Source of the DNA: Massilia aquatica
GTDB lineage: Bacteria; Pseudomonadota; Gammaproteobacteria; Burkholderiales; Burkholderiaceae_D
Length of the DNA: 64,000 bases
Reading direction: 5' to 3'
Assembly: GCF_011682045.1 (NCBI RefSeq)
Contig: NZ_VVIW01000005.1
Location: 62,001 to 126,000 of the forward strand
Part shown: positions 1 to 64,000 of the stretch, piece after piece
How positions within the stretch are numbered: position 1 is the stretch's first letter
How the letters are laid out: each line of letters begins with the position of its first letter
Program-made: the position numbers and the translations under genes
Notes under the pieces: generated by a model
The model's database searches: none
What the model saw: the letters and a program-made list of their open reading frames with translations, nothing else
What the model was told of the DNA's origin: nothing

Positions 1-6
1 AAAGCT

Positions 7-492
7 ATGTCAGCGCTCACTTACCCACAGCCGTTCTGGCGTTATCTGCTGCTGTTTCAATCCTGGTCGCAACTGGGATCATGGCTGATCATCGTGCTGG
101 CGAGCACCTTGCCGCTGCACGCGCTCCTGATGGGGCAGGAAGGGGCGCCGCCGTTGGCGGGGCTTCTGTGCGGCACGGCGCTGGGCTCGCTGGTGTCGGT
201 GTGCATGGTCCTGCCGGCGCGGTTTTCCGTGGCGCACGCTGATGCGGCAAGCATGCGCAGCCTGCTCGCTACGCTGGCACGCCTGGGATATGTGAAAGAC
301 CAGCGCACTGGCGCAAGCGTTGTTTACCTTCAAAAACTGCCGCGTATCTTGCGCTGGAACGAGGGCACCGTAACGATCGCCCAGCTCCACGGCACGATCG
401 TGGTCAGCGGCCCGCGCTTTATTGTCGGATGGATGCGTAAGGACCTCCTGAAGGCCGCGCCTACATGCGTTCCTGGAAATGTTCCTAATTAA
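7..492 (+). CDS. Small membrane protein, unknown function
   Basis: This 161-residue protein is not one I recognise. Two hydrophobic stretches, about residues 20-41 and 48-68, look like a pair of membrane helices, followed by a soluble C-terminal half of about 90 residues rich in basic residues. This suggests a small inner-membrane protein with a cytoplasmic tail. The ATG at base 7 is the first available start, but the upstream context is cut by the window edge, so it may start earlier. The TAA stop lies inside a copy of a dispersed repeat (487-510), so the last residues may be repeat-derived. Confidence 0.6.
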   Translation: MSALTYPQPFWRYLLLFQSWSQLGSWLIIVLASTLPLHALLMGQEGAPPLAGLLCGTALGSLVSVCMVLPARFSVAHADAASMRSLLATLARLGYVKDQRTGASVVYLQKLPRILRWNEGTVTIAQLHGTIVVSGPRFIVGWMRKDLLKAAPTCVPGNVPN

Positions 493-510
493 AGCTCTGA
501 CCCCGGTTGT
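487..510. repeat. Dispersed 3'-end repeat, copy A
   Basis: This 24-base sequence contains CTCTGACCCCGGTTGT. It is an exact reverse complement (24 of 24) of 18411-18434, downstream of dnaE2. It starts inside the last codons of the preceding ORF and provides its TAA stop. Related GGGGTC(A/T)GACCCC cores occur at 11042-11126 and elsewhere in the window, always at gene 3' ends. Confidence 0.8.
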
Positions 511-608
511 AGGAAAGTGCTGCAGTTTTGCGTCGGAATGTCGGTCTTCCACAGGATGAGAGGGGGAGGCTGCACACGATAAGACTTGCCAAATTGGCAG
601 TCAGCGAG

Positions 609-628
609 TACTGTATAAACATACAGTA
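609..628 (+). promoter_or_regulatory. LexA (SOS) box upstream of imuA
   Basis: The core CTGTATAAACATACAG at 611-626 is a full CTG-N10-CAG LexA site, and with its flanks it forms a 20-bp palindrome beginning TACTG and ending CAGTA. It ends 16 bases before the imuA ATG. An equivalent box precedes dnaE2 at 15168-15187. It is inferred that LexA represses imuA-imuB until DNA damage. Confidence 0.93.
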
Positions 629-644
629 CTTTGTTGACCCCACC

Positions 645-1352
645 ATGAATTCCCCCGATTTTCTTGCCGCGCCAGAGACTTTGCATCCCGCCCTGTGGCG
701 CGCTTCCCAGCTGGCCCGCGCGGGCACGCGCTGCGTCGACAGCGGCCATCCCACCTTGTCGCCCCAGCTGCCCGGCGGCGGCTGGCCGAGCGGCTGCCTG
801 GTCGAATTGCTGCTGCAGCAGAGCGGCATTGGCGAATTGCGCCTGCTGCGACCGGCCCTGGCCAAGGTGGCCGAACGCCGTATCGTGTTGTTGCAGCCGC
901 CCCATCCACCGCAGGCGCTGGCGCTGGCCGCGCTCGGGTTGCCGCCCTCCCAGCTGATCTGGGTGCGCAGCACGCGCAATGCCGATGCCCTGTGGGCCGC
1001 CGAACAGGTGCTGCGCAGCGGCAGCTGCGGCGCGCTGCTGTTCTGGGCCAGCCATGCCCGTCCCGAGTCCTTGCGCCGCCTGCACCTGGCGGCCCAGGGC
1101 GGCGAAGCCCTGTTCTTCCTGCTGCGCCCGCTCGCGGCGGCGCAGGATGCTTCACCCGCGCCGCTGCGCCTGAGCCTGCGTCCGGCTCTCGGCGGGCTCG
1201 ACATCGGTTTCGTCAAACGCCGGGGGCCGCAGCGCGACGCGCCCCTGTTTCTTCCCCTGAATCCTTCTTTACTTCAACGCCATGCGACTCTGGATCGGCC
1301 TTTACTTGCCCCGGCTACCGCTCGACGTGTTCAGCCCGCACTGGTCGGCTGA
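645..1352 (+). CDS. imuA: ImuA, translesion synthesis accessory protein (RecA-like)
   Basis: ImuA is the RecA-related accessory protein of the ImuA-ImuB-DnaE2 damage-induced mutagenesis system. The 235-residue protein has the characteristic start (LHPALWRASQLARAG) and a Gly-rich LPGGGWPSG segment near residues 42-50. It then has a degenerate P-loop region in which GIGE (61-64) stands where an ATPase would have GKT, as expected for this family. I chose the ATG at 645 because it follows the LexA box; an upstream in-frame start at 528 would put the operator inside the gene. The 3' end overlaps imuB by 71 bases, so translation is probably coupled. The DnaE2 partner is not adjacent but lies at 15222. 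Confidence 0.88.
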   Translation: MNSPDFLAAPETLHPALWRASQLARAGTRCVDSGHPTLSPQLPGGGWPSGCLVELLLQQSGIGELRLLRPALAKVAERRIVLLQPPHPPQALALAALGLPPSQLIWVRSTRNADALWAAEQVLRSGSCGALLFWASHARPESLRRLHLAAQGGEALFFLLRPLAAAQDASPAPLRLSLRPALGGLDIGFVKRRGPQRDAPLFLPLNPSLLQRHATLDRPLLAPATARRVQPALVG

Positions 1353-2778
1353 GGCCGCCAGCGTCGTCCTGGAGAGCGAGCGTGTGCTGGCCGCCTCGGC
1401 GCTGGCGCTGGAGGGCGGGGCGCGCGTGGGCATGCGCCGTGGCGGCGTGCTGATGCTGCTGCCCGACGCCCGCCTGCACGAGCGCGCGCCGGCGCGCGAA
1501 GCCGCCGCCCTGCAGGCGGTGGCCATGGCGCTGCTGCAGTACACGCCGCAGGTCACCCTGGCCGAAGAAGCCACCTTGCTGATGGACGTGGGCGCCAGCC
1601 TGCGCCTGTTCGGCGGGGTGCGCGCGCTGTGCCGGCGCATCCGCGCCAGCCTGCGCGCGCTCGGGTACGCCGTCCAGCTGAGCTGCGCGCCGACCGCGCG
1701 CGGGGCCTGGCTGCTGGCGCGCGGCGGAGCCGGGCATGCGCTCGGCATGGTTTCGCTCAAGCGCCGTCTGGACCGCCTGCCGGCCGCCTTGCCGCTGCCG
1801 GCGCGCCCGTTTGCCACCTGGCTCGAGGGCATCGGTTGCCTGTCGCTGGGCCAGCTGCGGCGCCTGCCGCGTCCGGGTTTGCAGCGCCGTTGCGGCGGCG
1901 ACTTGCTGGCCGTGCTCGATGCGGCCTACGGCATGACGGCCGAGCTGTTCGACTGGATCGCCGCGCCCACCACCTTCCAGGCCCGGCTGGAATTGTTCGA
2001 CCGGGTCGAACAGGCCGACGCCCTGCTGGCCGGCGCCCACAGCCTGCTGCTGCAAATGACCGGCTGGCTGTGCGCGCACCAGCTGGCGGTGGGGCGCATC
2101 GTGCTGCTGCTCGAACATGAGCGCGGGCGGGTGGCGCGCGCGCCCACCGTGCTCGACATCATTCTGGCCGAGCCCACCTGGCGCGACGAGCATCTGGTGC
2201 GCCTGCTGCGCGAGCGCCTGGGCAGCCTGACCCTGGAGGCGCACGTGATCGGCCTGGTGCTCGACGCGCCCGAGGTGCAGGCCATGGCCATGCCGAGCGA
2301 GTCGTTGTTTCCCGAGCCCGGCGGTAACGAGCAGGACCAGTGGCGCATGCTCGAACTGCTGGTGGCGCGCCTGGGACCCGAGAACGTATTGCAGGCCGCA
2401 CCGCGCGCCGATTACCGGCCCGAACTGGCCAACCGCTGGGTGCCGGTGCAGCAGGCGCGCGGCAAGGCGCAACAGGCGGCGCAGCAGGCGCAGATGCAGT
2501 TGCCGCCGGACGTGCTGAGCCTGCCGCGTCCGGCCTGGCTGCTGGCCAAGCCGGTGGCGCTGCTGATGCGCGACCACCGGCCGTTTTACGGTTCGCCCTT
2601 GCGCATGGCGTCCACGCCAGAGCGCATCGAGGCGGGCTGGTGGAGCCAGTCGCAGACGCGCGACTATTTCATTGCGCAGGGGCAGGATCATGCCCATTAC
2701 TGGGTCTATCGCGAACGCATCGCCGGCACCGATGGCGATCGCGCGCCGCGCTGGTTCCTGCATGGCTTGTTTGGCTGA
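1282..2778 (+). CDS. imuB: ImuB, Y-family DNA polymerase-like protein
   Basis: ImuB is a catalytically inactive Y-family polymerase homologue that links ImuA, DnaE2 and the beta clamp during damage-induced mutagenesis. The 498-residue length is typical. The N-terminus (MRLWIGLYLPRLPLDVF) aligns with the palm start of DinB/UmuC, but the first metal-binding acidic motif is replaced. The C-terminal part carries the conserved LPRPAWLLAKPVAL and GPLR-like regions, followed by RDYFIAQ and WFLHGLFG. It overlaps imuA and shares its LexA-controlled transcript. The next gene starts 64 bases downstream with its own RBS. Confidence 0.9.
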   Translation: MRLWIGLYLPRLPLDVFSPHWSAEAASVVLESERVLAASALALEGGARVGMRRGGVLMLLPDARLHERAPAREAAALQAVAMALLQYTPQVTLAEEATLLMDVGASLRLFGGVRALCRRIRASLRALGYAVQLSCAPTARGAWLLARGGAGHALGMVSLKRRLDRLPAALPLPARPFATWLEGIGCLSLGQLRRLPRPGLQRRCGGDLLAVLDAAYGMTAELFDWIAAPTTFQARLELFDRVEQADALLAGAHSLLLQMTGWLCAHQLAVGRIVLLLEHERGRVARAPTVLDIILAEPTWRDEHLVRLLRERLGSLTLEAHVIGLVLDAPEVQAMAMPSESLFPEPGGNEQDQWRMLELLVARLGPENVLQAAPRADYRPELANRWVPVQQARGKAQQAAQQAQMQLPPDVLSLPRPAWLLAKPVALLMRDHRPFYGSPLRMASTPERIEAGWWSQSQTRDYFIAQGQDHAHYWVYRERIAGTDGDRAPRWFLHGLFG

Positions 2779-2842
2779 GGCGTCCGGTACGGCGGCCATC
2801 CCGGGTTAAGATGGTCGGATTCATTATTGATAAGGAGCAGGG

Positions 2843-3604
2843 ATGCACAGCGAAAAACAGGAGTTCCCCGGCGCCGATGGCCACAAGCTGGCGGCCCGTC
2901 TCGATGCCCCCGACGGCCCGGCGCGCGCCTACGCGCTGTTTGCCCATTGTTTTACCTGCGGTAAAGACGTGTTCGCCGCCAGCCGCATCGCCCAGGCCCT
3001 GACCGAGCATGGCATCGCCGTGCTGCGCTTCGATTTCACCGGGCTGGGCGCGAGCGAAGGCGATTTTGCGAACACCAATTTTTCATCGAATGTGCAAGAT
3101 CTGGTGGCTGCGGCCGCCTTCATGCGCACCTCGCTCAAGGCGCCCGAGATCTTGATCGGGCACAGCCTGGGTGGCGCCGCCGTGCTGGCCGCGGCCGCCA
3201 GCATTGCCGAGGTGCGCGCGGTGGTGACCGTGGGCGCGCCGAGCGATCCATCGCATGTCAATAACCTGTTCGGCGAGCAACTCGGCGTGATCGAAGCCCA
3301 GGGCGAAGCGCAGGTGCAGCTGGCGGGGCGTCCGTTCACCATCAAGCGCCAGTTTTTGCTCGATGCCGCCGAGCAGAACCTGAACCTCAGCACGGCCGGT
3401 CTCAAGCGCCCCTTGATGGTCATGCACTCGCCGCACGACCGTACCGTGGGAATTGATAATGCGCTGCATATTTTCCAGGCGGCCAAGCATCCGAAGAGTT
3501 TTGTGTCGCTCGATAATGCCGATCATTTGCTCACGCGCAGGGAAGATGCGGTGTGGGTGGCCGGCATGATTGCGGCGTGGAGCGCGCGCTATGTGAGCGC
3601 TTGA
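2843..3604 (+). CDS. Alpha/beta hydrolase family protein
   Basis: This 253-residue serine hydrolase-like protein has the nucleophile elbow GHSLGG with Ser108. Asp199 in SPHDRTVG and His228 in NADHLL complete a plausible catalytic triad. The N-terminal HCFTCGKDV segment is typical of hydrolases found alone or fused to an OsmC domain; here the protein ends after the hydrolase, with no OsmC half. An AAGGAGCAGGG ribosome site precedes the ATG. The substrate is unknown. Confidence 0.85.
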
Positions 3605-3664
3605 GGAGGCGGGGAAACGGGACGAGACTGGACGAAACGGGAAGGGAAGAAACGAAAAGGCAGG

Positions 3665-3687
3665 CTGCCGCTTTGAACAAGCGGCAG
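3665..3687. terminator. Hairpin between convergent genes
   Basis: CTGCCGCTT and AAGCGGCAG form a 9-bp stem with a 5-base loop between the convergent hydrolase gene (ends 3604) and the minus-strand gene ending at 3720. There is no strong T-run on either side, so a terminator role is only likely, not certain. Confidence 0.45.
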
Positions 3688-3719
3688 TAAAACGTTGCTA
3701 GATAAAATGAGCGACGCGC

Positions 3720-4070
3720 TTATTCGTCGTCGAATTCTTCGGCCAGGTTCTTCCAGCCCTTGAGCTTGGCGAAGGCGCTGAATTCTTCGGGCGCTTCGAG
3801 CACGATCAGTTTGCGGTCTTGCAGGCCAGGGTCGCTGTGCGAAAAATTCGGCCCTACGTAGCCCAGCGCGCGCAGGCGGTCGATGATGTTGCCGACGAGG
3901 ACTTTGTCCTTGTACAGCCCACCCTCGATCGGCGCGGCGAAGTCAACGTATACGTCAATAATCCCGTAACCCTCGTCGAAAATGCGGATCGCCTTGACGT
4001 CGTGGGAACGGCTGCTGCTGTCGCTGGCCTTGAACGGGCCGCTCAGCTGGATGTCGGTATCGGTAGTCAT
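3720..4070 (-). CDS. Hypothetical small acidic protein
   Basis: I do not recognise a family for this 116-residue protein. It reads as a single soluble alpha/beta domain with no signal peptide or membrane segment, and it ends in a very acidic tail (LAEEFDDE). Residues such as RIFDEGYGIIDVYVDF suggest an all-beta core. A second ATG four codons upstream at 4082 is possible; I prefer 4070 (MTTDTDIQL). It is convergent with the hydrolase gene and co-directional with the M61 peptidase gene, but 56 bases separate them. Confidence 0.65.
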   Translation of the reverse strand: MTTDTDIQLSGPFKASDSSSRSHDVKAIRIFDEGYGIIDVYVDFAAPIEGGLYKDKVLVGNIIDRLRALGYVGPNFSHSDPGLQDRKLIVLEAPEEFSAFAKLKGWKNLAEEFDDE

Positions 4071-4203
4071 ACAACGCAGCATAGCACCATCGGCGCGAAC
4101 CGGTTGTGCGCCACTGCGTTTGAAGCGCGTGCCATGCCGGCTTGATGAACGGCATGCTGGACCAGCCCGGCGGGCGTGGCCGGCCAGCGACCGTGTTCAG
4201 CGT

Positions 4204-6126
4204 TCAGCGGCGCGGCTGCAGGATCGCGTCGAGCCGGTCCTTGCTACCCGGAATGCGTTCCAGGCGCGGATAGCGCAGGCCGCCGTGGTAATCGAGCGCC
4301 ACCGTGCGGAAATTGCTGCCTTTGCGCACCAGCAGTTCAATCGGCGCCTTGCCGTCGCGCGCCGCCTTCACGGCCGCTTTCAGCACTTCCGGCTTATAGG
4401 TGCGGTTGTTGACGGCCACGATGGTGCTGTTGCCCGACAGCCCGGCGCGAAAGCCAATGCCATCCCATTCGATCGCTTCGATCGCACCGTCGTTCTTGAC
4501 GGAAAAACCAAGCGAGTAGCTGAAGTCGCTCATCTTGCTGCGCTCTTCCTGACCCTTGATGACATCGGTCGGCGTATCGGTGTAGACCAGCTTCCAGCCG
4601 GCACGGGCCAGGCCGTCGAGCGGCGCGCCGGCGCCATTGCCGTCCAGCTTGGCGCGCAGGAAAGGCGCCCAGTCGAACGCCTGCACCGATGCCAGGGTGC
4701 GCACCACGTCGTCGAACTGGTAATAGGCCGGGCCGATGCTGCCATTGTCGACACCATAAAAGGTGCGCGCGAAATCATCGAGCGAACGCTTCTCGCCGGA
4801 CAGTTCGCGGATGCGGGTATCGACGTCCAGCCAGATCAGCATGCCTTCGACGTAATAATCTTCGCTGCGCTGCCAGTTGCTCCAGCCCAGCGCGCGGCGG
4901 GCCTGCACGATCGGATCGTTGACCGTGTCCTGCAAGGCGCGCCACGAGCGGCCCTGCACGTGGTCGTAGCGCGCGGCGTAGGCGGCGATGGCGTCGCGGA
5001 TACCGCCCGCCGACACCAGTCCCGAGCGCGCCGCCAGCACATTGCCCCAGTACTGGGTCTGGCCTTCGTACACCCACAGCAGGCTGTTTTGCAGTGGTAC
5101 GTTGAAGTTCGGCACATCCTGGTCGGCCGGACGGCGGAACTTGCCGTTCCATGAGTGGGTGTACTCGTGCGGCAGCAGGTCGCGCCCGAGTTCGGTCTTG
5201 GCCCAGTCGGTGAAGTAGCCGGGCTTGACGCCGTTTTCGCTCGACTGGTGGTGCTCGCGCCCGATGCCGCCGAATTCGTCCGACAGCGCAAACAGGAAAT
5301 CGTAATGCTTGTAGTGATGCGAGGCGAACAGCTTGCCGGCCTGCTGCACCAGCGCGCGGTGCGCGGCGATCTGTTCGGGCTTCGCTTCCAGGCTCTCGGG
5401 ATTGTCGGCCACGATGTTCAGGTGCACCGGCACCCTGGCGCCCGGGTCGAGGTCGATGCGGCGGAAGTGGCGGCCCGCGAACACGGGCGAATCGATCAGC
5501 GTTTCCAGGTCGAGCGGCTTGAAGCTGATGTCGTTGCCGTTGCGTCCGGCCGTTTCCAGCGCGGTGCCGTACTGCCAGCCGTCGGGCAGCTTGAGCGAGG
5601 CCTGGACCGGGATGCGGCGGCTGAAGTAGCCGGCCGGATACAGGGTCATCGCTTGCCATTGCACGCCGAGAATCTCGCTGGTCATGGTGATGCGGCCCTG
5701 GGCCGGCTCGACCGGCGAGAGGAACTGGTACTCGGCCTCGACCGCCGTGGCGCCTTCCGGCACGGTGAGGTGGAAGGCGTGCACGTGGACCGGATCGCGC
5801 GTCCACGCCAGCGTCTTGCCGCCGGCCGACAGGCGCAGGCCGGCCAGCTGGTTCAGCGGTCCGCTGGGGCCGTGGTTGCCGGGCACCCACTGAGGATAGA
5901 GCAGGGTCAGCGGACCCGGTGCGGCCGGGATGGTGGCGCGGATGCGGAAAATCTGTTGTCCCAGGTTGGTGGCGTCGACCTTGAGCACGATGGTGCCGGG
6001 GTAGGGCAGGTCGCGCGGCGCGGGCACGTCGGCGCGGGCGGGCAGGGCCAGCGTGGCCAGCAGGACCAGGGAGCAAACGGTCGAACAGGAGGATGAAAGC
6101 AGGCGGCGGCGAAGCGGAAGGGGCAT
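4204..6126 (-). CDS. M61 family metallopeptidase with PDZ domain
   Basis: This is a secreted or periplasmic zinc aminopeptidase-like protein of the glycyl aminopeptidase (M61) family. From the ATG at 6126 it has 640 residues. Residues 1-32 form a signal peptide ending in LALPARA. An immunoglobulin-like N-terminal domain follows, then the catalytic domain with HEYTH at 320-324 preceded by EHHQSSENG. A C-terminal PDZ-like domain (about 530-620) includes SLGFSVKNDGAIEAIEWDG. A longer ORF reaches 6183, but the extra 19 residues do not fit a signal peptide. The promoter should lie in the region holding the large inverted repeat at 6312-6520. Confidence 0.9.
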   Translation of the reverse strand: MPLPLRRRLLSSSCSTVCSLVLLATLALPARADVPAPRDLPYPGTIVLKVDATNLGQQIFRIRATIPAAPGPLTLLYPQWVPGNHGPSGPLNQLAGLRLSAGGKTLAWTRDPVHVHAFHLTVPEGATAVEAEYQFLSPVEPAQGRITMTSEILGVQWQAMTLYPAGYFSRRIPVQASLKLPDGWQYGTALETAGRNGNDISFKPLDLETLIDSPVFAGRHFRRIDLDPGARVPVHLNIVADNPESLEAKPEQIAAHRALVQQAGKLFASHHYKHYDFLFALSDEFGGIGREHHQSSENGVKPGYFTDWAKTELGRDLLPHEYTHSWNGKFRRPADQDVPNFNVPLQNSLLWVYEGQTQYWGNVLAARSGLVSAGGIRDAIAAYAARYDHVQGRSWRALQDTVNDPIVQARRALGWSNWQRSEDYYVEGMLIWLDVDTRIRELSGEKRSLDDFARTFYGVDNGSIGPAYYQFDDVVRTLASVQAFDWAPFLRAKLDGNGAGAPLDGLARAGWKLVYTDTPTDVIKGQEERSKMSDFSYSLGFSVKNDGAIEAIEWDGIGFRAGLSGNSTIVAVNNRTYKPEVLKAAVKAARDGKAPIELLVRKGSNFRTVALDYHGGLRYPRLERIPGSKDRLDAILQPRR

Positions 6127-6311
6127 GGGATCGTCAATACGGTAAAGATCAGCAATTTTCTGCGGGTATTCGCAGGCGACCACGATTCTACCGAAAAGCG
6201 TTGCGGCCCCGCTGCTTGCCGTGTCCGCTGGACAAGCAGCATGGCGTCGCAGATCAGGATCTGCGTGCCGGGAAGTCGGCTGTGAGTTTCAAATGGTTAT
6301 GCAAACGGCGG

Positions 6312-6520
6312 AGCGTTGCCCCTGTTGCCGGCCAGCTCCCTGCGGCAAACTGTCTCGTTTCGCTGTCTTATTCTGTCTCGTTTTGTCTCGTTTAGTCTCG
6401 TTTCAACCAGGGCCCGGCGCCGCTCTCCAAATGAGACAGAACGAGACAGAACGAGACAAAACGAGACACGCAAACGAGATACTTTGCCGCAGTAGGCCAT
6501 CGGGCAATGGGCACAACGCT
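6312..6520. repeat. Long imperfect inverted repeat of TGTCTCGTTT units
   Basis: The left arm begins AGCGTTG at 6312, reaches CTGCGGCAAA at 6340 and then contains several TGTCTCGTTT-type units. The right arm mirrors this with GAGACAAAACGAGAC units, TTTGCCGCAG ending at 6492, and CAACGCT ending at 6520. The inner arms (6340-6406 against 6426-6492) pair at roughly 80 percent and the outer parts more weakly. The centre is GGGCCCGGCGCCG-rich. If transcribed it would form a very long hairpin. Confidence 0.8.
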
Positions 6521-6658
6521 GGCCGCTTATTTTCCCGCTTGCATGCACCGCATACCGCGCTTCATGGCGAGCCCTTCCTGCCGAATTGTTTTTGCCTTGG
6601 GCAAAACTTTTCAACATATTTTTCGGTGCATGGGGCAAAAAATCGTATTTTTCAAGGC

Positions 6659-6687
6659 CTTGAAAACCTTCGGTAGCGCCTTTAGAT
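6659..6687 (+). promoter_or_regulatory. Possible sigma-32 promoter of the sHSP gene
   Basis: CTTGAAA at 6659-6665 matches the sigma-32 -35 consensus exactly. About 14 bases later the sequence is CTTTAGAT, a weak fit to the CCCCATNT -10. It is placed correctly upstream of the structured leader. The -10 mismatch makes this tentative. Confidence 0.4.
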
Positions 6688-6695
6688 TGGATTCA

Positions 6696-6750
6696 ACGGA
6701 TGCTCCACGGAGGTCCGTCAACTTATCGCTTAACTTCTAAAAGGATACTT
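6696..6750 (+). promoter_or_regulatory. ROSE-like RNA thermometer in the sHSP leader
   Basis: Two hairpins are visible. The first pairs ACGGA (6696-6700) with TCCGT (6714-6718) and contains an inner CTCC/GGAG stem. The second pairs TATCGCTT (6724-6731) with AAGGATA (6741-6747), leaving one unpaired G opposite the Shine-Dalgarno. This is the hallmark of ROSE elements, where a U(U/C)GCU sequence masks AGGA and melts on heating. The ATG follows at 6754. Confidence 0.72.
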
Positions 6751-6753
6751 ATC

Positions 6754-7209
6754 ATGCGTACATTCGACCTTGCTCCTCTCTATCGTTCCGCTATCGGCTT
6801 CGACCGTCTGGCTCACCTGCTGGAATCGCAGCGCACCGACGCGCAGCCCAGCTATCCACCGTATAACATCGAACTGGTCAGCGAAGACAAGTACCGCATC
6901 GTGATGGCACTGGCCGGCTTCGACCGTTCGGAAGTCGAGATCATCACCGAGCGCGACAGCCTGCACATCACCGGCCGCAAGCAGAAAGACGACACCCAGC
7001 GCACCTTCCTGCACCGTGGCATCGCGGCGCGTGATTTCGAGCAGCGCTTCCAGCTGGCCAACCACGTCAAGGTCACCACGGCCGCGTTCGACAACGGCAT
7101 GCTGACCATCGAACTGGTGCGTGAAGTGCCCGAGGCCCTCAAGCCGCGCCGCATCGTCATCGACGGCGGCGAGAACGTGCAGGCGCTCGAGCAGCGTCAG
7201 GCCGCCTGA
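6754..7209 (+). CDS. Hsp20/IbpA-type small heat-shock protein
   Basis: This is an ATP-independent holdase chaperone of the alpha-crystallin family. The 151-residue protein follows the IbpA pattern: an N-terminal MRTFDLAPLYRSAIGFDRL, an alpha-crystallin domain from about YPPYNIEL to LTIEL, with FLHRGIAARDFEQRFQLA in the middle, and a C-terminal arm. The first ATG after an AAGGAT ribosome site is used; a start at 6700 would read through the leader hairpins. Control by a heat-sensitive 5' leader is inferred. A GC-rich hairpin at 7269-7296 follows. Confidence 0.93.
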   Translation: MRTFDLAPLYRSAIGFDRLAHLLESQRTDAQPSYPPYNIELVSEDKYRIVMALAGFDRSEVEIITERDSLHITGRKQKDDTQRTFLHRGIAARDFEQRFQLANHVKVTTAAFDNGMLTIELVREVPEALKPRRIVIDGGENVQALEQRQAA

Positions 7210-7268
7210 CAAAGGCCAGCCAGCACGCGATCCGCAGCAATTCGCGATAGCTAGCTGAGCTAAAACAC

Positions 7269-7296
7269 CGGGGCGCCCGCAGCAAGGGGCGCCCCG
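7269..7296 (+). terminator. GC-rich hairpin downstream of sHSP
   Basis: CGGGGCGCC and GGCGCCCCG form a perfect 9-bp stem with a 10-base loop, 60 bases after the heat-shock gene stop. No T-run follows, so it may terminate weakly or protect the mRNA 3' end. Confidence 0.5.
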
Positions 7297-7462
7297 TTCC
7301 ACGTGCAGTCCGGCTTGTCGTTACCAGTGGCAAGAGTATTAAGGCAACCCTAAGTCTGATGCCGCATCATTACATCATCGGCCAGGCGTCAAGTGGTCCA
7401 GGAAATACAGCAAACAACAAGCGTTCATTACGAACATATCCTTTCAAACCAGGAGTACGTCC

Positions 7463-9019
7463 ATGCATAACGAAGGTGCCATCACTGTCATCACCGCTAA
7501 GCGTCTCACGCTAGCCCTTGCCGCCGCGGGCGCCATTGGCGGAGCGGTTGGTGCGATCGCGGTCAACCATAACAACGCAGTCGCCTCCGCTCCTGTTGCG
7601 CTCGCCGCGCAGGCACCCTCCGCCGCGCCATCGGCCACCCCCGTCAATCCAGGCGCCCCCGCGCCGCTGGCTGCTGGCGTGGTGTTGCCCGACTTTACCC
7701 AGATTGTTTCGCGCAACGGCCCGGCCGTGGTCAACATCCGGGTCATGGGCAGCACCAAGACCGCCATGGGCCCTCAACGCGGCCGCGGCATGCCTCCGCA
7801 GTTCGACGAGGATGACCCGTTTTTCGAATTTTTCCGTCGCTTCCAGGGGCCGCAGATGCCCCGCGGACAACAACGCGACACGCCCGTTTTTGGCGCCGGT
7901 TCCGGGTTCATTATCAGCCCGGACGGTGTCATCCTGACCAATGCGCACGTGGTGCGCGACGCCACCGAAGTCACGGTCAAGCTCAATGACCGGCGCGAAT
8001 TCCGCGCCAAGGTGCTCGGCTCCGACCCCAAGACCGATGTGGCGGTGCTCAAGATTGACGCCAAGAATCTGCCGGTGGTGCCAATCGGCAAATCGAACGA
8101 TCTCAAGGTAGGCGAATGGGTGCTGGCGATCGGCTCGCCGTTCGGCCTGGAAAGCACGGTCACGGCCGGCGTGGTCAGCGCCAAGGGGCGCACGCTGCAG
8201 GACGACAGCCAGGTGCCGTTCATCCAGACCGACGTGGCGGTCAATCCCGGCAACTCGGGCGGCCCGCTGTTCAATACCAAGGGCGAAGTGATCGGCATCA
8301 ATTCGCAGATCTACAGCCAGACCGGCGGCTACATGGGCTTGTCGTTCGCCATTCCGATCGATGTGGCGTACCGCATCAAGGATCAGATCGTTACCACCGG
8401 CAAGGTGCAGCATGCCAAGCTGGGTGTATCGATCCAGGAAGTGAACCAGGGCTTCGCCGATTCCTTCAAGCTCGATTCGCCCGAAGGCGCACTGGTGTCG
8501 AACGTGGAAAAAGGCGGCGCCGCCGACAAGGCGGGTCTCAAAACCGGCGACATCATCCGCAAGCTGAACGGCCAGCCGATCATTGCCTCGGGCGACTTGC
8601 CGGCCATGCTCAGCGTGTCCCAGCCGGGCGACAAGGTCAGCATGGACGTCTGGCGCGACGGCAAGATCGTGCGCATCGATGCGCGCCTGGCCAATGCCAG
8701 CGACAAGGTGGCGCTCGATGAGCGCGAACCGGCCGCCGGCGGCGCCGACCAGAGTGCGAAACTCGGCCTGGCCCTGCGTCCGCTCGACCCCAACGAAAAG
8801 CGCCAGTCGGGCATTGCCTCGGGCCTGGTGATCGAAGACGCGGCCGGTGCCGCCTCCTCGGCCGGGGTCCAGCCGGGCGATGTTTTACTGTCTGTCAATG
8901 GCCGTGCCGTCAATTCGGTCGACCAGGTGCGCGATGTGGTGGGCAAGGCCAGCAAGTCGGTGGCCTTGCTGATTCAGCGCGGTAATGACAGAATCTTCAT
9001 TCCGGTGCGGATCGGGTAA
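7463..9019 (+). CDS. Do-family periplasmic serine endopeptidase (DegQ/MucD type)
   Basis: This is an envelope quality-control protease and chaperone. The 518-residue protein has an N-terminal hydrophobic segment (about residues 14-34) that can act as signal or anchor, then a trypsin-like domain with His162 (TNAHVV), Asp192 (KTDVAVL) and Ser265 (GNSGGP). Two PDZ domains follow, about 310-400 and 420-515. An Ala/Pro-rich linker lies between anchor and protease. A two-component system starts 42 bases downstream, an arrangement suggesting envelope-stress coupling. AGGAG precedes the start. Confidence 0.93.
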   Translation: MHNEGAITVITAKRLTLALAAAGAIGGAVGAIAVNHNNAVASAPVALAAQAPSAAPSATPVNPGAPAPLAAGVVLPDFTQIVSRNGPAVVNIRVMGSTKTAMGPQRGRGMPPQFDEDDPFFEFFRRFQGPQMPRGQQRDTPVFGAGSGFIISPDGVILTNAHVVRDATEVTVKLNDRREFRAKVLGSDPKTDVAVLKIDAKNLPVVPIGKSNDLKVGEWVLAIGSPFGLESTVTAGVVSAKGRTLQDDSQVPFIQTDVAVNPGNSGGPLFNTKGEVIGINSQIYSQTGGYMGLSFAIPIDVAYRIKDQIVTTGKVQHAKLGVSIQEVNQGFADSFKLDSPEGALVSNVEKGGAADKAGLKTGDIIRKLNGQPIIASGDLPAMLSVSQPGDKVSMDVWRDGKIVRIDARLANASDKVALDEREPAAGGADQSAKLGLALRPLDPNEKRQSGIASGLVIEDAAGAASSAGVQPGDVLLSVNGRAVNSVDQVRDVVGKASKSVALLIQRGNDRIFIPVRIG

Positions 9020-9061
9020 TCGTGCCCCTTCCGCCCGCAGGGTACGAGAAAGAAGGATGTG

Positions 9062-9724
9062 ATGCGGCTGTTGCTGGTGGAAGACGATACGATGATTGGC
9101 GAAGTGGTGCTCGACCTGCTCAGGGCCGAGCACTACGCGGTCGACTGGGTCAAGGATGGCGAAATGGCCGACACGGCCTTGCGCCAGTCGCAAAACTACG
9201 ACCTGGTCCTGCTCGACCTGGGCTTGCCGCGCAAGGATGGCCTGGAAGTGCTGCGCGCCATGCGCACGCGCAAGGACCGCACCCCGGTGCTGGTGGCGAC
9301 CGCGCGCGACGCGGTCGAGCAGCGCATCGCCGGCCTCGACGCCGGGGCCGACGATTATGTCCTCAAACCCTACGACCTCGACGAACTGCTGGCGCGCATC
9401 CGCGCCTTGCTGCGCCGTGCCGCCGGACGCGGCGAACCGATCTTCGAATACAAGGCCATCAGCATCAATCCGGCCACCCGCGAAGTGCAGGTCGACGGCG
9501 TGCCGGTGACCTTGTCGGCGCGCGAATGGGCGGTCCTGGAAGCCTTGATTGCGCGTCCCGGCGTGGTGCTTTCGCGGGCCCAGCTGGAAGAAAAGCTGTA
9601 CAGCTGGCGCGATGAAGTGAGCAGCAACGCGGTGGAAGTGTACATCCACGGCTTGCGCAAGAAGCTCGGCAGCGATCTGATCCAGAACGTGCGCGGGGTC
9701 GGCTACATGGTGCCCAAACTATGA
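9062..9724 (+). CDS. OmpR-family response regulator
   Basis: This is a DNA-binding response regulator of about 220 residues. The receiver domain shows the acidic pair Asp8/Asp9, phosphoacceptor Asp52 in LLDLGLP and the conserved Lys in VLKPYD. The C-terminal winged helix includes LSAREWAVLEAL and VEVYIHGLRKKLG, typical of the QseB/TctD/PmrA group. The ATG at 9062 is better spaced from the AGAAGGA ribosome site than the GTG at 9059. The stop overlaps the kinase start by 4 bases, so the two are translationally coupled. Confidence 0.93.
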   Translation: MRLLLVEDDTMIGEVVLDLLRAEHYAVDWVKDGEMADTALRQSQNYDLVLLDLGLPRKDGLEVLRAMRTRKDRTPVLVATARDAVEQRIAGLDAGADDYVLKPYDLDELLARIRALLRRAAGRGEPIFEYKAISINPATREVQVDGVPVTLSAREWAVLEALIARPGVVLSRAQLEEKLYSWRDEVSSNAVEVYIHGLRKKLGSDLIQNVRGVGYMVPKL

Positions 9725-11103
9725 ACCTGGCGCACTCGCTGCGCGGCCGTCTGTTGTGGTTTTTGCTCGCGGCCATCAGTATCGCCGCCGTGGCGCAAGC
9801 GTCGATCGCCTATCGCACGGCGCTGTCCGACGCCGACCAGATTTTCGATTACCACATGCAGCAGATGGCGCTGTCGCTGCGCTCCAGCGCGCCGCTGTCG
9901 AACAACACCGACACCGCCGCGACCGTGGAAGCGGACGCCGAGAACAACGAGCTGATGGTGCAGGTCTGGACCCCGGACGGGGTGCGCGTGTTCCGCACCG
10001 TTTCGCGCACCAACTTGCCGCAGCACGCGGTGCTGGGCTTTTCCAACGTCAAGGCCAACAACACCACCTACCGCGTGTTTTCGGTGCAAAGCAGCACCCA
10101 GACCCTGCAGATCGCCCAGGACATGGCGGTGCGGCGCAACATGGCCGGCAACCTGGCCCTGCGCACGGTCGGCCCGATCGCGGTGATGATGCCGATCCTG
10201 ATGCTGGTCGTGTGGTGGGTCGTGAGCGGCTCGCTGCAACCGGTCTCGCGCGTGCGCACCCAGGTGGCGGCGCGCCAGGCCGACGACCTCTCGCCGGTGT
10301 CGGAAGCGGACTTGCCGGACGAAGTGCTGCCGCTGGTGCAGGAATTGAACCTCCTGTTCGGGCGCGTGAAAACCGCCTTCGACGCCCAGCAGCATTTCGT
10401 GGCCGACGCCGCGCACGAGCTGCGCACACCCTTGCAGGCGCTCAAACTCCAGGTGCTGAGCCTGGAGCGGGCCGACAGTCCGGAAGCGCGCGGGGTGGCG
10501 GTGGGAAGGCTGACGGCCGGCATCGAGCGCGCCACCCGGCTGGTCGAGCAATTGCTGGTGCTGGCGCGCCAGGAAGCGAGCGCGGCCAGTGGAGTGAAAA
10601 CCCAGCCGGTCGAGCTGGCCGACCTGGCCAAACGCGCCCTGGCCGACCTGGCGGGCGCGGCGCAGACGCGCGGCATCGACCTGGGCCTGGCGCGTGCCGA
10701 TCCGGTGCAGGTGGCGGGCCAGCCCGACGCGCTGATGATCATGCTGCGCAACCTGATCGACAACGCCCTCAAATACACACCGGCCGGCGGCACGGTCGAC
10801 ATCAGCGTGACGGGGGAGGGCAAGGGAGCTGCGCTGGTGGTGGAAGACAGCGGGCCGGGCATACCAGCCGACGAAAGGGAGCGGGTATTCAACCGTTTCT
10901 ACCGCATCGCCGGCAGCGAGGCCAGTGGCAGCGGTCTGGGGCTGGCGATCATCAAAGCGATCGCCGAACGGCATGGCGCCAGGTTAAGCTTGGGCGAATC
11001 GGCCAAGCTGGGCGGCCTGAGCGTGCGCATCGACTTCCCCAAGGGGTCAGACCCCGGTTTTTCAGTGAGGGGTCTGACCCCGGTGTCACCGGAGTCGAGA
11101 TAA
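9721..11103 (+). CDS. Sensor histidine kinase
   Basis: This 460-residue membrane kinase is the partner of the preceding regulator. It has an N-terminal helix (about 10-30), a periplasmic sensor region, and a second helix near 150-170 (IAVMMPILMLVVWWVVSG). The dimerisation box is FVADAAHELRTPLQALK, and the ATPase motifs are NLIDNALKYTP, VEDSGPGIP and GSGLGLAI. The last 20 or so residues (after VRIDFP) are encoded by a dispersed GGGGTCAGACCCC repeat and probably replace the native C-terminus. The signal is unknown; the adjacent DegQ-like protease suggests envelope stress. Confidence 0.92.
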   Translation: MNLAHSLRGRLLWFLLAAISIAAVAQASIAYRTALSDADQIFDYHMQQMALSLRSSAPLSNNTDTAATVEADAENNELMVQVWTPDGVRVFRTVSRTNLPQHAVLGFSNVKANNTTYRVFSVQSSTQTLQIAQDMAVRRNMAGNLALRTVGPIAVMMPILMLVVWWVVSGSLQPVSRVRTQVAARQADDLSPVSEADLPDEVLPLVQELNLLFGRVKTAFDAQQHFVADAAHELRTPLQALKLQVLSLERADSPEARGVAVGRLTAGIERATRLVEQLLVLARQEASAASGVKTQPVELADLAKRALADLAGAAQTRGIDLGLARADPVQVAGQPDALMIMLRNLIDNALKYTPAGGTVDISVTGEGKGAALVVEDSGPGIPADERERVFNRFYRIAGSEASGSGLGLAIIKAIAERHGARLSLGESAKLGGLSVRIDFPKGSDPGFSVRGLTPVSPESR

Positions 11104-11126
11104 AGGGGTCTGACCCCGGTGTTACC
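11042..11126. repeat. Dispersed 3'-end repeat, triple copy B
   Basis: Three GGGGTC(A/T)GACCCCGG cores lie at 11042-11057, 11069-11085 and 11105-11126. The first two are translated as the C-terminus of the kinase, and its TAA stop sits between the second and third. The cores are self-complementary and could form short hairpins. Confidence 0.8.
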
Positions 11127-11180
11127 TTTAATCAACGGTGCCATGGATCCCGCCCTCGCGGGGAAGACGGTGCCATACGC

Positions 11181-11732
11181 CTACTTCTTGATAATCGCCT
11201 GCAACAACGCAAACGCCTCATGCCGGATCGCCGCATCGGCAGCCGCCAGTTCCTTGCGTGCCTGCACCAGCGCCGGCTTTTTGAGCATCTTCTTTTCCGC
11301 CGCGTTCGGCACCGGCGGTTCCGGCGGGAACATGCTGGCCCGGCTGTTATACGTCTGCTGCAACAAACGCTTGCCATAATCCGACGCATAAAACGCTGTC
11401 AGTTCATTGGCCGCCTCGGTCCCGATGACGCGCGCCACCGGCAGCGCCAGGCGCTTGTAAATCTCCTGCGGCGTCACCTTGTCGAGCTTGGCGAACACAC
11501 TGTCGCGCTGTTGGTCATTCACATACCGGCTCGCACCGGCCACCGAGCGCATCATTTTTTCCGACTGCATGGCTTCCAGCATGGCTTGCACCGCCTGGAC
11601 CCGGGCGGCATCGGGCGTTGCCACCGGCACCGACGCACCCGGGGTGGCGGCAGGCGCGGCGGCCGGCGCGGCCTGGGAAAGCGGCGCGCAGGCCAGCAGT
11701 GCGGCCAGGGTCAGCGCGTAAGATCGTTTCAT
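11181..11732 (-). CDS. DUF2059-like secreted protein
   Basis: This exported protein has 183 residues from the ATG at 11732, which follows a GGATGAAGAA ribosome site. It starts with a signal peptide (MKRSYALTLAALLACAPLSQA), then an Ala/Pro-rich linker, then a helical domain containing ELTAFYASDYGKRLLQQ, which matches the DUF2059 pattern. Its biochemical role is not established. It lies downstream of the TonB receptor on the same strand but beyond that gene's terminator, so it is probably transcribed separately. Confidence 0.75.
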   Translation of the reverse strand: MKRSYALTLAALLACAPLSQAAPAAAPAATPGASVPVATPDAARVQAVQAMLEAMQSEKMMRSVAGASRYVNDQQRDSVFAKLDKVTPQEIYKRLALPVARVIGTEAANELTAFYASDYGKRLLQQTYNSRASMFPPEPPVPNAAEKKMLKKPALVQARKELAAADAAIRHEAFALLQAIIKK

Positions 11733-11794
11733 TTCTTCATCCTTTTCAACAGTCACAGGGCTGCCCGTCAACGGGCCAGCCGACACAATAATGC

Positions 11795-11831
11795 AAAAGG
11801 GCAGGCCAGGTCGACGCGACCCGGCCTGCCC
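11795..11831 (-). terminator. Terminator of the TonB receptor gene
   Basis: On the minus strand GGGCAGGCC pairs with GGCCTGCCC (11799-11807 with 11823-11831) and is followed by TTTT. It lies 24 bases after the receptor stop codon. Confidence 0.72.
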
Positions 11832-11854
11832 ATCACCTTTAGCGAGCGCTACGC

Positions 11855-14239
11855 TTAAAACTTATGCCACAGGCGGGCGAAATACGAGGCGCCGTTCATG
11901 CCGAACTGCACCGACTCGTACTTGAAGCCGTTGTCGGTCTGGTCCGGGTCCTGCTCGGTCGGCTTGACATTGAAAATATTCGCGCCGCCCACGGTCAGCT
12001 TGGTCTTGTCGCTGAAATTATACGTAAAACTCAGGTCGGCCGAGGTCTTGGCCTTGTACACCTGGTTCGGGGTCGGAGGGCCGGACCAGGTGCCGAGGGT
12101 TTGCTTGCCGAAGTGGATCACCTTGAAATCGGTGCCGATCTTGCCCAGCGAATACTCGAAGCCCAAGGTCGCCTTGCGCCGCGGTCCGCCCTGTTCCAGG
12201 AACAGGCGCTCGCGCTGGGACAGCAGCACGTCTTCATAGCCCTTGAAGGCGGCCGGCGCATTCACCCCGGTCACTTCGGTCTTGCTGATGTTCATGGCCA
12301 GGAAGGTATTGAGCTTGCCGCCGGCCAGCTCGCTGCGGTTCGAGACCGTCAGATCGAGGCCTTGCGTCTTGGTATCGATCGAGTTGACGAAGAACTGGGC
12401 CGCGCCCACGCCCAGGGTGCTCAGCAGCGGTACGATCGGCGCGTAGTTGTTGGCGTCGAAACGGCCCGAGAACACGATGCGGTCGTCGATCGCAATGCGG
12501 TACAGGTCGGCCGTGACCGAGGTGGTCGGGGTCGGCGTCCAGGTGCCGCCCAGGGTGAAGCTGACCGACTCTTCTTCCTTCAGCTTGGGAATGCCGATCG
12601 CATTGGCGACGTTGCCGCCGTTCGGCGCGAACACCGAATCGACCGGATTGCCGTTGACGAACTCGGTGAACGTCGACGAGAAAAACGCCTGTTGCAGCGA
12701 CGGTGCGCGGAAACCCGTGCTGGCCGAGCCACGCAGCAAGATCGCATCGCTGATCTTGTAAGCCGCCGCCAGCTTGCCGGTGACGCTGTTGCCGAAGTCG
12801 CTGAATTTCTCGTAACGCACGGCCGACAGCACTTTCAGGCGCTCGGTGACATCGGTCTCGACATCGATGTAGGCCGCCATGCTATGGCGGCTGCGGTCGG
12901 TCGCGTCGCTCGGGCGGAAGCCCGGGAAACCCTGGCTGCCCGGGTCGCCGCCGAAGCCGGGACCGTCGACATCGTTGTAGGAACCGGCTTCGCCGGCGAA
13001 GATTTCGTAGTTTTCCTTGCGGAACTCGGCGCCGAAGGCCAGGTTCAAGCCGCTTAAGATGCCCGGAAAGAAACGGCTGGCATCGGCGTTGGTGGTCAGT
13101 TGCATGGCGGCAAAACCGCCGGCATCGAATTGCGAAGCCGACACGCCCTTGCCGCCCTTGAGCAGGTCGGCGTTGGCAATCGAGGCATTCAGCGTATTGC
13201 TGATGTTGTAAAGCATCTTGTTGTAGCCGTAGGTCTGCGAGAAGTCCGCATTCCACTCGCCCAGCTTGGCGCGATAGCCGACCGTGCCGTAATGGTCGTC
13301 GATATCGGCATTGATGTACGGTGCGAAACCGTTCGGATACATGGCTTGCGCATTGCGCACCGGAATCTGGTCCGGACCGCGGCCGAACGCGGCCGACGAC
13401 GCATCGCGCTTCTGGGTGCCGGCCGTGAAATACAACTTGCCGTCGACCATGGGAATCTCGCCGTTCAGGTACAGGGTCTGGTTGTTCACCTTGCTGTCGC
13501 CGATGGTGCGCAGGCTGCCCGCGTCGGCCCGGTTCGAGCGGCCACGGTCCAGATATTCGGCCGTGATGCCGACCACGCCGCCAGCGACTGCCACGCCGCA
13601 ATAGGCCGAGGCCAGGTAGTTCTCGCCGTCGCCGGCCGAATACTGGCCCGCGCCGAGCACGCTCTCGCAGCCCAGCGATTTTTTCAGGTCGATATTGATG
13701 ACGCCGGCGATCGCGTCCGAGCCGTACTGGGCGGCGGCGCCATCGCGCAGCACCTGGATGTTCTTCACCGCCAGCAGCGGAATCGCATTCATGTCGGTGC
13801 CGGTGTTGCCGCGGTTGCGCGCGCCGAAAATGTTCACCAGCGAGGTGCTGTGACGGCGCTTGCCGTTCATCAACACCAGGGTTTGATCCGAGCCCAGGCC
13901 GCGCAGGGCGGCCGAGTCGACCAGGTCGGCGCCGTCGGCCCCGCTCTGGCGCGTCGAGTTGAACGATGGCGAGATGTAGGTGAGCGTCTGGGCCAGGTCG
14001 AACTGGCCGCCCTGCTCGGCCAGGCGGGTCATGGGAATCAGGTCGACCGGGACCGCCGTATCGGTGGCGGAGTTGGCCGAGACGCGGCGTGAACCCACCA
14101 CGCTGACGCTGGGGATGACTTCTTCCTTGGCGGCTGGCTGGCCCGACTGGGCGAAACTGGCGGGGGCATACACGGCGAGAGCGGCACTGCCATACAAAGC
14201 GAGCAAGACGGACCTACGTAAAGTGGTGGGGGTGAACAC
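11855..14239 (-). CDS. TonB-dependent outer-membrane receptor
   Basis: This 794-residue outer-membrane transporter takes up a siderophore, sugar or other large ligand using TonB energy. It has a signal peptide (cleaved near ASFAQ), a TonB-box-like region followed by a plug domain with LRGLGSDQTLVLMNGKRR and QVLRDGAAAQYGSDAIAG, then a beta-barrel ending in the aromatic C-terminus WHKF. The start is a GTG after CGGAGA. No convincing Fur box is visible upstream, and no sugar or siderophore genes adjoin, so the ligand cannot be assigned. Confidence 0.92.
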   Translation of the reverse strand: MFTPTTLRRSVLLALYGSAALAVYAPASFAQSGQPAAKEEVIPSVSVVGSRRVSANSATDTAVPVDLIPMTRLAEQGGQFDLAQTLTYISPSFNSTRQSGADGADLVDSAALRGLGSDQTLVLMNGKRRHSTSLVNIFGARNRGNTGTDMNAIPLLAVKNIQVLRDGAAAQYGSDAIAGVINIDLKKSLGCESVLGAGQYSAGDGENYLASAYCGVAVAGGVVGITAEYLDRGRSNRADAGSLRTIGDSKVNNQTLYLNGEIPMVDGKLYFTAGTQKRDASSAAFGRGPDQIPVRNAQAMYPNGFAPYINADIDDHYGTVGYRAKLGEWNADFSQTYGYNKMLYNISNTLNASIANADLLKGGKGVSASQFDAGGFAAMQLTTNADASRFFPGILSGLNLAFGAEFRKENYEIFAGEAGSYNDVDGPGFGGDPGSQGFPGFRPSDATDRSRHSMAAYIDVETDVTERLKVLSAVRYEKFSDFGNSVTGKLAAAYKISDAILLRGSASTGFRAPSLQQAFFSSTFTEFVNGNPVDSVFAPNGGNVANAIGIPKLKEEESVSFTLGGTWTPTPTTSVTADLYRIAIDDRIVFSGRFDANNYAPIVPLLSTLGVGAAQFFVNSIDTKTQGLDLTVSNRSELAGGKLNTFLAMNISKTEVTGVNAPAAFKGYEDVLLSQRERLFLEQGGPRRKATLGFEYSLGKIGTDFKVIHFGKQTLGTWSGPPTPNQVYKAKTSADLSFTYNFSDKTKLTVGGANIFNVKPTEQDPDQTDNGFKYESVQFGMNGASYFARLWHKF

Positions 14240-14333
14240 GCGACGGTCTCCGGGTTTTTATTAGAAAGGAGATTGATTCTAATGCAATTTCCATGGCCGC
14301 CGTCCAGCACGTTGTGGCGCAATGACAACGTTG

Positions 14334-15131
14334 TCAATACCCGTTGACGGCCTCGGCGCGTCCGCCCACCAGGATCAGATTTCCTTCGAAGCGGGTGCGG
14401 ATCAGGCAGGGCGCGCCCAGTGCACCACCCTGATGCACCGTGATGGTGCGGCCCAGATGGGCCGCCAGCGCGCCCGCCGCCACGCCGGTGGCGCGGTCTT
14501 CCATGGCGGGATCGAGATGGTTGAAGTTGCGCCCTTCGTAGGTGTGCTCGCCACTGCGCCACAGCACGTAGCAGCCGTTGACCCCGTGTTCGCGGCTCCA
14601 CGCGACGATGCGCTCCAGCGGCGGGCGCAGGGCGTGCAGGGTGGCGCGCTCTGGCACTTCGATCAGCAGCTTGGGACTGCCGACCGAGGCCAGCACCGGC
14701 GTGCTGGCCAGGATCAAGCCGGGCTGGTCCAGCAGCCACGCGGCCAGCGCGGCATCGAGCGCGAGCGCAGGGACGGGCTGGGCTTGCAGCGCCACAAAAT
14801 AGTCCTCTCCCTCGCGCCTCAGCAGCAGGGCTTGCCCGCGCATCGCCGTGCTCAGCACGATTTCCTGCGGCGCCTGCCCGGCGCGCCCGAACAGCACCTG
14901 CGCCGCGCCCAGGGTGGCGTGCAGGCACAGGGGACTCCTGGCATGCGGATAGTAATAGTCGGCGATGACTGCCCCATCCGGTCCGGCATCGAAAAACACG
15001 CAGGCCGGATACGGCTGCGCGCGCGCCAAGGCCTGGCGCGCATCGGGCGTGGCCGGCCCGCCCTCGATCACCAGCGCCATGTTGCCATGACCGGGCGATG
15101 CACCAAAACAGCGCACCAGATGAGTCTGCAT
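14334..15131 (-). CDS. PhzF-like isomerase family protein
   Basis: This 265-residue protein has the PhzF two-lobed layout. The N-terminal FGASPGHGNMALVIE resembles the family's GNP motif, and SPLCLHATLGAAQVLF corresponds to the usual PLCGHATLAAA motif. The segment that normally carries the catalytic Glu (SETAF) reads PACVFFD, so the usual acid/base appears to be missing. The reaction is therefore uncertain. Its start lies 37 bases from the LexA box of the divergent dnaE2, so the SOS operator might also affect it. A GACAACGTTGTC palindrome at 14324-14335 overlaps its stop. Confidence 0.7.
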   Translation of the reverse strand: MQTHLVRCFGASPGHGNMALVIEGGPATPDARQALARAQPYPACVFFDAGPDGAVIADYYYPHARSPLCLHATLGAAQVLFGRAGQAPQEIVLSTAMRGQALLLRREGEDYFVALQAQPVPALALDAALAAWLLDQPGLILASTPVLASVGSPKLLIEVPERATLHALRPPLERIVAWSREHGVNGCYVLWRSGEHTYEGRNFNHLDPAMEDRATGVAAGALAAHLGRTITVHQGGALGAPCLIRTRFEGNLILVGGRAEAVNGY

Positions 15132-15167
15132 AGTAATTCCCAATTGGTAAGAAAATGGCCGGAGGTA

Positions 15168-15187
15168 TACTGTGTTTCCATACAGTA
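15168..15187 (+). promoter_or_regulatory. LexA (SOS) box upstream of dnaE2
   Basis: CTGTGTTTCCATACAG at 15170-15185 fits CTG-N10-CAG, flanked by TA on both sides just as in the imuA box. It ends 34 bases before the dnaE2 ATG, so SOS control of the polymerase is very likely. Confidence 0.9.
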
Positions 15188-15221
15188 GTTTCCCTGATAA
15201 ATTTGATTGTAATATTTTTCC

Positions 15222-18200
15222 ATGAGTACCGCCGCCCCCGCCCCCAGCCTGCCCGATTACGCCGAGTTGTATTGTTTGACCAACTTTTCCTTCCTTCACG
15301 GCGCTTCCCATGCAGAAGAACTGGTGGCCCGCGCCGTCCAGCTCGGGTACTCGGCGCTGGCGATTACCGACGAATGTTCGCTGGCGGGGGTGGTGCGGGC
15401 CCACGCCGAAGCCAAAAAGGCGGCGCTGCCCCTGATCATCGGCGCCCACTTCCACCTGTGCAACGCTGATGGCAGCGCGGCCCTGTCGCTGATCCTGCTG
15501 GCCCAGAACCGCAATGGCTACGGCAACCTGGCCGAGTTGATCACCCTGGCGCGCACGCGCAGCGCCAAGGGCACCTATCTGCTCACGCCGGCCGATCTGG
15601 CCGCGCCCGCCGCCTGTGCCCACCTGGCCGGCATGCCCGACTGCCTGGCGATCTTGCTGCCCGCCTATCCCGGCCATGACCCGGCCGACCTCGACCGCCT
15701 GCATACCCAGGCCGCCTGGATCGCCGCCACCTTTCCCGGGCGCGCCTGGCTGGGCCTGAACCTGCTGCACCGCGCGTTTGACGAAGCGCACCGCGCCACG
15801 GTTGACGAAGTCGCCTGGCAGCACGGCCTGGCGGTGGTGGCGCTGGGCCACGTCTGCATGCACGTGCGCTCGCGCAAGCCGCTGCACGACACCCTGTGCG
15901 CGATCCGCCTCAACACGCCCGTGGCCGAGTGCGGCTACGAGCTGGCGCAAAACGCCGAACAGCACCTGCGCGCGCGCCTGCGCCTGGCCAATCTGTACAG
16001 TCCCGAAGCGCTGGCCGAAACGGTGCGCATCGCGCACCTGTGCACGTTTTCGCTCGACCAGCTGCGCTACGAATATCCCGATGAACTGGTGCCGCCCGGC
16101 CACACTGCGTCCGGCTACCTGCGCGCCGAAACCTACATCGGCGCGCACCACCGCTTTCCTCTCGGCATACCGGCCAAGGTCCAGGAACAGCTCGAAATCG
16201 AACTCCAGCTGATTGGCGAACTGCGCTACGAACCCTACTTTTTGACGGTGTACGACATCGTGCGCCATGCGCGCTCGATCGGGATCTTGTGCCAGGGGCG
16301 CGGCTCGGCCGCCAACTCGGCCGTCTGCTATTGCCTCGGCATTACCGAAGTCGACCCCGCGCGCGGCAATTTGCTGTTCGGACGCTTCATTTCCAAGGAA
16401 CGGGACGAGCCGCCCGACATCGATGTCGACTTCGAACACCAGCGGCGCGAAGAAGTGATCCAGTACATCTACAACAAATACGGCCGCACCCGCGCCGCCC
16501 TGGCCGCCGTGGTGATCAGCTACCGCCCCAAGAGCGCCCTGCGCGACAGCGGCAAGGCGCTCGGGGTCGACCTGGCCATCGTCGAAAAAGTCGCCAAGAC
16601 GCACCACTGGTTCGACAGCAAGGACGACCTGGTCAGCCGCCTGGCCGAATGCGGGCTCGATCCGGACTCGCCGCTGGCCCAGCAATGGGCCACCCTGGCG
16701 CAGCGCCTGCTCGGCTTTCCGCGCCACCTGTCGCAGCATCCGGGCGGCTTTGTGATTGCCGCCGGCAAGCTCTCGCGCCTGGTGCCGATCGAAAACGCCA
16801 CCATGCTTGACCGCAGCGTGATCCAGTGGGACAAGGACGACCTCGAAGAGCTCGGCTTGCTGAAAGTCGATGTGCTGGCGCTCGGCATGCTCTCGGCGCT
16901 GCGGCGCGCGCTCGACCTGGTGGGCGAGCTGCGCGGCACGGTGTTTTCGCTGCAAGACATTCCGGCCGAAGACCCGGCCACCTACGACATGATTTGCGCG
17001 GCCGACACGGTGGGCGTCTTCCAGATCGAATCGCGCGCGCAGATGAGCATGCTGCCGCGCATGCTGCCGCGCACCTTTTACGATCTGGTGATCGAAGTGG
17101 CGGTGGTGCGGCCGGGGCCGATTCAGGGCGGCATGGTCCATCCCTACCTGCGCCGGCGCCAGGGGCTGGAAAAACCCGACTACCCCAAGGAGGAATTGAA
17201 GGAAGCGCTGGAACGCACCCTTGGCGTGCCGATCTTCCAGGAGCAGGTGATGCAGGTGGCCATGATCGCGGCTGATTTCACGGCGGGTGAAGCCGACCAG
17301 CTACGGCGTGCCATGGCCGCCTGGAAACGCAAAGGCGGGCTGGAAAAATACTATGGCAAGATCGTCGAGGGCATGCTGGGCAAGGGTTACACCCTGGAAT
17401 TTGCCGAATCGATCTTCAACCAGATCAAGGGTTTCGGCGAATACGGCTTTCCCGAATCGCACGCGGCCAGCTTCGCGCTGCTGGCCTACGCCAGTTCCTG
17501 GCTCAAGTGCCACGAACCGGCCGCCTTCCTGTGCGCCTTGCTCAACAGCCAGCCGATGGGCTTCTACAGCCCCTCGCAACTGGTGCAGGATGCGCGCCGC
17601 CACGGCATCGAAGTGCGCGCGGTGGACGTGGCCATCAGCGGCTGGGATTCCAGCCTGGAAGTGGGGCAGGGCAGCCAGCCCGCCGTGCGGCTGGGGCTGT
17701 CGCTACAGCGCGGGATGCGTCCCGACGCGGCGGCGCGCATCGAAGAAGCGCGCGCCGTGCAGGCCTTCGAGAGCGTGGCCGACCTGGCGCGCCGGGCCGC
17801 GCTGGACCGGCACGACCTGCAAGTACTGGCGGGCGCCAATGCGCTGCACGGCTTGTCGGGCAACCGGCGCCAGGCGCTGTGGCAAGCGGTGGGCGCGGTC
17901 CCCGACAAGGACTTGCTGCGTCCCACCACGCCGATTGAGGACGCACCGCTGCTCGACGCCCCGAGCGAAGGCGAAGAAATTGTCGGCGACTACCGGTCGC
18001 AGGGATTGACCTTGGGGCGGCACCCGCTGGCGCTACTGCGCGCGCGTTTGCTCGACCAGCGTTTTTTACCGGCGTCGCAACTGAACGAATTCAAGCAAGG
18101 GCAACTGGCGCGCGCCTGCGGCATCGTCACGGTACGGCAACGTCCGGCCACCGCCAAGGGCGTACTGTTCGTCACCATCGAAGACGAAACCGGCAATGTG

Positions 18201-18383
18201 AACGTGATTGTCTGGCCGACCCTGGTGGAACAACAGCGGCGTGAAGTGCTGGGAGCGAGTTTGCTGGGCGTGTACGGCGTGTGGCAGCGGGAAGGGGAAG
18301 TGCGGCACCTGGTGGCCAAGCGCCTGGTGGACATGAGCCACCTGATGGGCCGGCTTGACACCAGCAGCCGCGATTTCTGCTGA
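15222..18383 (+). CDS. dnaE2: DnaE2 (ImuC), error-prone DNA polymerase III alpha
   Basis: This is the C-family polymerase that performs translesion synthesis with ImuA and ImuB. At 1053 residues it is shorter than replicative DnaE, as expected. The N-terminal PHP domain starts YAELYCLTNFSFLHGASH. The palm motif PDIDVDFEHQRREEV carries the catalytic aspartates. The fingers, (HhH)2 and OB-fold regions follow, the last including VRQRPATAKGVLFVTIEDETG. The frame is intact. It has its own LexA box, and the normal partner genes imuA-imuB are about 12.4 kb upstream. Confidence 0.95.
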   Translation: MSTAAPAPSLPDYAELYCLTNFSFLHGASHAEELVARAVQLGYSALAITDECSLAGVVRAHAEAKKAALPLIIGAHFHLCNADGSAALSLILLAQNRNGYGNLAELITLARTRSAKGTYLLTPADLAAPAACAHLAGMPDCLAILLPAYPGHDPADLDRLHTQAAWIAATFPGRAWLGLNLLHRAFDEAHRATVDEVAWQHGLAVVALGHVCMHVRSRKPLHDTLCAIRLNTPVAECGYELAQNAEQHLRARLRLANLYSPEALAETVRIAHLCTFSLDQLRYEYPDELVPPGHTASGYLRAETYIGAHHRFPLGIPAKVQEQLEIELQLIGELRYEPYFLTVYDIVRHARSIGILCQGRGSAANSAVCYCLGITEVDPARGNLLFGRFISKERDEPPDIDVDFEHQRREEVIQYIYNKYGRTRAALAAVVISYRPKSALRDSGKALGVDLAIVEKVAKTHHWFDSKDDLVSRLAECGLDPDSPLAQQWATLAQRLLGFPRHLSQHPGGFVIAAGKLSRLVPIENATMLDRSVIQWDKDDLEELGLLKVDVLALGMLSALRRALDLVGELRGTVFSLQDIPAEDPATYDMICAADTVGVFQIESRAQMSMLPRMLPRTFYDLVIEVAVVRPGPIQGGMVHPYLRRRQGLEKPDYPKEELKEALERTLGVPIFQEQVMQVAMIAADFTAGEADQLRRAMAAWKRKGGLEKYYGKIVEGMLGKGYTLEFAESIFNQIKGFGEYGFPESHAASFALLAYASSWLKCHEPAAFLCALLNSQPMGFYSPSQLVQDARRHGIEVRAVDVAISGWDSSLEVGQGSQPAVRLGLSLQRGMRPDAAARIEEARAVQAFESVADLARRAALDRHDLQVLAGANALHGLSGNRRQALWQAVGAVPDKDLLRPTTPIEDAPLLDAPSEGEEIVGDYRSQGLTLGRHPLALLRARLLDQRFLPASQLNEFKQGQLARACGIVTVRQRPATAKGVLFVTIEDETGNVNVIVWPTLVEQQRREVLGASLLGVYGVWQREGEVRHLVAKRLVDMSHLMGRLDTSSRDFC

Positions 18384-18410
18384 TCCTACAAGAAAAAGCA
18401 GCAAAGTCCC

Positions 18411-18434
18411 ACAACCGGGGTCAGAGCTTTAATT
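18411..18434. repeat. Dispersed 3'-end repeat, copy C (inverse of copy A)
   Basis: This is the exact reverse complement of 487-510 over 24 bases, 28 bases after the dnaE2 stop. Together the two copies bracket the imuA-to-dnaE2 segment in inverted orientation. Confidence 0.85.
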
Positions 18435-18441
18435 CGCAACT

Positions 18442-18466
18442 AGTTGCAAAACCGGGGACAGACCCC
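18442..18466. repeat. Dispersed 3'-end repeat, copy C2
   Basis: It contains TTGCAAAACCGGGG followed by ACAGACCCC. The same TAGTTGCAAAACC start is found at the stop codons of ftsB (23721) and the pullulanase gene (61372, minus strand). Confidence 0.8.
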
Positions 18467-18497
18467 TGATGCCCCTGACCACAAATCTCAAAACCGT

Positions 18498-18708
18498 CTT
18501 TCCTGCCACTGGCAGAAAAGACTTCCTGCCACTGGCAGAAAAGACTTCCTGCCACTGGCAGAAAAGACTTCCTGTCACTGGCAGAAAAGACTTCCTGCCA
18601 CTGGCAGAAAAGACTTCCTGCCACTGGCAGAAAAGACTTCCTGCCACTGGCAGAAAAGACTTCCTGCCACTGGCAGAAAAGACTTCCTGCCACTGGCAGA
18701 AAAGACTT
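18498..18708. repeat. Nine tandem 23-bp palindromic units
   Basis: The 13-base core CTGCCACTGGCAG begins at 18503, 18526, 18549, 18572 (one T change), 18595, 18618, 18641, 18664 and 18687. The period is an exact 23 bases with nearly identical linkers. Each core is a 6-bp inverted repeat around one base, so each unit can fold into a small hairpin. No spacers vary, so it is not a CRISPR array. Confidence 0.95.
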
Positions 18709-18730
18709 CCCGCGCAGGCGGGAATGACGG
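18707..18730. repeat. Dispersed hairpin repeat (GCAGGCGGGAAT type), copy 1
   Basis: TTCCCGCGCAGGCGGGAA is a hairpin followed by TGACGG. The same block in inverse order appears at 23774-23800, next to a matching AGTTAAG-type flank. Confidence 0.7.
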
Positions 18731-18750
18731 AGCTTAACTTAGCGGCATTA

Positions 18751-18772
18751 GCGACAGACCCCGGTTCTGCAA
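18751..18772. repeat. Dispersed 3'-end repeat, copy D
   Basis: On the minus strand this reads TTGCAGAACCGGGG followed by TCTGTCGC, starting 3 bases after the stop codon of the PRC-barrel gene. Confidence 0.75.
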
Positions 18773-18775
18773 GTT

Positions 18776-19177
18776 TTACAGCGCGTTGGTGCCGTAGTAG
18801 CTGTGAATCTGGCTCGACCATTGCTGGTTGGCCATGTCCGGCCAGTGATCGGTATCGAAACCTGGCGCATTGTCGATGCGCTCTTTTTCGATGTCCAGCG
18901 TGAAGCGCTTGTTGGCCGTGTCGAGCGTCAAGGCAGCCCAAGGCACCGCGAACAATTTTTCACCAATGGTCAGCACGCCACCGCTCGACATGACTGCATA
19001 CGCAATCTTGCCAGTACGCATGTCGAGCATGATTTCCTTGATTTCACCGAGGTGCTCGTTTTTCAGATTGTGCACGTGGTCGCCGATCAGCGTATCCGCG
19101 CCCATCAGTTCCGGACCGGGGCCTTTCGAGCCTTTGTCGACATACATGCCATAAGCATCGCGTTCTTCGTAGGACAT
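18776..19177 (-). CDS. PRC-barrel domain protein
   Basis: This 133-residue protein contains a PRC-barrel fold from about residue 28: LIGDHVHNLKNEHLGEIKEIMLDMRTGKIAYAVMS, then the LTIGEKLFAVPWAALTLD motif typical of stress-associated bacterial PRC-barrel proteins. There is no signal peptide. A strong AGGAGG ribosome site lies 6 bases before the ATG. Such proteins are often induced by stress, but no specific activity can be claimed. It stands alone, with repeats immediately after its stop. Confidence 0.85.
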   Translation of the reverse strand: MSYEERDAYGMYVDKGSKGPGPELMGADTLIGDHVHNLKNEHLGEIKEIMLDMRTGKIAYAVMSSGGVLTIGEKLFAVPWAALTLDTANKRFTLDIEKERIDNAPGFDTDHWPDMANQQWSSQIHSYYGTNAL

Positions 19178-19362
19178 TTTGACCTCCTGTGGTAAAAGTT
19201 CAATACTGAGGCTTGAGCAAGGTCATGTCTGTTCGCTGGCGCACACCGAATGAATCATCGACAATCTTTCAAATTGATTAATTTGGAATGCCGGAGGTAG
19301 CCGTCCGCTCTGCCGTTGTTGCTGTTTTTTACCTTGTTTTGCGGAAGCATTGGCCGGTTTAA

Positions 19363-21938
<2,576 letters not shown>

Positions 21939-21998
21939 GTTTGCGTCGCTTTACGTAGTGCGGCAGGCGCCGCCGTCCCGATCGCCCTGACAGATGCA

Positions 21999-22028
21999 GG
22001 CGGACCGTTCGCGGTCCGCCCACCTTTT
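21999..22028 (+). terminator. Rho-independent terminator after kdsA
   Basis: GGCGGACCG and CGGTCCGCC form a 9-bp stem closed by a TTCG tetraloop, followed by CACCTTTTTC. It separates pyrG-kdsA from eno, though readthrough is possible. Confidence 0.82.
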
Positions 22029-22048
22029 TCTTACCCTTTGGAGATTGA

Positions 22049-23335
<1,287 letters not shown>

Positions 23336-23384
23336 GCCGACCGCATCGGCTGGCCACGCGCCGGCCGGTGCCATCCTCCCCGCC

Positions 23385-23723
23385 ATGCGCCTCATTACGC
23401 TCGTTCTTGCCACCCTCCTGATCCTGATTCAACTGCCGCTCTGGCTGGGCAAGGGCGGCTGGCTGCGCGTGGGCGAACTGGAAAACCAGGTGATGGTCGC
23501 GCAGCGCAAGACGGTCGAACTGAAGGCGCGCAACGCCAAGCTCGACTCCGAAGTGCACGACCTGACCAACGGCACGGGCGCGGTGGAAGAACGCGCGCGC
23601 TTCGAGCTCGGCATGATCAAGAAGAACGAGATCTTCATCCAGATCCTCGATGCCAACGGCCACCCCAAAGAATCGGCCACCCCGCTCCCGCCGGTCAAGC
23701 CCGACGCCAGGACTACCCCATAG
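23385..23723 (+). CDS. ftsB: Cell division protein FtsB
   Basis: FtsB is a bitopic divisome protein that works with FtsL and FtsQ at the septum. The 112-residue protein has an N-terminal membrane helix (about residues 2-20), a coiled coil ([32 protein letters not shown]) and the conserved [17 protein letters not shown] segment. The TAG stop is the first codon of a dispersed TAGTTGCAAAACC repeat, so the proline-rich tail may have been altered by repeat insertion. Confidence 0.9.
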
Positions 23724-23737
23724 TTGCAAAACCAGGA
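23721..23737 (+). repeat. Dispersed 3'-end repeat, copy E (supplies ftsB stop)
   Basis: TAGTTGCAAAACCAGGA begins with the ftsB stop codon. The order of blocks after it (AGCCGC, GTTAACTTAAGC, CCGTCATTC, hairpin) parallels the sequence downstream of the PRC-barrel gene. Confidence 0.75.
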
Positions 23738-23773
23738 CAGCCGCCAAAGCCGCCAAAGCTGTTAACTTAAGCG

Positions 23774-23800
23774 CCGTCATTCGCGCGCAGGCGGGAATCC
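23774..23800. repeat. Dispersed hairpin repeat (GCAGGCGGGAAT type), copy 2
   Basis: CCGTCATTCGCGCGCAGG followed by CGGGAATCC is the same element as 18707-18730 in inverse orientation, with one mismatch in the hairpin. Confidence 0.7.
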
Positions 23801-23890
23801 AAGGCATCTTTGCTAAGCGGCGGTGCCTCGGTCCTCCCATCCGCGCGGCCCGCTTCCCGTCACCGGTCCCCTTCATTTCAACAATTTACA

Positions 23891-23936
23891 TTGACAAGCC
23901 CGCTCAATCGGTATTTAATTTCTGTAACGACAGAAA
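23891..23936 (+). promoter_or_regulatory. Sigma-70 promoter with overlapping palindromic operator
   Basis: TTGACA (23891-23896) and TTTAAT (23914-23919) are spaced by 17 bases. The palindrome TTTCTGTAACGACAGAAA (23919-23936) has perfect 7-bp arms and covers the expected transcription start. It lies immediately upstream of a GbsR/MarR-like gene, so autoregulation of the operon is a natural inference. Confidence 0.8.
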
Positions 23937-23956
23937 TGAATGAAATTGGAGAAATG

Positions 23957-24499
23957 ATGGCACTGGGACCAACCGAACAGAAATTCGTCCTGCACTGGGG
24001 CGAGATGGGTACGCGCTGGGGCGTGAACCGCACCGTGGCGCAGATTCACGCGCTGCTGTTCCTCGCCAACCGCCCGCTGGCCGCCGAGGATATCGCCGAG
24101 GCCTTGTCGGTCGCGCGCTCGAACGTGAGCAACAGCCTCAAGGAGCTGCAAAGCTGGAACCTGATCCGCGTTACCCATCTGATGGGCGACCGCCGCGATC
24201 ACTTCGTCGCCCTGCAGGATGTGTGGGAGATCTTCCGCGTCATCGTCGAGGAGCGCAAACGGCGCGAGATCGATCCGACCCTGACCGTGCTGCGCGAATG
24301 CGCCATCGAGGGCGATACCGACAGCGCGCTCGAACCAGCCTCGCTGGCGCGCATGAACGAGGTGCTCACTTTCCTCGACATGCTCGGCACCACCTACGAC
24401 GATTACAAGCACCTGCCGCCGGCGACCTTGCAGCGCTTCCTGAAGATGGGCGGCAAAGTGGCGCGCTTTCTCGGACCGGACGACAAGGCCCCATCATGA
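23957..24499 (+). CDS. GbsR/MarR-family transcriptional regulator
   Basis: This winged-helix regulator has about 180 residues. It contains WGVNRTVAQIHALLFLANRPLAAEDIAEALSVARSNVSNSLKELQ, the GbsR-type MarR helix-turn-helix, followed by the wing with MGDRRDHF and a C-terminal helical part. I chose the ATG at 23957 because it follows TTGGAGA; the ATG at 23936 lies inside the operator and lacks a ribosome site. It overlaps the next gene by 4 bases and probably represses its own five-gene operon. The ligand is unknown. Confidence 0.87.
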   Translation: MALGPTEQKFVLHWGEMGTRWGVNRTVAQIHALLFLANRPLAAEDIAEALSVARSNVSNSLKELQSWNLIRVTHLMGDRRDHFVALQDVWEIFRVIVEERKRREIDPTLTVLRECAIEGDTDSALEPASLARMNEVLTFLDMLGTTYDDYKHLPPATLQRFLKMGGKVARFLGPDDKAPS

Positions 24500-24915
24500 A
24501 CGGCGCCGAACTGACGCTCTACTTCGACGGCCAGTGCCCGTTCTGCCGCGCCGGCATGGACCAGCTGGCGCGCTGGGACCGCGCCGGACGCCTGGCGTTT
24601 GTCGATATCACCGCCCCCGGCTTCGATCCGGCCCACCTGGGCGTCGACATGGCCGCCCTCAATCGCGAGCTGCACAGCCGCACGCGCGACGGCCGCGTCC
24701 TGGTCGGCGTGGACAGCCTGCTGCGCTCCTACACGCTGGCAGGCCAGGCCTGGCGCGTGCTGCCGCTGCGCGTACCCGGCCTGCGCGCCGCGTGCAGCTG
24801 GTCGTATCGCCTGTTCGCGCGCCACCGCTACCTGATGTCGCGCGTGCTGGGCTACAGCACACCGGCTTGCGCCGACGGCGTGTGCGAACGCCCCAATCCC
24901 TTCTTCAAACGCTGA
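24496..24915 (+). CDS. DCC-family thiol-disulfide protein (DUF393)
   Basis: This small 139-residue protein carries the YFDGQCPFCR motif with Cys14 and Cys17, the mark of the DCC (DUF393) family. The family is predicted to have a thioredoxin-like fold, but its substrates are unknown. Two more cysteines lie near the C-terminus (ACADGVC). There is no signal peptide. It starts at an ATGA overlap with the regulator gene, indicating coupled translation within the operon. Confidence 0.88.
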   Translation: MNGAELTLYFDGQCPFCRAGMDQLARWDRAGRLAFVDITAPGFDPAHLGVDMAALNRELHSRTRDGRVLVGVDSLLRSYTLAGQAWRVLPLRVPGLRAACSWSYRLFARHRYLMSRVLGYSTPACADGVCERPNPFFKR

Positions 24916-24923
24916 AAGCGACT

Positions 24924-25376
24924 ATGCAATCGTCCTCTTTACGCCTCTGGGCCATCCGCTGGATGGCTGCCGCCATCGTCGCGCACCTGGTGGTCGGCAT
25001 GCTGCTGCCGTGGTTCGCCGACGCTGCGATCTTCAGCGGCTACCATCGCGGCATCGAAACCGCCTTCTGGGGCGCGAACGTGCCGCCCCAGGCCCACGCG
25101 CAGCAGATCTGGTGGATCTCGCTGTTCGGCCCCACCGTGCAAAGCGCGGCGCTGTGGATGGGCGCCCTGGCCTGGATCGGTGCGCGCCAGCGCAGCGCCT
25201 TTGCCTGGGGCGCGCTGATCGCCGGCATGCTGTTGTGGGCCCCGCAGGACATGCTGGTGTCGCTGCGCGCCGGCTGCTGGGACAACATCTGGATCGATAC
25301 CTTTGCCCTGGTGACGATGCTGCCGCCGCTGGCGTACCTGTTCTGGGTCGACCGCGCGCAGGCGGTGCGCGCGTGA
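24924..25376 (+). CDS. Integral membrane protein, unknown function
   Basis: This 150-residue protein has four likely membrane helices (about 10-31, 69-86, 90-110 and 124-143), with a periplasmic or cytoplasmic loop around HRGIETAFWGANVPPQAHAQ. I do not know its function. Its position between the DCC protein and the DUF4166 protein, all overlapping or nearly so, suggests it is a membrane component of the same pathway. The stop overlaps the next start as GTGA. Confidence 0.8.
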   Translation: MQSSSLRLWAIRWMAAAIVAHLVVGMLLPWFADAAIFSGYHRGIETAFWGANVPPQAHAQQIWWISLFGPTVQSAALWMGALAWIGARQRSAFAWGALIAGMLLWAPQDMLVSLRAGCWDNIWIDTFALVTMLPPLAYLFWVDRAQAVRA

Positions 25377-25990
25377 ATCCGTCCGAAGGCGAGTTATTCA
25401 AAAAGATCCTCGGTCCCGCGTGGGGCGGCCTGCATCCCGACATCCAGGCGCGCTTCGACCATAACCCGATGCCCGGCAAACCCTTGTACTACACCGGCCG
25501 CATGACGGAGCTGACCTGCTCGAAAGTCGGCCGCGTGCTCGGCTACCTGACCATGCCGCTGATCCAGGGCGCGCTGATGCCGTACAACGATGCCGATTTC
25601 CCGGTCGATATCGAGGTCTATTCGAAAGAGGGCAGTGTGGCCATTTTCAAGCAGCGCATCTATCGCCTCAACGGACGCAAGCCGGTGCAGTTCACGTCCT
25701 ACATGCTCGAGAGCGCGCGCGGCGAAGTGCTCGAATACGTCGGCATGGGCATGGGAATGAAGCTGGTGCTGGCGGTGCGCGATGGGAACCTGCATTTCGA
25801 GAGCGACGGCTACTTCTGGCAGATAGCGGGCGTGCGCATTCCCGTGCCGGCCTGGCTCACGCCGGGCAAGACCTATCTGTGCCACCGCAATAACAACAGC
25901 GCGCAGTTCGATATCCGTATCGAGATCCGCCACGCGCTGTTCGGTACAACCTTCACGCAGGCGGGCGTGTTTCGCGAGGTGCGAGCATGA
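25373..25990 (+). CDS. DUF4166 domain protein
   Basis: This 205-residue protein matches the DUF4166 layout: an early LGPAWGGLHPDIQARFDH motif, a middle FTSYMLESARGEVLEYVGMGMGMKLVL stretch, and FWQIAGVRIPVPAWLTPGKTYLCHR near the end. The start is a GTG overlapping the preceding stop, and the stop overlaps the next gene's ATG. DUF4166 proteins often accompany epimerase-like TIGR01777 proteins, as here, but their activity is not established. Confidence 0.85.
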   Translation: MNPSEGELFKKILGPAWGGLHPDIQARFDHNPMPGKPLYYTGRMTELTCSKVGRVLGYLTMPLIQGALMPYNDADFPVDIEVYSKEGSVAIFKQRIYRLNGRKPVQFTSYMLESARGEVLEYVGMGMGMKLVLAVRDGNLHFESDGYFWQIAGVRIPVPAWLTPGKTYLCHRNNNSAQFDIRIEIRHALFGTTFTQAGVFREVRA

Positions 25991-27432
25991 ATACCCATGT
26001 ATTGGCATTGCAGTTAATGGCGTGCCAAGGCTGCCTGGGCGCCTTCGACACCCTGTATCACCATGAACTGACCGAGGCGCTCCCGGGCCGCGCCAGCGCC
26101 AGGCTGGAATTGTCGATCCATGCCGTGCGCGCCCTCATTTACAGCGCCATGTTCATCGGCCTGTCGTGCTGGCGCTTCAATGGCCTGTGGGCAGTGGTTC
26201 TGCTGGTCGTGTTCGCGGTCGAAATCGTGCTGACCTTGTGGGACTTCGTGGTCGAGGACAAGACCCGCCTGCTGCCGGCCACCGAACGCGTCACGCATAC
26301 GGTGCTGGCCATGAACGGCGGCGCCTTCATCGCCTTGCTGGCGCTGAACGCCGGCGAAGCGCTGGCGCTGCCGACCGCGCTGGTGTGGGAGCCGCACGGC
26401 GCCCTGAGTCTCTTCCTGTTCGTGTGCGGCCTCGGGGTCGGCTTGTCCGGCATCCGCGATGCGTTCGCGGCGCGCGCGCTTGCGCGCCAGGCGGCACGGG
26501 CGGACGCACCCGCCTTGCGTTTTGGCGACGCCGAATGCGCGGTGCTGGTGACCGGCGCTACGGGGTTCATCGGCCAGAAACTGGTGCGCGCACTGCTCGC
26601 CGACGGCCATCGCGTCACAGTACTCACGCGCCAGCCGCGCGCAGCCGCCTGGATGTTCGACGCCCGCGTCGAGTGCATCGGCGACATGGGCGCCTTGCCG
26701 CCGGCGCGCCGCATCGACGTGGTGGTCAACCTGGCCGGTGCCCGTATTCTCGGCTGGCGCTGGAGCGAAGCGCGCCGCGCGGCCTTGCGCGCCAGCCGCA
26801 TCGGCACCACGCGCAAGGTGGTCGCCTGGATTGCGGCGGCCCATCACAAGCCGGCGCTGATGCTGTCGGCGTCGGCCATCGGTTACTACGGCATCCAGGC
26901 GCAGGGGGTTGATACGGTGCTCACCGAGCGCGATGGACCGCAGGCGATGTTCATGTCGGACCTGTGCCGCGAGTGGGAAGAAGCCGCTTACGCGGCCGCG
27001 GCGCATGGCGTGCGCGTGGCGTGCATGCGTTTTGGGCTGGTGCTGGGCACCCAGGGCGCGCTGCCGATGATGCTGTTGCCGGTCAAACTGGGCATGGGCG
27101 GCCCGCTCGGCGGCGGGCGCCAGTGGCTGTCGTGGATCCATGTGGACGACCTGATCGCCGGCATGGCCCATCTGTGGACCGGGGGCGAGGGCGGGGCCTG
27201 GAACTTCACCGCGCCGCAAAATCTGTCGCAGGCTGACTTCAACAAGGTGGCGGCCACCGTGTTGAAGCGCCCCTACTGGCTGCCGACGCCCGGCTGGCCG
27301 ATGCGCCTGGCGCTGGGCGAACAGGCCGACCTGCTGCTCGAAGGCCAGCGCGTGGCGCCGGCCAGGCTGCAGGCCAGCGGTTTCGCGTTCCGCCATCCGG
27401 CCCTGGCCGGGGCGCTGGCGAATCTGTTATGA
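25987..27432 (+). CDS. Membrane domain fused to TIGR01777 NAD(P)-dependent reductase/epimerase
   Basis: This 481-residue fusion has an N-terminal membrane half (about 1-160) with four helices and CQGCLGAFDTLYHHELTEALP at the start, then a Rossmann-fold half from about residue 185. The latter shows LVTGATGFIGQKLVRALL, VVNLAGARILGWRWSEARR, SASAIGYYG and WLSWIHVDDLI, which are typical of TIGR01777 SDR proteins. It is the last gene of the five-gene operon. The fusion tethers the reductase to the membrane. The substrate is unknown. Confidence 0.88.
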   Translation: MNTHVLALQLMACQGCLGAFDTLYHHELTEALPGRASARLELSIHAVRALIYSAMFIGLSCWRFNGLWAVVLLVVFAVEIVLTLWDFVVEDKTRLLPATERVTHTVLAMNGGAFIALLALNAGEALALPTALVWEPHGALSLFLFVCGLGVGLSGIRDAFAARALARQAARADAPALRFGDAECAVLVTGATGFIGQKLVRALLADGHRVTVLTRQPRAAAWMFDARVECIGDMGALPPARRIDVVVNLAGARILGWRWSEARRAALRASRIGTTRKVVAWIAAAHHKPALMLSASAIGYYGIQAQGVDTVLTERDGPQAMFMSDLCREWEEAAYAAAAHGVRVACMRFGLVLGTQGALPMMLLPVKLGMGGPLGGGRQWLSWIHVDDLIAGMAHLWTGGEGGAWNFTAPQNLSQADFNKVAATVLKRPYWLPTPGWPMRLALGEQADLLLEGQRVAPARLQASGFAFRHPALAGALANLL

Positions 27433-27435
27433 CGC

Positions 27436-28200
27436 TTAGTCGATCAGGATCTTGACGGCGACCTTGCCTTCGCCCACCGGGCTGTCCTGGCGCACCATCA
27501 GCTGGCTGCCCTTGGCAAACCAGAAGGTCGATATGGTGCCGGGGCGGTTGTAGTCGGTGGTCACGACCCAGCAGTCGATCATGCCGCCCGGGCCGGGCAG
27601 GCTGGCCGATCCGGTCACCTTGAACAGGTAGCGCGCGGGCCCTTGCTGGCTGCCCGGGTGGTAGAAGTTGATGCGCGCCTCGAAGCCGTCCGCCAGCGGC
27701 AAGGCTTGCAGCGTCTCGATGTCGGTCTCGAAGTTGAAGGTCGGCTCTGGCGATGCGACCACCAGGTCCTTGTTGACGCTGTCCGCAAGGTCCTTCATGC
27801 CGGTGATTTTATCAGGCGCAAAGACAAAGCCTTCGACCACGCGCTTGCCGTCCTTTTCCGCGATGCGCTCGTGGGTGCGTGGCCGGAACGAGCCGGCATC
27901 GAACCAAGAGGTCACCGTTTTCAGCGACGGCGCCGCCGCCGCCGCGTCGTAGCGTTGCGTGATGCGCATGCGCTGCTGGCCATCTTCGGTGGAAAATCGG
28001 ATTTCGCGGGTGATGATGTCCAGCGGGATCCTGGCGTCGCCGTTGTGCAGGTAGCGCAGGTAGTGGTGCACGCCTTCTTTCACCAGTGCGGCGCGCGGCA
28101 GGGCGGGGCCGACATCGACGCTGGTGACGGCGGCATAGCTGCAAGGGGCAAGGGTGGCGGCCATGATCAGGGCGGGCAATGCCCGTCGGGGTATGCGCAT
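27436..28200 (-). CDS. DUF3108-like secreted protein
   Basis: This 254-residue exported protein starts with a signal peptide (about residues 1-23, ending CSYA). It contains TFNFETDIETLQALPLADGFEARINFYHPG and ends in a beta-rich stretch with FWFAKGSQLMVRQDSPVG, consistent with DUF3108 proteins. The function is unknown. It ends 3 bases after the convergent operon's last stop and follows the LytTR gene on the same strand. Confidence 0.72.
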   Translation of the reverse strand: MRIPRRALPALIMAATLAPCSYAAVTSVDVGPALPRAALVKEGVHHYLRYLHNGDARIPLDIITREIRFSTEDGQQRMRITQRYDAAAAAPSLKTVTSWFDAGSFRPRTHERIAEKDGKRVVEGFVFAPDKITGMKDLADSVNKDLVVASPEPTFNFETDIETLQALPLADGFEARINFYHPGSQQGPARYLFKVTGSASLPGPGGMIDCWVVTTDYNRPGTISTFWFAKGSQLMVRQDSPVGEGKVAVKILID

Positions 28201-28219
28201 ATCGACGATCTCCGGTAGG

Positions 28220-28933
28220 TTAAAAACTCAACAGGTCTTTCAATTCCTGGGCATTGCGGCGCGAGATTTCCAGCACTTTACCATCGCTCATGGTCACCTC
28301 ATAACCCATCGAGATCGATTCTTCGATGGCGCGGATTTCCTGCAGGTTGATGATGCACTGGCGGTTGGCGCGGAAGAAGAACTTGACCGGCAAGCGCTCT
28401 TCGATGCTGTTCAGCGATTTTTTGACGTAGGCTTTCTCGCTGCCGAAGAAAATGCGCACGTAGTTCTTGCAGCTTTCAATATAGCGGATTGTCTCCAGGC
28501 TCACCAGGTGGCAGCGCTCGCCATCCTTGACGAAGATTTTGCTGTTGATGTCGAGCGGCGGCCTTGCCAGTGCGGGCGGCGCGGCATCGGCCGCAGCCAG
28601 CTTGGCAATCGCAGTGGCCAGCCGTTCGTGGCTGACCGGCTTGAGCAGGTAGTCGACGGTGTTGTAGTCGAACGAGCGGATCGCGTATTCCGAATACGCT
28701 GTCGTAAAGACAATGCGCGGCAGGTAGTCGAGCAACTCCAGCAGGTCGAAGCCGCTGGCGCCGGGCATGTGGATGTCGAGGAACAGCACATCCGGCCGTA
28801 GTTCGGCGATCAGCGGCGCCGCCGTTGCCGGGTGGTCCGCCTGGCCGACCACCTCGACCCCGTCGAACTGGCCGAGCATGCGCACCAGGCCCTCGCGCGC
28901 CAGGCGCGAGTCTTCAATCACCATCACCCTCAT
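28220..28933 (-). CDS. LytTR-family response regulator
   Basis: This 237-residue regulator has a receiver domain with Glu7/Asp8, phosphoacceptor Asp53 in LFLDIHMPG, and Lys in DYLLKPVS. A LytTR DNA-binding domain follows (KIFVKDGERCHLVSLETIRYIES, then FFRANRQCIINLQEI). It overlaps its partner kinase by 4 bases. An ORF extension to 29122 lies inside the kinase gene and is rejected. Confidence 0.93.
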   Translation of the reverse strand: MRVMVIEDSRLAREGLVRMLGQFDGVEVVGQADHPATAAPLIAELRPDVLFLDIHMPGASGFDLLELLDYLPRIVFTTAYSEYAIRSFDYNTVDYLLKPVSHERLATAIAKLAAADAAPPALARPPLDINSKIFVKDGERCHLVSLETIRYIESCKNYVRIFFGSEKAYVKKSLNSIEERLPVKFFFRANRQCIINLQEIRAIEESISMGYEVTMSDGKVLEISRRNAQELKDLLSF

Positions 28934-30024
28934 GCCGCGCGCTCCAGCGGCAGCGTGACAGTGACCTTGAACACCCCATCGGCGTGCGCCGCCTTCAGGC
29001 TGGCCGATTCGCCATACAGCAGATGCAGGCGCTGTTCGATATTGAGCAGGCCGATGCCGGTGCAGCCGGGCTTCTGCATGGGCGCGTCCGGGGCGTCGTT
29101 GCGCACTTCCAGCAGCAGGCACTGGCCATGCTGGCTGGCGGCCACGCTCAGGACCCCGCCGCCCTGGAGCTGGTCGAGGCCATGCTTGATGGCGTTCTCC
29201 ACCAGCATCTGCAAGACCATCGGCGGCATCAGCGCGTCATCGAGGCCGGGCGCGATGCGAAGGGAGAAGTCGAGCCGTTCTTCCAGCTGCGTCTTGACGA
29301 TGGCGAGGTACTTGGTGATGATGCCCACTTCATGATGCAGGCTGACTTTTTCGTGCCGGCTGCTTTCGAGCGAGTAGCGCAGGATGTCGGAAAACGAGGT
29401 AATCATGGCGTCGGCGCGCTGCGCATCTTCATGGATCATGAAGCGGATGTTATTGAGTGAATTGAACAGGAAGTGCGGATTGAGCTGGTTCGACAGGCTG
29501 CTCAACTGCGCTTCCTTGAGGTTGTTCTGCAGGCGCAGGTTGAACAGTTCGGCGTTCTTGATGCGCCGGCTGCTGCTTACGCTGATGTAGATGAAGCCCC
29601 ATACCGCCACGAACAGCTGGCTCTTGGGGGCTTCGTCCATGAATTTGTTCAGTATGAGTTCGGACGGGATCACCGGTATCTTGAGCGCTTTGTATTTGGC
29701 GCTGATGGCTTTCAAGAACATCGGCGTGACCACGGCGGTGACGCAGGCGCCGATCACCATGCCTGCCACTGCGCTGTAGATCACCACGATGGCAATCAGC
29801 CTGGCGATTGGTACCGTGTCGCCGCCGCGCCGCTTGTACAGCCAGCGCAGCACCAGCACCGCCAGCGTGTAGAACGGAATCCACGTCAGGCTGGTGTAGA
29901 CCTGCAGCCTGACCATGAAACCCCACACCACGGCGATGGCAATGCTGGCCATCAGCCCGACCGCCACCGCGCTGAAGTGGTAGAGCCAGAAGTCGCGCTG
30001 GCGCGGGAAGAAGTGAAGTGGCAT
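28930..30024 (-). CDS. LytS-type sensor histidine kinase
   Basis: This 364-residue kinase has several N-terminal membrane helices (about 15-37, 45-62, 75-100). The His_kinase domain follows, with LSNQLNPHFLFNSLNNIRFMI carrying the phosphorylated His, and an HATPase domain with LVENAIKHGLDQ and GIGLLNIEQRL. Its partner LytTR regulator overlaps by 4 bases. The signal is not evident; neighbouring genes encode secreted or envelope proteins. Confidence 0.92.
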   Translation of the reverse strand: MPLHFFPRQRDFWLYHFSAVAVGLMASIAIAVVWGFMVRLQVYTSLTWIPFYTLAVLVLRWLYKRRGGDTVPIARLIAIVVIYSAVAGMVIGACVTAVVTPMFLKAISAKYKALKIPVIPSELILNKFMDEAPKSQLFVAVWGFIYISVSSSRRIKNAELFNLRLQNNLKEAQLSSLSNQLNPHFLFNSLNNIRFMIHEDAQRADAMITSFSDILRYSLESSRHEKVSLHHEVGIITKYLAIVKTQLEERLDFSLRIAPGLDDALMPPMVLQMLVENAIKHGLDQLQGGGVLSVAASQHGQCLLLEVRNDAPDAPMQKPGCTGIGLLNIEQRLHLLYGESASLKAAHADGVFKVTVTLPLERAA

Positions 30025-30095
30025 GCGGTCGGCTTATCCAGTGGATGATCTAAGAGCGCATTCTAGCAAGACAGCGGGTGCGGCCTGGTTGCCGC

Positions 30096-31103
30096 TTACT
30101 TGGCCGCTTTGCGCCGTTCGCGTTCGGCCGCGCGCGCCGTGACCAGTTCCGCCTCGAAGCGCGCCGCCGACGCGGCCTGCGCCTGCACCGGTCCGCCCAG
30201 CGCCAGGCGGAAGCCTTCGCCGATGCTGCTCGCGTTATCGTCCCCCGCGTGGCCGCGCACCACCGTGCGCACATCGCGCGACGAGAAGCTGCCGCCGCGG
30301 TGCATCATCATCGGCGACTGGCGCTTGCTGCAGTTGGTGGTCCATGCCGAGCCATCGGCCGGCGCGCCCTCGTAGTTCAGGTGTTCGCAATCGGCTACGT
30401 ATTCACCCACATTGCCGATCATGTCGTACAGGCCGAAGGCGTTCGGCTGGTACATGCCGACCACGGTGGTAAACGCAGCGCCATCTTCGCAGGTGGCCGG
30501 TTTGCCGGTGCGGCCGATGATGGCGGCGATCGCCTTGCTGCCCGTGACATCGCGGATGTTCGCATGGCGGCACACCTCGGTGGCATCGTTGCCGAAGTAG
30601 TAGTCGCCCTTGCTGCCGGCGCGCGCGGCGTATTCCCATTCGGCTTCCGACGGCAGGCGGTATGGCTTGCCGGTCTGCGCCGACAGCCATTTGGCGTAGG
30701 CGGTGGCGTCCTGCCACGTGACGCACATGACCGGATGGTAGTCGCCCGGCGCGTAAGCGGGCGTGTTCCAGGCGCCGGGACCCATGTCCATGCCCCACTC
30801 GGCGCTGGAGAACTTCCAGCACTGGTCCTGGGTCTTGTGGCCGGTCGCTTCGACGAACTGGCGGAACTGGCCGACGGTGACTTCATATTTGGCCATCTGG
30901 AAGGCGGGCACGCGCACCTCGTGCACCGGCTGGTCGGTCGGATAGTCCTTGTCCGGGCCCGGGACCGGGCCGCCCATCGCGAACGTGCCGCCTTTGATGG
31001 CGGCCATCGGCGGTTCGGTGACGTTTCCGGCGCCACTGCCGGAGGCGGCTGCCGCGCCGTTTGACGCCATCAGGGCCAGGGAGAACAGGAGGGTGCTTTG
31101 CAT
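30096..31103 (-). CDS. SUMF1-domain protein lacking FGE cysteines
   Basis: This 335-residue exported protein has a short signal peptide, then a formylglycine-generating-enzyme-like domain: GGTFAMGG, YEVTVGQFRQFVEATGH, PVMCVTWQDATAYAKWLS, RLPSEAEWEYAARAG and NAFGLYDMIGNVGEYVADC. In the C-terminal RGGSFSSRDVRTVVRGH stretch, the two catalytic cysteines of true FGE are absent, so it is probably a binding or structural member. An Ala/Glu/Arg-rich tail ends it. It may be transcribed upstream of the LytS kinase, with a 71-base gap. Confidence 0.85.
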   Translation of the reverse strand: MQSTLLFSLALMASNGAAAASGSGAGNVTEPPMAAIKGGTFAMGGPVPGPDKDYPTDQPVHEVRVPAFQMAKYEVTVGQFRQFVEATGHKTQDQCWKFSSAEWGMDMGPGAWNTPAYAPGDYHPVMCVTWQDATAYAKWLSAQTGKPYRLPSEAEWEYAARAGSKGDYYFGNDATEVCRHANIRDVTGSKAIAAIIGRTGKPATCEDGAAFTTVVGMYQPNAFGLYDMIGNVGEYVADCEHLNYEGAPADGSAWTTNCSKRQSPMMMHRGGSFSSRDVRTVVRGHAGDDNASSIGEGFRLALGGPVQAQAASAARFEAELVTARAAERERRKAAK

Positions 31104-31385
31104 GTCGTGCCTTCATCAAGTGGGGTGGTGAGAATGAAGCGCATTCTGGGCGAGCGTGCTGTCCTTTTGGCAAAAAGGTGCCGACCGGCGCTATGCGGGG
31201 ATGAGCGGCGCTGCGGACCGGCAGATACGTCCCGTAACACTTCTTACCGGTGCATGCTGGTTGCAAGGAGCCAATCGCGGTGTAATGGGTACATGGACGA
31301 CACGCAGTAGTCGCCCTGGTCCCCGAAGAGACGGTATGTTCAGGCGGCCCATTTGCTGCACGCAGTATTGACGACAGGAGTTCAT

Positions 31386-31826
31386 ATGCACAAGAAAGCC
31401 CTCATCATCGCCCTCATGGCTGTTTGCATGGGCACCGGCAGCGCAGCTTTCGCCCAATCGCGCGACTATCGCGGCGACGACGGTCAGCGCAGCGAGCACA
31501 ATGAACGCAATGACCGCCATGACCGCTATGAGCGGCATGACCGCGACGACCGTCATGACCGTCACGACAATCGCCGCGGCGACCGTTACGACGGCCCGCG
31601 CGGCGGCTACCAGGGACACGAGTATCGTCCGGCGCAGCGTCACCACTTCCGTCGCGGCGCCTACCTGGATCAGCGCTATCGGGGCAGCAGCTACGTGGTG
31701 AGCGACTGGCGCAGCCGTCGCCTGAGCGCGCCGCCGCGTGGATCGCACTGGGTGCAGGACAACGGCGACTACGCGCTGGTGGCGATTGCCACGGGCCTGA
31801 TTACGCAGGTACTGTTGAACCAATAG
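31386..31826 (+). CDS. RcnB-like periplasmic protein
   Basis: This 146-residue exported protein has a signal peptide (MHKKALIIALMAVCMGTGSAAFA) and a very His/Arg/Asp-rich middle (about residues 28-75, many HDR and DRHDR repeats). The C-terminal domain contains YRGSSYVVSDWRSRRLSAPPRGSHWVQDNGDYALVAIATGLI, the RcnB/YohN pattern. A metal-related role is inferred from the family and His-richness. AGGAG precedes the ATG. Confidence 0.85.
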   Translation: MHKKALIIALMAVCMGTGSAAFAQSRDYRGDDGQRSEHNERNDRHDRYERHDRDDRHDRHDNRRGDRYDGPRGGYQGHEYRPAQRHHFRRGAYLDQRYRGSSYVVSDWRSRRLSAPPRGSHWVQDNGDYALVAIATGLITQVLLNQ

Positions 31827-31888
31827 CGGCGATGCCGGGGCGGCGGCTAGAATGCCGCTTTTGCTCCGGCCATGCTGCCTGGTTTTCC

Positions 31889-32395
31889 ATGACACTGAAC
31901 GACAAGCCCTTTCATCCCGACCTGCTCGCGCTCCAGCAGGCATACGACGCGCATGGCCTGGCATGGAGCGTGCCCCGGCACGAGGCCGAAAGCGCCGACT
32001 ATGCGGCGGCGGTCTTCGAGGTTGCCGGCCTGAGGGTGCGCTTCCGGGTTGCCAAAATCACGCCAACCAAGGTGGGGCAGTTCGTCACGCTGTGGAAACG
32101 CATCGGCGCCGGCCCGATCCAGCCGTTCGACGACAGCGACCCGGTCGACCTGTTCGTGGTCAGCACCCGCGACGGCGAACGGCTCGGGCAGTTCGTTTTC
32201 CCGACGGCGCTGCTGGGCGCGCGCGATGTGGTGGCGCGCGGCGGGCAGGGCGGCAAGCGCGCGATCCGCGTGTATCCGCCATGGGTTGTCACGACCAGCA
32301 AGCAGGCGCAGGCCACGCAGCGCTGGCAGCGCCCTTATTTTGTCGCGGCCGGCGCCGATGCGCCAGGCATGCGCAGGCTCTATGCACCGCCCTGA
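31889..32395 (+). CDS. MepB family protein
   Basis: This 168-residue protein matches MepB: an early RFRVAKITPTKVGQFVTLWKR, then PFDDSDPVDLFVV, and a late GGKRAIRVYPPWVVTTSKQAQATQRWQ. MepB was named from a staphylococcal multidrug-efflux locus, but its biochemical role is not known. The ATG at 31889 (MTLNDKPF) is preferred over the upstream 31832, which lacks homology-like sequence. Its 3' end overlaps the convergent AraC gene by 16 bases. Confidence 0.85.
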   Translation: MTLNDKPFHPDLLALQQAYDAHGLAWSVPRHEAESADYAAAVFEVAGLRVRFRVAKITPTKVGQFVTLWKRIGAGPIQPFDDSDPVDLFVVSTRDGERLGQFVFPTALLGARDVVARGGQGGKRAIRVYPPWVVTTSKQAQATQRWQRPYFVAAGADAPGMRRLYAPP

Positions 32396-33153
32396 CCTGG
32401 CGCCTGCTGCGACTTCCAGTACTCCAGCGGCGACGTCCCCACCAGTTTCGTGAAGTCGCGCGTGAAGTGGGCCTGGTCGAAAAACCCCAGCTGGCTTGCC
32501 AGGTCGGCCAGGTCCGGCGCTCCCGGCCTGGCCAGGCGCCAGCTCGCCTCCTGCAGCCGGTAGCGCTGGATGACCCACTTGGGCGACACTCCCACATAAT
32601 TGCTGAACAGCCTTTGCAGCGCGCGTTCTTCGATGCCGACCTGCGCGCACAGCGCGGCCACGCTGGCCGGGCCATCGACGGCTGCGGCGGCGGCCACCGC
32701 TTGTGCGGCGAGGAGGGCGCGCGGGTCCGGCGCCGGCAGCACCGCGAGCAGCATCGCTTCGGCCGCGCCGACCATGCCGGCGTCGCCGGCGGCAGCGAAC
32801 ACGCGCTGTTCGGCCTCGACCCCCGGCACGCGCAACACCTCGTCGACCGGCATGGTGCGGTCGGCCAGGGTTGATAACGGATGATCGATGAAAGGACGCA
32901 GGCCACCCGGCTTGAAGCGCACCCCCAGCACGCGGCCGGCGCCGGCCACGCTGCGTTCGAACGCGCCGCGCACCACGCCATGGATGGCGCTCCGGCCACG
33001 GTCGAACACCAGGTGCGCGTTCGGGTAGGGCAGCACGCGCTGGATCTCGGGCGCGCGCTCGCCCATGTTCCATTCGACGATCCAGTAGTAGTCGACAAAC
33101 AGCGCCAGCGGCGCCGCCGGCGGATAGGTGGCCAGGCGGATGCGGCGCGCCAT
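32380..33153 (-). CDS. AraC-family transcriptional regulator
   Basis: The C-terminal double helix-turn-helix (ERALQRLFSNYVGVSPKWVIQRYRLQEASWRL, then LADLASQLGFFDQAHFTRDFTKLVGTSPLEYW) defines the AraC/XylS family. The N-terminal part (PAAPLALFVDYYWIVEW, then AHLVFDRGRSAIHGV) is a DUF6597-like sensor. Several starts are possible: the ORF opens at 33321, but MARRIRLATYPP at 33153 is where family-like sequence begins and is used here. The 3' end overlaps mepB. The target is unknown; the divergent DUF3224 gene is a candidate. Confidence 0.8.
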   Translation of the reverse strand: MARRIRLATYPPAAPLALFVDYYWIVEWNMGERAPEIQRVLPYPNAHLVFDRGRSAIHGVVRGAFERSVAGAGRVLGVRFKPGGLRPFIDHPLSTLADRTMPVDEVLRVPGVEAEQRVFAAAGDAGMVGAAEAMLLAVLPAPDPRALLAAQAVAAAAAVDGPASVAALCAQVGIEERALQRLFSNYVGVSPKWVIQRYRLQEASWRLARPGAPDLADLASQLGFFDQAHFTRDFTKLVGTSPLEYWKSQQAPGQGGA

Positions 33154-33313
33154 GCCGAGCGGATCGACGATGCCTTTCGGCGTCGATGGGGCGGTGTCGG
33201 GTTTATCCAAGATGTTTGTCGTCCTCGCGCTTACTGTGGTGGTTCTGCGAGCAACCGCGCGTGTCAATGCGGCGCCGTCCATCCTTGCACTTACTTGAAT
33301 CCGAAAGTCTGCC

Positions 33314-33790
33314 ATGTCCATGATCCATTCCAGCGCAGCCGCGCTGTCCCTTCTAGCCGCCTTGCCAACAGCCAGCGCCCAGGCGGCGCCCGTTCTGCTT
33401 CACGCCAGCGGGCCGTTCGAGATCACGATCATACCCGCTGGCACGCCCGAGAAGGAAGGCCGCACCGCCACCGCCCGCATGGCGCTCGACAAGCGCTACG
33501 CGGGTGAGCTGGCCGCCAGCGGCGAGGGCACCATGCTCACGGCGGTGAGCGATGTCAAAGGTTCTGCCGCCTACGTCGCCATCGAGCGGGTCAGCGGCAC
33601 GCTGGCGGGACGTACGGGCAGTTTCGTGCTCCAGCATGCGGGCACCATGCGCGGCGGGACCAGCCAGGCCACGATTACCATCGTTCCCGATTCGGGCACC
33701 GGGGAGTTGAGCGGGATCAGCGGCAGCCTGGCGCTCAGCGTGGTCGACGGCAAACACTTTTACGCGCTCGAATACACGCTGGATAACTAG
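33314..33790 (+). CDS. DUF3224-like secreted protein
   Basis: This 158-residue protein has a signal peptide (about 1-24, LLAALPTASAQA). The beta-barrel-like domain matches DUF3224, with SGEGTMLTAVSDVKGSAAYVAIERVSGTLAGRTGSFVLQHAGTM and a late GTGELSGISGSLAL. The family is sometimes annotated as a lipocalin-like fold; function is unknown. It ends 4 bases into the convergent LysR gene. Confidence 0.82.
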   Translation: MSMIHSSAAALSLLAALPTASAQAAPVLLHASGPFEITIIPAGTPEKEGRTATARMALDKRYAGELAASGEGTMLTAVSDVKGSAAYVAIERVSGTLAGRTGSFVLQHAGTMRGGTSQATITIVPDSGTGELSGISGSLALSVVDGKHFYALEYTLDN

Positions 33791-34665
33791 CCGCGCACGG
33801 CATCGACAAAGGCGCGCAGCGCGGGCGGCATCTGGCGGCGGCTGGGGTAGTACAGGAAGTACTGGGACGGCGCCGCCTCGAACCCGGCCAGCAGCACCTG
33901 CAAGCGGCCGGCGTCGATGTGGGCCGCCGCATCGGCGTGGTAGATATACGCCAGGCCGGCGCCGTCGAGCGCCGCGCGGAGAATGAGCTCGTCGTCGTCG
34001 AACACCAGCGCGCCGTTGACGGCGACCGAGTAGCTGCGTCCGTCCTGCGCAAACTCCCAGGCGTAGCGGCTGCCGCTGGGGAAGCGGCGGCCGATGCAGC
34101 CGTGCCGTTCCAGCTCGCGCGGCGTGGCCGGCGCCCCGTTCGCCGCCAGGTAGGCGGGGGAGGCGACCACCACGAAGCGCTGCGGCGGGCCGAAGGGAAT
34201 GGCGATCATGTCGGCGGCCAGCCGCTCGCCGAAGCGCACGCCGGCGTCGAAGCCGGCGCCGACGATGTCGAGCAGGCCGTCGTCGGTGACGGCCTCTAAC
34301 TGCACGCGCGGATAGGTGGCCGCGAAGGACCCCAGCATGGGGGCGAGCAGCAGGCGGGCGGCGGAGCGCGGCAGGTTGATGCGCAGGGCGCCGGCCGGCA
34401 CGTCCTGCAGGCTGTCCAGTTCCGCCAGGGCGTCGGCGATCTCGCCGATGGCGGGCGCGAGGCGCGCCAGCAAGCGCGCGCCGGCTTCGGTCGGGGTCAC
34501 GCTGCGGGTGGTGCGGTTAAGCAGGCGCACGCCGAGGCGTTCTTCCAGCGCGCGCAGGGTGTGGCTCAGCGCGGAAGGGGAGACGCCGCGTTCGGCGGCG
34601 GCCTTGCGGAAGCTGCGCAGGCGCGCCACGGCGGCGAAGGCGTCAAGTTCATGCAGGTCGATCAT
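33787..34665 (-). CDS. LysR-family transcriptional regulator
   Basis: This 292-residue regulator has an N-terminal helix-turn-helix (LDAFAAVARLRSFRKAAAERGVSPSALSHTLRALEERLGVRLLNRTTRSV) and a periplasmic-binding-protein-like effector domain. The ATG at 34665 (MIDLHELDAF) is chosen; the ORF opening at 34752 adds residues without LysR character. It is divergent from an aldo/keto reductase with about 100 bases between, the usual layout of a LysR regulator and its target. Confidence 0.92.
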   Translation of the reverse strand: MIDLHELDAFAAVARLRSFRKAAAERGVSPSALSHTLRALEERLGVRLLNRTTRSVTPTEAGARLLARLAPAIGEIADALAELDSLQDVPAGALRINLPRSAARLLLAPMLGSFAATYPRVQLEAVTDDGLLDIVGAGFDAGVRFGERLAADMIAIPFGPPQRFVVVASPAYLAANGAPATPRELERHGCIGRRFPSGSRYAWEFAQDGRSYSVAVNGALVFDDDELILRAALDGAGLAYIYHADAAAHIDAGRLQVLLAGFEAAPSQYFLYYPSRRQMPPALRAFVDAVRG

Positions 34666-34769
34666 AAATTGATGAAATTTTCTCAGTAGTGCATGCGCAA
34701 TAAGGCATCTTATCCGATCAAACCAGGCCGCGCATACTGGCCGCTCATTCAAACCACGAGGAGTTAGCT

Positions 34770-35771
<1,002 letters not shown>

Positions 35772-35800
35772 GACCTCGGCGCGGCCGGTGCCGGCAGGCG

Positions 35801-36361
35801 TCAGGCGACTGCCATGAGCGACGGCGCCGCCCGGGGTGCGCTGTCGTAGGCGCGTTGCAGCGCCAGGCGGCGCGGGTCGGCGCTGTCCGGCGCGGCGCTG
35901 TCCGGCGCGGCGCTGTCCACACTGGCGGCCGATGGCGTTTGCGTGCCTGGTTCGGCGGCCAGTCCGGCGCGTGCCTGTTGTTCCATTTGCGCGGCCTGGG
36001 CGGCGACGGCGCGGTCCGCGCCCGACGGATCGGCCGGCGCCAGCGCGGCCGCCGCGATGGCGCGCGAGCGAGCGATGGTCTCCTGCGGTGTGGCGCCGGG
36101 CGAGGTATCGATCTGTACTTCGCCGCCGATGGCGTAGTTGACGCCATTCGGTCCGCGCTGGTAGGTATAGCTGGCGCCGGAGAGTGCCAAGCCACCGGCG
36201 GCGGCCAGGTGGGCCTGCTCGTGCTGGCGTACTTCGGCATCGCGCGACTTGAGCTTGTCGACCTGGGCCAGCGCCTCGGGCGTCAGTCCGGTGCGCGCAG
36301 GGGCCGGCCGCGCGCTGGTGGCGGCGGAAACTGCGCTGGCGCTGGCGGCGACGCTGCTCAT
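35801..36361 (-). CDS. Putative metalloprotease-like protein (SprA-related)
   Basis: This 186-residue protein matches the small SprA-related / putative metalloprotease family: VRQHEQAHLAAAGG contains HEQAH (His47-His51), followed by YTYQRGPNGVNYAIGGEVQID and TIARSRAIAAAALAPADPS. A low-complexity AAPDS repeat occupies residues about 158-172. The ATG at 36361 follows better than the upstream one at 36403. It has no signal peptide. Protease activity is predicted only from the motif. Confidence 0.78.
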   Translation of the reverse strand: MSSVAASASAVSAATSARPAPARTGLTPEALAQVDKLKSRDAEVRQHEQAHLAAAGGLALSGASYTYQRGPNGVNYAIGGEVQIDTSPGATPQETIARSRAIAAAALAPADPSGADRAVAAQAAQMEQQARAGLAAEPGTQTPSAASVDSAAPDSAAPDSADPRRLALQRAYDSAPRAAPSLMAVA

Positions 36362-36444
36362 GATGGGGCGCGTGTGGAGTTGCGGATGCCTTGATGATAA
36401 CAAATTGATGGGCTGTGCATACGTCGCCTGCGCGCCGGCGTGGC

Positions 36445-36612
36445 ATGATCAGGATCGAGGGCGGCTGCCATGCCGAACCGGGCAAGTTGAAACGCTATCC
36501 GGGGCTGTTCAGCAAATTCCCCGGTGCCCGGAATGCCGGTGTGGCGGTGGCCGAAGAGGCGTGGGCCTTCTTCAAGGACAAGCGCTCAGGCTTGCAGCCC
36601 ATGCCCGCATAA
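36445..36612 (+). pseudogene. Fragment resembling the C-terminus of a PHB-depolymerase-like esterase
   Basis: This reading frame gives 55 residues. RIEGGCHAEPG and VAEEAWAFFKDKR resemble the end of alpha/beta hydrolase esterases of the PHB depolymerase type, where a His-containing GGGH motif is followed by an EEAWxFF helix. No upstream catalytic domain is present, so this is probably a remnant. It could also be a small independent ORF. Confidence 0.4.
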
Positions 36613-36617
36613 GGGCG

Positions 36618-37151
36618 TCAGGCCGGCGCCAGGTCGAGCAGGTACAGCGCGCCGTCGACCTGCGCGCCGTCGACGACGGCAAGATTGGGCAAGTCGCGCG
36701 CGTGCACGAAGCCGCATTTGCGCAGCACCGCCGCCGATCCCCCGTTGGCGTGCGTGATCTCGGCGCGCAGTTCTTTCAGTTGCCAAACCGTGCGCGCCAG
36801 CCCGACCAGATTGCGCAGGGCGAACGTGGCCAGGCCCTTGCCGGTCTGGTCGCGCGCGATGCGGTAGCCCACTTCGGCCGATCCCTCGGCGCGGTCGATG
36901 CCCTTCAGGTTGGCGCGGCCGACGATGCGCCCGTTCTCATCGAGCAGCACGCACGGATGCCAGGCGCCGCTGGCATGGCCTTGCAGGTACTGCGCAATGT
37001 GGCGCGCCACGCCGCCGGGCGAATAGAAGCCCGGCTCGCGCGCTTCCACGTGGCGTTCGAACCAGGCGCGGTTGGCCAGTTCAAACGTCAGCAGGGCCTC
37101 GGCGTCACCCTGCGCGAGGAGGCGCATGGTGTGGGCGCAGGCGCCTGTCAT
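36618..37151 (-). CDS. GNAT-family N-acetyltransferase
   Basis: This 177-residue acyl-CoA N-acyltransferase has the RimJ/RimL-type pattern: LENRAWFERHV-like NRAWFERHVEAREPGFY, then EVGYRIARDQTGKGLATFALRNLVGLA with the Q/RxxGxG/A CoA-binding motif, then AEITHANGGSAAVLRKCGF. The start overlaps the thioesterase stop by 4 bases (37151), and the longer ORF to 37394 lies within that gene. The substrate is unknown; ribosomal-protein-type acetylation is possible. Confidence 0.88.
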   Translation of the reverse strand: MTGACAHTMRLLAQGDAEALLTFELANRAWFERHVEAREPGFYSPGGVARHIAQYLQGHASGAWHPCVLLDENGRIVGRANLKGIDRAEGSAEVGYRIARDQTGKGLATFALRNLVGLARTVWQLKELRAEITHANGGSAAVLRKCGFVHARDLPNLAVVDGAQVDGALYLLDLAPA

Positions 37152-37591
37152 GCCGATGCCGGCGCTGCGCTGGCGATGCTGGCCAGCACGGCGCGCACCG
37201 CGTCCGGCACGGGGACCGAACGGTTGCTGGCGCGGTCGACGTAGACATGCACGAAATGCCCTGCCGCCGCCGGCAGCGCGTCGTCGTTGCGGTACAGCGC
37301 CAGCTCGTAGCGCACGCTGGAGTTGCCCAGCTTGGCCACGCGCACGCCCACATGCACCGTGTCCGGAAAAGCGATCGAGCTGAAATACGAGCATCCCGTG
37401 TCGACCACCAGCCCGACCACGCTGTCGGCGTGGATATCGAGCACGCCGCGCGCGATCAGGAACTGGTTCACGGCGGTGTCGAAGAAGCTGTAGTAGACGA
37501 CGTTGTTAACGTGCTGGTAGGCGTCGTTGTCCATCCAGCGCGTGGGAATGGCCAGGAAATGCGGGAACGCGGAGCGGGGCGAGTCGCGCAT
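37148..37591 (-). CDS. Acyl-CoA thioesterase (4HBT hotdog fold)
   Basis: This 147-residue hotdog-fold thioesterase has the 4HBT signature RWMDNDAYQHVNNVVYYSFFDTAVN, with the catalytic Asp and the HVNN turn. The later part GCSYFSSIAFPDTVHVGVRVAKLGNSSVRYELALY is typical of YbgC-like enzymes. It overlaps the downstream GNAT gene by 4 bases. Acyl-CoA or acyl-ACP hydrolysis is inferred; substrate length is not known. Confidence 0.9.
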   Translation of the reverse strand: MRDSPRSAFPHFLAIPTRWMDNDAYQHVNNVVYYSFFDTAVNQFLIARGVLDIHADSVVGLVVDTGCSYFSSIAFPDTVHVGVRVAKLGNSSVRYELALYRNDDALPAAAGHFVHVYVDRASNRSVPVPDAVRAVLASIASAAPASA

Positions 37592-37592
37592 G

Positions 37593-38549
37593 TCAGTGCT
37601 TTACGTCGCTGGCGGCAATGAGCACTTCGACCGGCGTGTCGCCGACGAACAGCTGCGCGCAATCGACCTTGTCGAATGCGTAGTGCTTGCCGCAGAAGTC
37701 GCAGTCGATCGCCAGCTGGCCCAGTTCATCGAGGGCGCCGTCGACTTCTTCGCGTCCCAGCATCTTGAGCATGTTGCCGACTTTTTCGCGCGTGCAGCTG
37801 CAATGGAACTGCGGATGGGCCGGGTCGAACACGCGGATCGTCTCTTCCCAGAACAGGCGGTTCATCAGGGTCTGGATGTCGGTCGAGAGCAGTTCTTCCT
37901 GCTTCAGGGTCGAGGCCAGCATGACGGCGCGGTTCCAGGTCTCGAGTTCGTCGGCTTCGCTCTCTTGCTTGATCTGGTCGTCCTTGCCGCTGTGGCGCGG
38001 CAGCTTTTGCAGCAGCAGGCCGCGCGCGACGTTGTCGTCCGCCGCCAGCCACAGGCGCGTGTCGAGTTGCTCGGAACGCAGCATGTAGTTTTCGATGACG
38101 GTCGCCATGTCGTCGCCGTCGAGCGGCACGATGCCCTGGTAGGGCTGCTGGCCCGGCATCTTGTCGGCCGGGTCGAGCGTGATGACGAAGCGCGCCTTGC
38201 CGCCCGGGTTGAGCAGGTCGGTCAGGCTGGCGTCGTCGGCCACGCTGACGCCATCGGCCACCTTGGCGGTGGCACGCATGCGCAGCCCGGAATCGCATTC
38301 GACCACCAGCAGGCGCACCGGCCCGTCGCCGTGGATCTGCATGACGATGGCGCCGTTGAACTTGAGGTTGGCCGAGAGCAGGGCCGCCGCGGCGAGCATT
38401 TCGCCGAGCACCGTCTTGACCGCCGGCGGGTAGCTGTGGCGCTGCAGGATCTCGTGCCAGGTGCTTGAGATTTCGACGAATTCGCCGCGCACGGCGGCGT
38501 TGTCGAAGATGAATTTTTGCAGGGTATCTTTGTTATTGTCTGTAGTCAT
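37593..38549 (-). CDS. hslO: Hsp33 redox-regulated chaperone
   Basis: Hsp33 is a cytoplasmic holdase activated by oxidation and heat. The 318-residue protein includes the N-terminal core (LQKFIFDNAAVRGEFVEIS), and the C-terminal redox switch with CSC in HCSCTREK and CDFC in DCDFCGKHYAF, the four zinc-binding cysteines. It lies one base before the thioesterase start and 3 bases after the gamma-carbonic-anhydrase stop, so the four minus-strand genes look like one operon. Confidence 0.95.
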   Translation of the reverse strand: MTTDNNKDTLQKFIFDNAAVRGEFVEISSTWHEILQRHSYPPAVKTVLGEMLAAAALLSANLKFNGAIVMQIHGDGPVRLLVVECDSGLRMRATAKVADGVSVADDASLTDLLNPGGKARFVITLDPADKMPGQQPYQGIVPLDGDDMATVIENYMLRSEQLDTRLWLAADDNVARGLLLQKLPRHSGKDDQIKQESEADELETWNRAVMLASTLKQEELLSTDIQTLMNRLFWEETIRVFDPAHPQFHCSCTREKVGNMLKMLGREEVDGALDELGQLAIDCDFCGKHYAFDKVDCAQLFVGDTPVEVLIAASDVKH

Positions 38550-38552
38550 TGT

Positions 38553-39077
38553 TTATCCAATCTTTTTCAGTTGCGTCTTGAACAGCTGGGCACGCGCCAC
38601 GTAGCTGGCGGCGCTGCCTTCGAGGCGCGCGATGTCGTCTTCGTCCAGGGTGCGCACGGCCTTGGCCGGGGCGCCGATGATCAGCGAGTAGTCCGGGAAT
38701 TGTTTGCCTTCGGTTACCAGGGCACCGGCGCCGACCAGGCAACCCTTGCCGATCTTCGCGCCGTTCAGGATCACGGCCTGGATGCCGATCAGCGTGCCAT
38801 CGCCCACGGTGCAACCGTGCAGCATGGCCTGGTGGCCGATGGTCACCTTGCTGCCGATGGTGAGCGGAAAGCCTATGTCGGTGTGCATGACCGTGCCTTC
38901 CTGCACATTGCTGCCGGCGCCGATGGTGATGCGCTCGTTGTCGCCGCGCAGCACGGCGCCGGACCAGACCGAGGTATTGGCCTCCAGCGTCACTTTGCCG
39001 ATCAGGCTGGCCGAATCGGCGACGTAGGCGGACTCGTGAATCTCGGGCGCGTGCTCGCCCAGTTGGTAGATAGCCAT
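38553..39077 (-). CDS. Gamma-carbonic anhydrase family protein (YrdA type)
   Basis: This 174-residue left-handed beta-helix protein shows hexapeptide repeats: [44 protein letters not shown], then [33 protein letters not shown]. The three metal-binding histidines are in [14 protein letters not shown]. Family members are trimeric, but many lack strong carbonic anhydrase activity. It is the first gene of the minus-strand group with hslO. Confidence 0.92.
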
Positions 39078-39269
39078 ATTGGTGTCTGGAAGCGTTGGAA
39101 TGGCGCTATTTTACGCCGCCCCGGCGCTTTCGACGCGGCCTGGCTATTTCCAGCCGCGTCGAGGGGATGATGTTGGGCGTTTTCTTCTAATCACAAGGCG
39201 GGGCGGCGCAAACGTATTTGTTTCGCGTAGGATTGTTTTCTTTTCTGACACAATTACCTTGGAGGCATC

Positions 39270-40430
39270 ATGCGATTGTTCGCTGTTGCGCGCCTGGCCG
39301 TCGCGCTGGCCACGTCACTGGCCATCTGCGGCGCGCTGGCGGCACCGGCGGCTGGCGCGGCTGATTTCACCACCACCGCTGGCTATGCCGACGCTTGCCG
39401 CGAAGTAGCGCGCGGGGCCGTTCCCAGGGATGACGATGCGCGCGTGGCCGCCGTCATCTGCCGCGACACGGCGCTGGTCAGCCAGATCGTGACCTGGGCC
39501 AGCGAAGGCATGAAGCGGATGGACAAGCAGCGCAAGCCCGAGGAATCCATCGTGGTCGAGGTGAGGAAGGAGATCGACTACGTGATCGCCGAACTCGGCG
39601 CCACGCGCAAGTTGCTGGCCCAGATCAAGCTGGGCAAGCGCAAGTCGCTGCGGCTGGCGCCGGCGCAGTGGGCGCGCGATATCGACGGCGATGGCACCGT
39701 CAAGCTGTGGGAGAAATACCTGTTTGCCCTGCCCAAGCGCGGTCAGCAGGGTTTCCGCGTGACGGCGCCGAGCAACGAGCAGGCCTACTACGACAGCGAA
39801 TATAAGCTGGGCGCGGTCATCCGCGTCGACCAGAGCGATATTCTATGGTCGCTCTCGTACCATCATTTCATCGAGGGCATGCTGACCAATCTGCGTGCCT
39901 TCGAGCTGGACGACAAATTCGACGGCCTGATCCTGGCGCGTCCGGCATTGCTGAAAGCGGCGCACAAGTTGATCGGCGACGGCTTTGTATTATCGGGGAA
40001 AATGCGCCAGGAAGTGCTGGCCGAGACCGATGACGATGAGGAGTGGATCGGCAATCCGAAGCAGGCGGGCAGCGTGTTCCCGCTGCCGCTCGACGCGGCC
40101 GACTTTGCCAGCTGGGGGAGGATGCTCAAGGAGATGTCGGCACTGTGGCAGGGGCGTACCTTGCTGCCGGCCACGCAGGGCGGGCGCGGGATGCTGGCGG
40201 TCATGGCGCCTTTGTGTCCCGAGGGGAGCGGGCTGAACTTGGCTAAGTTGTATCTGCATCCGCCGGCGGCAGGTAGCGTCTACAGCTTCCACAATACCAG
40301 GCTGCCGGCGGGCAGTTGCCAGCGTATCGACAAGGCGCATCCGCTGTCGCCGCTGCCGCAGATGGCCGAGCAGGCCGCGAGCACCGATACGGGCATGGGA
40401 TTTTTGCGGTATTTGTACTGGACTAACTGA
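39270..40430 (+). CDS. Secreted protein with an EF-hand-like loop, unknown family
   Basis: I do not recognise this 386-residue protein. It has a signal peptide (about 1-30, ending GAA or AGA). Residues 137-148 read DIDGDGTVKLWE, which fits an EF-hand calcium loop at every key position (D1, D3, D5, G6, V8, E12). A nearby helix rich in Lys/Arg precedes it. The rest is soluble and rather helical, with four cysteines. It stands alone; GGAG precedes the ATG. Calcium binding is a hypothesis. Confidence 0.75.
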   Translation: MRLFAVARLAVALATSLAICGALAAPAAGAADFTTTAGYADACREVARGAVPRDDDARVAAVICRDTALVSQIVTWASEGMKRMDKQRKPEESIVVEVRKEIDYVIAELGATRKLLAQIKLGKRKSLRLAPAQWARDIDGDGTVKLWEKYLFALPKRGQQGFRVTAPSNEQAYYDSEYKLGAVIRVDQSDILWSLSYHHFIEGMLTNLRAFELDDKFDGLILARPALLKAAHKLIGDGFVLSGKMRQEVLAETDDDEEWIGNPKQAGSVFPLPLDAADFASWGRMLKEMSALWQGRTLLPATQGGRGMLAVMAPLCPEGSGLNLAKLYLHPPAAGSVYSFHNTRLPAGSCQRIDKAHPLSPLPQMAEQAASTDTGMGFLRYLYWTN

Positions 40431-40502
40431 GATGACGGATTGGGTCATGGCCTGCCTCTTTACCAGGCAACCATGTCGCATTGTCATGCAAGGAATTGAT
40501 TG

Positions 40503-40949
40503 GTGAAATGGGCTATGACAGTACAGTTATTGACTGTGGACGATGACGATGACGAAACAGGCGTCGTGACAATGCTGATCGATGGCGTTGAAATAGCGGC
40601 CATGAATTGCCTTTGGCAAGGTAACAATGGTGCCGTCGGGCCCACGGCCGGATCGCAGTTCGAGCCGGCCTTTTCCTGCCTGTTCGATGGGTCCGGGCAT
40701 GTGGACTGGAGATCCCTGTTCGCTGGAAATCCTGGCGCGGAAAAGCGTCTTCACCGCACAGGGCTGTGGTCGTACCGAGCCCTTGGCCAGATTGTGGAAA
40801 TCGAAACGGACGATCATGCAGCGCTGGCCGACTGCGGGGGCTGTCTGATCCCGTTGCCCATCACAATGTCCGATCCTGACTGTGTTGGTGCCTACGTTGG
40901 ATTTGATATTCAACGGCTTTCCGTCTCGGTTCGGTTGACTTCTGCGTGA
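40503..40949 (+). CDS. Hypothetical protein
   Basis: This protein of about 148 residues is not recognised. It is acidic near the N-terminus (TVDDDDDETG), has several cysteines and looks like a soluble beta-rich protein. The GTG at 40503 fits an AAGGAA ribosome site; TTG at 40500 or ATG at 40515 are also possible. Its base composition is lower in GC than its neighbours, and it precedes a patch with a broken antitoxin and mazEF, so acquisition by transfer is possible. Confidence 0.55.
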   Translation: MKWAMTVQLLTVDDDDDETGVVTMLIDGVEIAAMNCLWQGNNGAVGPTAGSQFEPAFSCLFDGSGHVDWRSLFAGNPGAEKRLHRTGLWSYRALGQIVEIETDDHAALADCGGCLIPLPITMSDPDCVGAYVGFDIQRLSVSVRLTSA

Positions 40950-41112
40950 CACGTGCATACTGTGACACGAGAGATGCCGTTGTTGACAGCGGGCAATGAA
41001 ACCAGCAGTAACGCGAACGACGCCAATGGGCATCCCGCTTCAATCATCGACTGCGACCAACGAGTCGGCCAAATTCCCTCAAACCGTCATGTTCCTGGGC
41101 GGCGAGGAGGTA

Positions 41113-41400
41113 ATGAAGCGGAAAATCGAGACCAAACTCGACGTTCATGCACTCATCATGGAAGGATTTCCCGATGCAGTCATGACGTATCTGGTGCAGA
41201 ACATCCCGGAATGACGGAATCCGGAATTCCTTCAAAAACGGTGGGTATAAGCAGACGCCCGTCGCCGCGCAAGAATGGTGTGCACAAGCTTCTGACCAGC
41301 GAGCAAAGCAGCAAAGCGTGGAATTTTGCCGAGTTAATGACCCAGGCACACTCGACACCCGCTTGCATCCGCCTGAATGAAGCGGGAAGGACAGAGCGCA
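41113..41400 (+). pseudogene. Frameshifted Xre/MbcA/ParS-type antitoxin remnant
   Basis: The first frame (from a GAGGAGG ribosome site) reads DVHALIMEGFPDAVMTYLVQ and stops at 41214. In another frame from about 41211 the sequence continues TVGISRRPSPRK and LLTSEQSSKAWNFAELM. Together these match the N-terminal and central parts of DUF2384 Xre/ParS antitoxins, where a GISxRT helix is followed by an LSxEQSxRAWxFAE helix. The C-terminal part is missing and there is no adjacent RES-type toxin gene. A single frameshift near 41210 explains the two frames. Confidence 0.55.
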
Positions 41401-41414
41401 TGACCAACCTCTGC

Positions 41415-41450
41415 TTGACTAGTCAAATACGGTATCTACAATGTAGATAC
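41415..41450 (+). promoter_or_regulatory. Promoter and palindromic operator of mazEF
   Basis: TTGACT (41415-41420) and TACAAT (41437-41442) are spaced by 16 bases. The 19-base palindrome GTATCTACAATGTAGATAC (41432-41450) has perfect 9-bp arms around a central A and covers the -10. TTGACTAGTCAA (41415-41426) is a second palindrome. Autoregulation by the antitoxin pair is expected. Confidence 0.78.
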
Positions 41451-41464
41451 ATAGTGTGGTAAAA

Positions 41465-41716
41465 ATGGAATTATCCGTGCAGAAGTGGGGTAACAGCGCC
41501 GCAGTGCGCTTACCGACCGAGTTATTGAGCGTGCTCAAGGTGACTCTGGGTGACAAGCTGACCGTCAACGTGCAAGAGGACGGGGTGTTGCTGAAAGTAA
41601 AACGGCCTGTCTATGCGCTGGCCGATCTGGTGGCCCAGTGCGACCTCTCGGCACCCGAGCCACCCGATCTCGCCGCCTGGAGCAATATCAAGCCTGTCGG
41701 GCGCGAGGCGTGGTAA
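41465..41716 (+). CDS. MazE-family antitoxin
   Basis: This 83-residue AbrB/MazE-type DNA-binding antitoxin has the swapped-hairpin motif LSVQKWGNSAAVRLPTELLSVL, KVTLGDKLTVNVQ and EDGVLLKVKRP, then a C-terminal toxin-binding tail. The ATG at 41465 is used; a GTG at 41456 would add MVK. Its stop overlaps the toxin GTG. It should neutralise the downstream MazF and bind the palindromic operator upstream. Confidence 0.9.
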   Translation: MELSVQKWGNSAAVRLPTELLSVLKVTLGDKLTVNVQEDGVLLKVKRPVYALADLVAQCDLSAPEPPDLAAWSNIKPVGREAW

Positions 41717-42057
41717 AACGCGTCAAATTCGGGCGCGGTGATATTGTCATGGTCAATCTGGACCCGACCGCAGGCCATGAACAAAAAGGGATGCGACCTG
41801 CGCTGGTACTGTCGACCAGCGTATTTAACGCCTTGGGCCTCGCTCTGGTAGCGCCGATCACGCAAGAAGGAGACTTTGCGCGGCATGCTGGTTTCGCTGC
41901 GCCCTTGAGTGGATCCGGCACGACAACCCAAGGTACTGCCTTGGTTAATCAGGTGCGTATGCTCGACCTGGAAGCGCGCGGCGCCAAGCGGGTGGAAACA
42001 GCGCCGGAGTTTGTCGTTGATGATGCGCTGGCACGCCTGCGCGCCATCATCGATTAA
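41710..42057 (+). CDS. MazF/PemK-family endoribonuclease toxin
   Basis: This 115-residue toxin of the MazF/ChpB family cleaves RNA at short sequences. The motifs GDIVMVNLDPTAGHEQKGMRPALVLS and ALVAPITQEGD are characteristic, with the conserved Arg and Thr residues present. The start is a GTG that overlaps the last codons of mazE. Specificity cannot be read from sequence. It looks intact, in contrast to the broken antitoxin remnant directly upstream. Confidence 0.9.
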   Translation: MVKRVKFGRGDIVMVNLDPTAGHEQKGMRPALVLSTSVFNALGLALVAPITQEGDFARHAGFAAPLSGSGTTTQGTALVNQVRMLDLEARGAKRVETAPEFVVDDALARLRAIID

Positions 42058-42167
42058 GCGACGATGCCCAGCCGCAGCGCTTGACCTCAAGCCCGCTTGC
42101 GGTTTTATCGTGGCATCGGTTGCTCCCGATCGATTGACGCAGCCGCAACGCATAAAAGGTTCTCCGG

Positions 42168-42187
42168 TATAATTCGAACGGTCGTTC
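42168..42187 (+). promoter_or_regulatory. Candidate promoter -10 and GAACG-CGTTC operator
   Basis: TATAAT (42168-42173) is followed by GAACG (42176-42180), GT, and CGTTC (42183-42187). Inverted GAACG-N2-CGTTC sites are often bound by TetR-type repressors. The nearest TTGAC is too far upstream (28-base spacer), so the promoter call is weak. Confidence 0.35.
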
Positions 42188-42209
42188 TTTTTTATTCCCG
42201 AGTCCTCCC

Positions 42210-43085
42210 ATGAAACCTTCCCGTTCCGAATTCCTGACCGTGCGCGGCTTGCGCACCCACGTGCGCCACTGGGGCAGGGAGGGCGCGCCCAAGCTGTTCA
42301 TGGTGCATGGCTGGATGGATGTGTCGGCCTCGTTCCAGTTCGTGGTCGATTGCCTCCAGCAAGACTGGCATGTGATTGCGCCCGACTGGCGCGGCTTCGG
42401 GCTGTCCGAACGCAGCCACTCCGACACCTATTGGTTCCCCGACTACGTGGCCGACCTCGACGCCATGCTCGACCATTACGCGCCGGGCCAGGCGGTCAAC
42501 CTGCTCGGTCACAGCATGGGCGGCAATGTGGTTGGTATTTACGCTGGCGCCAGACCCGACCGGGTGCGCCGCCTGATCAACCTGGAAGGCTTCGGCATGC
42601 CCGCCTCCAGGCCGGAAAAGGCGCCGGCGCGCTATGCCAAGTGGCTCGACGAGATGCGCGCGCCGCCGTCGCTGCGCACCTATCCGAGCCAGGCGGCGGT
42701 GGCGGCGCGCCTGCAAAAGACCAATCCGCGCCTGCTTGATGCGCGCGCGCAGTTCCTGGCGCAGCACTGGGCGGCGCAAAACGACGCCGGCGAGTGGGAA
42801 ATCCTGGGCGACCCGAACCACAAAAAGCCGACCCCGCTCGGCTACCAGGTGGAAGAAGTGATGGCCTGCTGGTCGGCCATCAGCGCGCCGGTGCTGTGGG
42901 TCGAGGCCGAGGATACCAATATGTGGCAGTGGATGGGGCCGCGCGAAGAAGCGCGCATCGAGGTCGACCGCCGCCTGGGGCACCTGAAGACGGTCACTTC
43001 GCGCATGATGAAGGACGCCGGCCATATGCTGCATCACGACCAGCCGGAGCAGCTGGCGACGATGGTGGAAGCGTTTTTGGCGTAG
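42210..43085 (+). CDS. Alpha/beta hydrolase
   Basis: This 291-residue hydrolase has the oxyanion region MVHGWMDVSASFQF, the nucleophile elbow LLGHSMGGN with Ser102, and His in KDAGHMLHHDQ. The acid residue is probably in VEAEDTN. No signal peptide is seen. It resembles esterase/epoxide-hydrolase-like enzymes with a small cap domain; the substrate is unknown. It may be controlled by the GAACG-CGTTC site upstream. Confidence 0.88.
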   Translation: MKPSRSEFLTVRGLRTHVRHWGREGAPKLFMVHGWMDVSASFQFVVDCLQQDWHVIAPDWRGFGLSERSHSDTYWFPDYVADLDAMLDHYAPGQAVNLLGHSMGGNVVGIYAGARPDRVRRLINLEGFGMPASRPEKAPARYAKWLDEMRAPPSLRTYPSQAAVAARLQKTNPRLLDARAQFLAQHWAAQNDAGEWEILGDPNHKKPTPLGYQVEEVMACWSAISAPVLWVEAEDTNMWQWMGPREEARIEVDRRLGHLKTVTSRMMKDAGHMLHHDQPEQLATMVEAFLA

Positions 43086-43183
43086 CCGGGATGGGGCAAG
43101 CGGCCACGCGCCGCGTCAATCGCTCAGTGAGCGTACAATAAAGCCTGACCCAACCCGTTGCCGATCCCGAGCCTTGCCTGCGT

Positions 43184-44017
43184 ATGCAAAATGTAGATCT
43201 CCATTGTCACTCGACCGTGTCCGACGGTGTCCTGGCGCCCGCCGCCGTTGCCGCCTACGCCCATAAAGCGGGGGTGGACGTCTGGGCCCTGACCGACCAC
43301 GACGAAGTCGGCGGCGTGGCCGCCGCGCGCGAGGCCGCCGGCGCGCTGGGCATGCGCTTTGTGTCCGGCGTCGAAATCTCGATCACCTGGGCCAACCAGA
43401 CCGTGCATATCGTCGGCCTGCAGATCGACGAGAACAATCCCGGCCTGGTGCAGGGCCTGGCCGCCACCCGCAGCGGACGCGATGCGCGCGGGCGCGAGAT
43501 GGCCGCCCAGCTGGCCCGCGCCGGCATTCCCGGCGCCTACGAGGGCGCGCTCAGGTTCGTCGACAATCCCGACCTGATCTCGCGCACCCATTTCGCGCGC
43601 CATCTGGTCGAGTCGGGCGTGTGCGCCAACATCCCCGAAGTATTCCGTAAATATCTGGTCGAAGGCAAACCCGGCTACGTGCCACACCGCTGGGCCACCC
43701 TGGCGCAGGCGCTCGGCTGGATCCACGGCGCGGGCGGCGTTGCCGTGATCGCCCATCCGGGCCGCTACAAGCTCGGCATTGTCGGGCAGGGCGCCTTGTT
43801 CGATGAATTCAAGCAGCTCGGCGGCACCGCGATCGAGGTGGTTACCGGCAGCCATACGCCGGACCAGTATCCCTTGTACGCTGAAGAAGCGCGGCGCTAC
43901 GGTTTCCTGGCTTCGCGCGGCACCGATTTCCATGCGCCGGGCGAGTCGCGCGTCGATTTTGCCGCCTTGCCGCCGTTGCCGCGCAGCGTCAAGCCGGTCT
44001 GGCACGACTGGTTTTAA
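43184..44017 (+). CDS. PHP-domain 5'-3' exoribonuclease / nucleoside bisphosphate phosphatase (Rnm-like)
   Basis: This 277-residue metal-dependent enzyme has PHP motifs [11 protein letters not shown] (5-15), [22 protein letters not shown] and GTDFHAPGE. It matches the YciV/Rnm family, which removes 5'-terminal nucleotides from short RNAs and dephosphorylates 3',5'-nucleoside bisphosphates. Next come htpX and yciO-like genes, a common housekeeping order apart from the htpX. Metal ligands appear complete. Confidence 0.88.
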
Positions 44018-44157
44018 CGGCTTGTAAGGCAGCCGGCTTAAGCGGTCCTGAACAGCGCCGTCCCTGCCATGGCAAAGGCGGCGCGGCTCTTGTATTTGTC
44101 ACGCACCAGCCTTATCTTATTCTCCTGTCCACCAATGCCGAAGCCGGGAGGCTTGCC

Positions 44158-45051
44158 ATGAAGCGCGTTTTACTGTTCCTTGCCACTAACCTTGCCGTGA
44201 TCCTGGTCCTGACCGTGGTGCTGAACCTGTTCGGCATCGGGCGCGGGGTCAATGCGTCGGGCATCAACATCGGCCAGCTGCTGGTGTTTTCGGCCGTGGT
44301 CGGCTTTACCGGCGCCATCATTTCCTTGCTGATGAGTAAAACCATGGCCAAATGGTCGACCGGCGCGCGCGTGATCGAACAACCCTCCGGCGCCGGCGAG
44401 TTGTGGCTGGTGAACACGGTGCGCAAGCTGGCCGAGCGGGCCGGCATCGGCATGCCCGAGGTTGCCGTCTACGATGGCGCGCCGAACGCCTTCGCCACCG
44501 GCGCCTTTAAAAATTCGGCCCTGGTCGCGGTCTCCACGGGCTTGCTCGAGAGCATGGACCGGGATGAAGTCGAAGCCGTGCTGGGCCACGAAATCGCCCA
44601 CGTCGCCAACGGCGACATGGTCACGCTCACCCTGATCCAGGGCGTGGTCAATACCTTCGTGGTGTTCCTGGCGCGCGTGGTCGGCTACGTGGTCGACAAG
44701 GTCGTGCTGCGCAACAACGATCGCGGCCCCGGCATCGGCTACATGGCCACCGTGTTCGTCTGCGAACTGCTGTTCGGCCTGGTGGCCTCGATGATCGTCG
44801 CCTGGTTCTCGCGCCAGCGCGAATTCCGCGCCGACGCCGGTTCCGCCAGGCTGCTGGGCAGCCCGCGCCCGATGCAGCAAGCCCTGGCCCGCCTCGGCGG
44901 CCTGGCGCCCGGCGCCCTGCCGTCGCAAATGCAAGCCTTCGGCATTGCCGGCGGCGGCAAGGGCTGGGGCGCGCTGTTCTCAACCCACCCGCCGATGGAA
45001 GAACGCATCGCCGCCCTTAATAACCTGCCAGCGAACCTGCCTCCCGCATGA
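44158..45051 (+). CDS. htpX: Membrane zinc protease HtpX
   Basis: HtpX is an inner-membrane M48 metalloprotease that degrades damaged membrane proteins. The 297-residue protein has two N-terminal helices (about 4-26, 38-58), HEIAH at residues 144-148, two further helices in the middle (about 158-180 and 195-220), and the third zinc ligand Glu in [14 protein letters not shown]. It overlaps the yciO-like gene by 4 bases. Confidence 0.95.
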
Positions 45052-45683
45052 GCCAATTTTTCGCCATCCATCCCGACAATCCGCAGGCGCGCCTGATCAA
45101 GCAGGCCGCCCAGATCATCCACGCCGGCGGCATCGTCGCGCTGCCGACCGACTCGTGCTACGCGCTGGTCTGCCACCTCGACGACAAGGCGGCGGTGGAC
45201 AAGCTGCGCCGCATCCGCGGCATCGATGAAAAGCACCACCTGACCCTGCTGTGCCGCGACCTGTCCGAAATCGCGGTGTATGCGCGGGTCGACAACCGCC
45301 AGTTCCGCCTGCTCAAGGCCGCCACCCCGGGGCCGTACACGGTGATCCTGGAAGCGACCCGCGTGGTGCCGCGCCGCCTGTCGCACCCGTCGCGCAAGAC
45401 CATCGGCCTGCGCGTGCCCGAAAACGCCATCGCCCAGGCCCTGCTGGAAGAATTGGGCCAGCCGCTGCTGGGCACCACCCTGATCCTGCCCGACCGGGAG
45501 GGCGAGGGCGATGAATTGCTGACCGACGCCGACACGATCCGCGAGCGCATCGACAAGCAGGTTGACCTGATCATCGACGGCGGCGCCTGTTCGCTGGAGC
45601 CGACCACCGTGATCGACCTGACCGGCGACGACGTGGTGCTGGTGCGCCAGGGCCGCGGCGATGCCGCCGCGTTCGGACTCTGA
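45048..45683 (+). CDS. YciO/YrdC/Sua5-family protein
   Basis: This 211-residue protein has the YrdC fold: [43 protein letters not shown], and [28 protein letters not shown] segments. YrdC relatives make threonylcarbamoyl-AMP for tRNA t6A; YciO-type members, which this most resembles, may be nucleotide-binding with uncertain activity. It overlaps htpX and is 31 bases ahead of the M50 protease gene. Confidence 0.88.
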
Positions 45684-45714
45684 ACGCGCCCGCCGGCTCC
45701 CTTAGCGGCGCGCC

Positions 45715-46458
45715 ATGAACAGCCCCGACGCGCTCGTGCGCAACGCGCTCATGTTCGGGATCCCGGTGCTGTATGCGCTGGCGCTGCACGAAGCGGCGCA
45801 TGGCTACATGGCGCGCTATCTCGGCGACGACTCTTCGGCAAAGGAGGGGCGCCTCAGCCTCAATCCGCTGCGCCATATCGACCCCTTCGGCACCATCCTG
45901 CTGCCGATGCTGATGTACTGGCTGATCGCGCTGCCGTTCGGCTACGCCAAACCGGTGATGATCGAGTACGACAGCCTGCGCGAACCGAAGATAAAAAGCA
46001 TGGCCTGGGTCGGGCTGGCCGGGCCGGCCGCCAACCTGGCGATGGGCGTGGCCTGGGCCATCGCCGGCCTGCTGCTGAGCGCGAGCGGCATGCACAACAG
46101 CTTTTTGCGCGGCATGGTGCAGGTCGGGGTGTCGTTCAACGCGGTCATGATCGTTGTGAACATGCTGCCGATCCCCCCGCTCGACGGCAGCAATGTCGTG
46201 GCCGGCCTGCTGCCCGAGCGGGTGATGCGGGCGCTGCCGAGCTTTCCCAGGGACGAGGTGCCGGTCTTGCCGGGTTTGTTGCCGCTGCGGCTGGCCAACT
46301 GGCTGACCTGGACCGACGTCGGCGGCGTGCTGCTGTTCTGCACCCTCATCGTGCTGATCAAGCTGCATGTGCTCGACAGCTTCATGCTCAAGGCGACCCA
46401 GATGGTAAGCTCGCTGTTTTCGCTGATCGCCTCGCCGATTTCATTTCTTCTGCATTGA
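45715..46458 (+). CDS. Site-2 protease family membrane metalloprotease (M50)
   Basis: This 247-residue membrane protein has HEAAH at residues 25-29 in the first helix and the second motif NMLPIPPLDGSNVVAGLL with the zinc-binding Asp. About five membrane helices are predicted. The C-terminal region LTWTDVGGVLLFCTLIVL is a helix as well. It belongs to the short PDZ-less M50 group. Substrate is unknown. It precedes a methyltransferase gene by 13 bases. Confidence 0.88.
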   Translation: MNSPDALVRNALMFGIPVLYALALHEAAHGYMARYLGDDSSAKEGRLSLNPLRHIDPFGTILLPMLMYWLIALPFGYAKPVMIEYDSLREPKIKSMAWVGLAGPAANLAMGVAWAIAGLLLSASGMHNSFLRGMVQVGVSFNAVMIVVNMLPIPPLDGSNVVAGLLPERVMRALPSFPRDEVPVLPGLLPLRLANWLTWTDVGGVLLFCTLIVLIKLHVLDSFMLKATQMVSSLFSLIASPISFLLH

Positions 46459-46471
46459 TAAAGGATTTCCG

Positions 46472-47059
46472 ATGACCGACGCCCTCCTCGCCGCCGACGC
46501 TTCCCCCTGGATCGCCCGTTTCGCCCCGCTGGCGCGGCGCGGCGAGGCGCTTGACCTGGCCTGCGGCACGGGCCGCCACGCGCGCCTGCTGGCCGCGCTC
46601 GGCCACCCGGTGGTCGCGCTCGACCGCGACCCGGAAGCGCTGGCCGCCGCCGCCGGCCCCGGCATCACCACCATGGAGTTCGACCTGGAGGACGGCACCG
46701 TGCCCTGGCCGTTCGAGGAAGGGCGCTTTGCCGTCATCGTCGTCACCAATTACCTGCACCGGCCCCTGATTCCGGCGCTGGTGCGCAGCCTGGCGCCGGG
46801 CGGCCTGCTGATTTACGAGACCTTTGCAGGCGGCAACGAAGCCTTCGGCCGCCCGAGCAATCCGGCGTTCTTGCTGCACGAAGGCGAACTGCTGCGCCAG
46901 GCGGCGGCCCATCAGCTGCGCGTGCTGGCCTTCGAAGACGGTTTTACCAGCCTGCCGAAGGCGGCCATGGTGCAGCGCCTGTGCGCCTGCGGGGCCGATT
47001 TTGCCAGGGAGGACGCGCAGCTTGACGGGGGCGCGGCGGCGACCGAGGCGCGATTCTAG
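46472..47059 (+). CDS. Class I SAM-dependent methyltransferase
   Basis: This 195-residue Rossmann-fold methyltransferase has [18 protein letters not shown] (motif I), ALDRDPEAL (acidic residue for SAM) and [34 protein letters not shown]. It is close to the TehB/UbiG-like small methyltransferases. The substrate is unknown. A short RBS AAGGATT precedes the ATG. It probably shares a transcript with the upstream M50 gene. Confidence 0.88.
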
Positions 47060-47130
47060 TCAACAATGAACCATTCGGGCGGGCGATCCGCTACAATCGG
47101 GGTTTTATCTACCAGCATAGTTACCTACAT

Positions 47131-48015
47131 ATGATCAAGGGCAGCATAGTAGCAATCGTCACCCCGATGCATGCAGACGGCAGTCTGGACCATCCGGGCC
47201 TGCGCAAGCTGATCGACTGGCACATCGCCGAGGGCACCGACGGCATCGTGATCGTCGGCACCACGGGCGAATCGGCCACCGTCAGCGTCGAGGAACACTG
47301 CGAACTGGTCAAGCTGGCCGTCGAGCACACCCGTGGCCGGATTCCGATCATTGCCGGCACCGGTGGCAATTCGACCTCCGAAGCGATCAAGCTGACCGAG
47401 TATGCCAAGGAAGTCGGGGCCGATGCCGCACTGGTGGTGGTTCCGTACTACAACCGTCCGACCCAGGAAGGCATGTACCTCCACTTCAAGGCCATCGCCG
47501 AAGCGGTCGACCTGCCGATCATCCTGTACAACGTGCCGGGCCGTACCGTGGCCGACATGAGCAACGACACCGTGGTGCGCCTGTCAACCATTCCGAACAT
47601 CGTCGGCATTAAAGATGCGACCGGCAACATCGGCCGCGGGCTGGAACTGCTGCGCAATGTCGACAAGTCGTTCGCCGTGTACTCGGGCGACGATCCGACC
47701 GCGATCGCGCTCATGCTGTGTGGTGGCGCCGGCAATATTTCGGTCACCGCCAACGTGGCGCCGCGCGCCATGCACGAGCTGTGCGTGGCAGCCATGGGCG
47801 GCGACATCGCCCGCGCCGTCGAGATCAACAATACCGTCATGCCGTTGCACCAGAAACTGTTTATCGAGCCGAATCCGGTCCCGGTCAAATGGGCCCTGGC
47901 GGAAATGGGCCTGATGCCTGCCGGCATACGCCTGCCCCTGGCGCCGCTCGGGCAAGACTGCCACGACGCGGTGCGCGGCGCCCTGCGCGAAGCCGGCGTC
48001 CTACCACAGCCCTGA
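47131..48015 (+). CDS. dapA: 4-hydroxy-tetrahydrodipicolinate synthase
   Basis: DapA condenses pyruvate with aspartate semialdehyde in lysine and diaminopimelate (peptidoglycan) synthesis. The 294-residue TIM barrel shows [14 protein letters not shown], the Tyr in ILYNVPGRT, and the Schiff-base Lys161 in GIKDATGN. These match the E. coli positions. It is followed 61 bases later by bamC, the classic dapA-nlpB order. Confidence 0.97.
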
Positions 48016-48076
48016 CCCGCAAGGGTCGGATCATCCCAGACACCAGCTGCCTTTCAGCTTCTCATTCAGTAACGAC

Positions 48077-49246
48077 ATGACTATTCGCAATACATTAACA
48101 ATGGCCAAGGCCCCGGCATTTTCTCCTGCAGCGACGCGCGGCCTGGTGCTGTCGGCGCTGATGGTCAGCCTGTCCGGCTGCGGCATGATCAGTTCCGTCA
48201 TACAACAAGACAAGCTCGACTACCGTGGCGCCAAGAAGGCCGCCTCGCTGGACGTTCCGCCCGACCTGACCCAGCTCGAGCGCGACAACCGCTACGCGAT
48301 CCCCGAAGGGCGCGGCGTGGCGTCGGCCTCGACCTACCAGCAGCCGAAGGGCACCACGGCGGCACCCGTCGCCGGCGGCCAAGTGGTCGCCGTGGCCGGT
48401 ACCGAGGCCGTGCGCGTCGAGCGCAGCGGCAACCAGCGCTGGCTGGTGGTCAACCAGACCCCGGAGCAACTGTGGCCGCAGCTCAAGCAGTTCTGGGCCG
48501 ATTCGGGCTTTACCGTGATCAGCGAGTCGGCCACCACCGGCACCATGGAAACCGACTGGGCCGAGAACCGCGCCAAGATTCCGCAAGACTTCATCCGCCA
48601 GTCGATCGGCAAGGTCTTCGATTCGCTGTACTCGACCGGTGAGCGCGACAAGTTCCGCACGCGCCTCGAGCGCACCCCGAACGGCACCGAAATCTACATC
48701 AGCCATCGCGGCGCCGAAGAAGTGCTGGTCGGTACGCAAAAGGATTCGACCACCTGGACCGTGCGCCCGAACGATCCGGGCCTGGAAGCGCAGTTCCTGA
48801 GCCGTTTGCTGGCCAAGCTGACCGGCGTGGCCGATATCAAGCCGGCCGAAGCGGCCGTGGCGGCGGCGCCGCAAGCGCCGCAAACGGCCAAGCTGCTGGG
48901 CGATTCGGTCGAAGTGGCCGAAGGGTTCGACCGCGCCTGGCGCCGTGTCGGCCTGGCGCTGGACCGGGTCGGCTTCACGGTGGAAGACCGCGACCGGGTG
49001 CAGGGCGTGTATTTCGTGCGCTATGTCGATCCGGATCTGGCCGAGAAGGAAGGTTTCCTGACCAAGCTGTTCAGCTTCGGCGCCTCGTCCGACAAGGCCA
49101 AGGAAGCGCAGCGTTTCCGCGTGGCGGTCAAGTCGGAAACGGGTGCGACGGTGAGCAAGGTGACCGTGCAGGGCAACGACGGCAAGCCGGAAACCTCGGC
49201 CACCGGCGCCAAGATCCTGAAACTGCTGAGCGACGAGTTGAAGTAA
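48077..49246 (+). CDS. bamC: Outer membrane assembly lipoprotein BamC
   Basis: BamC (NlpB) is a lipoprotein of the Bam beta-barrel assembly complex. The 389-residue protein has a lipobox SLSGC with Cys35 after a signal segment, an unstructured N-terminal stretch (DVPPDLTQLERDNRYAIP), and two helix-grip domains (about 110-215 and 270-385). A later start at MAKAPAF would give a shorter signal peptide. It follows dapA and ends at a strong bidirectional terminator. Confidence 0.93.
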   Translation: MTIRNTLTMAKAPAFSPAATRGLVLSALMVSLSGCGMISSVIQQDKLDYRGAKKAASLDVPPDLTQLERDNRYAIPEGRGVASASTYQQPKGTTAAPVAGGQVVAVAGTEAVRVERSGNQRWLVVNQTPEQLWPQLKQFWADSGFTVISESATTGTMETDWAENRAKIPQDFIRQSIGKVFDSLYSTGERDKFRTRLERTPNGTEIYISHRGAEEVLVGTQKDSTTWTVRPNDPGLEAQFLSRLLAKLTGVADIKPAEAAVAAAPQAPQTAKLLGDSVEVAEGFDRAWRRVGLALDRVGFTVEDRDRVQGVYFVRYVDPDLAEKEGFLTKLFSFGASSDKAKEAQRFRVAVKSETGATVSKVTVQGNDGKPETSATGAKILKLLSDELK

Positions 49247-49262
49247 GCGTTTGCGCAAGCGT

Positions 49263-49290
49263 AAAAAAACCGGCCGAGGCCGGTTTTTTT
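49263..49290. terminator. Bidirectional terminator after bamC
   Basis: AACCGGCC-GA-GGCCGGTT is flanked by seven A and seven T bases, so it can stop transcription from both sides. Confidence 0.88.
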
Positions 49291-49356
49291 ACGTCCTGTG
49301 CGGGAGAGTGGCAAGTACCTTGCTGCGCAGTGCGCTACTTCACCAATTTCCAGGCG

Positions 49357-49387
49357 AAAAAAAACCGGCCCGCAGGCCGGTCTTTTT
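49357..49387. terminator. Bidirectional terminator of the Ala-rich lipoprotein gene
   Basis: Eight A bases, CCGGCC, CGCA, GGCCGG and TCTTTTT form a hairpin; on the minus strand the T8 run directly follows the stem, 14 bases after the lipoprotein stop. Confidence 0.82.
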
Positions 49388-49400
49388 CAGATCGTGCTGA

Positions 49401-49679
49401 TTAGTGCGCAGCCGATGCAGCAGCCGAAGCTGCGGTCGATGCGGCAGCCGAAGCAGCAGCAGCAGCGTCAGCCGCTACGGAAGCAGCCGACGATGCGGCG
49501 GCGGCTGCAGCAGCAGCTTCAGCTACTGGAGCTGCTGGAACGTCAGCTGCTGGTGGTGGGGTAACAACAGCTGGAGCTTCAACAGCTGGGGTAACTGGAG
49601 CAACTGGGGTTTCTTCTTTTTTGGTGCAAGCAGCCAGGGCTACGGCCAGCAGGGAGACGATCAGCAAAGATTTTTTCAT
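49401..49679 (-). CDS. Small alanine-rich lipoprotein
   Basis: This 92-residue protein has a clear lipoprotein signal MKKSLLIVSLLAVALAAC with Cys18 in LAAC. After a charged TKKEET segment and a Pro/Val region, residues 50-91 are almost entirely Ala and Ser in heptad-like runs, suggesting a helix or coiled coil like small structural envelope lipoproteins. The function is unknown. A striking 18-bp palindrome lies about 50 bases upstream. Confidence 0.75.
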   Translation of the reverse strand: MKKSLLIVSLLAVALAACTKKEETPVAPVTPAVEAPAVVTPPPAADVPAAPVAEAAAAAAAASSAASVAADAAAAASAAASTAASAAASAAH

Positions 49680-49996
49680 GGGTTTTCCTTAGTTAATGCA
49701 CTAAATGATGACAACGTATATTGCGATGAATAATTACCGGTAATTATCGCTCGTTAGGGAATTCTCGTTAGCTTTCGTACCTGTAATGGTGCTTGACAGA
49801 CAACGGAAACTTCCTAACCCGATATTATAGCTAAATTTGGTGCTTCGCAATAGCACCATGATGCTTTTATGGAAGCTTTTTGCGAACTGGCAACATTCAT
49901 GTTGCGATAAAAGGCATCTTTATGCTCATTTCATCGGCTAAATTGCTGCATCTCCGATTTATATTCTGATCAGCCTGTTTTGGGCCTTACAAACCC
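49680..49996. other. AT-richer intergenic region
   Basis: These 317 bases between two minus-strand genes contain no gene I can support. They hold the palindrome at 49730-49747 and a weak hairpin TGGTGC ... GCACCA around 49839-49859. Composition is clearly lower in GC than the flanks. Confidence 0.6.
49730..49747. promoter_or_regulatory. Perfect 18-bp palindrome upstream of the lipoprotein gene
   Basis: ATAATTACCGGTAATTAT is a perfect palindrome, and flanking GCGAT/CGC bases extend the symmetry imperfectly to 49723-49750. Its position about 50 bases before the ATG fits an operator. Confidence 0.6.
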
Positions 49997-50476
49997 TTAC
50001 AAACCAGTCGTGGTCGGATGTAACGTGGACACCGCCTCAAGCCAGATTGCCGAGAATCTTTCCTGGCTGAGCTCGGTAGCGGCCGGCGCATCGAAGGCCG
50101 CTTCCCCGCGCATGTGGTCGCTGTGAAAGCGGCGCACGATATGCGAGCCGTCGGCGATACAGAAGGAATCGGTCAGGTGATGCAGCGAACGCGCGGTGGC
50201 CCGCACCTCAATCTTGTGGTTGAAGTCGCGCAGCAGGCGCACGAAGCGCGGGTAGTGGCGCTCGATATGGGCGCTGTGATGCATGGCCAGCTGCAGGGCG
50301 CCGCCGCCGGCGAGAAAACCGCGCAGGGCGGCATCGGTCTCGGTGCTGCCCAGAGGGAACACCGAAAAGTCCGGATCGAACATCTTCAGCGTCAGGCGCG
50401 CGCGCCCCACGCAGTCGCGCAACTGCGCCTCGAATTCGGCGTGCGAGTTAAACTTGTGAACGGCGGCGTCGGTCAT
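49997..50476 (-). CDS. Hypothetical protein (DUF7931-like)
   Basis: This 159-residue soluble protein has FNSHAEFEAQLRDCVGRARLTLKMFDPDFSVFPLG at its start and RHYPRFVRLLRDFNHKIEVRATARSLHHLTDSF later, resembling the DUF7931 family, with a layout like a phospholipase D half but no HKD motif. The last part is SQERFSAIWLEAVSTLHPTTTGL. Function is unknown. It lies downstream of the uL16 hydroxylase gene on the same strand, 51 bases away. Confidence 0.7.
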   Translation of the reverse strand: MTDAAVHKFNSHAEFEAQLRDCVGRARLTLKMFDPDFSVFPLGSTETDAALRGFLAGGGALQLAMHHSAHIERHYPRFVRLLRDFNHKIEVRATARSLHHLTDSFCIADGSHIVRRFHSDHMRGEAAFDAPAATELSQERFSAIWLEAVSTLHPTTTGL

Positions 50477-50527
50477 GGCAGTGTCCTTGTTAGCGTCAAG
50501 ATCAGGCGTCAGGAGCAGGCTTCAGGA

Positions 50528-51649
50528 TCAGGCGAGTTCGATCCATCCATCCTGGTACCAGGTGTACAGCGCATCGATCACATCGTCGGAGGCGCCGGCC
50601 ACGGCCGCGCCGGGCAGCGCGCGTTCGTTGGCCAGCACGTCCAGCACGGCCTTGTCGGCGCGGCCGACCGCGAACGATTCGCCGTTGATGAACACGTGCT
50701 TGCCACGATATAGCATCTGCGACTTGAGCGAGAGCACCACGCCGCGCTTGGCGGCGGTCTCGGTAAAGCGCCCCATGGCCAGCAGCTTGGCCGGGCCGGT
50801 GAAGAACACATTGTGCTTCGGCTCCGACATGTGCTCGCCGACGAAAATGGTGATGTCTTCCTCGGTGAAGCGCACCTTGTTCATTTCTTCGGTGATGGCT
50901 TCGAGCATGTTGCGCGGGATTTCAGCCGGGTTCCTGGACACGTCCAGGTCCGGATCGGCGTAGCGGCCCGGCAGGTCGATCGAGTCGGCCATGAACTGCA
51001 GGAACGCTTCGCCCAGTTCCTGGTAGGACGGCGAGCGGAAACCGATCGAGTACGTCATGCACTCGCCCTCGGCCACGCCGTCGTGCGCGTAGTGGGGCGG
51101 CAGGTACAGCATGTCGCCCGGTTCGAGCACGAATTCTTCCTGCGGCTTGAAGTTTTTCAGGATTTTCAGCGGCTTGCCTTCGACCAGCGTCAAGTCCTTC
51201 TGCGCGCCGATGCGCCAGCGGCGCTTGCCGTGCGCCTGCAGCAGGAATACATCGTAGGAATCGAAGTGCGGACCGACTCCGCCGCCGTCGGTGGCGTAGC
51301 TGATCATCAGGTCGTCCAGGCGCGCGTCCGGAATAAAGCGGAACTGGCGCAGCAGCGCGTCGCAGCCCTTGTCGGCCAGGTTGGCGCCCTGCACCAGCAT
51401 GGTCCATTCGCGCTGCGTGCGCGGCGGCAATTCGGTCAGCGGACCGTGCTGCATGCTCCAGTCGCCGTCGGCCTGGGTGATCAGGCGCGATTCGACATGG
51501 TTCAGCTTGGCCAGCGCGGCCAGCGCATCGAGCTTGAGCAGGGGCTTGAAGCCGGGAATTGCCTGGCGGATCAAGAGCGGTTTCTTGTGCCAGTAATCGC
51601 GTAAAAACTGGGCGGGCGTGATATCGCCCAAGAGCGTTAATTTTTTCAT
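50528..51649 (-). CDS. Ribosomal protein uL16 3-hydroxylase (RoxA/YcfD-like)
   Basis: This JmjC-type 2-oxoglutarate/Fe(II) oxygenase hydroxylates an arginine of ribosomal protein uL16. The 373-residue protein has the metal motif HFD (His128, Asp130) in GVGPHFDSYDVFLLQ, His186/His189 in LPPHYAHDGVAEGE, and the C-terminal winged-helix-like half. The start MKKLTLLGDITPAQFL is typical. It is divergent from slyD with 79 bases between. Confidence 0.9.
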   Translation of the reverse strand: MKKLTLLGDITPAQFLRDYWHKKPLLIRQAIPGFKPLLKLDALAALAKLNHVESRLITQADGDWSMQHGPLTELPPRTQREWTMLVQGANLADKGCDALLRQFRFIPDARLDDLMISYATDGGGVGPHFDSYDVFLLQAHGKRRWRIGAQKDLTLVEGKPLKILKNFKPQEEFVLEPGDMLYLPPHYAHDGVAEGECMTYSIGFRSPSYQELGEAFLQFMADSIDLPGRYADPDLDVSRNPAEIPRNMLEAITEEMNKVRFTEEDITIFVGEHMSEPKHNVFFTGPAKLLAMGRFTETAAKRGVVLSLKSQMLYRGKHVFINGESFAVGRADKAVLDVLANERALPGAAVAGASDDVIDALYTWYQDGWIELA

Positions 51650-51728
51650 GCGACATTATAACCAAGTCCGAAACAGGGCAAGGCGGCGGGGAGGTATAAT
51701 CCGCCAGTACACACTGAAAGGAAGCACT

Positions 51729-52274
51729 ATGAAGATTGCCAAAAACACGGTCGTAACGGTCAAGTACAAATTGTCCGACGCGCAGAACAATCTGATCGAA
51801 GACGGCAGCCAGCCGATGGTCTATCTTCACGGCGGCTATGAAAATACGCTGCCGAAAATCGAAGAAGAACTCGATGGCAAAGAAACCGGCTACGCCTGCG
51901 TTCTGCAGATCGAACCGGACGACGCGTTCGGCGACTACGACTCGGCCCTGGTCAAGGTGGAAGCGCGCGAGCGCCTGCCGGAGCCGCTCGAAGTCGGCAT
52001 GCAGTTCGAAGGCATGCCCGATGGCCCGGACAGCGATGAAGAAACCATGATCTTCACCGTCACCGACATCGCCGACGACAAGGTTGTCCTCGACGGCAAT
52101 CACCCGCTGGCCGGCATTGCGCTGCGCTTCGAGCTGGAAGTAACCGACGTGCGCGAAGCGCTCGACGTCGAAATCGCGCACGGCCACGTGCACGGCGCGC
52201 ATGGTCACCACGACCATGACGACGAAGATGACAGTGCCGAAGGCGACCATTTCCGCAGTCATCCGGTGCATTGA
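51729..52274 (+). CDS. FKBP-type peptidyl-prolyl isomerase SlyD
   Basis: This 181-residue SlyD-type isomerase and metallochaperone has the FKBP core (VVTVKYKLSDAQNNLIEDG, YLHGGYENTLPKIEEELDG) with an inserted IF chaperone flap (around residues 70-125) and a metal-binding His-rich tail (HGHVHGAHGHHDHDDEDD). The ATG after AAAGGAAGCACT is used. TATAAT at 51695-51700 is a likely -10. A strong terminator follows at 52342. Confidence 0.93.
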   Translation: MKIAKNTVVTVKYKLSDAQNNLIEDGSQPMVYLHGGYENTLPKIEEELDGKETGYACVLQIEPDDAFGDYDSALVKVEARERLPEPLEVGMQFEGMPDGPDSDEETMIFTVTDIADDKVVLDGNHPLAGIALRFELEVTDVREALDVEIAHGHVHGAHGHHDHDDEDDSAEGDHFRSHPVH

Positions 52275-52341
52275 TTCCGCGCAGGCGGGGCGCTCTTGTG
52301 TTTGAGTTGCGTCTGCCCCGCCTGCCCCGCCTCCACTCCGT

Positions 52342-52378
52342 GCGGCGCCCGAGTTGATCTCCGGCGCCGCATTTTTTT
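52342..52378 (+). terminator. Rho-independent terminator of slyD
   Basis: GCGGCGCC and GGCGCCGC form an 8-bp stem followed by A and seven T bases. It runs into the stop of the convergent gene at 52377. Confidence 0.82.
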
Positions 52379-53333
52379 ACGGCTTCTGAAGCAGGAACAT
52401 CTTCTCGCTGCCCGGCGCCACGCGCATGCGCAGCACGCTCGATCCCACGCTCACATGTCCCAGGTTGCCGCGCCACGCGATGGCCGGCGCCGGTCCCGCC
52501 GGAGGCGCGGTATCGACCAGCAGTACCTTGCCCGCAAATTTTTGCGCCGCCGCCAGCACCTGGTGGCGCGCCGCCGCGTAGCCGTCCTGGCGGCTCTCGC
52601 CTGGTCCCAGCATGGCCAGGAGGCCCGGTTTTTCGCTGTGGATCTTCATGTCGCCTTCGGTAAACAACACCACCGCATCGAACTTCTTGCGGTGGGCCGT
52701 GCCGAACACGCGCTTGAGCCAGAAACGGTTGGCCACGGCGCGGTCTTCGAACTCGCTGTTGCGGCCCGCTTCGGGGCGGTAGTGATTGTTATCCGAGGGC
52801 AGGTTCATGGTCGCGTACAGCACGTTGCCGACCACCCAGTGCGCATTCTCGGCGTAGCTGCGGAACTGCGAACTGGTCGACAGGCGCAGCAAGGGCAGGC
52901 TGCGCTTGCCGAGCGACTCGGCGTCCGGATAAAACAATTCGCGCATGCGGTTCAGGCGGTCCACCGCCACCTGGCTGCCGGCGCCGTTGGTGCAGCCGCT
53001 CCAGTCGCTGGCGGCGGGCGTGACGATCATCGGCCGGCGCGCCTCGGCGAACAGGTCGCGCCGCTGCGTGTACAACTCGTCGCTGCACGGCTCGCGCTCG
53101 GCCTTGATGCCGGTGGCGACGATAAACGCCACCGCGCCATCGTCGCTGGCGGCGATGGCTTGCTCCAGCTGGGCCTCGCTGCCGCCATCGCTGAAGCGGT
53201 GGCCGATGATGGCGAACTGGTAGGGCGCCGGTCCCTTGGCGGCGGCCGCCTTGCCTTGCGCGGCACTCGCGCCCGGCGTGGCCGACAGCAGCGCCGCGCA
53301 CAGCAACGCGGCCAGTGGCGCGGCGCGCATCAT
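52377..53333 (-). CDS. Secreted protein of unknown function
   Basis: I cannot name this 318-residue family. It has a signal peptide (about 1-24, ending ASA). The body looks like a metallophosphoesterase-type fold ([37 protein letters not shown], then [13 protein letters not shown]) but the diagnostic metal motifs are not complete. It starts inside the stop of mutS (4-base overlap), so the two are likely co-transcribed. Confidence 0.72.
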
Positions 53334-55999
53334 GGCGCGGCCAGGCGCTTGAGTTGGTACAGCTGCTCGAGCGCTTCGCGCGGGCTCAAGGCGTCGGGAT
53401 CGATGGCGGCCAGGGCGTCGAGCAGGGCGTCATTGGCTGCATCGTGCGATGGCGATGGCGCGGGCGCCACGTCCTCCGGTTCCACGCACGGCAGCGCGAA
53501 CAGGTCCAGCTGCGGCGTGGTGTCGAGCGCCTGCGATTCGAGCCGCGCCAGGTGCTTGCGCGCGGCCTTGATCACCGCCTGCGGCACACCGGCCAGCTGC
53601 GCTACCTGCAAACCGTAGCTTTGCGACGCCGGCCCGGGCTGCACCGCGTGCAGGAACACGATGCTGTCTTTATGCTCGACCGCCGACAGGTGCACGTTGG
53701 CAGCGCTCGGGTGGCTTTCGGGCAGTTGCGTCAGTTCGAAATAGTGGGTCGCGAACAGGGTGAAGCTGCGGCTGGCGTCGATCAGGTGGCGCGCGATGGC
53801 CCACGCCAGCGCCAGGCCGTCGAAGGTCGAGGTGCCGCGTCCGACTTCATCCATCAGCACCAGCGACTGCGCAGTGGCGCCGTTGAGGATCGCCGCCGAT
53901 TCGGTCATCTCCACCATGAAGGTGGAGCGTCCGCCGGCCAGGTCGTCGGTGGCGCCGATGCGGGTGAAGATGCGGTCGATCGGACCGATCGTCGCGCTGG
54001 CGGCCGGCACGTAGCTGCCGATGTAGGCCAGCAAGGTGATCAAGGCCACCTGGCGCATGAAGGTCGATTTACCGCCCATGTTCGGCCCGGTGATCAAGAG
54101 CAGGCGGCGCTCGTCGTTGAATTTGCAGTCGTTGGCGATGAAGCGCTCGATCTGGTTTTCCACCACCGGGTGGCGGCCTTCGCAAATGACCAGGCAAGGC
54201 TCGGCCACCAGCTGCGGCGCGCACCAGTTGTGCTGCAGCGCGTGCGTGGTGAGCGCGGTGAGCGTGTCGAGCTGCGCCAGGCCCTGCGAGATGGTCTGCA
54301 GGGTGCCGATGTGCGGCGCCAGGTCGGCCAGCAGCTGGTCGTACAGGATTTTTTCGCGCACCAGCGCTTTGTCTTGCGCCGACAGGGCCTTGTCCTCAAA
54401 CACCTTCAGTTCCGGCGTGATGTAGCGCTCGGCGTTTTTCAGGGTCTGGCGGCGGCGGTAATCGTCCGGCACCTTGTCGGTCTGGCCGTGCGTGACTTCG
54501 ATGTAAAAGCCGTGCACCTTGTTGTACTCGACGCGCAGGTTGGCGATGCCGGTGCGGGCGCGCTCGCGCGTTTCCAGGTCGACCAGGAACTGGCCGGCGT
54601 TTTCGGACAGGCCGCGCAGTTCGTCGAGTTCGGCGTCGAAGCCGCGCGCGAACACGCCGCCGTCGCGCACCATGGCCGCAGGTTCAGGAGCGACTGCGCG
54701 CTCGAGCAGGTCGAGGCAGATGGCGGGCGTGGCCAGCGCGGCGTGGATGGTGGCCAAGAGGCTTTCTTCGCCGGCGATGAAGGCTTGCTGCACCGAGCGG
54801 CGCAGGGCTGGCAGCTGGCGCAGGCCGTCGCGCAGGCTGGCCAGGTCGCGCGGACGCGCCGAGAGCAGCGCAATGCGGGTGGTGATGCGTTCGATGTCGG
54901 GCACCTCGGACAAGGTGGCCGAGAGGGCGCCGGCGGCGTCGCTTTGCGCCAGCGACGCAATCGCCGCGTGCCGGGCGCGCGCCACGTTCTGGTCGCGCCG
55001 CGCGTGGTGCAGCCAGTGGCGCAGCAGGCGCGAGCCCATCGCCGTGCGGCAGTGGTCGAGCAAGGAAAACAGGGTAGGCGACTCCTGGCCGCGGATGGTT
55101 TCGGTCAGCTCCAGGTTGCGCCGGGTGGCGGCGTCGAGGCCGATGAATTCATTTTCGGTTTCGGTCGACAGGCTGCGCACGTGCTGCAGGCCGCGGCCCT
55201 GGGTCGACTGGGCGTAGCGCAGCAGCGCGCCGGCCGCGCCAAAAGCGGCGCCCAGGCCGTCGGCGCCAAAGCCGGTGAGGGTGGCCACGTTCAGTTGCTC
55301 GAGCAAGGCCTTGTGGCCGCCGACGACATCAAAATGCCAGTCCGGCACGCGCTGGGTGTGGGCGGTGCCGTCGTCGTCGAACAGGTCGGCGCCATCGGCG
55401 CGCAGGATTTCGGCGGGGGCGATGCGTTCGAGTTCCTGTTGCAGGCGCACGCCGACGGTGCGGCTGTCGCCGGAAAACTCCATCAGTTTCAGGCCGCCGC
55501 TGGCCAGCGACAGCCACGCGAGACCGGTGGTGACGACCTTGCGCTGGCTGATCATGCACACGGCCAGCAGGGGGCGTTCGGCTTTCTCGGGCAGGAGGTC
55601 GGCGTCGGTCAGGGTGCCGGGGGTGACCACGCGCATGACCTTGCGCTCGACCGGGCCCTTGCTGGTGGCCGGGTCGCCAATCTGTTCGCAGATGGCGCAC
55701 GACTCGCCCAGCTTGACCAGCTTGGCCAGGTACGGGTCGAGCGAGTGGAACGGGATGCCGCACATCTTGATCGGGTTGCCGTTCGAAGCGCCGCGCGCGG
55801 TCAGGGTGATGCCGAGGATGCGCGCGGCCTTTTCGGCGTCGTCGTGGAACAGCTCATAGAAGTCGCCCATGCGGTAGAACACCAGCATGGTCGGGTACTC
55901 GGCCTTGATGCGCAGGTATTGCTGCATCATTGGCGTGTGTTTTTCCGTCGGGCCGTTCTTGATGGCGGCGGCGTTGATTTCGGTCGGGGGTGTGGTCAT
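53330..55999 (-). CDS. mutS: DNA mismatch repair protein MutS
   Basis: MutS recognises mismatches. The 889-residue protein has the mismatch-binding Phe motif [14 protein letters not shown] near the start, the lever and clamp domains, and the ATPase with Walker [10 protein letters not shown], the [12 protein letters not shown]alker B/signature, and [11 protein letters not shown]. The ATG at 55999 (MTTPPTEI) gives the usual length; the ORF opening at 56143 adds residues unlike MutS. It overlaps the following gene by 4 bases. Confidence 0.97.
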
Positions 56000-56305
56000 G
56001 TGGTTTTTTGTCGTTGAGGCCCGGCAGGTCTGGTAAATAGTCGGCCAGGGTGCGACGCGGCGCTGCGTTGTCGTTAAGGGCGCCATTTTACCGCTTTCGT
56101 GCTGGAGTGCAGGAGCAATGCGCGCCGATTCAGGACGAATCACGGGCCGAGAATTGACGATTGGCGAATTCGAGCGGGGAAATTTAGTCAGAACAGCGCT
56201 GTTTCAGGCATCAATATGAATAGTTGCCTGTGAACGGATATCACGTCTACCCAAATCGCTTCGAAAATCAAGTAGAAGTATCCTCTGGCCGCGCTCAGCG
56301 GGAGG
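56000..56305. other. Upstream region of mutS with no gene
   Basis: About 300 bases contain no convincing ORF or repeat. The part near mutS presumably carries its promoter, but no clear -35/-10 pair is seen. GC drops toward the small gene at 56306. Confidence 0.5.
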
Positions 56306-56578
56306 CTACTTGTGAAGATCAGACTTTGGACCAAATGTACAAAAATCGGAAGCCGCGAGCTCGTAGCCAGCGAGCTTTGTCCTTCGCTGCTTCCAAATTT
56401 CATGAGCGCCCGGGTCATCCAATATGTCGATAATCAAATAGCCATGCCTCGGGTCGCTTGCATAGAGTACATAGCGGTCGCTCGATCTATGTCGTCTCTT
56501 GTGCTTGTTCTCGAAGTCCGCCAGCCATTCCAGAAGTTCAGAGTAGGTTTGAGCAAGCACAAAGAAGGCATCGCTCAT
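56306..56578 (-). CDS. Hypothetical protein in lower-GC patch
   Basis: This 90-residue protein is not recognised. It is soluble with mixed charge (ENKHKRRHRSSDRYVLYASDP, then HGYLIIDILDDPGAHEIWKQRR). Its codon use and GC are lower than the surroundings. It starts 4 bases after the stop of the upstream ORF, so the pair may be a transferred two-gene unit. It does not have the HepT partner motif expected next to a nucleotidyltransferase. Confidence 0.5.
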   Translation of the reverse strand: MSDAFFVLAQTYSELLEWLADFENKHKRRHRSSDRYVLYASDPRHGYLIIDILDDPGAHEIWKQRRTKLAGYELAASDFCTFGPKSDLHK

Positions 56579-56581
56579 TGC

Positions 56582-56968
56582 TCAGGGTTTCTTTAACAGC
56601 CGTTCTGACCTGCTGATCACGGCCTCGGCGGTGAAAAGATCCTTGTTCTCTCGGAGCGCTTGCAATGCAGCTTTGCGCGCATCCGGGCTGCGGCGCTTGG
56701 TTTGCGTATTGGCAGCCCCAGCAATATTCGCGTTTTTCGACTTATCGATACGCGTACTGCGATTGCTCTGCTTCTTTTCGCTATTCAACGAAGGGTCCGG
56801 CAAATTTGTCTGAACACCAAGTTTCGCAGCCATGAGATCTTCCTGTAACAGTGTTAGTCGGAAATCATCTGCATTGACCGTTAGCAGAAGGTTAAGATCG
56901 CTATCCTCCTGGTCATCGCCTCGTGCGGTGAAACGGAACACACGCACGCTTACCAAGCCACGTCCCAA
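56582..56968 (-). pseudogene. Degenerate MNT-type nucleotidyltransferase-like ORF
   Basis: The frame reads VRVFRFTARGDDQEDSDLNLLL, which parallels the VRVFGSxARGxxxxDSDLDLLV motif of MNT-type nucleotidyltransferases. The key GS is replaced by RF and the second Asp by Asn, so it should be inactive. The frame is open upstream to a stop at 56984, leaving no room for the family N-terminus; the TTG at 56968 is the best start. A shorter product from the ATG at 56833 (83 residues, GTTACAGGAAG upstream) is also possible. Confidence 0.5.
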
Positions 56969-56983
56969 GCCGAGGGCGCGAAG

Positions 56984-57252
56984 TTATTCCCGGTAAAGTG
57001 AGAGGGCCCGGTATGATTTCATCCGTCGATACTATCATGCCTGGGCAGGTGCGCCCAGCCAAGCGCGCCCTCAACCACGGGGAAAACCGTCACTTTCGCC
57101 GTCGCGCCAATCCAAGCCAAACAAAATTCCCAATGACCCTCATTAATACAAACAATGAGGTGCTCCGGCCATCTTGTCGTATCATAGAAACCAATGAGAG
57201 CTTCTCATTCGATAGTTTTTCTTAACCCACAAAACCACGCACGAGGATATCC
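56984..57252. other. Leader region of ahpC
   Basis: About 270 bases contain no supported gene. An inverted repeat lies at 57193-57209, and AT-rich sequence lies just before the ahpC ribosome site. Confidence 0.5.
57193..57209 (+). promoter_or_regulatory. Inverted repeat upstream of ahpC
   Basis: AATGAGA and TCTCATT are perfect 7-bp arms around GCT, about 45 bases before the ahpC ATG. ATAG sequences flank it (57184 and 57211), a partial match to the OxyR pattern ATAG-N7-CTAT. OxyR control is plausible but not shown. Confidence 0.45.
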
Positions 57253-57816
57253 ATGTCGCTGATCAATACGCAAGTTCCAGAGTTCAAAACCCAAGCCTTC
57301 CACAACGGCAAATTCGTCGAAGTCTCGAACGAGTCGATGAAGGGCAAGTGGTCGGTCGTGATTTTCATGCCTGCCGCGTTCACTTTCAACTGCCCTACCG
57401 AAGTCGAAGATGCAGCACAGAACTACGCTGAATTCCAGAAAGCCAACGCGGAAGTGTATATCGTCACCACCGACACCCACTTCTCGCACAAAGTCTGGCA
57501 CGAAACTTCGCCGGCCGTCGGCCAGGCCCAGTTCCCGCTGGTGGGCGATCCAACCCACAAGCTGACCCGCGCATTCGGCGTGCACATCGAAGAAGAAGGC
57601 CTGGCGCTGCGCGGCACCTTCATCATCAATCCGGAAGGCGTCATCAAGACCCTGGAAATCCATGACAACGCCATCGCCCGCGACGTCAAGGAAACCCTGC
57701 GCAAGCTCAAGGCTGCCCAGTTCGTCGCCGCCAACCCAGGCCAGGTTTGCCCGGCCAAGTGGAACGAGGGCGCGAAAACCCTGACCCCGTCGCTGGACCT
57801 GGTCGGCAAGATCTAA
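57253..57816 (+). CDS. ahpC: Alkyl hydroperoxide reductase peroxiredoxin subunit AhpC
   Basis: AhpC reduces hydrogen peroxide and organic peroxides. The 187-residue peroxiredoxin has the peroxidatic Cys47 in FTFNCPTE and the resolving Cys166 in GQVCPAKW, as in typical 2-Cys enzymes of the AhpC/Prx1 group. A GAGGA ribosome site precedes the ATG. It is followed by its reductase ahpF after two GC-rich hairpins, which may lower ahpF expression relative to ahpC. Confidence 0.97.
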   Translation: MSLINTQVPEFKTQAFHNGKFVEVSNESMKGKWSVVIFMPAAFTFNCPTEVEDAAQNYAEFQKANAEVYIVTTDTHFSHKVWHETSPAVGQAQFPLVGDPTHKLTRAFGVHIEEEGLALRGTFIINPEGVIKTLEIHDNAIARDVKETLRKLKAAQFVAANPGQVCPAKWNEGAKTLTPSLDLVGKI

Positions 57817-57842
57817 GTCCTCATGCACTAGCAACACCCCGG

Positions 57843-57902
57843 GGAGGGCGCGGCGCCTTGCGCTGCCCTCCCTGCACCGGGAACCAGCCCGACGGTTCCC
57901 GG
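57843..57902 (+). terminator. Two hairpins between ahpC and ahpF
   Basis: GGAGGGC/GCCCTCC (57843-57871) and CCGGGAACC/GGTTCCCGG (57877-57902) are consecutive stem-loops; only TCTTAATT follows. They may attenuate or stabilise rather than fully terminate. Confidence 0.5.
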
Positions 57903-57936
57903 TCTTAATTCAAGGCACTTTCTTACGGATATCAAC

Positions 57937-59538
57937 ATGCTTGACGCCACCTTAAAAAACCAGTTGCAAGGCTATTTGCAAAACCTGCGCGCGCCGATTC
58001 GTCTGATCGCTACGCTCGACGACAGCGACAAAAGTGCCGAACTGCGTGAACTGCTGGCCGAGATCAGCAGCTTGTCCGATAAAGTCAGTGTTGACGAGTC
58101 GGGCACCGATAGCCGCAAGCCCTCATTCTTGATCGCCCGCGAAGGCGAAACCCACGGCGTGCGCTTCGCCGCCATTCCGCTCGGCCATGAATTCACCTCG
58201 CTGGTGCTGGCCCTGTTGTGGACCGGCGGCCATCCGCCCAAAGTGGAACCCGACGTCATCGATGCCATCAAGGCGCTCGACGAATCGATGGATTTTGAAG
58301 TCTATATGTCCCTGTCCTGCCATAATTGCCCCGACGTGGTGCAGGCAGCGACCCTGATGGCGGTGTTCAATCCGAAGATCCGTACCGTGATCATCGACGG
58401 CGGCATGTACCCGGCCGAAGTCGAGGCGCGCCAGGTGATGGCAGTGCCGATGGTCTTCAAGAACGACACCATGTTTACCTCCGGTCATATGACCGTGGAA
58501 GAACTCGTCGCCAAGCTGGACGTGAATTCGGCCGACCGCGAAGCGAAGAAACTCAATCAAAAGTCCGCCTACGACATGCTGATCGTCGGCGGCGGCCCGG
58601 CGGGCGCGGCAGCGGCGGTGTACGCGGCGCGCAAAGGCATCCGTGTCGGCGTGGCGGCGGAGCGCTTCGGCGGCCAGGTCAACGACACCATGGCCATCGA
58701 GAACTATATTTCAGTGCTGGAAACCGACGGCCCCAAATTCGCCGCCGCCCTCGAGGCGCAGGTGCGCCATTACGACGTCGATATCATGAACCTGCAGCGG
58801 GCCGAGCGTATCGTTCCCGCCGCCACGCCGGGCGGTCTGGTCGAAGTGCACATGGAAAACGGCGGCGTGCTCAAGGCGCGCAGCGTGATCGTCTCGACCG
58901 GCGCGCGCTGGAGGAACGTGAATGTCCCTGGCGAAGCCGAGTACAAGAACAAGGGCGTGGCGTATTGTCCGCATTGCGACGGCCCATTGTTCAAAGGCAA
59001 GCGCGTGGCCGTGATTGGCGGCGGTAACTCGGGCGTGGAAGCGGCGATCGACCTGGCCGGCATTGTCCAGCACGTCACCCTGGTCGAGTTTGCCGATGCG
59101 CTGAAAGCCGACGCGGTACTGGTCAACAAGCTCAAGAGCCTGTCGAACGTGACCATCCACGTCAATGCGCAAACCACCGAGATTACCGGTGACGGCCAGA
59201 AAGTCAATGGTCTCGGCTACAAGGACCGCGCCAGCGGCGCCGAGCATCACGTGGCGCTGGAAGGCGTGTTCGTGCAGATCGGCCTGGTGCCGAATACCGA
59301 ATTCCTGAAAGGGACATTGGAGCTGAGTAAGTACGGCGAGATTGTGATCGATGCCAAGTGCCACACCAGCCTGCCTGGCGTGTTCGCCGCCGGCGACGTG
59401 ACCACGGTGCCGTACAAGCAGATCGTGGTCGCAGCCGGCGAAGGATCGAAAGCAGCGCTGTCCGCCTTCGATTACCTGATTCGCCAGCCAGTGGTCACTG
59501 ATGTTGCCCAGCAAGAGGAAGTGGCGGAAGCTGCCTGA
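57937..59538 (+). CDS. ahpF: Alkyl hydroperoxide reductase flavoprotein AhpF
   Basis: AhpF recycles AhpC with NADH. The 533-residue protein has an N-terminal double-thioredoxin-like domain with Cys128-H-N-Cys131, then a thioredoxin-reductase-like part with [20 protein letters not shown] (FAD), redox pair Cys344/Cys347 in YCPHCDG, and the NADH site [14 protein letters not shown]. Cysteine spacing matches E. coli AhpF. Its start follows a TACGGATA site after the ahpC terminator-like hairpins. Confidence 0.97.
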
Positions 59539-59566
59539 TTCCGGGCTTGCTTCGCTGTTTCGCAAA

Positions 59567-59594
59567 AACGCCCGGCATCGACCGGGCGTTGTTG
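59567..59594. terminator. Bidirectional terminator between ahpF and the aldehyde dehydrogenase
   Basis: AACGCCCGG and CCGGGCGTT form a 9-bp stem. GTTGTTT follows on the plus strand and TTTTTG follows on the minus strand. It serves convergent genes. Confidence 0.72.
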
Positions 59595-59603
59595 TTTGCC
59601 TGC

Positions 59604-61034
59604 TTACACGCCGCAGTAGGCCGTCTTCACTGTCGTAAAGAACTCGGCCGCGTGGGTGCCCTGTTCGCGCGAGCCGTAGCTCGACCCTTTGCGCCCGCCA
59701 AACGGCACGTGGTAGTCGACGCCCGCAGTCGGCACGTTGACCATCACCATGCCCGCTTCGGCGTGGCGCTTGAAGTGGGTCGCATACTTGAGCGAGGTGG
59801 TGACGATGCCGCTGGCCAGACCAAACTCGGTATCGTTGGCCATCGCCAATGCGTGCTCGTAGCTGTCGGCCGGAATGACCATGCCCACCGGGCCGAAGAT
59901 TTCTTCGCGGCTGATGCGCATGTCGTTGCTGCATTCGGTAAACAGGGTGGGGCGCAGGAAAAAGCCCGGCGTGGCGCACTCGATGCGGTCGCCCCCAAAC
60001 GCCAGGGTGGCGCCTTCCTCGCGGCCGATGCCGATGTATTCCATATCCTGGTCGAGCTGGCTCTGGTCGACCACCGGGCCGATGTCGATGCCGGCGCCGA
60101 GCGCGTCGCCAACGGTCAGGGCGGCCAGCTTTTCTTTCATGGCGGCCACAAAAGCCGGGTAGATGCCTTTTTCGACGATCAGGCGGCTCGACGCCGTGCA
60201 GCGCTGGCCGGTCGAGAAGAACGAACCCTGCACCGCGCAGTTCACCGCAGTGGCGAGGTCGGCGTCGTTGAGCACGATCAGCGGATTCTTGCCGCCCATC
60301 TCGATCTGCACTTTGGCCATGCGTCCGATGGCGGCCGATGCCACCTTGGCGCCGGTCGCGGCCGAGCCGGTGAAGCTGATCGCGTTGACGCGGCGGTCAT
60401 GCAGGAAGGCCTGGCCGACCACGCTGCCGCGCCCCATCACCAGGTTGAACACGCCCGGCGGCAGGCCGGCGCGGCTGATGATTTCGGTCAAGGCCCAGAC
60501 GCTGGCCGGCACCAGTTCGGCCGGCTTGATCAGCACGCAGTTGCCGTAGGCCAGCGCGGGGGCGATTTTCCAGGATGGGATGGCGATCGGGAAATTCCAC
60601 GGCGCGATGATGCCGACCACGCCGACCGGCTCGCGCGTGACTTCCACGTCGAGATTGGGGCGCACGGACGGCAGCTTGTCGCCGCGCAGGCGCAGGCATT
60701 CCTGGGCGAAGAATTTGAAGATGGCGCCGGCGCGGGCGACTTCGCCGATGCCTTCGGGACGGGTCTTGCCTTCTTCGCGCGAGAGCAGGGTGCCGAGCTC
60801 TTCTTTGCGGGCCAGGATTTCGCTGCCGATCTTGTCGAGCGCGTCGGCGCGCACCTGGATGTTGGACAACGCCCAGCCAGGAGCTGCGGCAGCGGCGGCG
60901 GCAATCGCCAGCTCGGTCTGCTGCGCGTCGGCCTGGGCGTAGTGGCCGATGATGTCGTTCGTGTTCGATGGGTTGATGTTGGCGGACGACGAAGCGCCGT
61001 CGACCCAGGCGCCGTTGATATAGTTCTGTTTCAT
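59604..61034 (-). CDS. NAD(P)-dependent aldehyde dehydrogenase (semialdehyde type)
   Basis: This 476-residue aldehyde dehydrogenase has catalytic Cys279 in GQRCTASSR, Glu245 in EMGGKNP, Asn147 in APWNFPI and Lys170, so the active site is complete. The sequence around FTGSAATG and GRKGSSYGSREQG resembles alpha-ketoglutarate-semialdehyde or succinate-semialdehyde dehydrogenases. No pathway neighbours help to decide. AAAGC and TTCCATG precede the start weakly. Confidence 0.9.
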   Translation of the reverse strand: MKQNYINGAWVDGASSSANINPSNTNDIIGHYAQADAQQTELAIAAAAAAAPGWALSNIQVRADALDKIGSEILARKEELGTLLSREEGKTRPEGIGEVARAGAIFKFFAQECLRLRGDKLPSVRPNLDVEVTREPVGVVGIIAPWNFPIAIPSWKIAPALAYGNCVLIKPAELVPASVWALTEIISRAGLPPGVFNLVMGRGSVVGQAFLHDRRVNAISFTGSAATGAKVASAAIGRMAKVQIEMGGKNPLIVLNDADLATAVNCAVQGSFFSTGQRCTASSRLIVEKGIYPAFVAAMKEKLAALTVGDALGAGIDIGPVVDQSQLDQDMEYIGIGREEGATLAFGGDRIECATPGFFLRPTLFTECSNDMRISREEIFGPVGMVIPADSYEHALAMANDTEFGLASGIVTTSLKYATHFKRHAEAGMVMVNVPTAGVDYHVPFGGRKGSSYGSREQGTHAAEFFTTVKTAYCGV

Positions 61035-61369
61035 GGAAGCTTTCTACGTGGCTCGCAAGGGCTCGCGATGCGTGTTTATGAAAAAACAAGAGCTTACCAT
61101 CGCGGGGGGAATGCTGCCGCAGGCAGGGCGCAGATCAGGGGCTGTTGTGCCGATTGCGGCGCTTGCCGCTCCTTGAAGTAACTGGCGGTAGGCGCCACTT
61201 CGGTGGCGAAACGCAGCTTGGGTGTGGCATCGTGGCGCGTGCCCGGCTTGGTGCTGATGGCCGCGGTTGCGCTCGCCGTTACCCATGAAGCGGCCGACGT
61301 TCTCGGCGCCGGTGGACGCCGTTGTCGATCGGGAACGTGCAAAACCGGGGTCTGTCCCCGGTTTTGCAA
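61035..61369. other. Intergenic region with 3'-end repeat
   Basis: About 335 bases hold no supported gene. A dispersed hairpin repeat (61337-61369) directly follows the pullulanase stop. ORFs here are short and unconvincing. Confidence 0.6.
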
Positions 61370-61372
61370 CTA
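61339..61372 (-). repeat. Dispersed 3'-end repeat, copy F (supplies pullulanase stop)
   Basis: On the minus strand the sequence begins with the TAG stop, then TTGCAAAACCGGGG, ACAGA, and CCCCGGTTTTGC: a perfect 12-bp stem with a 5-base loop. It is the most complete copy in the window. Confidence 0.85.
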
Positions 61373-64000
61373 CTCGTCGTTCTGCCAGAACGGACCGTTT
61401 TCCACGAACACCACGGTGGTGCGTGGCGGGATGCTGAAGGTACCGCTGGCGCGCTCGTAGGTCGCGGTCCTGGCCAGCGGCTCGCTGTCCGACTGGCGCT
61501 GCACCTTGTGCAGCGCCAGCTTGCGCCCTTTCAGTTCACCGATCGCGATGGTTTTCGCGACCTTGTCGACATTGAAGAAGGTCACCACGCTGCCGTATTT
61601 CGCCCCCGGATAACGCTTGCCATCGATGCTCATCGCGATCAAGCCAGCGATCTGCTGCGGCCCCGTGTTGTGGAACCTGAGCCGCTCGCGCACATCGTTC
61701 GCGCTGCGCAGTCGGAACAGGGAGGTGTCCTTGCGCATCGCCAGCAGGTCGATGAAATAATCGCGCGCCGACACGATCGCCGCCGGATCGGGCTTGATCA
61801 GCGCATTGGCCAGGATCGGCGACATGAATTCCCAGTTCGCCTTGTTCACACCCGCCATCGGCAAGCCAACCCCGAAGTTATTCGACTGGTATAAAAAATC
61901 GAGGCGGTTGAACCAGTCGCCGGCGTTGTAGCTGTCGCGGTCGAGCGACTTCGAACGCAGGATCTCCTGGCCCGCGTGGAAGAAGGGCACGCCCTGCGAC
62001 AGCATATTGATCGCCGCACCCAGGTTCTGCACGCGCACGCGGTCGGCCAGGCTGGTCGACTGTGGCAGCTTGAACGCGTTCAGGTCGAACAGGGTCTGGT
62101 TATCGTGCGCTTCGACGTAGTTGATGGTCTCCGCCGGACTGGCCGCAAACCCCGCCTTCTGCCCAGCGTAATCGACATCCGCATTCTTGCGCAGCACGCC
62201 CGCGCGGTCGATAAAGCTGTAGTCGCGCAGGGTGCCCGACAAGCCCACCTTGATCAAGTCGCCCAGGCGCAGCAAGTCGTCCCTGGTTTGGGTGCTGGCC
62301 GCATTCGGGTCGGTAAAGGCGCCGTTGATGAAGCCCTGCTGGCTGATCAGCTCAAGCCCGCCATCGCAGCAGCCGCCGCCGCGCACGGCGTCGCGCAAGC
62401 GGTCGTTGAACGAGCCGACGCCGATGCCGAACATATTCGCCTGGCGCGCCTGCACGAAGCGCGCGTCGTTGCCGATCGTGCCGAAGTTCCAGGCTTCGCC
62501 GTACAGGTAAATCTCGCGCCCGGCGGCGCGGTCCACCTTGGTTTTCAGGTCGGTGATGACCGACAGCGGCGCCATGCCCATGATGTCGAAGCGGAAGCTG
62601 TCGACCTTGTAGCCGGTGGCCCAGGTGACGACCGAGTCGGTCATCAGCTTGGCCATCATCGCGTTTTCGGCGGCGGTGTCGGCGCAGCAGCTGTCGTTGA
62701 GGATCGCGCCGCTCGCGTTGAGCCGGTAGTAGTAGGTCGGCACGATCTTGTCGAGTACCGACAGCGGGCCTTGCTGCGAGTCGCTAGTGTGGTTGTAGAC
62801 CACGTCCATCGTCACGCGCAAGCCTTGTTCGTGCAGCGACTTGACCATGGCGCGGAACTCGCGCACGCGCACCGCGCCGTCGTTGGCGTCGGTGGCAAAG
62901 CCGCCATCGGGCGCGCTGTAGTGGACCGGATCGTAGCCCCAGTTGAAGCAGTCGCTGTCGCTGGCGGCGGCAACTGCCGCCTGCTGGCTCTCCGCGTTGG
63001 CGGCGGCATTGGCAATGACTGGCGTGGTGCAGCCGGTTTCATTCACGCTGGCGATGTCGAAACTGGGCAGCAGGTGGATGTGGCTCATGCCGGCGCGCTG
63101 CAATGCGCGCAAGTGGCGCATGCCGTTCGAATGCACATCGGTGAAAGCGAGGAATTTGCCGCGATGCGGCGCCGGTACGGTGAGGTCGCTGGCGCTGAAA
63201 TCGCGCACCTGCAGCTCATACAGCGAGATGTCGGTCGGATGATCGAGGCGTGGAATCGCGTGTTCATCCCAGCCGGCCGGTTTGAGCACCGCGCTGTCGA
63301 GATTGGCGACAAAGCTGCGCTGGCCGTTGGCGTTCAGGCTCAATGAATACGGATCGGTGACCACGTTGCTGACCACCGTGTTGTTGGCCCAGCGCGACAG
63401 CACGTTGACCGTGTAGGTGTAATAGGCGCGGTTGGTCCAGGCGGCGTTGGGGGCGGTGTAATGCCATACGCCGCTGCTGGCGTCGCGCGTCATCGGCACG
63501 CTGCTGGCATTGGTGGTCGTCGCGTCCGGGTACACATTGAGCGCGACCGACTTGGCCGTTGGCGCCCATACGCGAAAGGTAGGCACGCCGGCGCGGTTGA
63601 AGGTCGCGCCCAGCGCGCTGCTGGCGGCGGTCGGGGCGAACAGCGCGTCGAGCAGGCCGCTCGTTTGCAGAGACGTGACCTGTACCAGCTTGCCCGCCGC
63701 ATCGAACTGCGCGATTGCGAACTGGCCGCTGATTTTAGCGGGCAGGCCGGCCAGGTCGGCGCTGGACAGCGTCAACGCGGTGGCATTCGCCAGGTGCGGA
63801 TATTTCGCTTGCAGGGCTGGCGGCAGGGCACCAGCGACGCGCAGGTCGATGCTGCCATCGGCGCCGGTGACGCCATCGGGCGCGGAGCCCATGCCGCCAT
63901 TGGCCGCGTAAAACAGCTTGTAGCTGACAGCAAGCGGTGTGCCCGGCCAGGCCACGGTATCGCGTGAGAGCCAGTGCGCGGCGGCGTTGGCCAGATTGCC
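61370..64000 (-). CDS. Pullulanase-type alpha-1,6-glucosidase (5' end outside window)
   Basis: This is a GH13 debranching enzyme. At least 876 residues are present, and the frame is open to the window edge (NLANAAAHWLSRDTVAWP), so the gene starts upstream; GTG at 63955 is internal. Visible are an N-terminal carbohydrate-binding-like region, the NWGYDPVHYSAPDG motif of pullulanases, DVVYNHT (region I), GYKVDSFRFDIMG (II), EAW (III) and YVEAHDNQTLFD (IV). The catalytic Asp, Glu and Asp are in place. Its TAG stop is the first codon of a dispersed repeat. Confidence 0.92.
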   Translation of the reverse strand, partial: GNLANAAAHWLSRDTVAWPGTPLAVSYKLFYAANGGMGSAPDGVTGADGSIDLRVAGALPPALQAKYPHLANATALTLSSADLAGLPAKISGQFAIAQFDAAGKLVQVTSLQTSGLLDALFAPTAASSALGATFNRAGVPTFRVWAPTAKSVALNVYPDATTTNASSVPMTRDASSGVWHYTAPNAAWTNRAYYTYTVNVLSRWANNTVVSNVVTDPYSLSLNANGQRSFVANLDSAVLKPAGWDEHAIPRLDHPTDISLYELQVRDFSASDLTVPAPHRGKFLAFTDVHSNGMRHLRALQRAGMSHIHLLPSFDIASVNETGCTTPVIANAAANAESQQAAVAAASDSDCFNWGYDPVHYSAPDGGFATDANDGAVRVREFRAMVKSLHEQGLRVTMDVVYNHTSDSQQGPLSVLDKIVPTYYYRLNASGAILNDSCCADTAAENAMMAKLMTDSVVTWATGYKVDSFRFDIMGMAPLSVITDLKTKVDRAAGREIYLYGEAWNFGTIGNDARFVQARQANMFGIGVGSFNDRLRDAVRGGGCCDGGLELISQQGFINGAFTDPNAASTQTRDDLLRLGDLIKVGLSGTLRDYSFIDRAGVLRKNADVDYAGQKAGFAASPAETINYVEAHDNQTLFDLNAFKLPQSTSLADRVRVQNLGAAINMLSQGVPFFHAGQEILRSKSLDRDSYNAGDWFNRLDFLYQSNNFGVGLPMAGVNKANWEFMSPILANALIKPDPAAIVSARDYFIDLLAMRKDTSLFRLRSANDVRERLRFHNTGPQQIAGLIAMSIDGKRYPGAKYGSVVTFFNVDKVAKTIAIGELKGRKLALHKVQRQSDSEPLARTATYERASGTFSIPPRTTVVFVENGPFWQNDE

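Follow-up and report, generated by a model that had tools for sequence, protein, structure and literature searches.

The window, the whole stretch of 64,000 nucleotides analysed here (C55:62001-126000 of G000, a 7.47 Mb draft genome), carries short repeats of three families, A, B and C, that lie beside or across the ends of several genes. A sequence scan of the window recovered every copy named in an earlier note on this DNA. A family C copy on the minus strand (487..513; C match at C55:62487-62506) supplies the TAA of a 161-residue open reading frame on the plus strand (7-492). The kinase gene at 9721-11103 contains a translated doublet of family B cores (11043..11055, plus strand, and 11069..11081, minus strand), and a further B core on the minus strand (11105..11117) lies directly past its stop. 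Another family C copy (18415..18434, plus strand) is located 31 nt past the stop of a DNA polymerase III alpha-type gene (15222-18383); C is also present in this spacer in G002, G003, G005, G007 and G009, and was not detected there in G016. Then come two incomplete family A copies on the plus strand, a 5' part that misses the right arm (18443..18466) and a 3' part that misses the left arm (18754..18772), the latter just outside the stop of a minus-strand gene (18776-19177). The family A fragment GTTGCAAAACC at 23723..23733 (plus strand) provides with its G the last base of the ftsB TAG, and a near-complete A copy at 61337..61370 (minus strand) has one base in common with the TAG of a pullulanase-type gene (61370-63955, minus strand). 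An Rfam search of the window gave no matches.

The palindrome core, allowing up to two mismatches, was observed five times in the window against 1.5 expected (at least five in 3 of 100 shuffles), and TTGCAAAACCGGGG was observed seven times against 0.6 expected (0 of 100 shuffles). Genome-wide, GGGGWCWGWCCCC occurs at 62 places, and a reversed control pattern at none. We inspected 50 listed of these 62 palindrome places together with their flanks, of which 38 belonged to family A, GTTGCAAAACC-GGGG-ACAGA-CCCC-GGTTTTGCAAC, and 12 to family B, GGGGTC(A/T)GACCCC, which is often found in doublets. Family C, AACCGGGGTCAGAGCTTTAATT, is no core palindrome and was counted separately. Because A, B and C differ in both sequence and distribution, the single repeat family proposed earlier was ruled out, and the copies represent three REP-like families.

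Family A is a 35-nt near-perfect palindrome. A complete copy folds into a 15-bp stem (-28.1 kcal/mol, z -9.2 against shuffles), and the split copy in 18400-18470 folds no better than shuffles (z -0.37). We aligned 29 of the 38 A copies, omitting nine in which an arm was missing or interrupted, and found that 8 of 18 pairs had changed on both sides, five of them in the 15-bp stem and three in flanking columns, where most cells are unpaired. The stem covariation score, whose counts are of sequences rather than events, was reached by none of 500 shuffles, and sliding the pairing partner lowered the paired cells from 86.4% to 32-54%. The A stem is maintained, and its upkeep may come from selection, from the mobility mechanism or from copying between the arms. 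The element has the anatomy of an intrinsic terminator, a GC-rich hairpin with a U-run, the U-run being inside the longer stem. In the aligned copies A starts with GTTG, which is part of the stem, and neither GTAG nor GTGG is found directly 5' of the palindrome. Among 30 A clusters, six are inverted pairs (L020, L021, L025, L035, L038 and L043) and two are direct pairs (L030 and L033); most are single palindromes, so the inverted doublet (REPIN) is not the unit.

To place the copies relative to genes, we used gene calls from a codon-usage script on 674,624 bases including the window, 87% of them coding, and the distances given here depend on this caller. The earlier note had taken equal abundance inside genes as evidence against its proposal, which was not what we observed: none of the 38 sampled A copies was coding (2 of 12 for B and 1 of 21 for C), and A was enriched downstream of genes. 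Sampled A copies were distributed over 17 convergent, 15 tandem and 6 divergent spacers, for which spacer length alone predicts fractions of 0.245, 0.45 and 0.305. The genome scan and random model suggested in the earlier note placed A nearer to stops than random placement in the same spacers (median 38.5 versus 57.7 nt, P 0.007, n=38), and showed no such shortening for B (36 versus 44.5 nt, P 0.19, n=10). In 24 of 32 cases, the A loop reads ACAGA in the sense of the gene with the nearest stop. A location "exactly at gene 3' ends" is nevertheless too strong a description, because just 18 of the 38 A copies have a stop within 60 nt; only 9 of 15 copies in tandem spacers are in the stop-proximal half. 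The downstream placement of A is a preference, not a rule.

We further compared the C-termini of 28 genes whose stop and an A or B core are no more than 60 nt apart, of which 27 had an orthologue in the fetched stretches. In 22 of these 27 genes (17 of 20 beside A and 5 of 7 beside B), the protein end matches that of one or more of G003, G007 and G009, and the changed ends are those of L018 (one residue longer), L031:14802, L038:6133, L023 and the kinase gene. Since 17 of the 20 testable genes beside A end where an orthologue ends, A mostly abuts genes, and the comparison with orthologues indicates that at most A sites the position of the stop predates the copy. The ftsB and pullulanase-type genes had both been described as having their stops in the repeat; each TAG does share a base with A, but the five relatives examined end ftsB at the same residue with TGA, and G007 and G003, both lacking the copy, have the pullulanase-type TAG at this place too.

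In contrast, B and C do rewrite some gene ends, with the kinase gene as the clearest case. Its reading frame runs through two B copies, as had been noticed before. The orthologues in G002 and G016 end with KADAG and have no B, and in G003 the end lies before B. A TAG in the front part of B terminates the protein in G009 and G007, seven residues earlier in the latter, and in G000 an AAG codon occupies the place of the relatives' TAG and is followed by 20 residues that run through two B cores. The stop of the 161-residue frame was also correctly assigned to the repeat: it is within the C copy, in G007 too, which was the only relative compared, as the matches of the other five stop short of the frame. 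C copies supply protein ends in relatives as well, for example QPGSDL-stop in G009 and LQPGSEL-stop in G007. The idea that the repeat inserts at and rewrites gene ends therefore fails as a rule but holds for the kinase and some B and C genes, and the outcome that would speak against it, identical C-termini in the absence of the repeat, was found at most A sites. As the case shows, a REP near a stop mostly does not alter the protein, and exceptions like the kinase are rare.

A profile search of the genome with PF01797 identified two Y1 genes, on contigs C11 and C19. The C11 gene (L026, 13383-14066, 227 aa; 53.1 bits, cut-off 23) is an IS200-like Y1 transposase, a Y1 HUH enzyme related to IS200/IS605, and is bracketed by A copies in inverted orientation, one directly behind its stop and one upstream of its start; the motifs flanking the C19 gene differ. 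For both genes, the best NCBIfam match is a REP-associated transposase (RAYT) model, NF047646 for C11, with 63.1 and 65.3 bits against a cut-off of 80. The RAYT that the earlier note expected elsewhere in the genome was thereby located, together with the same palindrome A, which has the form of a REP: a palindrome of 20-50 nt with many extragenic copies (49 core copies, none of the 38 sampled being coding, and a covarying stem). No RAYT with B-like flanks was found in this clade, and B is therefore left as an orphan layer.

The genus set contained 17 genomes, in which G002, G003, G005, G007, G009 and G016 are the close relatives, with 89-96% identity over long matches to positions 9700-24500 of the window. 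Family C was counted 39 times in G000, 108 in G002, 81 in G003, 110 in G005, 84 in G007, 116 in G009 and 81 in G016, and was not found in the ten other genomes of the genus. The A core CGGGGACAGACCCC was counted 49 times in G000, 41 in G008, 39 in G004, 9 in G001, 6 in G006, 2 in G010 and once in G009, with none in the other ten genomes. The matches in G004 and G008 are probably another REP type, as neither genome has AACCGGGGACAGACCCCGGTT within one mismatch. A search of 392 genomes of the family for the core with up to one mismatch gave matches in 27, and exact ones, among the matches listed (at most ten per genome), in G000 and G009 only. Family B is shared with relatives; as CACCGGGGTCAGACCCC it occurs 6 times in G000, 4 in G002, 10 in G003, 5 in G005, 8 in G007, 14 in G009, 3 in G014 and once in G006, and is absent from the nine other genus genomes, G016 included.

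Site-by-site comparison with the relatives was carried out for 30 A clusters, or 29 sites (the RAYT locus being counted twice), with at least one comparable relative each. At 19 of the 30 clusters (18 of 29 sites), C was located at the corresponding place in relatives; two other clusters had only B there, and nine were first scored as without A, B or C. One of these nine, at window position 61347, has an A-type copy in G009, so that 8 of 29 sites are REP-free in the relatives compared. G000 keeps C beside A at 6 of the 18 shared sites. Spacers of at least 60 nt in the relatives contained C in 41 of 73 cases at A sites versus 1 of 95 other spacers of the fetched stretches (Fisher 6e-18, which is inflated because several relatives are counted), and twelve unselected stretches of G000 had C in 0 of 85 spacers. 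In some comparisons the segment was long, at 800-900 nt in G003 for L033:16070 and L042, and could overreach the spacer.

This overlap of A and C could reflect nothing more than a shared tolerance of permissive spacers, old and new copies being unconnected, and we rate that reading at somewhat under an even chance. It gains from the length of C-bearing spacers, from the 4 of 18 shared sites at which a single relative has C, and from the REP-free sites, which imply that A also enters fresh spacers. Against it, among spacers of at least 200 nt in G003, G007 and G009, C was present in 32 of 41 at A sites and in 1 of 35 others, although the control spacers are all near A sites and neither the relatives nor pairs of copies are independent. 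Old REPs may guide new ones.

All six close relatives carry, at the locus corresponding to that of the C11 gene and beside the same neighbour genes, a RAYT with C-type REP flanks; the locus is contiguous in G002, G003, G005 and G016 and split by contig ends in G007 and G009. The DNA flanking the gene is 86-94% identical on both sides, as far as a segment of some 0.85 kb in which the RAYT lies. Within that segment, the six relatives are 75-89% identical to each other in the RAYT and only 56-58% identical to the G000 allele, and the C19 RAYT is 92-98% identical across all seven genomes. The simplest reading of these sequences would be that the RAYT allele was exchanged together with the REP type. 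Rapid coevolution of RAYT and REPs in place, without allele exchange, seems unlikely to us. The first RAYT does vary more among the six relatives than the second, and no donor was found, the closest RAYT in the 392 family genomes (E 1e-75 or better) reaching 60% and the best full-length relative among named genomes, a set that may omit this or near genomes, reaching 52%; as this search gave no donor closer than 60%, fast change in place keeps some probability. But the G000 allele is equally remote from all six relatives, while its flanks are as close as 92-94%, and we infer that the divergence of this RAYT stems from exchange and not from fast change.

We therefore regard the repeats as probably the REP elements of a broadly defined REP-RAYT system, not GTAG-tagged, in which an allele exchange has left C fading and A gained. 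By analogy with known RAYTs, the C11 transposase most likely recognises the single-stranded A hairpin and spreads it. Insertions in genes and promoters would be removed, and because of this loss, and because many copies came to lie at the relatives' older C sites, A would be kept mainly between and downstream of genes. Family C would belong to the relatives' RAYT allele at the corresponding locus, and most likely that allele was exchanged in G000, C ceased to be renewed (39 copies versus 81-116) and about 50 A copies were gained. More tentatively, and with a probability that we put nearer to one third than to one half, the exchange may have converted the REP landscape in place, with old REP sites used as landing pads or as templates for conversion, which would hand down the positions and switch the type; A and C share a AACCGGGG-CAGA core. 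Now and then a copy would supply or remove a stop codon, as in the kinase gene.

An A hairpin in a 3' UTR may act like a terminator or mRNA-end structure, and the anatomy agrees with the earlier alternative, a terminator-like element that a RAYT spreads, with the terminator role being putative. That the hairpins are above all such structures, held by selection and multiplied by recombination beside an incidental Y1 gene, is very improbable: AAAACC-GGGG-loop-CCCC-GGTTTT does resemble a bidirectional intrinsic terminator of strong predicted folding, convergent spacers and one loop sense are favoured, and at L028:5999 a terminator-like hairpin with a T-run shows four different apex cores in four genomes, but the occurrence of A follows one genome and that genome's RAYT allele, 6 of 38 copies occupy divergent spacers, and the split window copy shows no excess folding.

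Several observations sit less easily with the REP-RAYT explanation. Both RAYTs score under the NCBIfam cut-off, A is without a GTAG head, 8 of 29 sites are REP-free in the compared relatives, B has no RAYT match, and transposition is read from sequence. Beside its C-type RAYT, G009 has an exact A core and another with a single mismatch, so A is not confined to the RAYT of G000.

RAYT genes bracketed by inverted REPs have been described in Stenotrophomonas, Pseudomonas and others (PMC2817692). The present system resembles them in its IS200/IS605-like Y1 gene within inverted REPs, its dispersed intergenic REPs and its complementary stem changes, and differs in that A has no 5' GTAG/GTGG head, that its stem reaches the element ends and that the RAYTs are below the NCBIfam cut-off; the Stenotrophomonas enzyme no longer cleaved after a change to GTTG (PMC8266576). 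Earlier work has already described REPs that lie downstream of genes, REP ends that give TAG and REPs in ORFs (PMC3733652). As with those GTAG/CGTC-tagged REPs, convergent and unidirectional spacers are preferred, REP ends are often TAG stops and some copies are in ORFs, but neither tag is at the head of the A palindrome and the stop mostly predates the A copy. The inverted A doublets of six clusters are similar to REPINs (PMC3116915), whereas single palindromes prevail among the A clusters and two form direct pairs.

A further parallel is the REP orthoswitch (PMC3686654), in which likewise a new REP type spreads with the RAYT and the old type stays and decays, by a mechanism that its authors call speculative. 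There, the authors supposed that the flanking REPs mutate, whereas in G000 it is the RAYT that differs, as an allele of 56-58% identity at the corresponding locus, and the new copies coincide with old REP sites. The portion of the REP-RAYT literature searched gave no description of in-place turnover after RAYT allele exchange. With seven close genomes, an apparently exchanged RAYT, a shrinking old and a new REP set, and dozens of matched sites, the orthoswitch becomes directly testable, both in vitro and through comparison. Within the literature covered, downstream placement, REP-supplied stops and the orthoswitch are known, and in-place turnover after allele exchange is a variant of them.

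Besides the REPs, another palindromic element of about 90 nt was observed, with the ends AATGCCGYTAA... and, inside, CGTCATTCCCGC/GCGGGAATGACG. It was located at 18734-18762 of the window, at 6083-6180 of locus L041, at position 3287 of L038, and in L122, L123, L125 and L126. A motif search showed that a REP half directly follows the motif of this element in 8 of the 14 matches, at 7 places, and REP cores seem to be the target of its insertion.

The window also carries a tandem array of 23-bp units (TTCCTGCCACTGGCAGAAAAGAC) at 18477-18759, flanked on either side by the halves of a single copy of family A, one of the REP-like hairpin families. The spacer orthologous to window 18360-18790 measures 0.3-0.5 kb in most of the genomes compared, but in the relative G016 (L091) it contains 3.8 kb of additional sequence, and in both G002 and G005 the addition amounts to 1.7-2.4 kb. 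In the region at L033:4751, the orthologues in G003, G007 and G009 carry pairs of family C copies before the right-hand gene and apparently inside its start; the Massilia aquatica genome has a pair of A copies in their place.

In a variant of family A, one arm, which can be on either side, carries an additional GC-rich stretch, GGCGGCCGGCGAACC or close to it (L019:6060, L030:5997, L033:16070, L042:6082, L044:16585, and L149 of G009). At L028:5970-6045 a T-run comes directly after a long hairpin, and comparison with its orthologues (L190, L128 and L161) showed that the outer stem of the hairpin is conserved and its apex core is different in each of the four genomes.

Across the genus, each RAYT (REP-associated, IS200-like Y1 transposase gene) of this type is flanked by a REP specific to it, as seen in the flanks of loci L059-L072, and many of these REPs combine a GGTC(A/T)GACC-like core with a GTT(G/C/T)C-like outer end.
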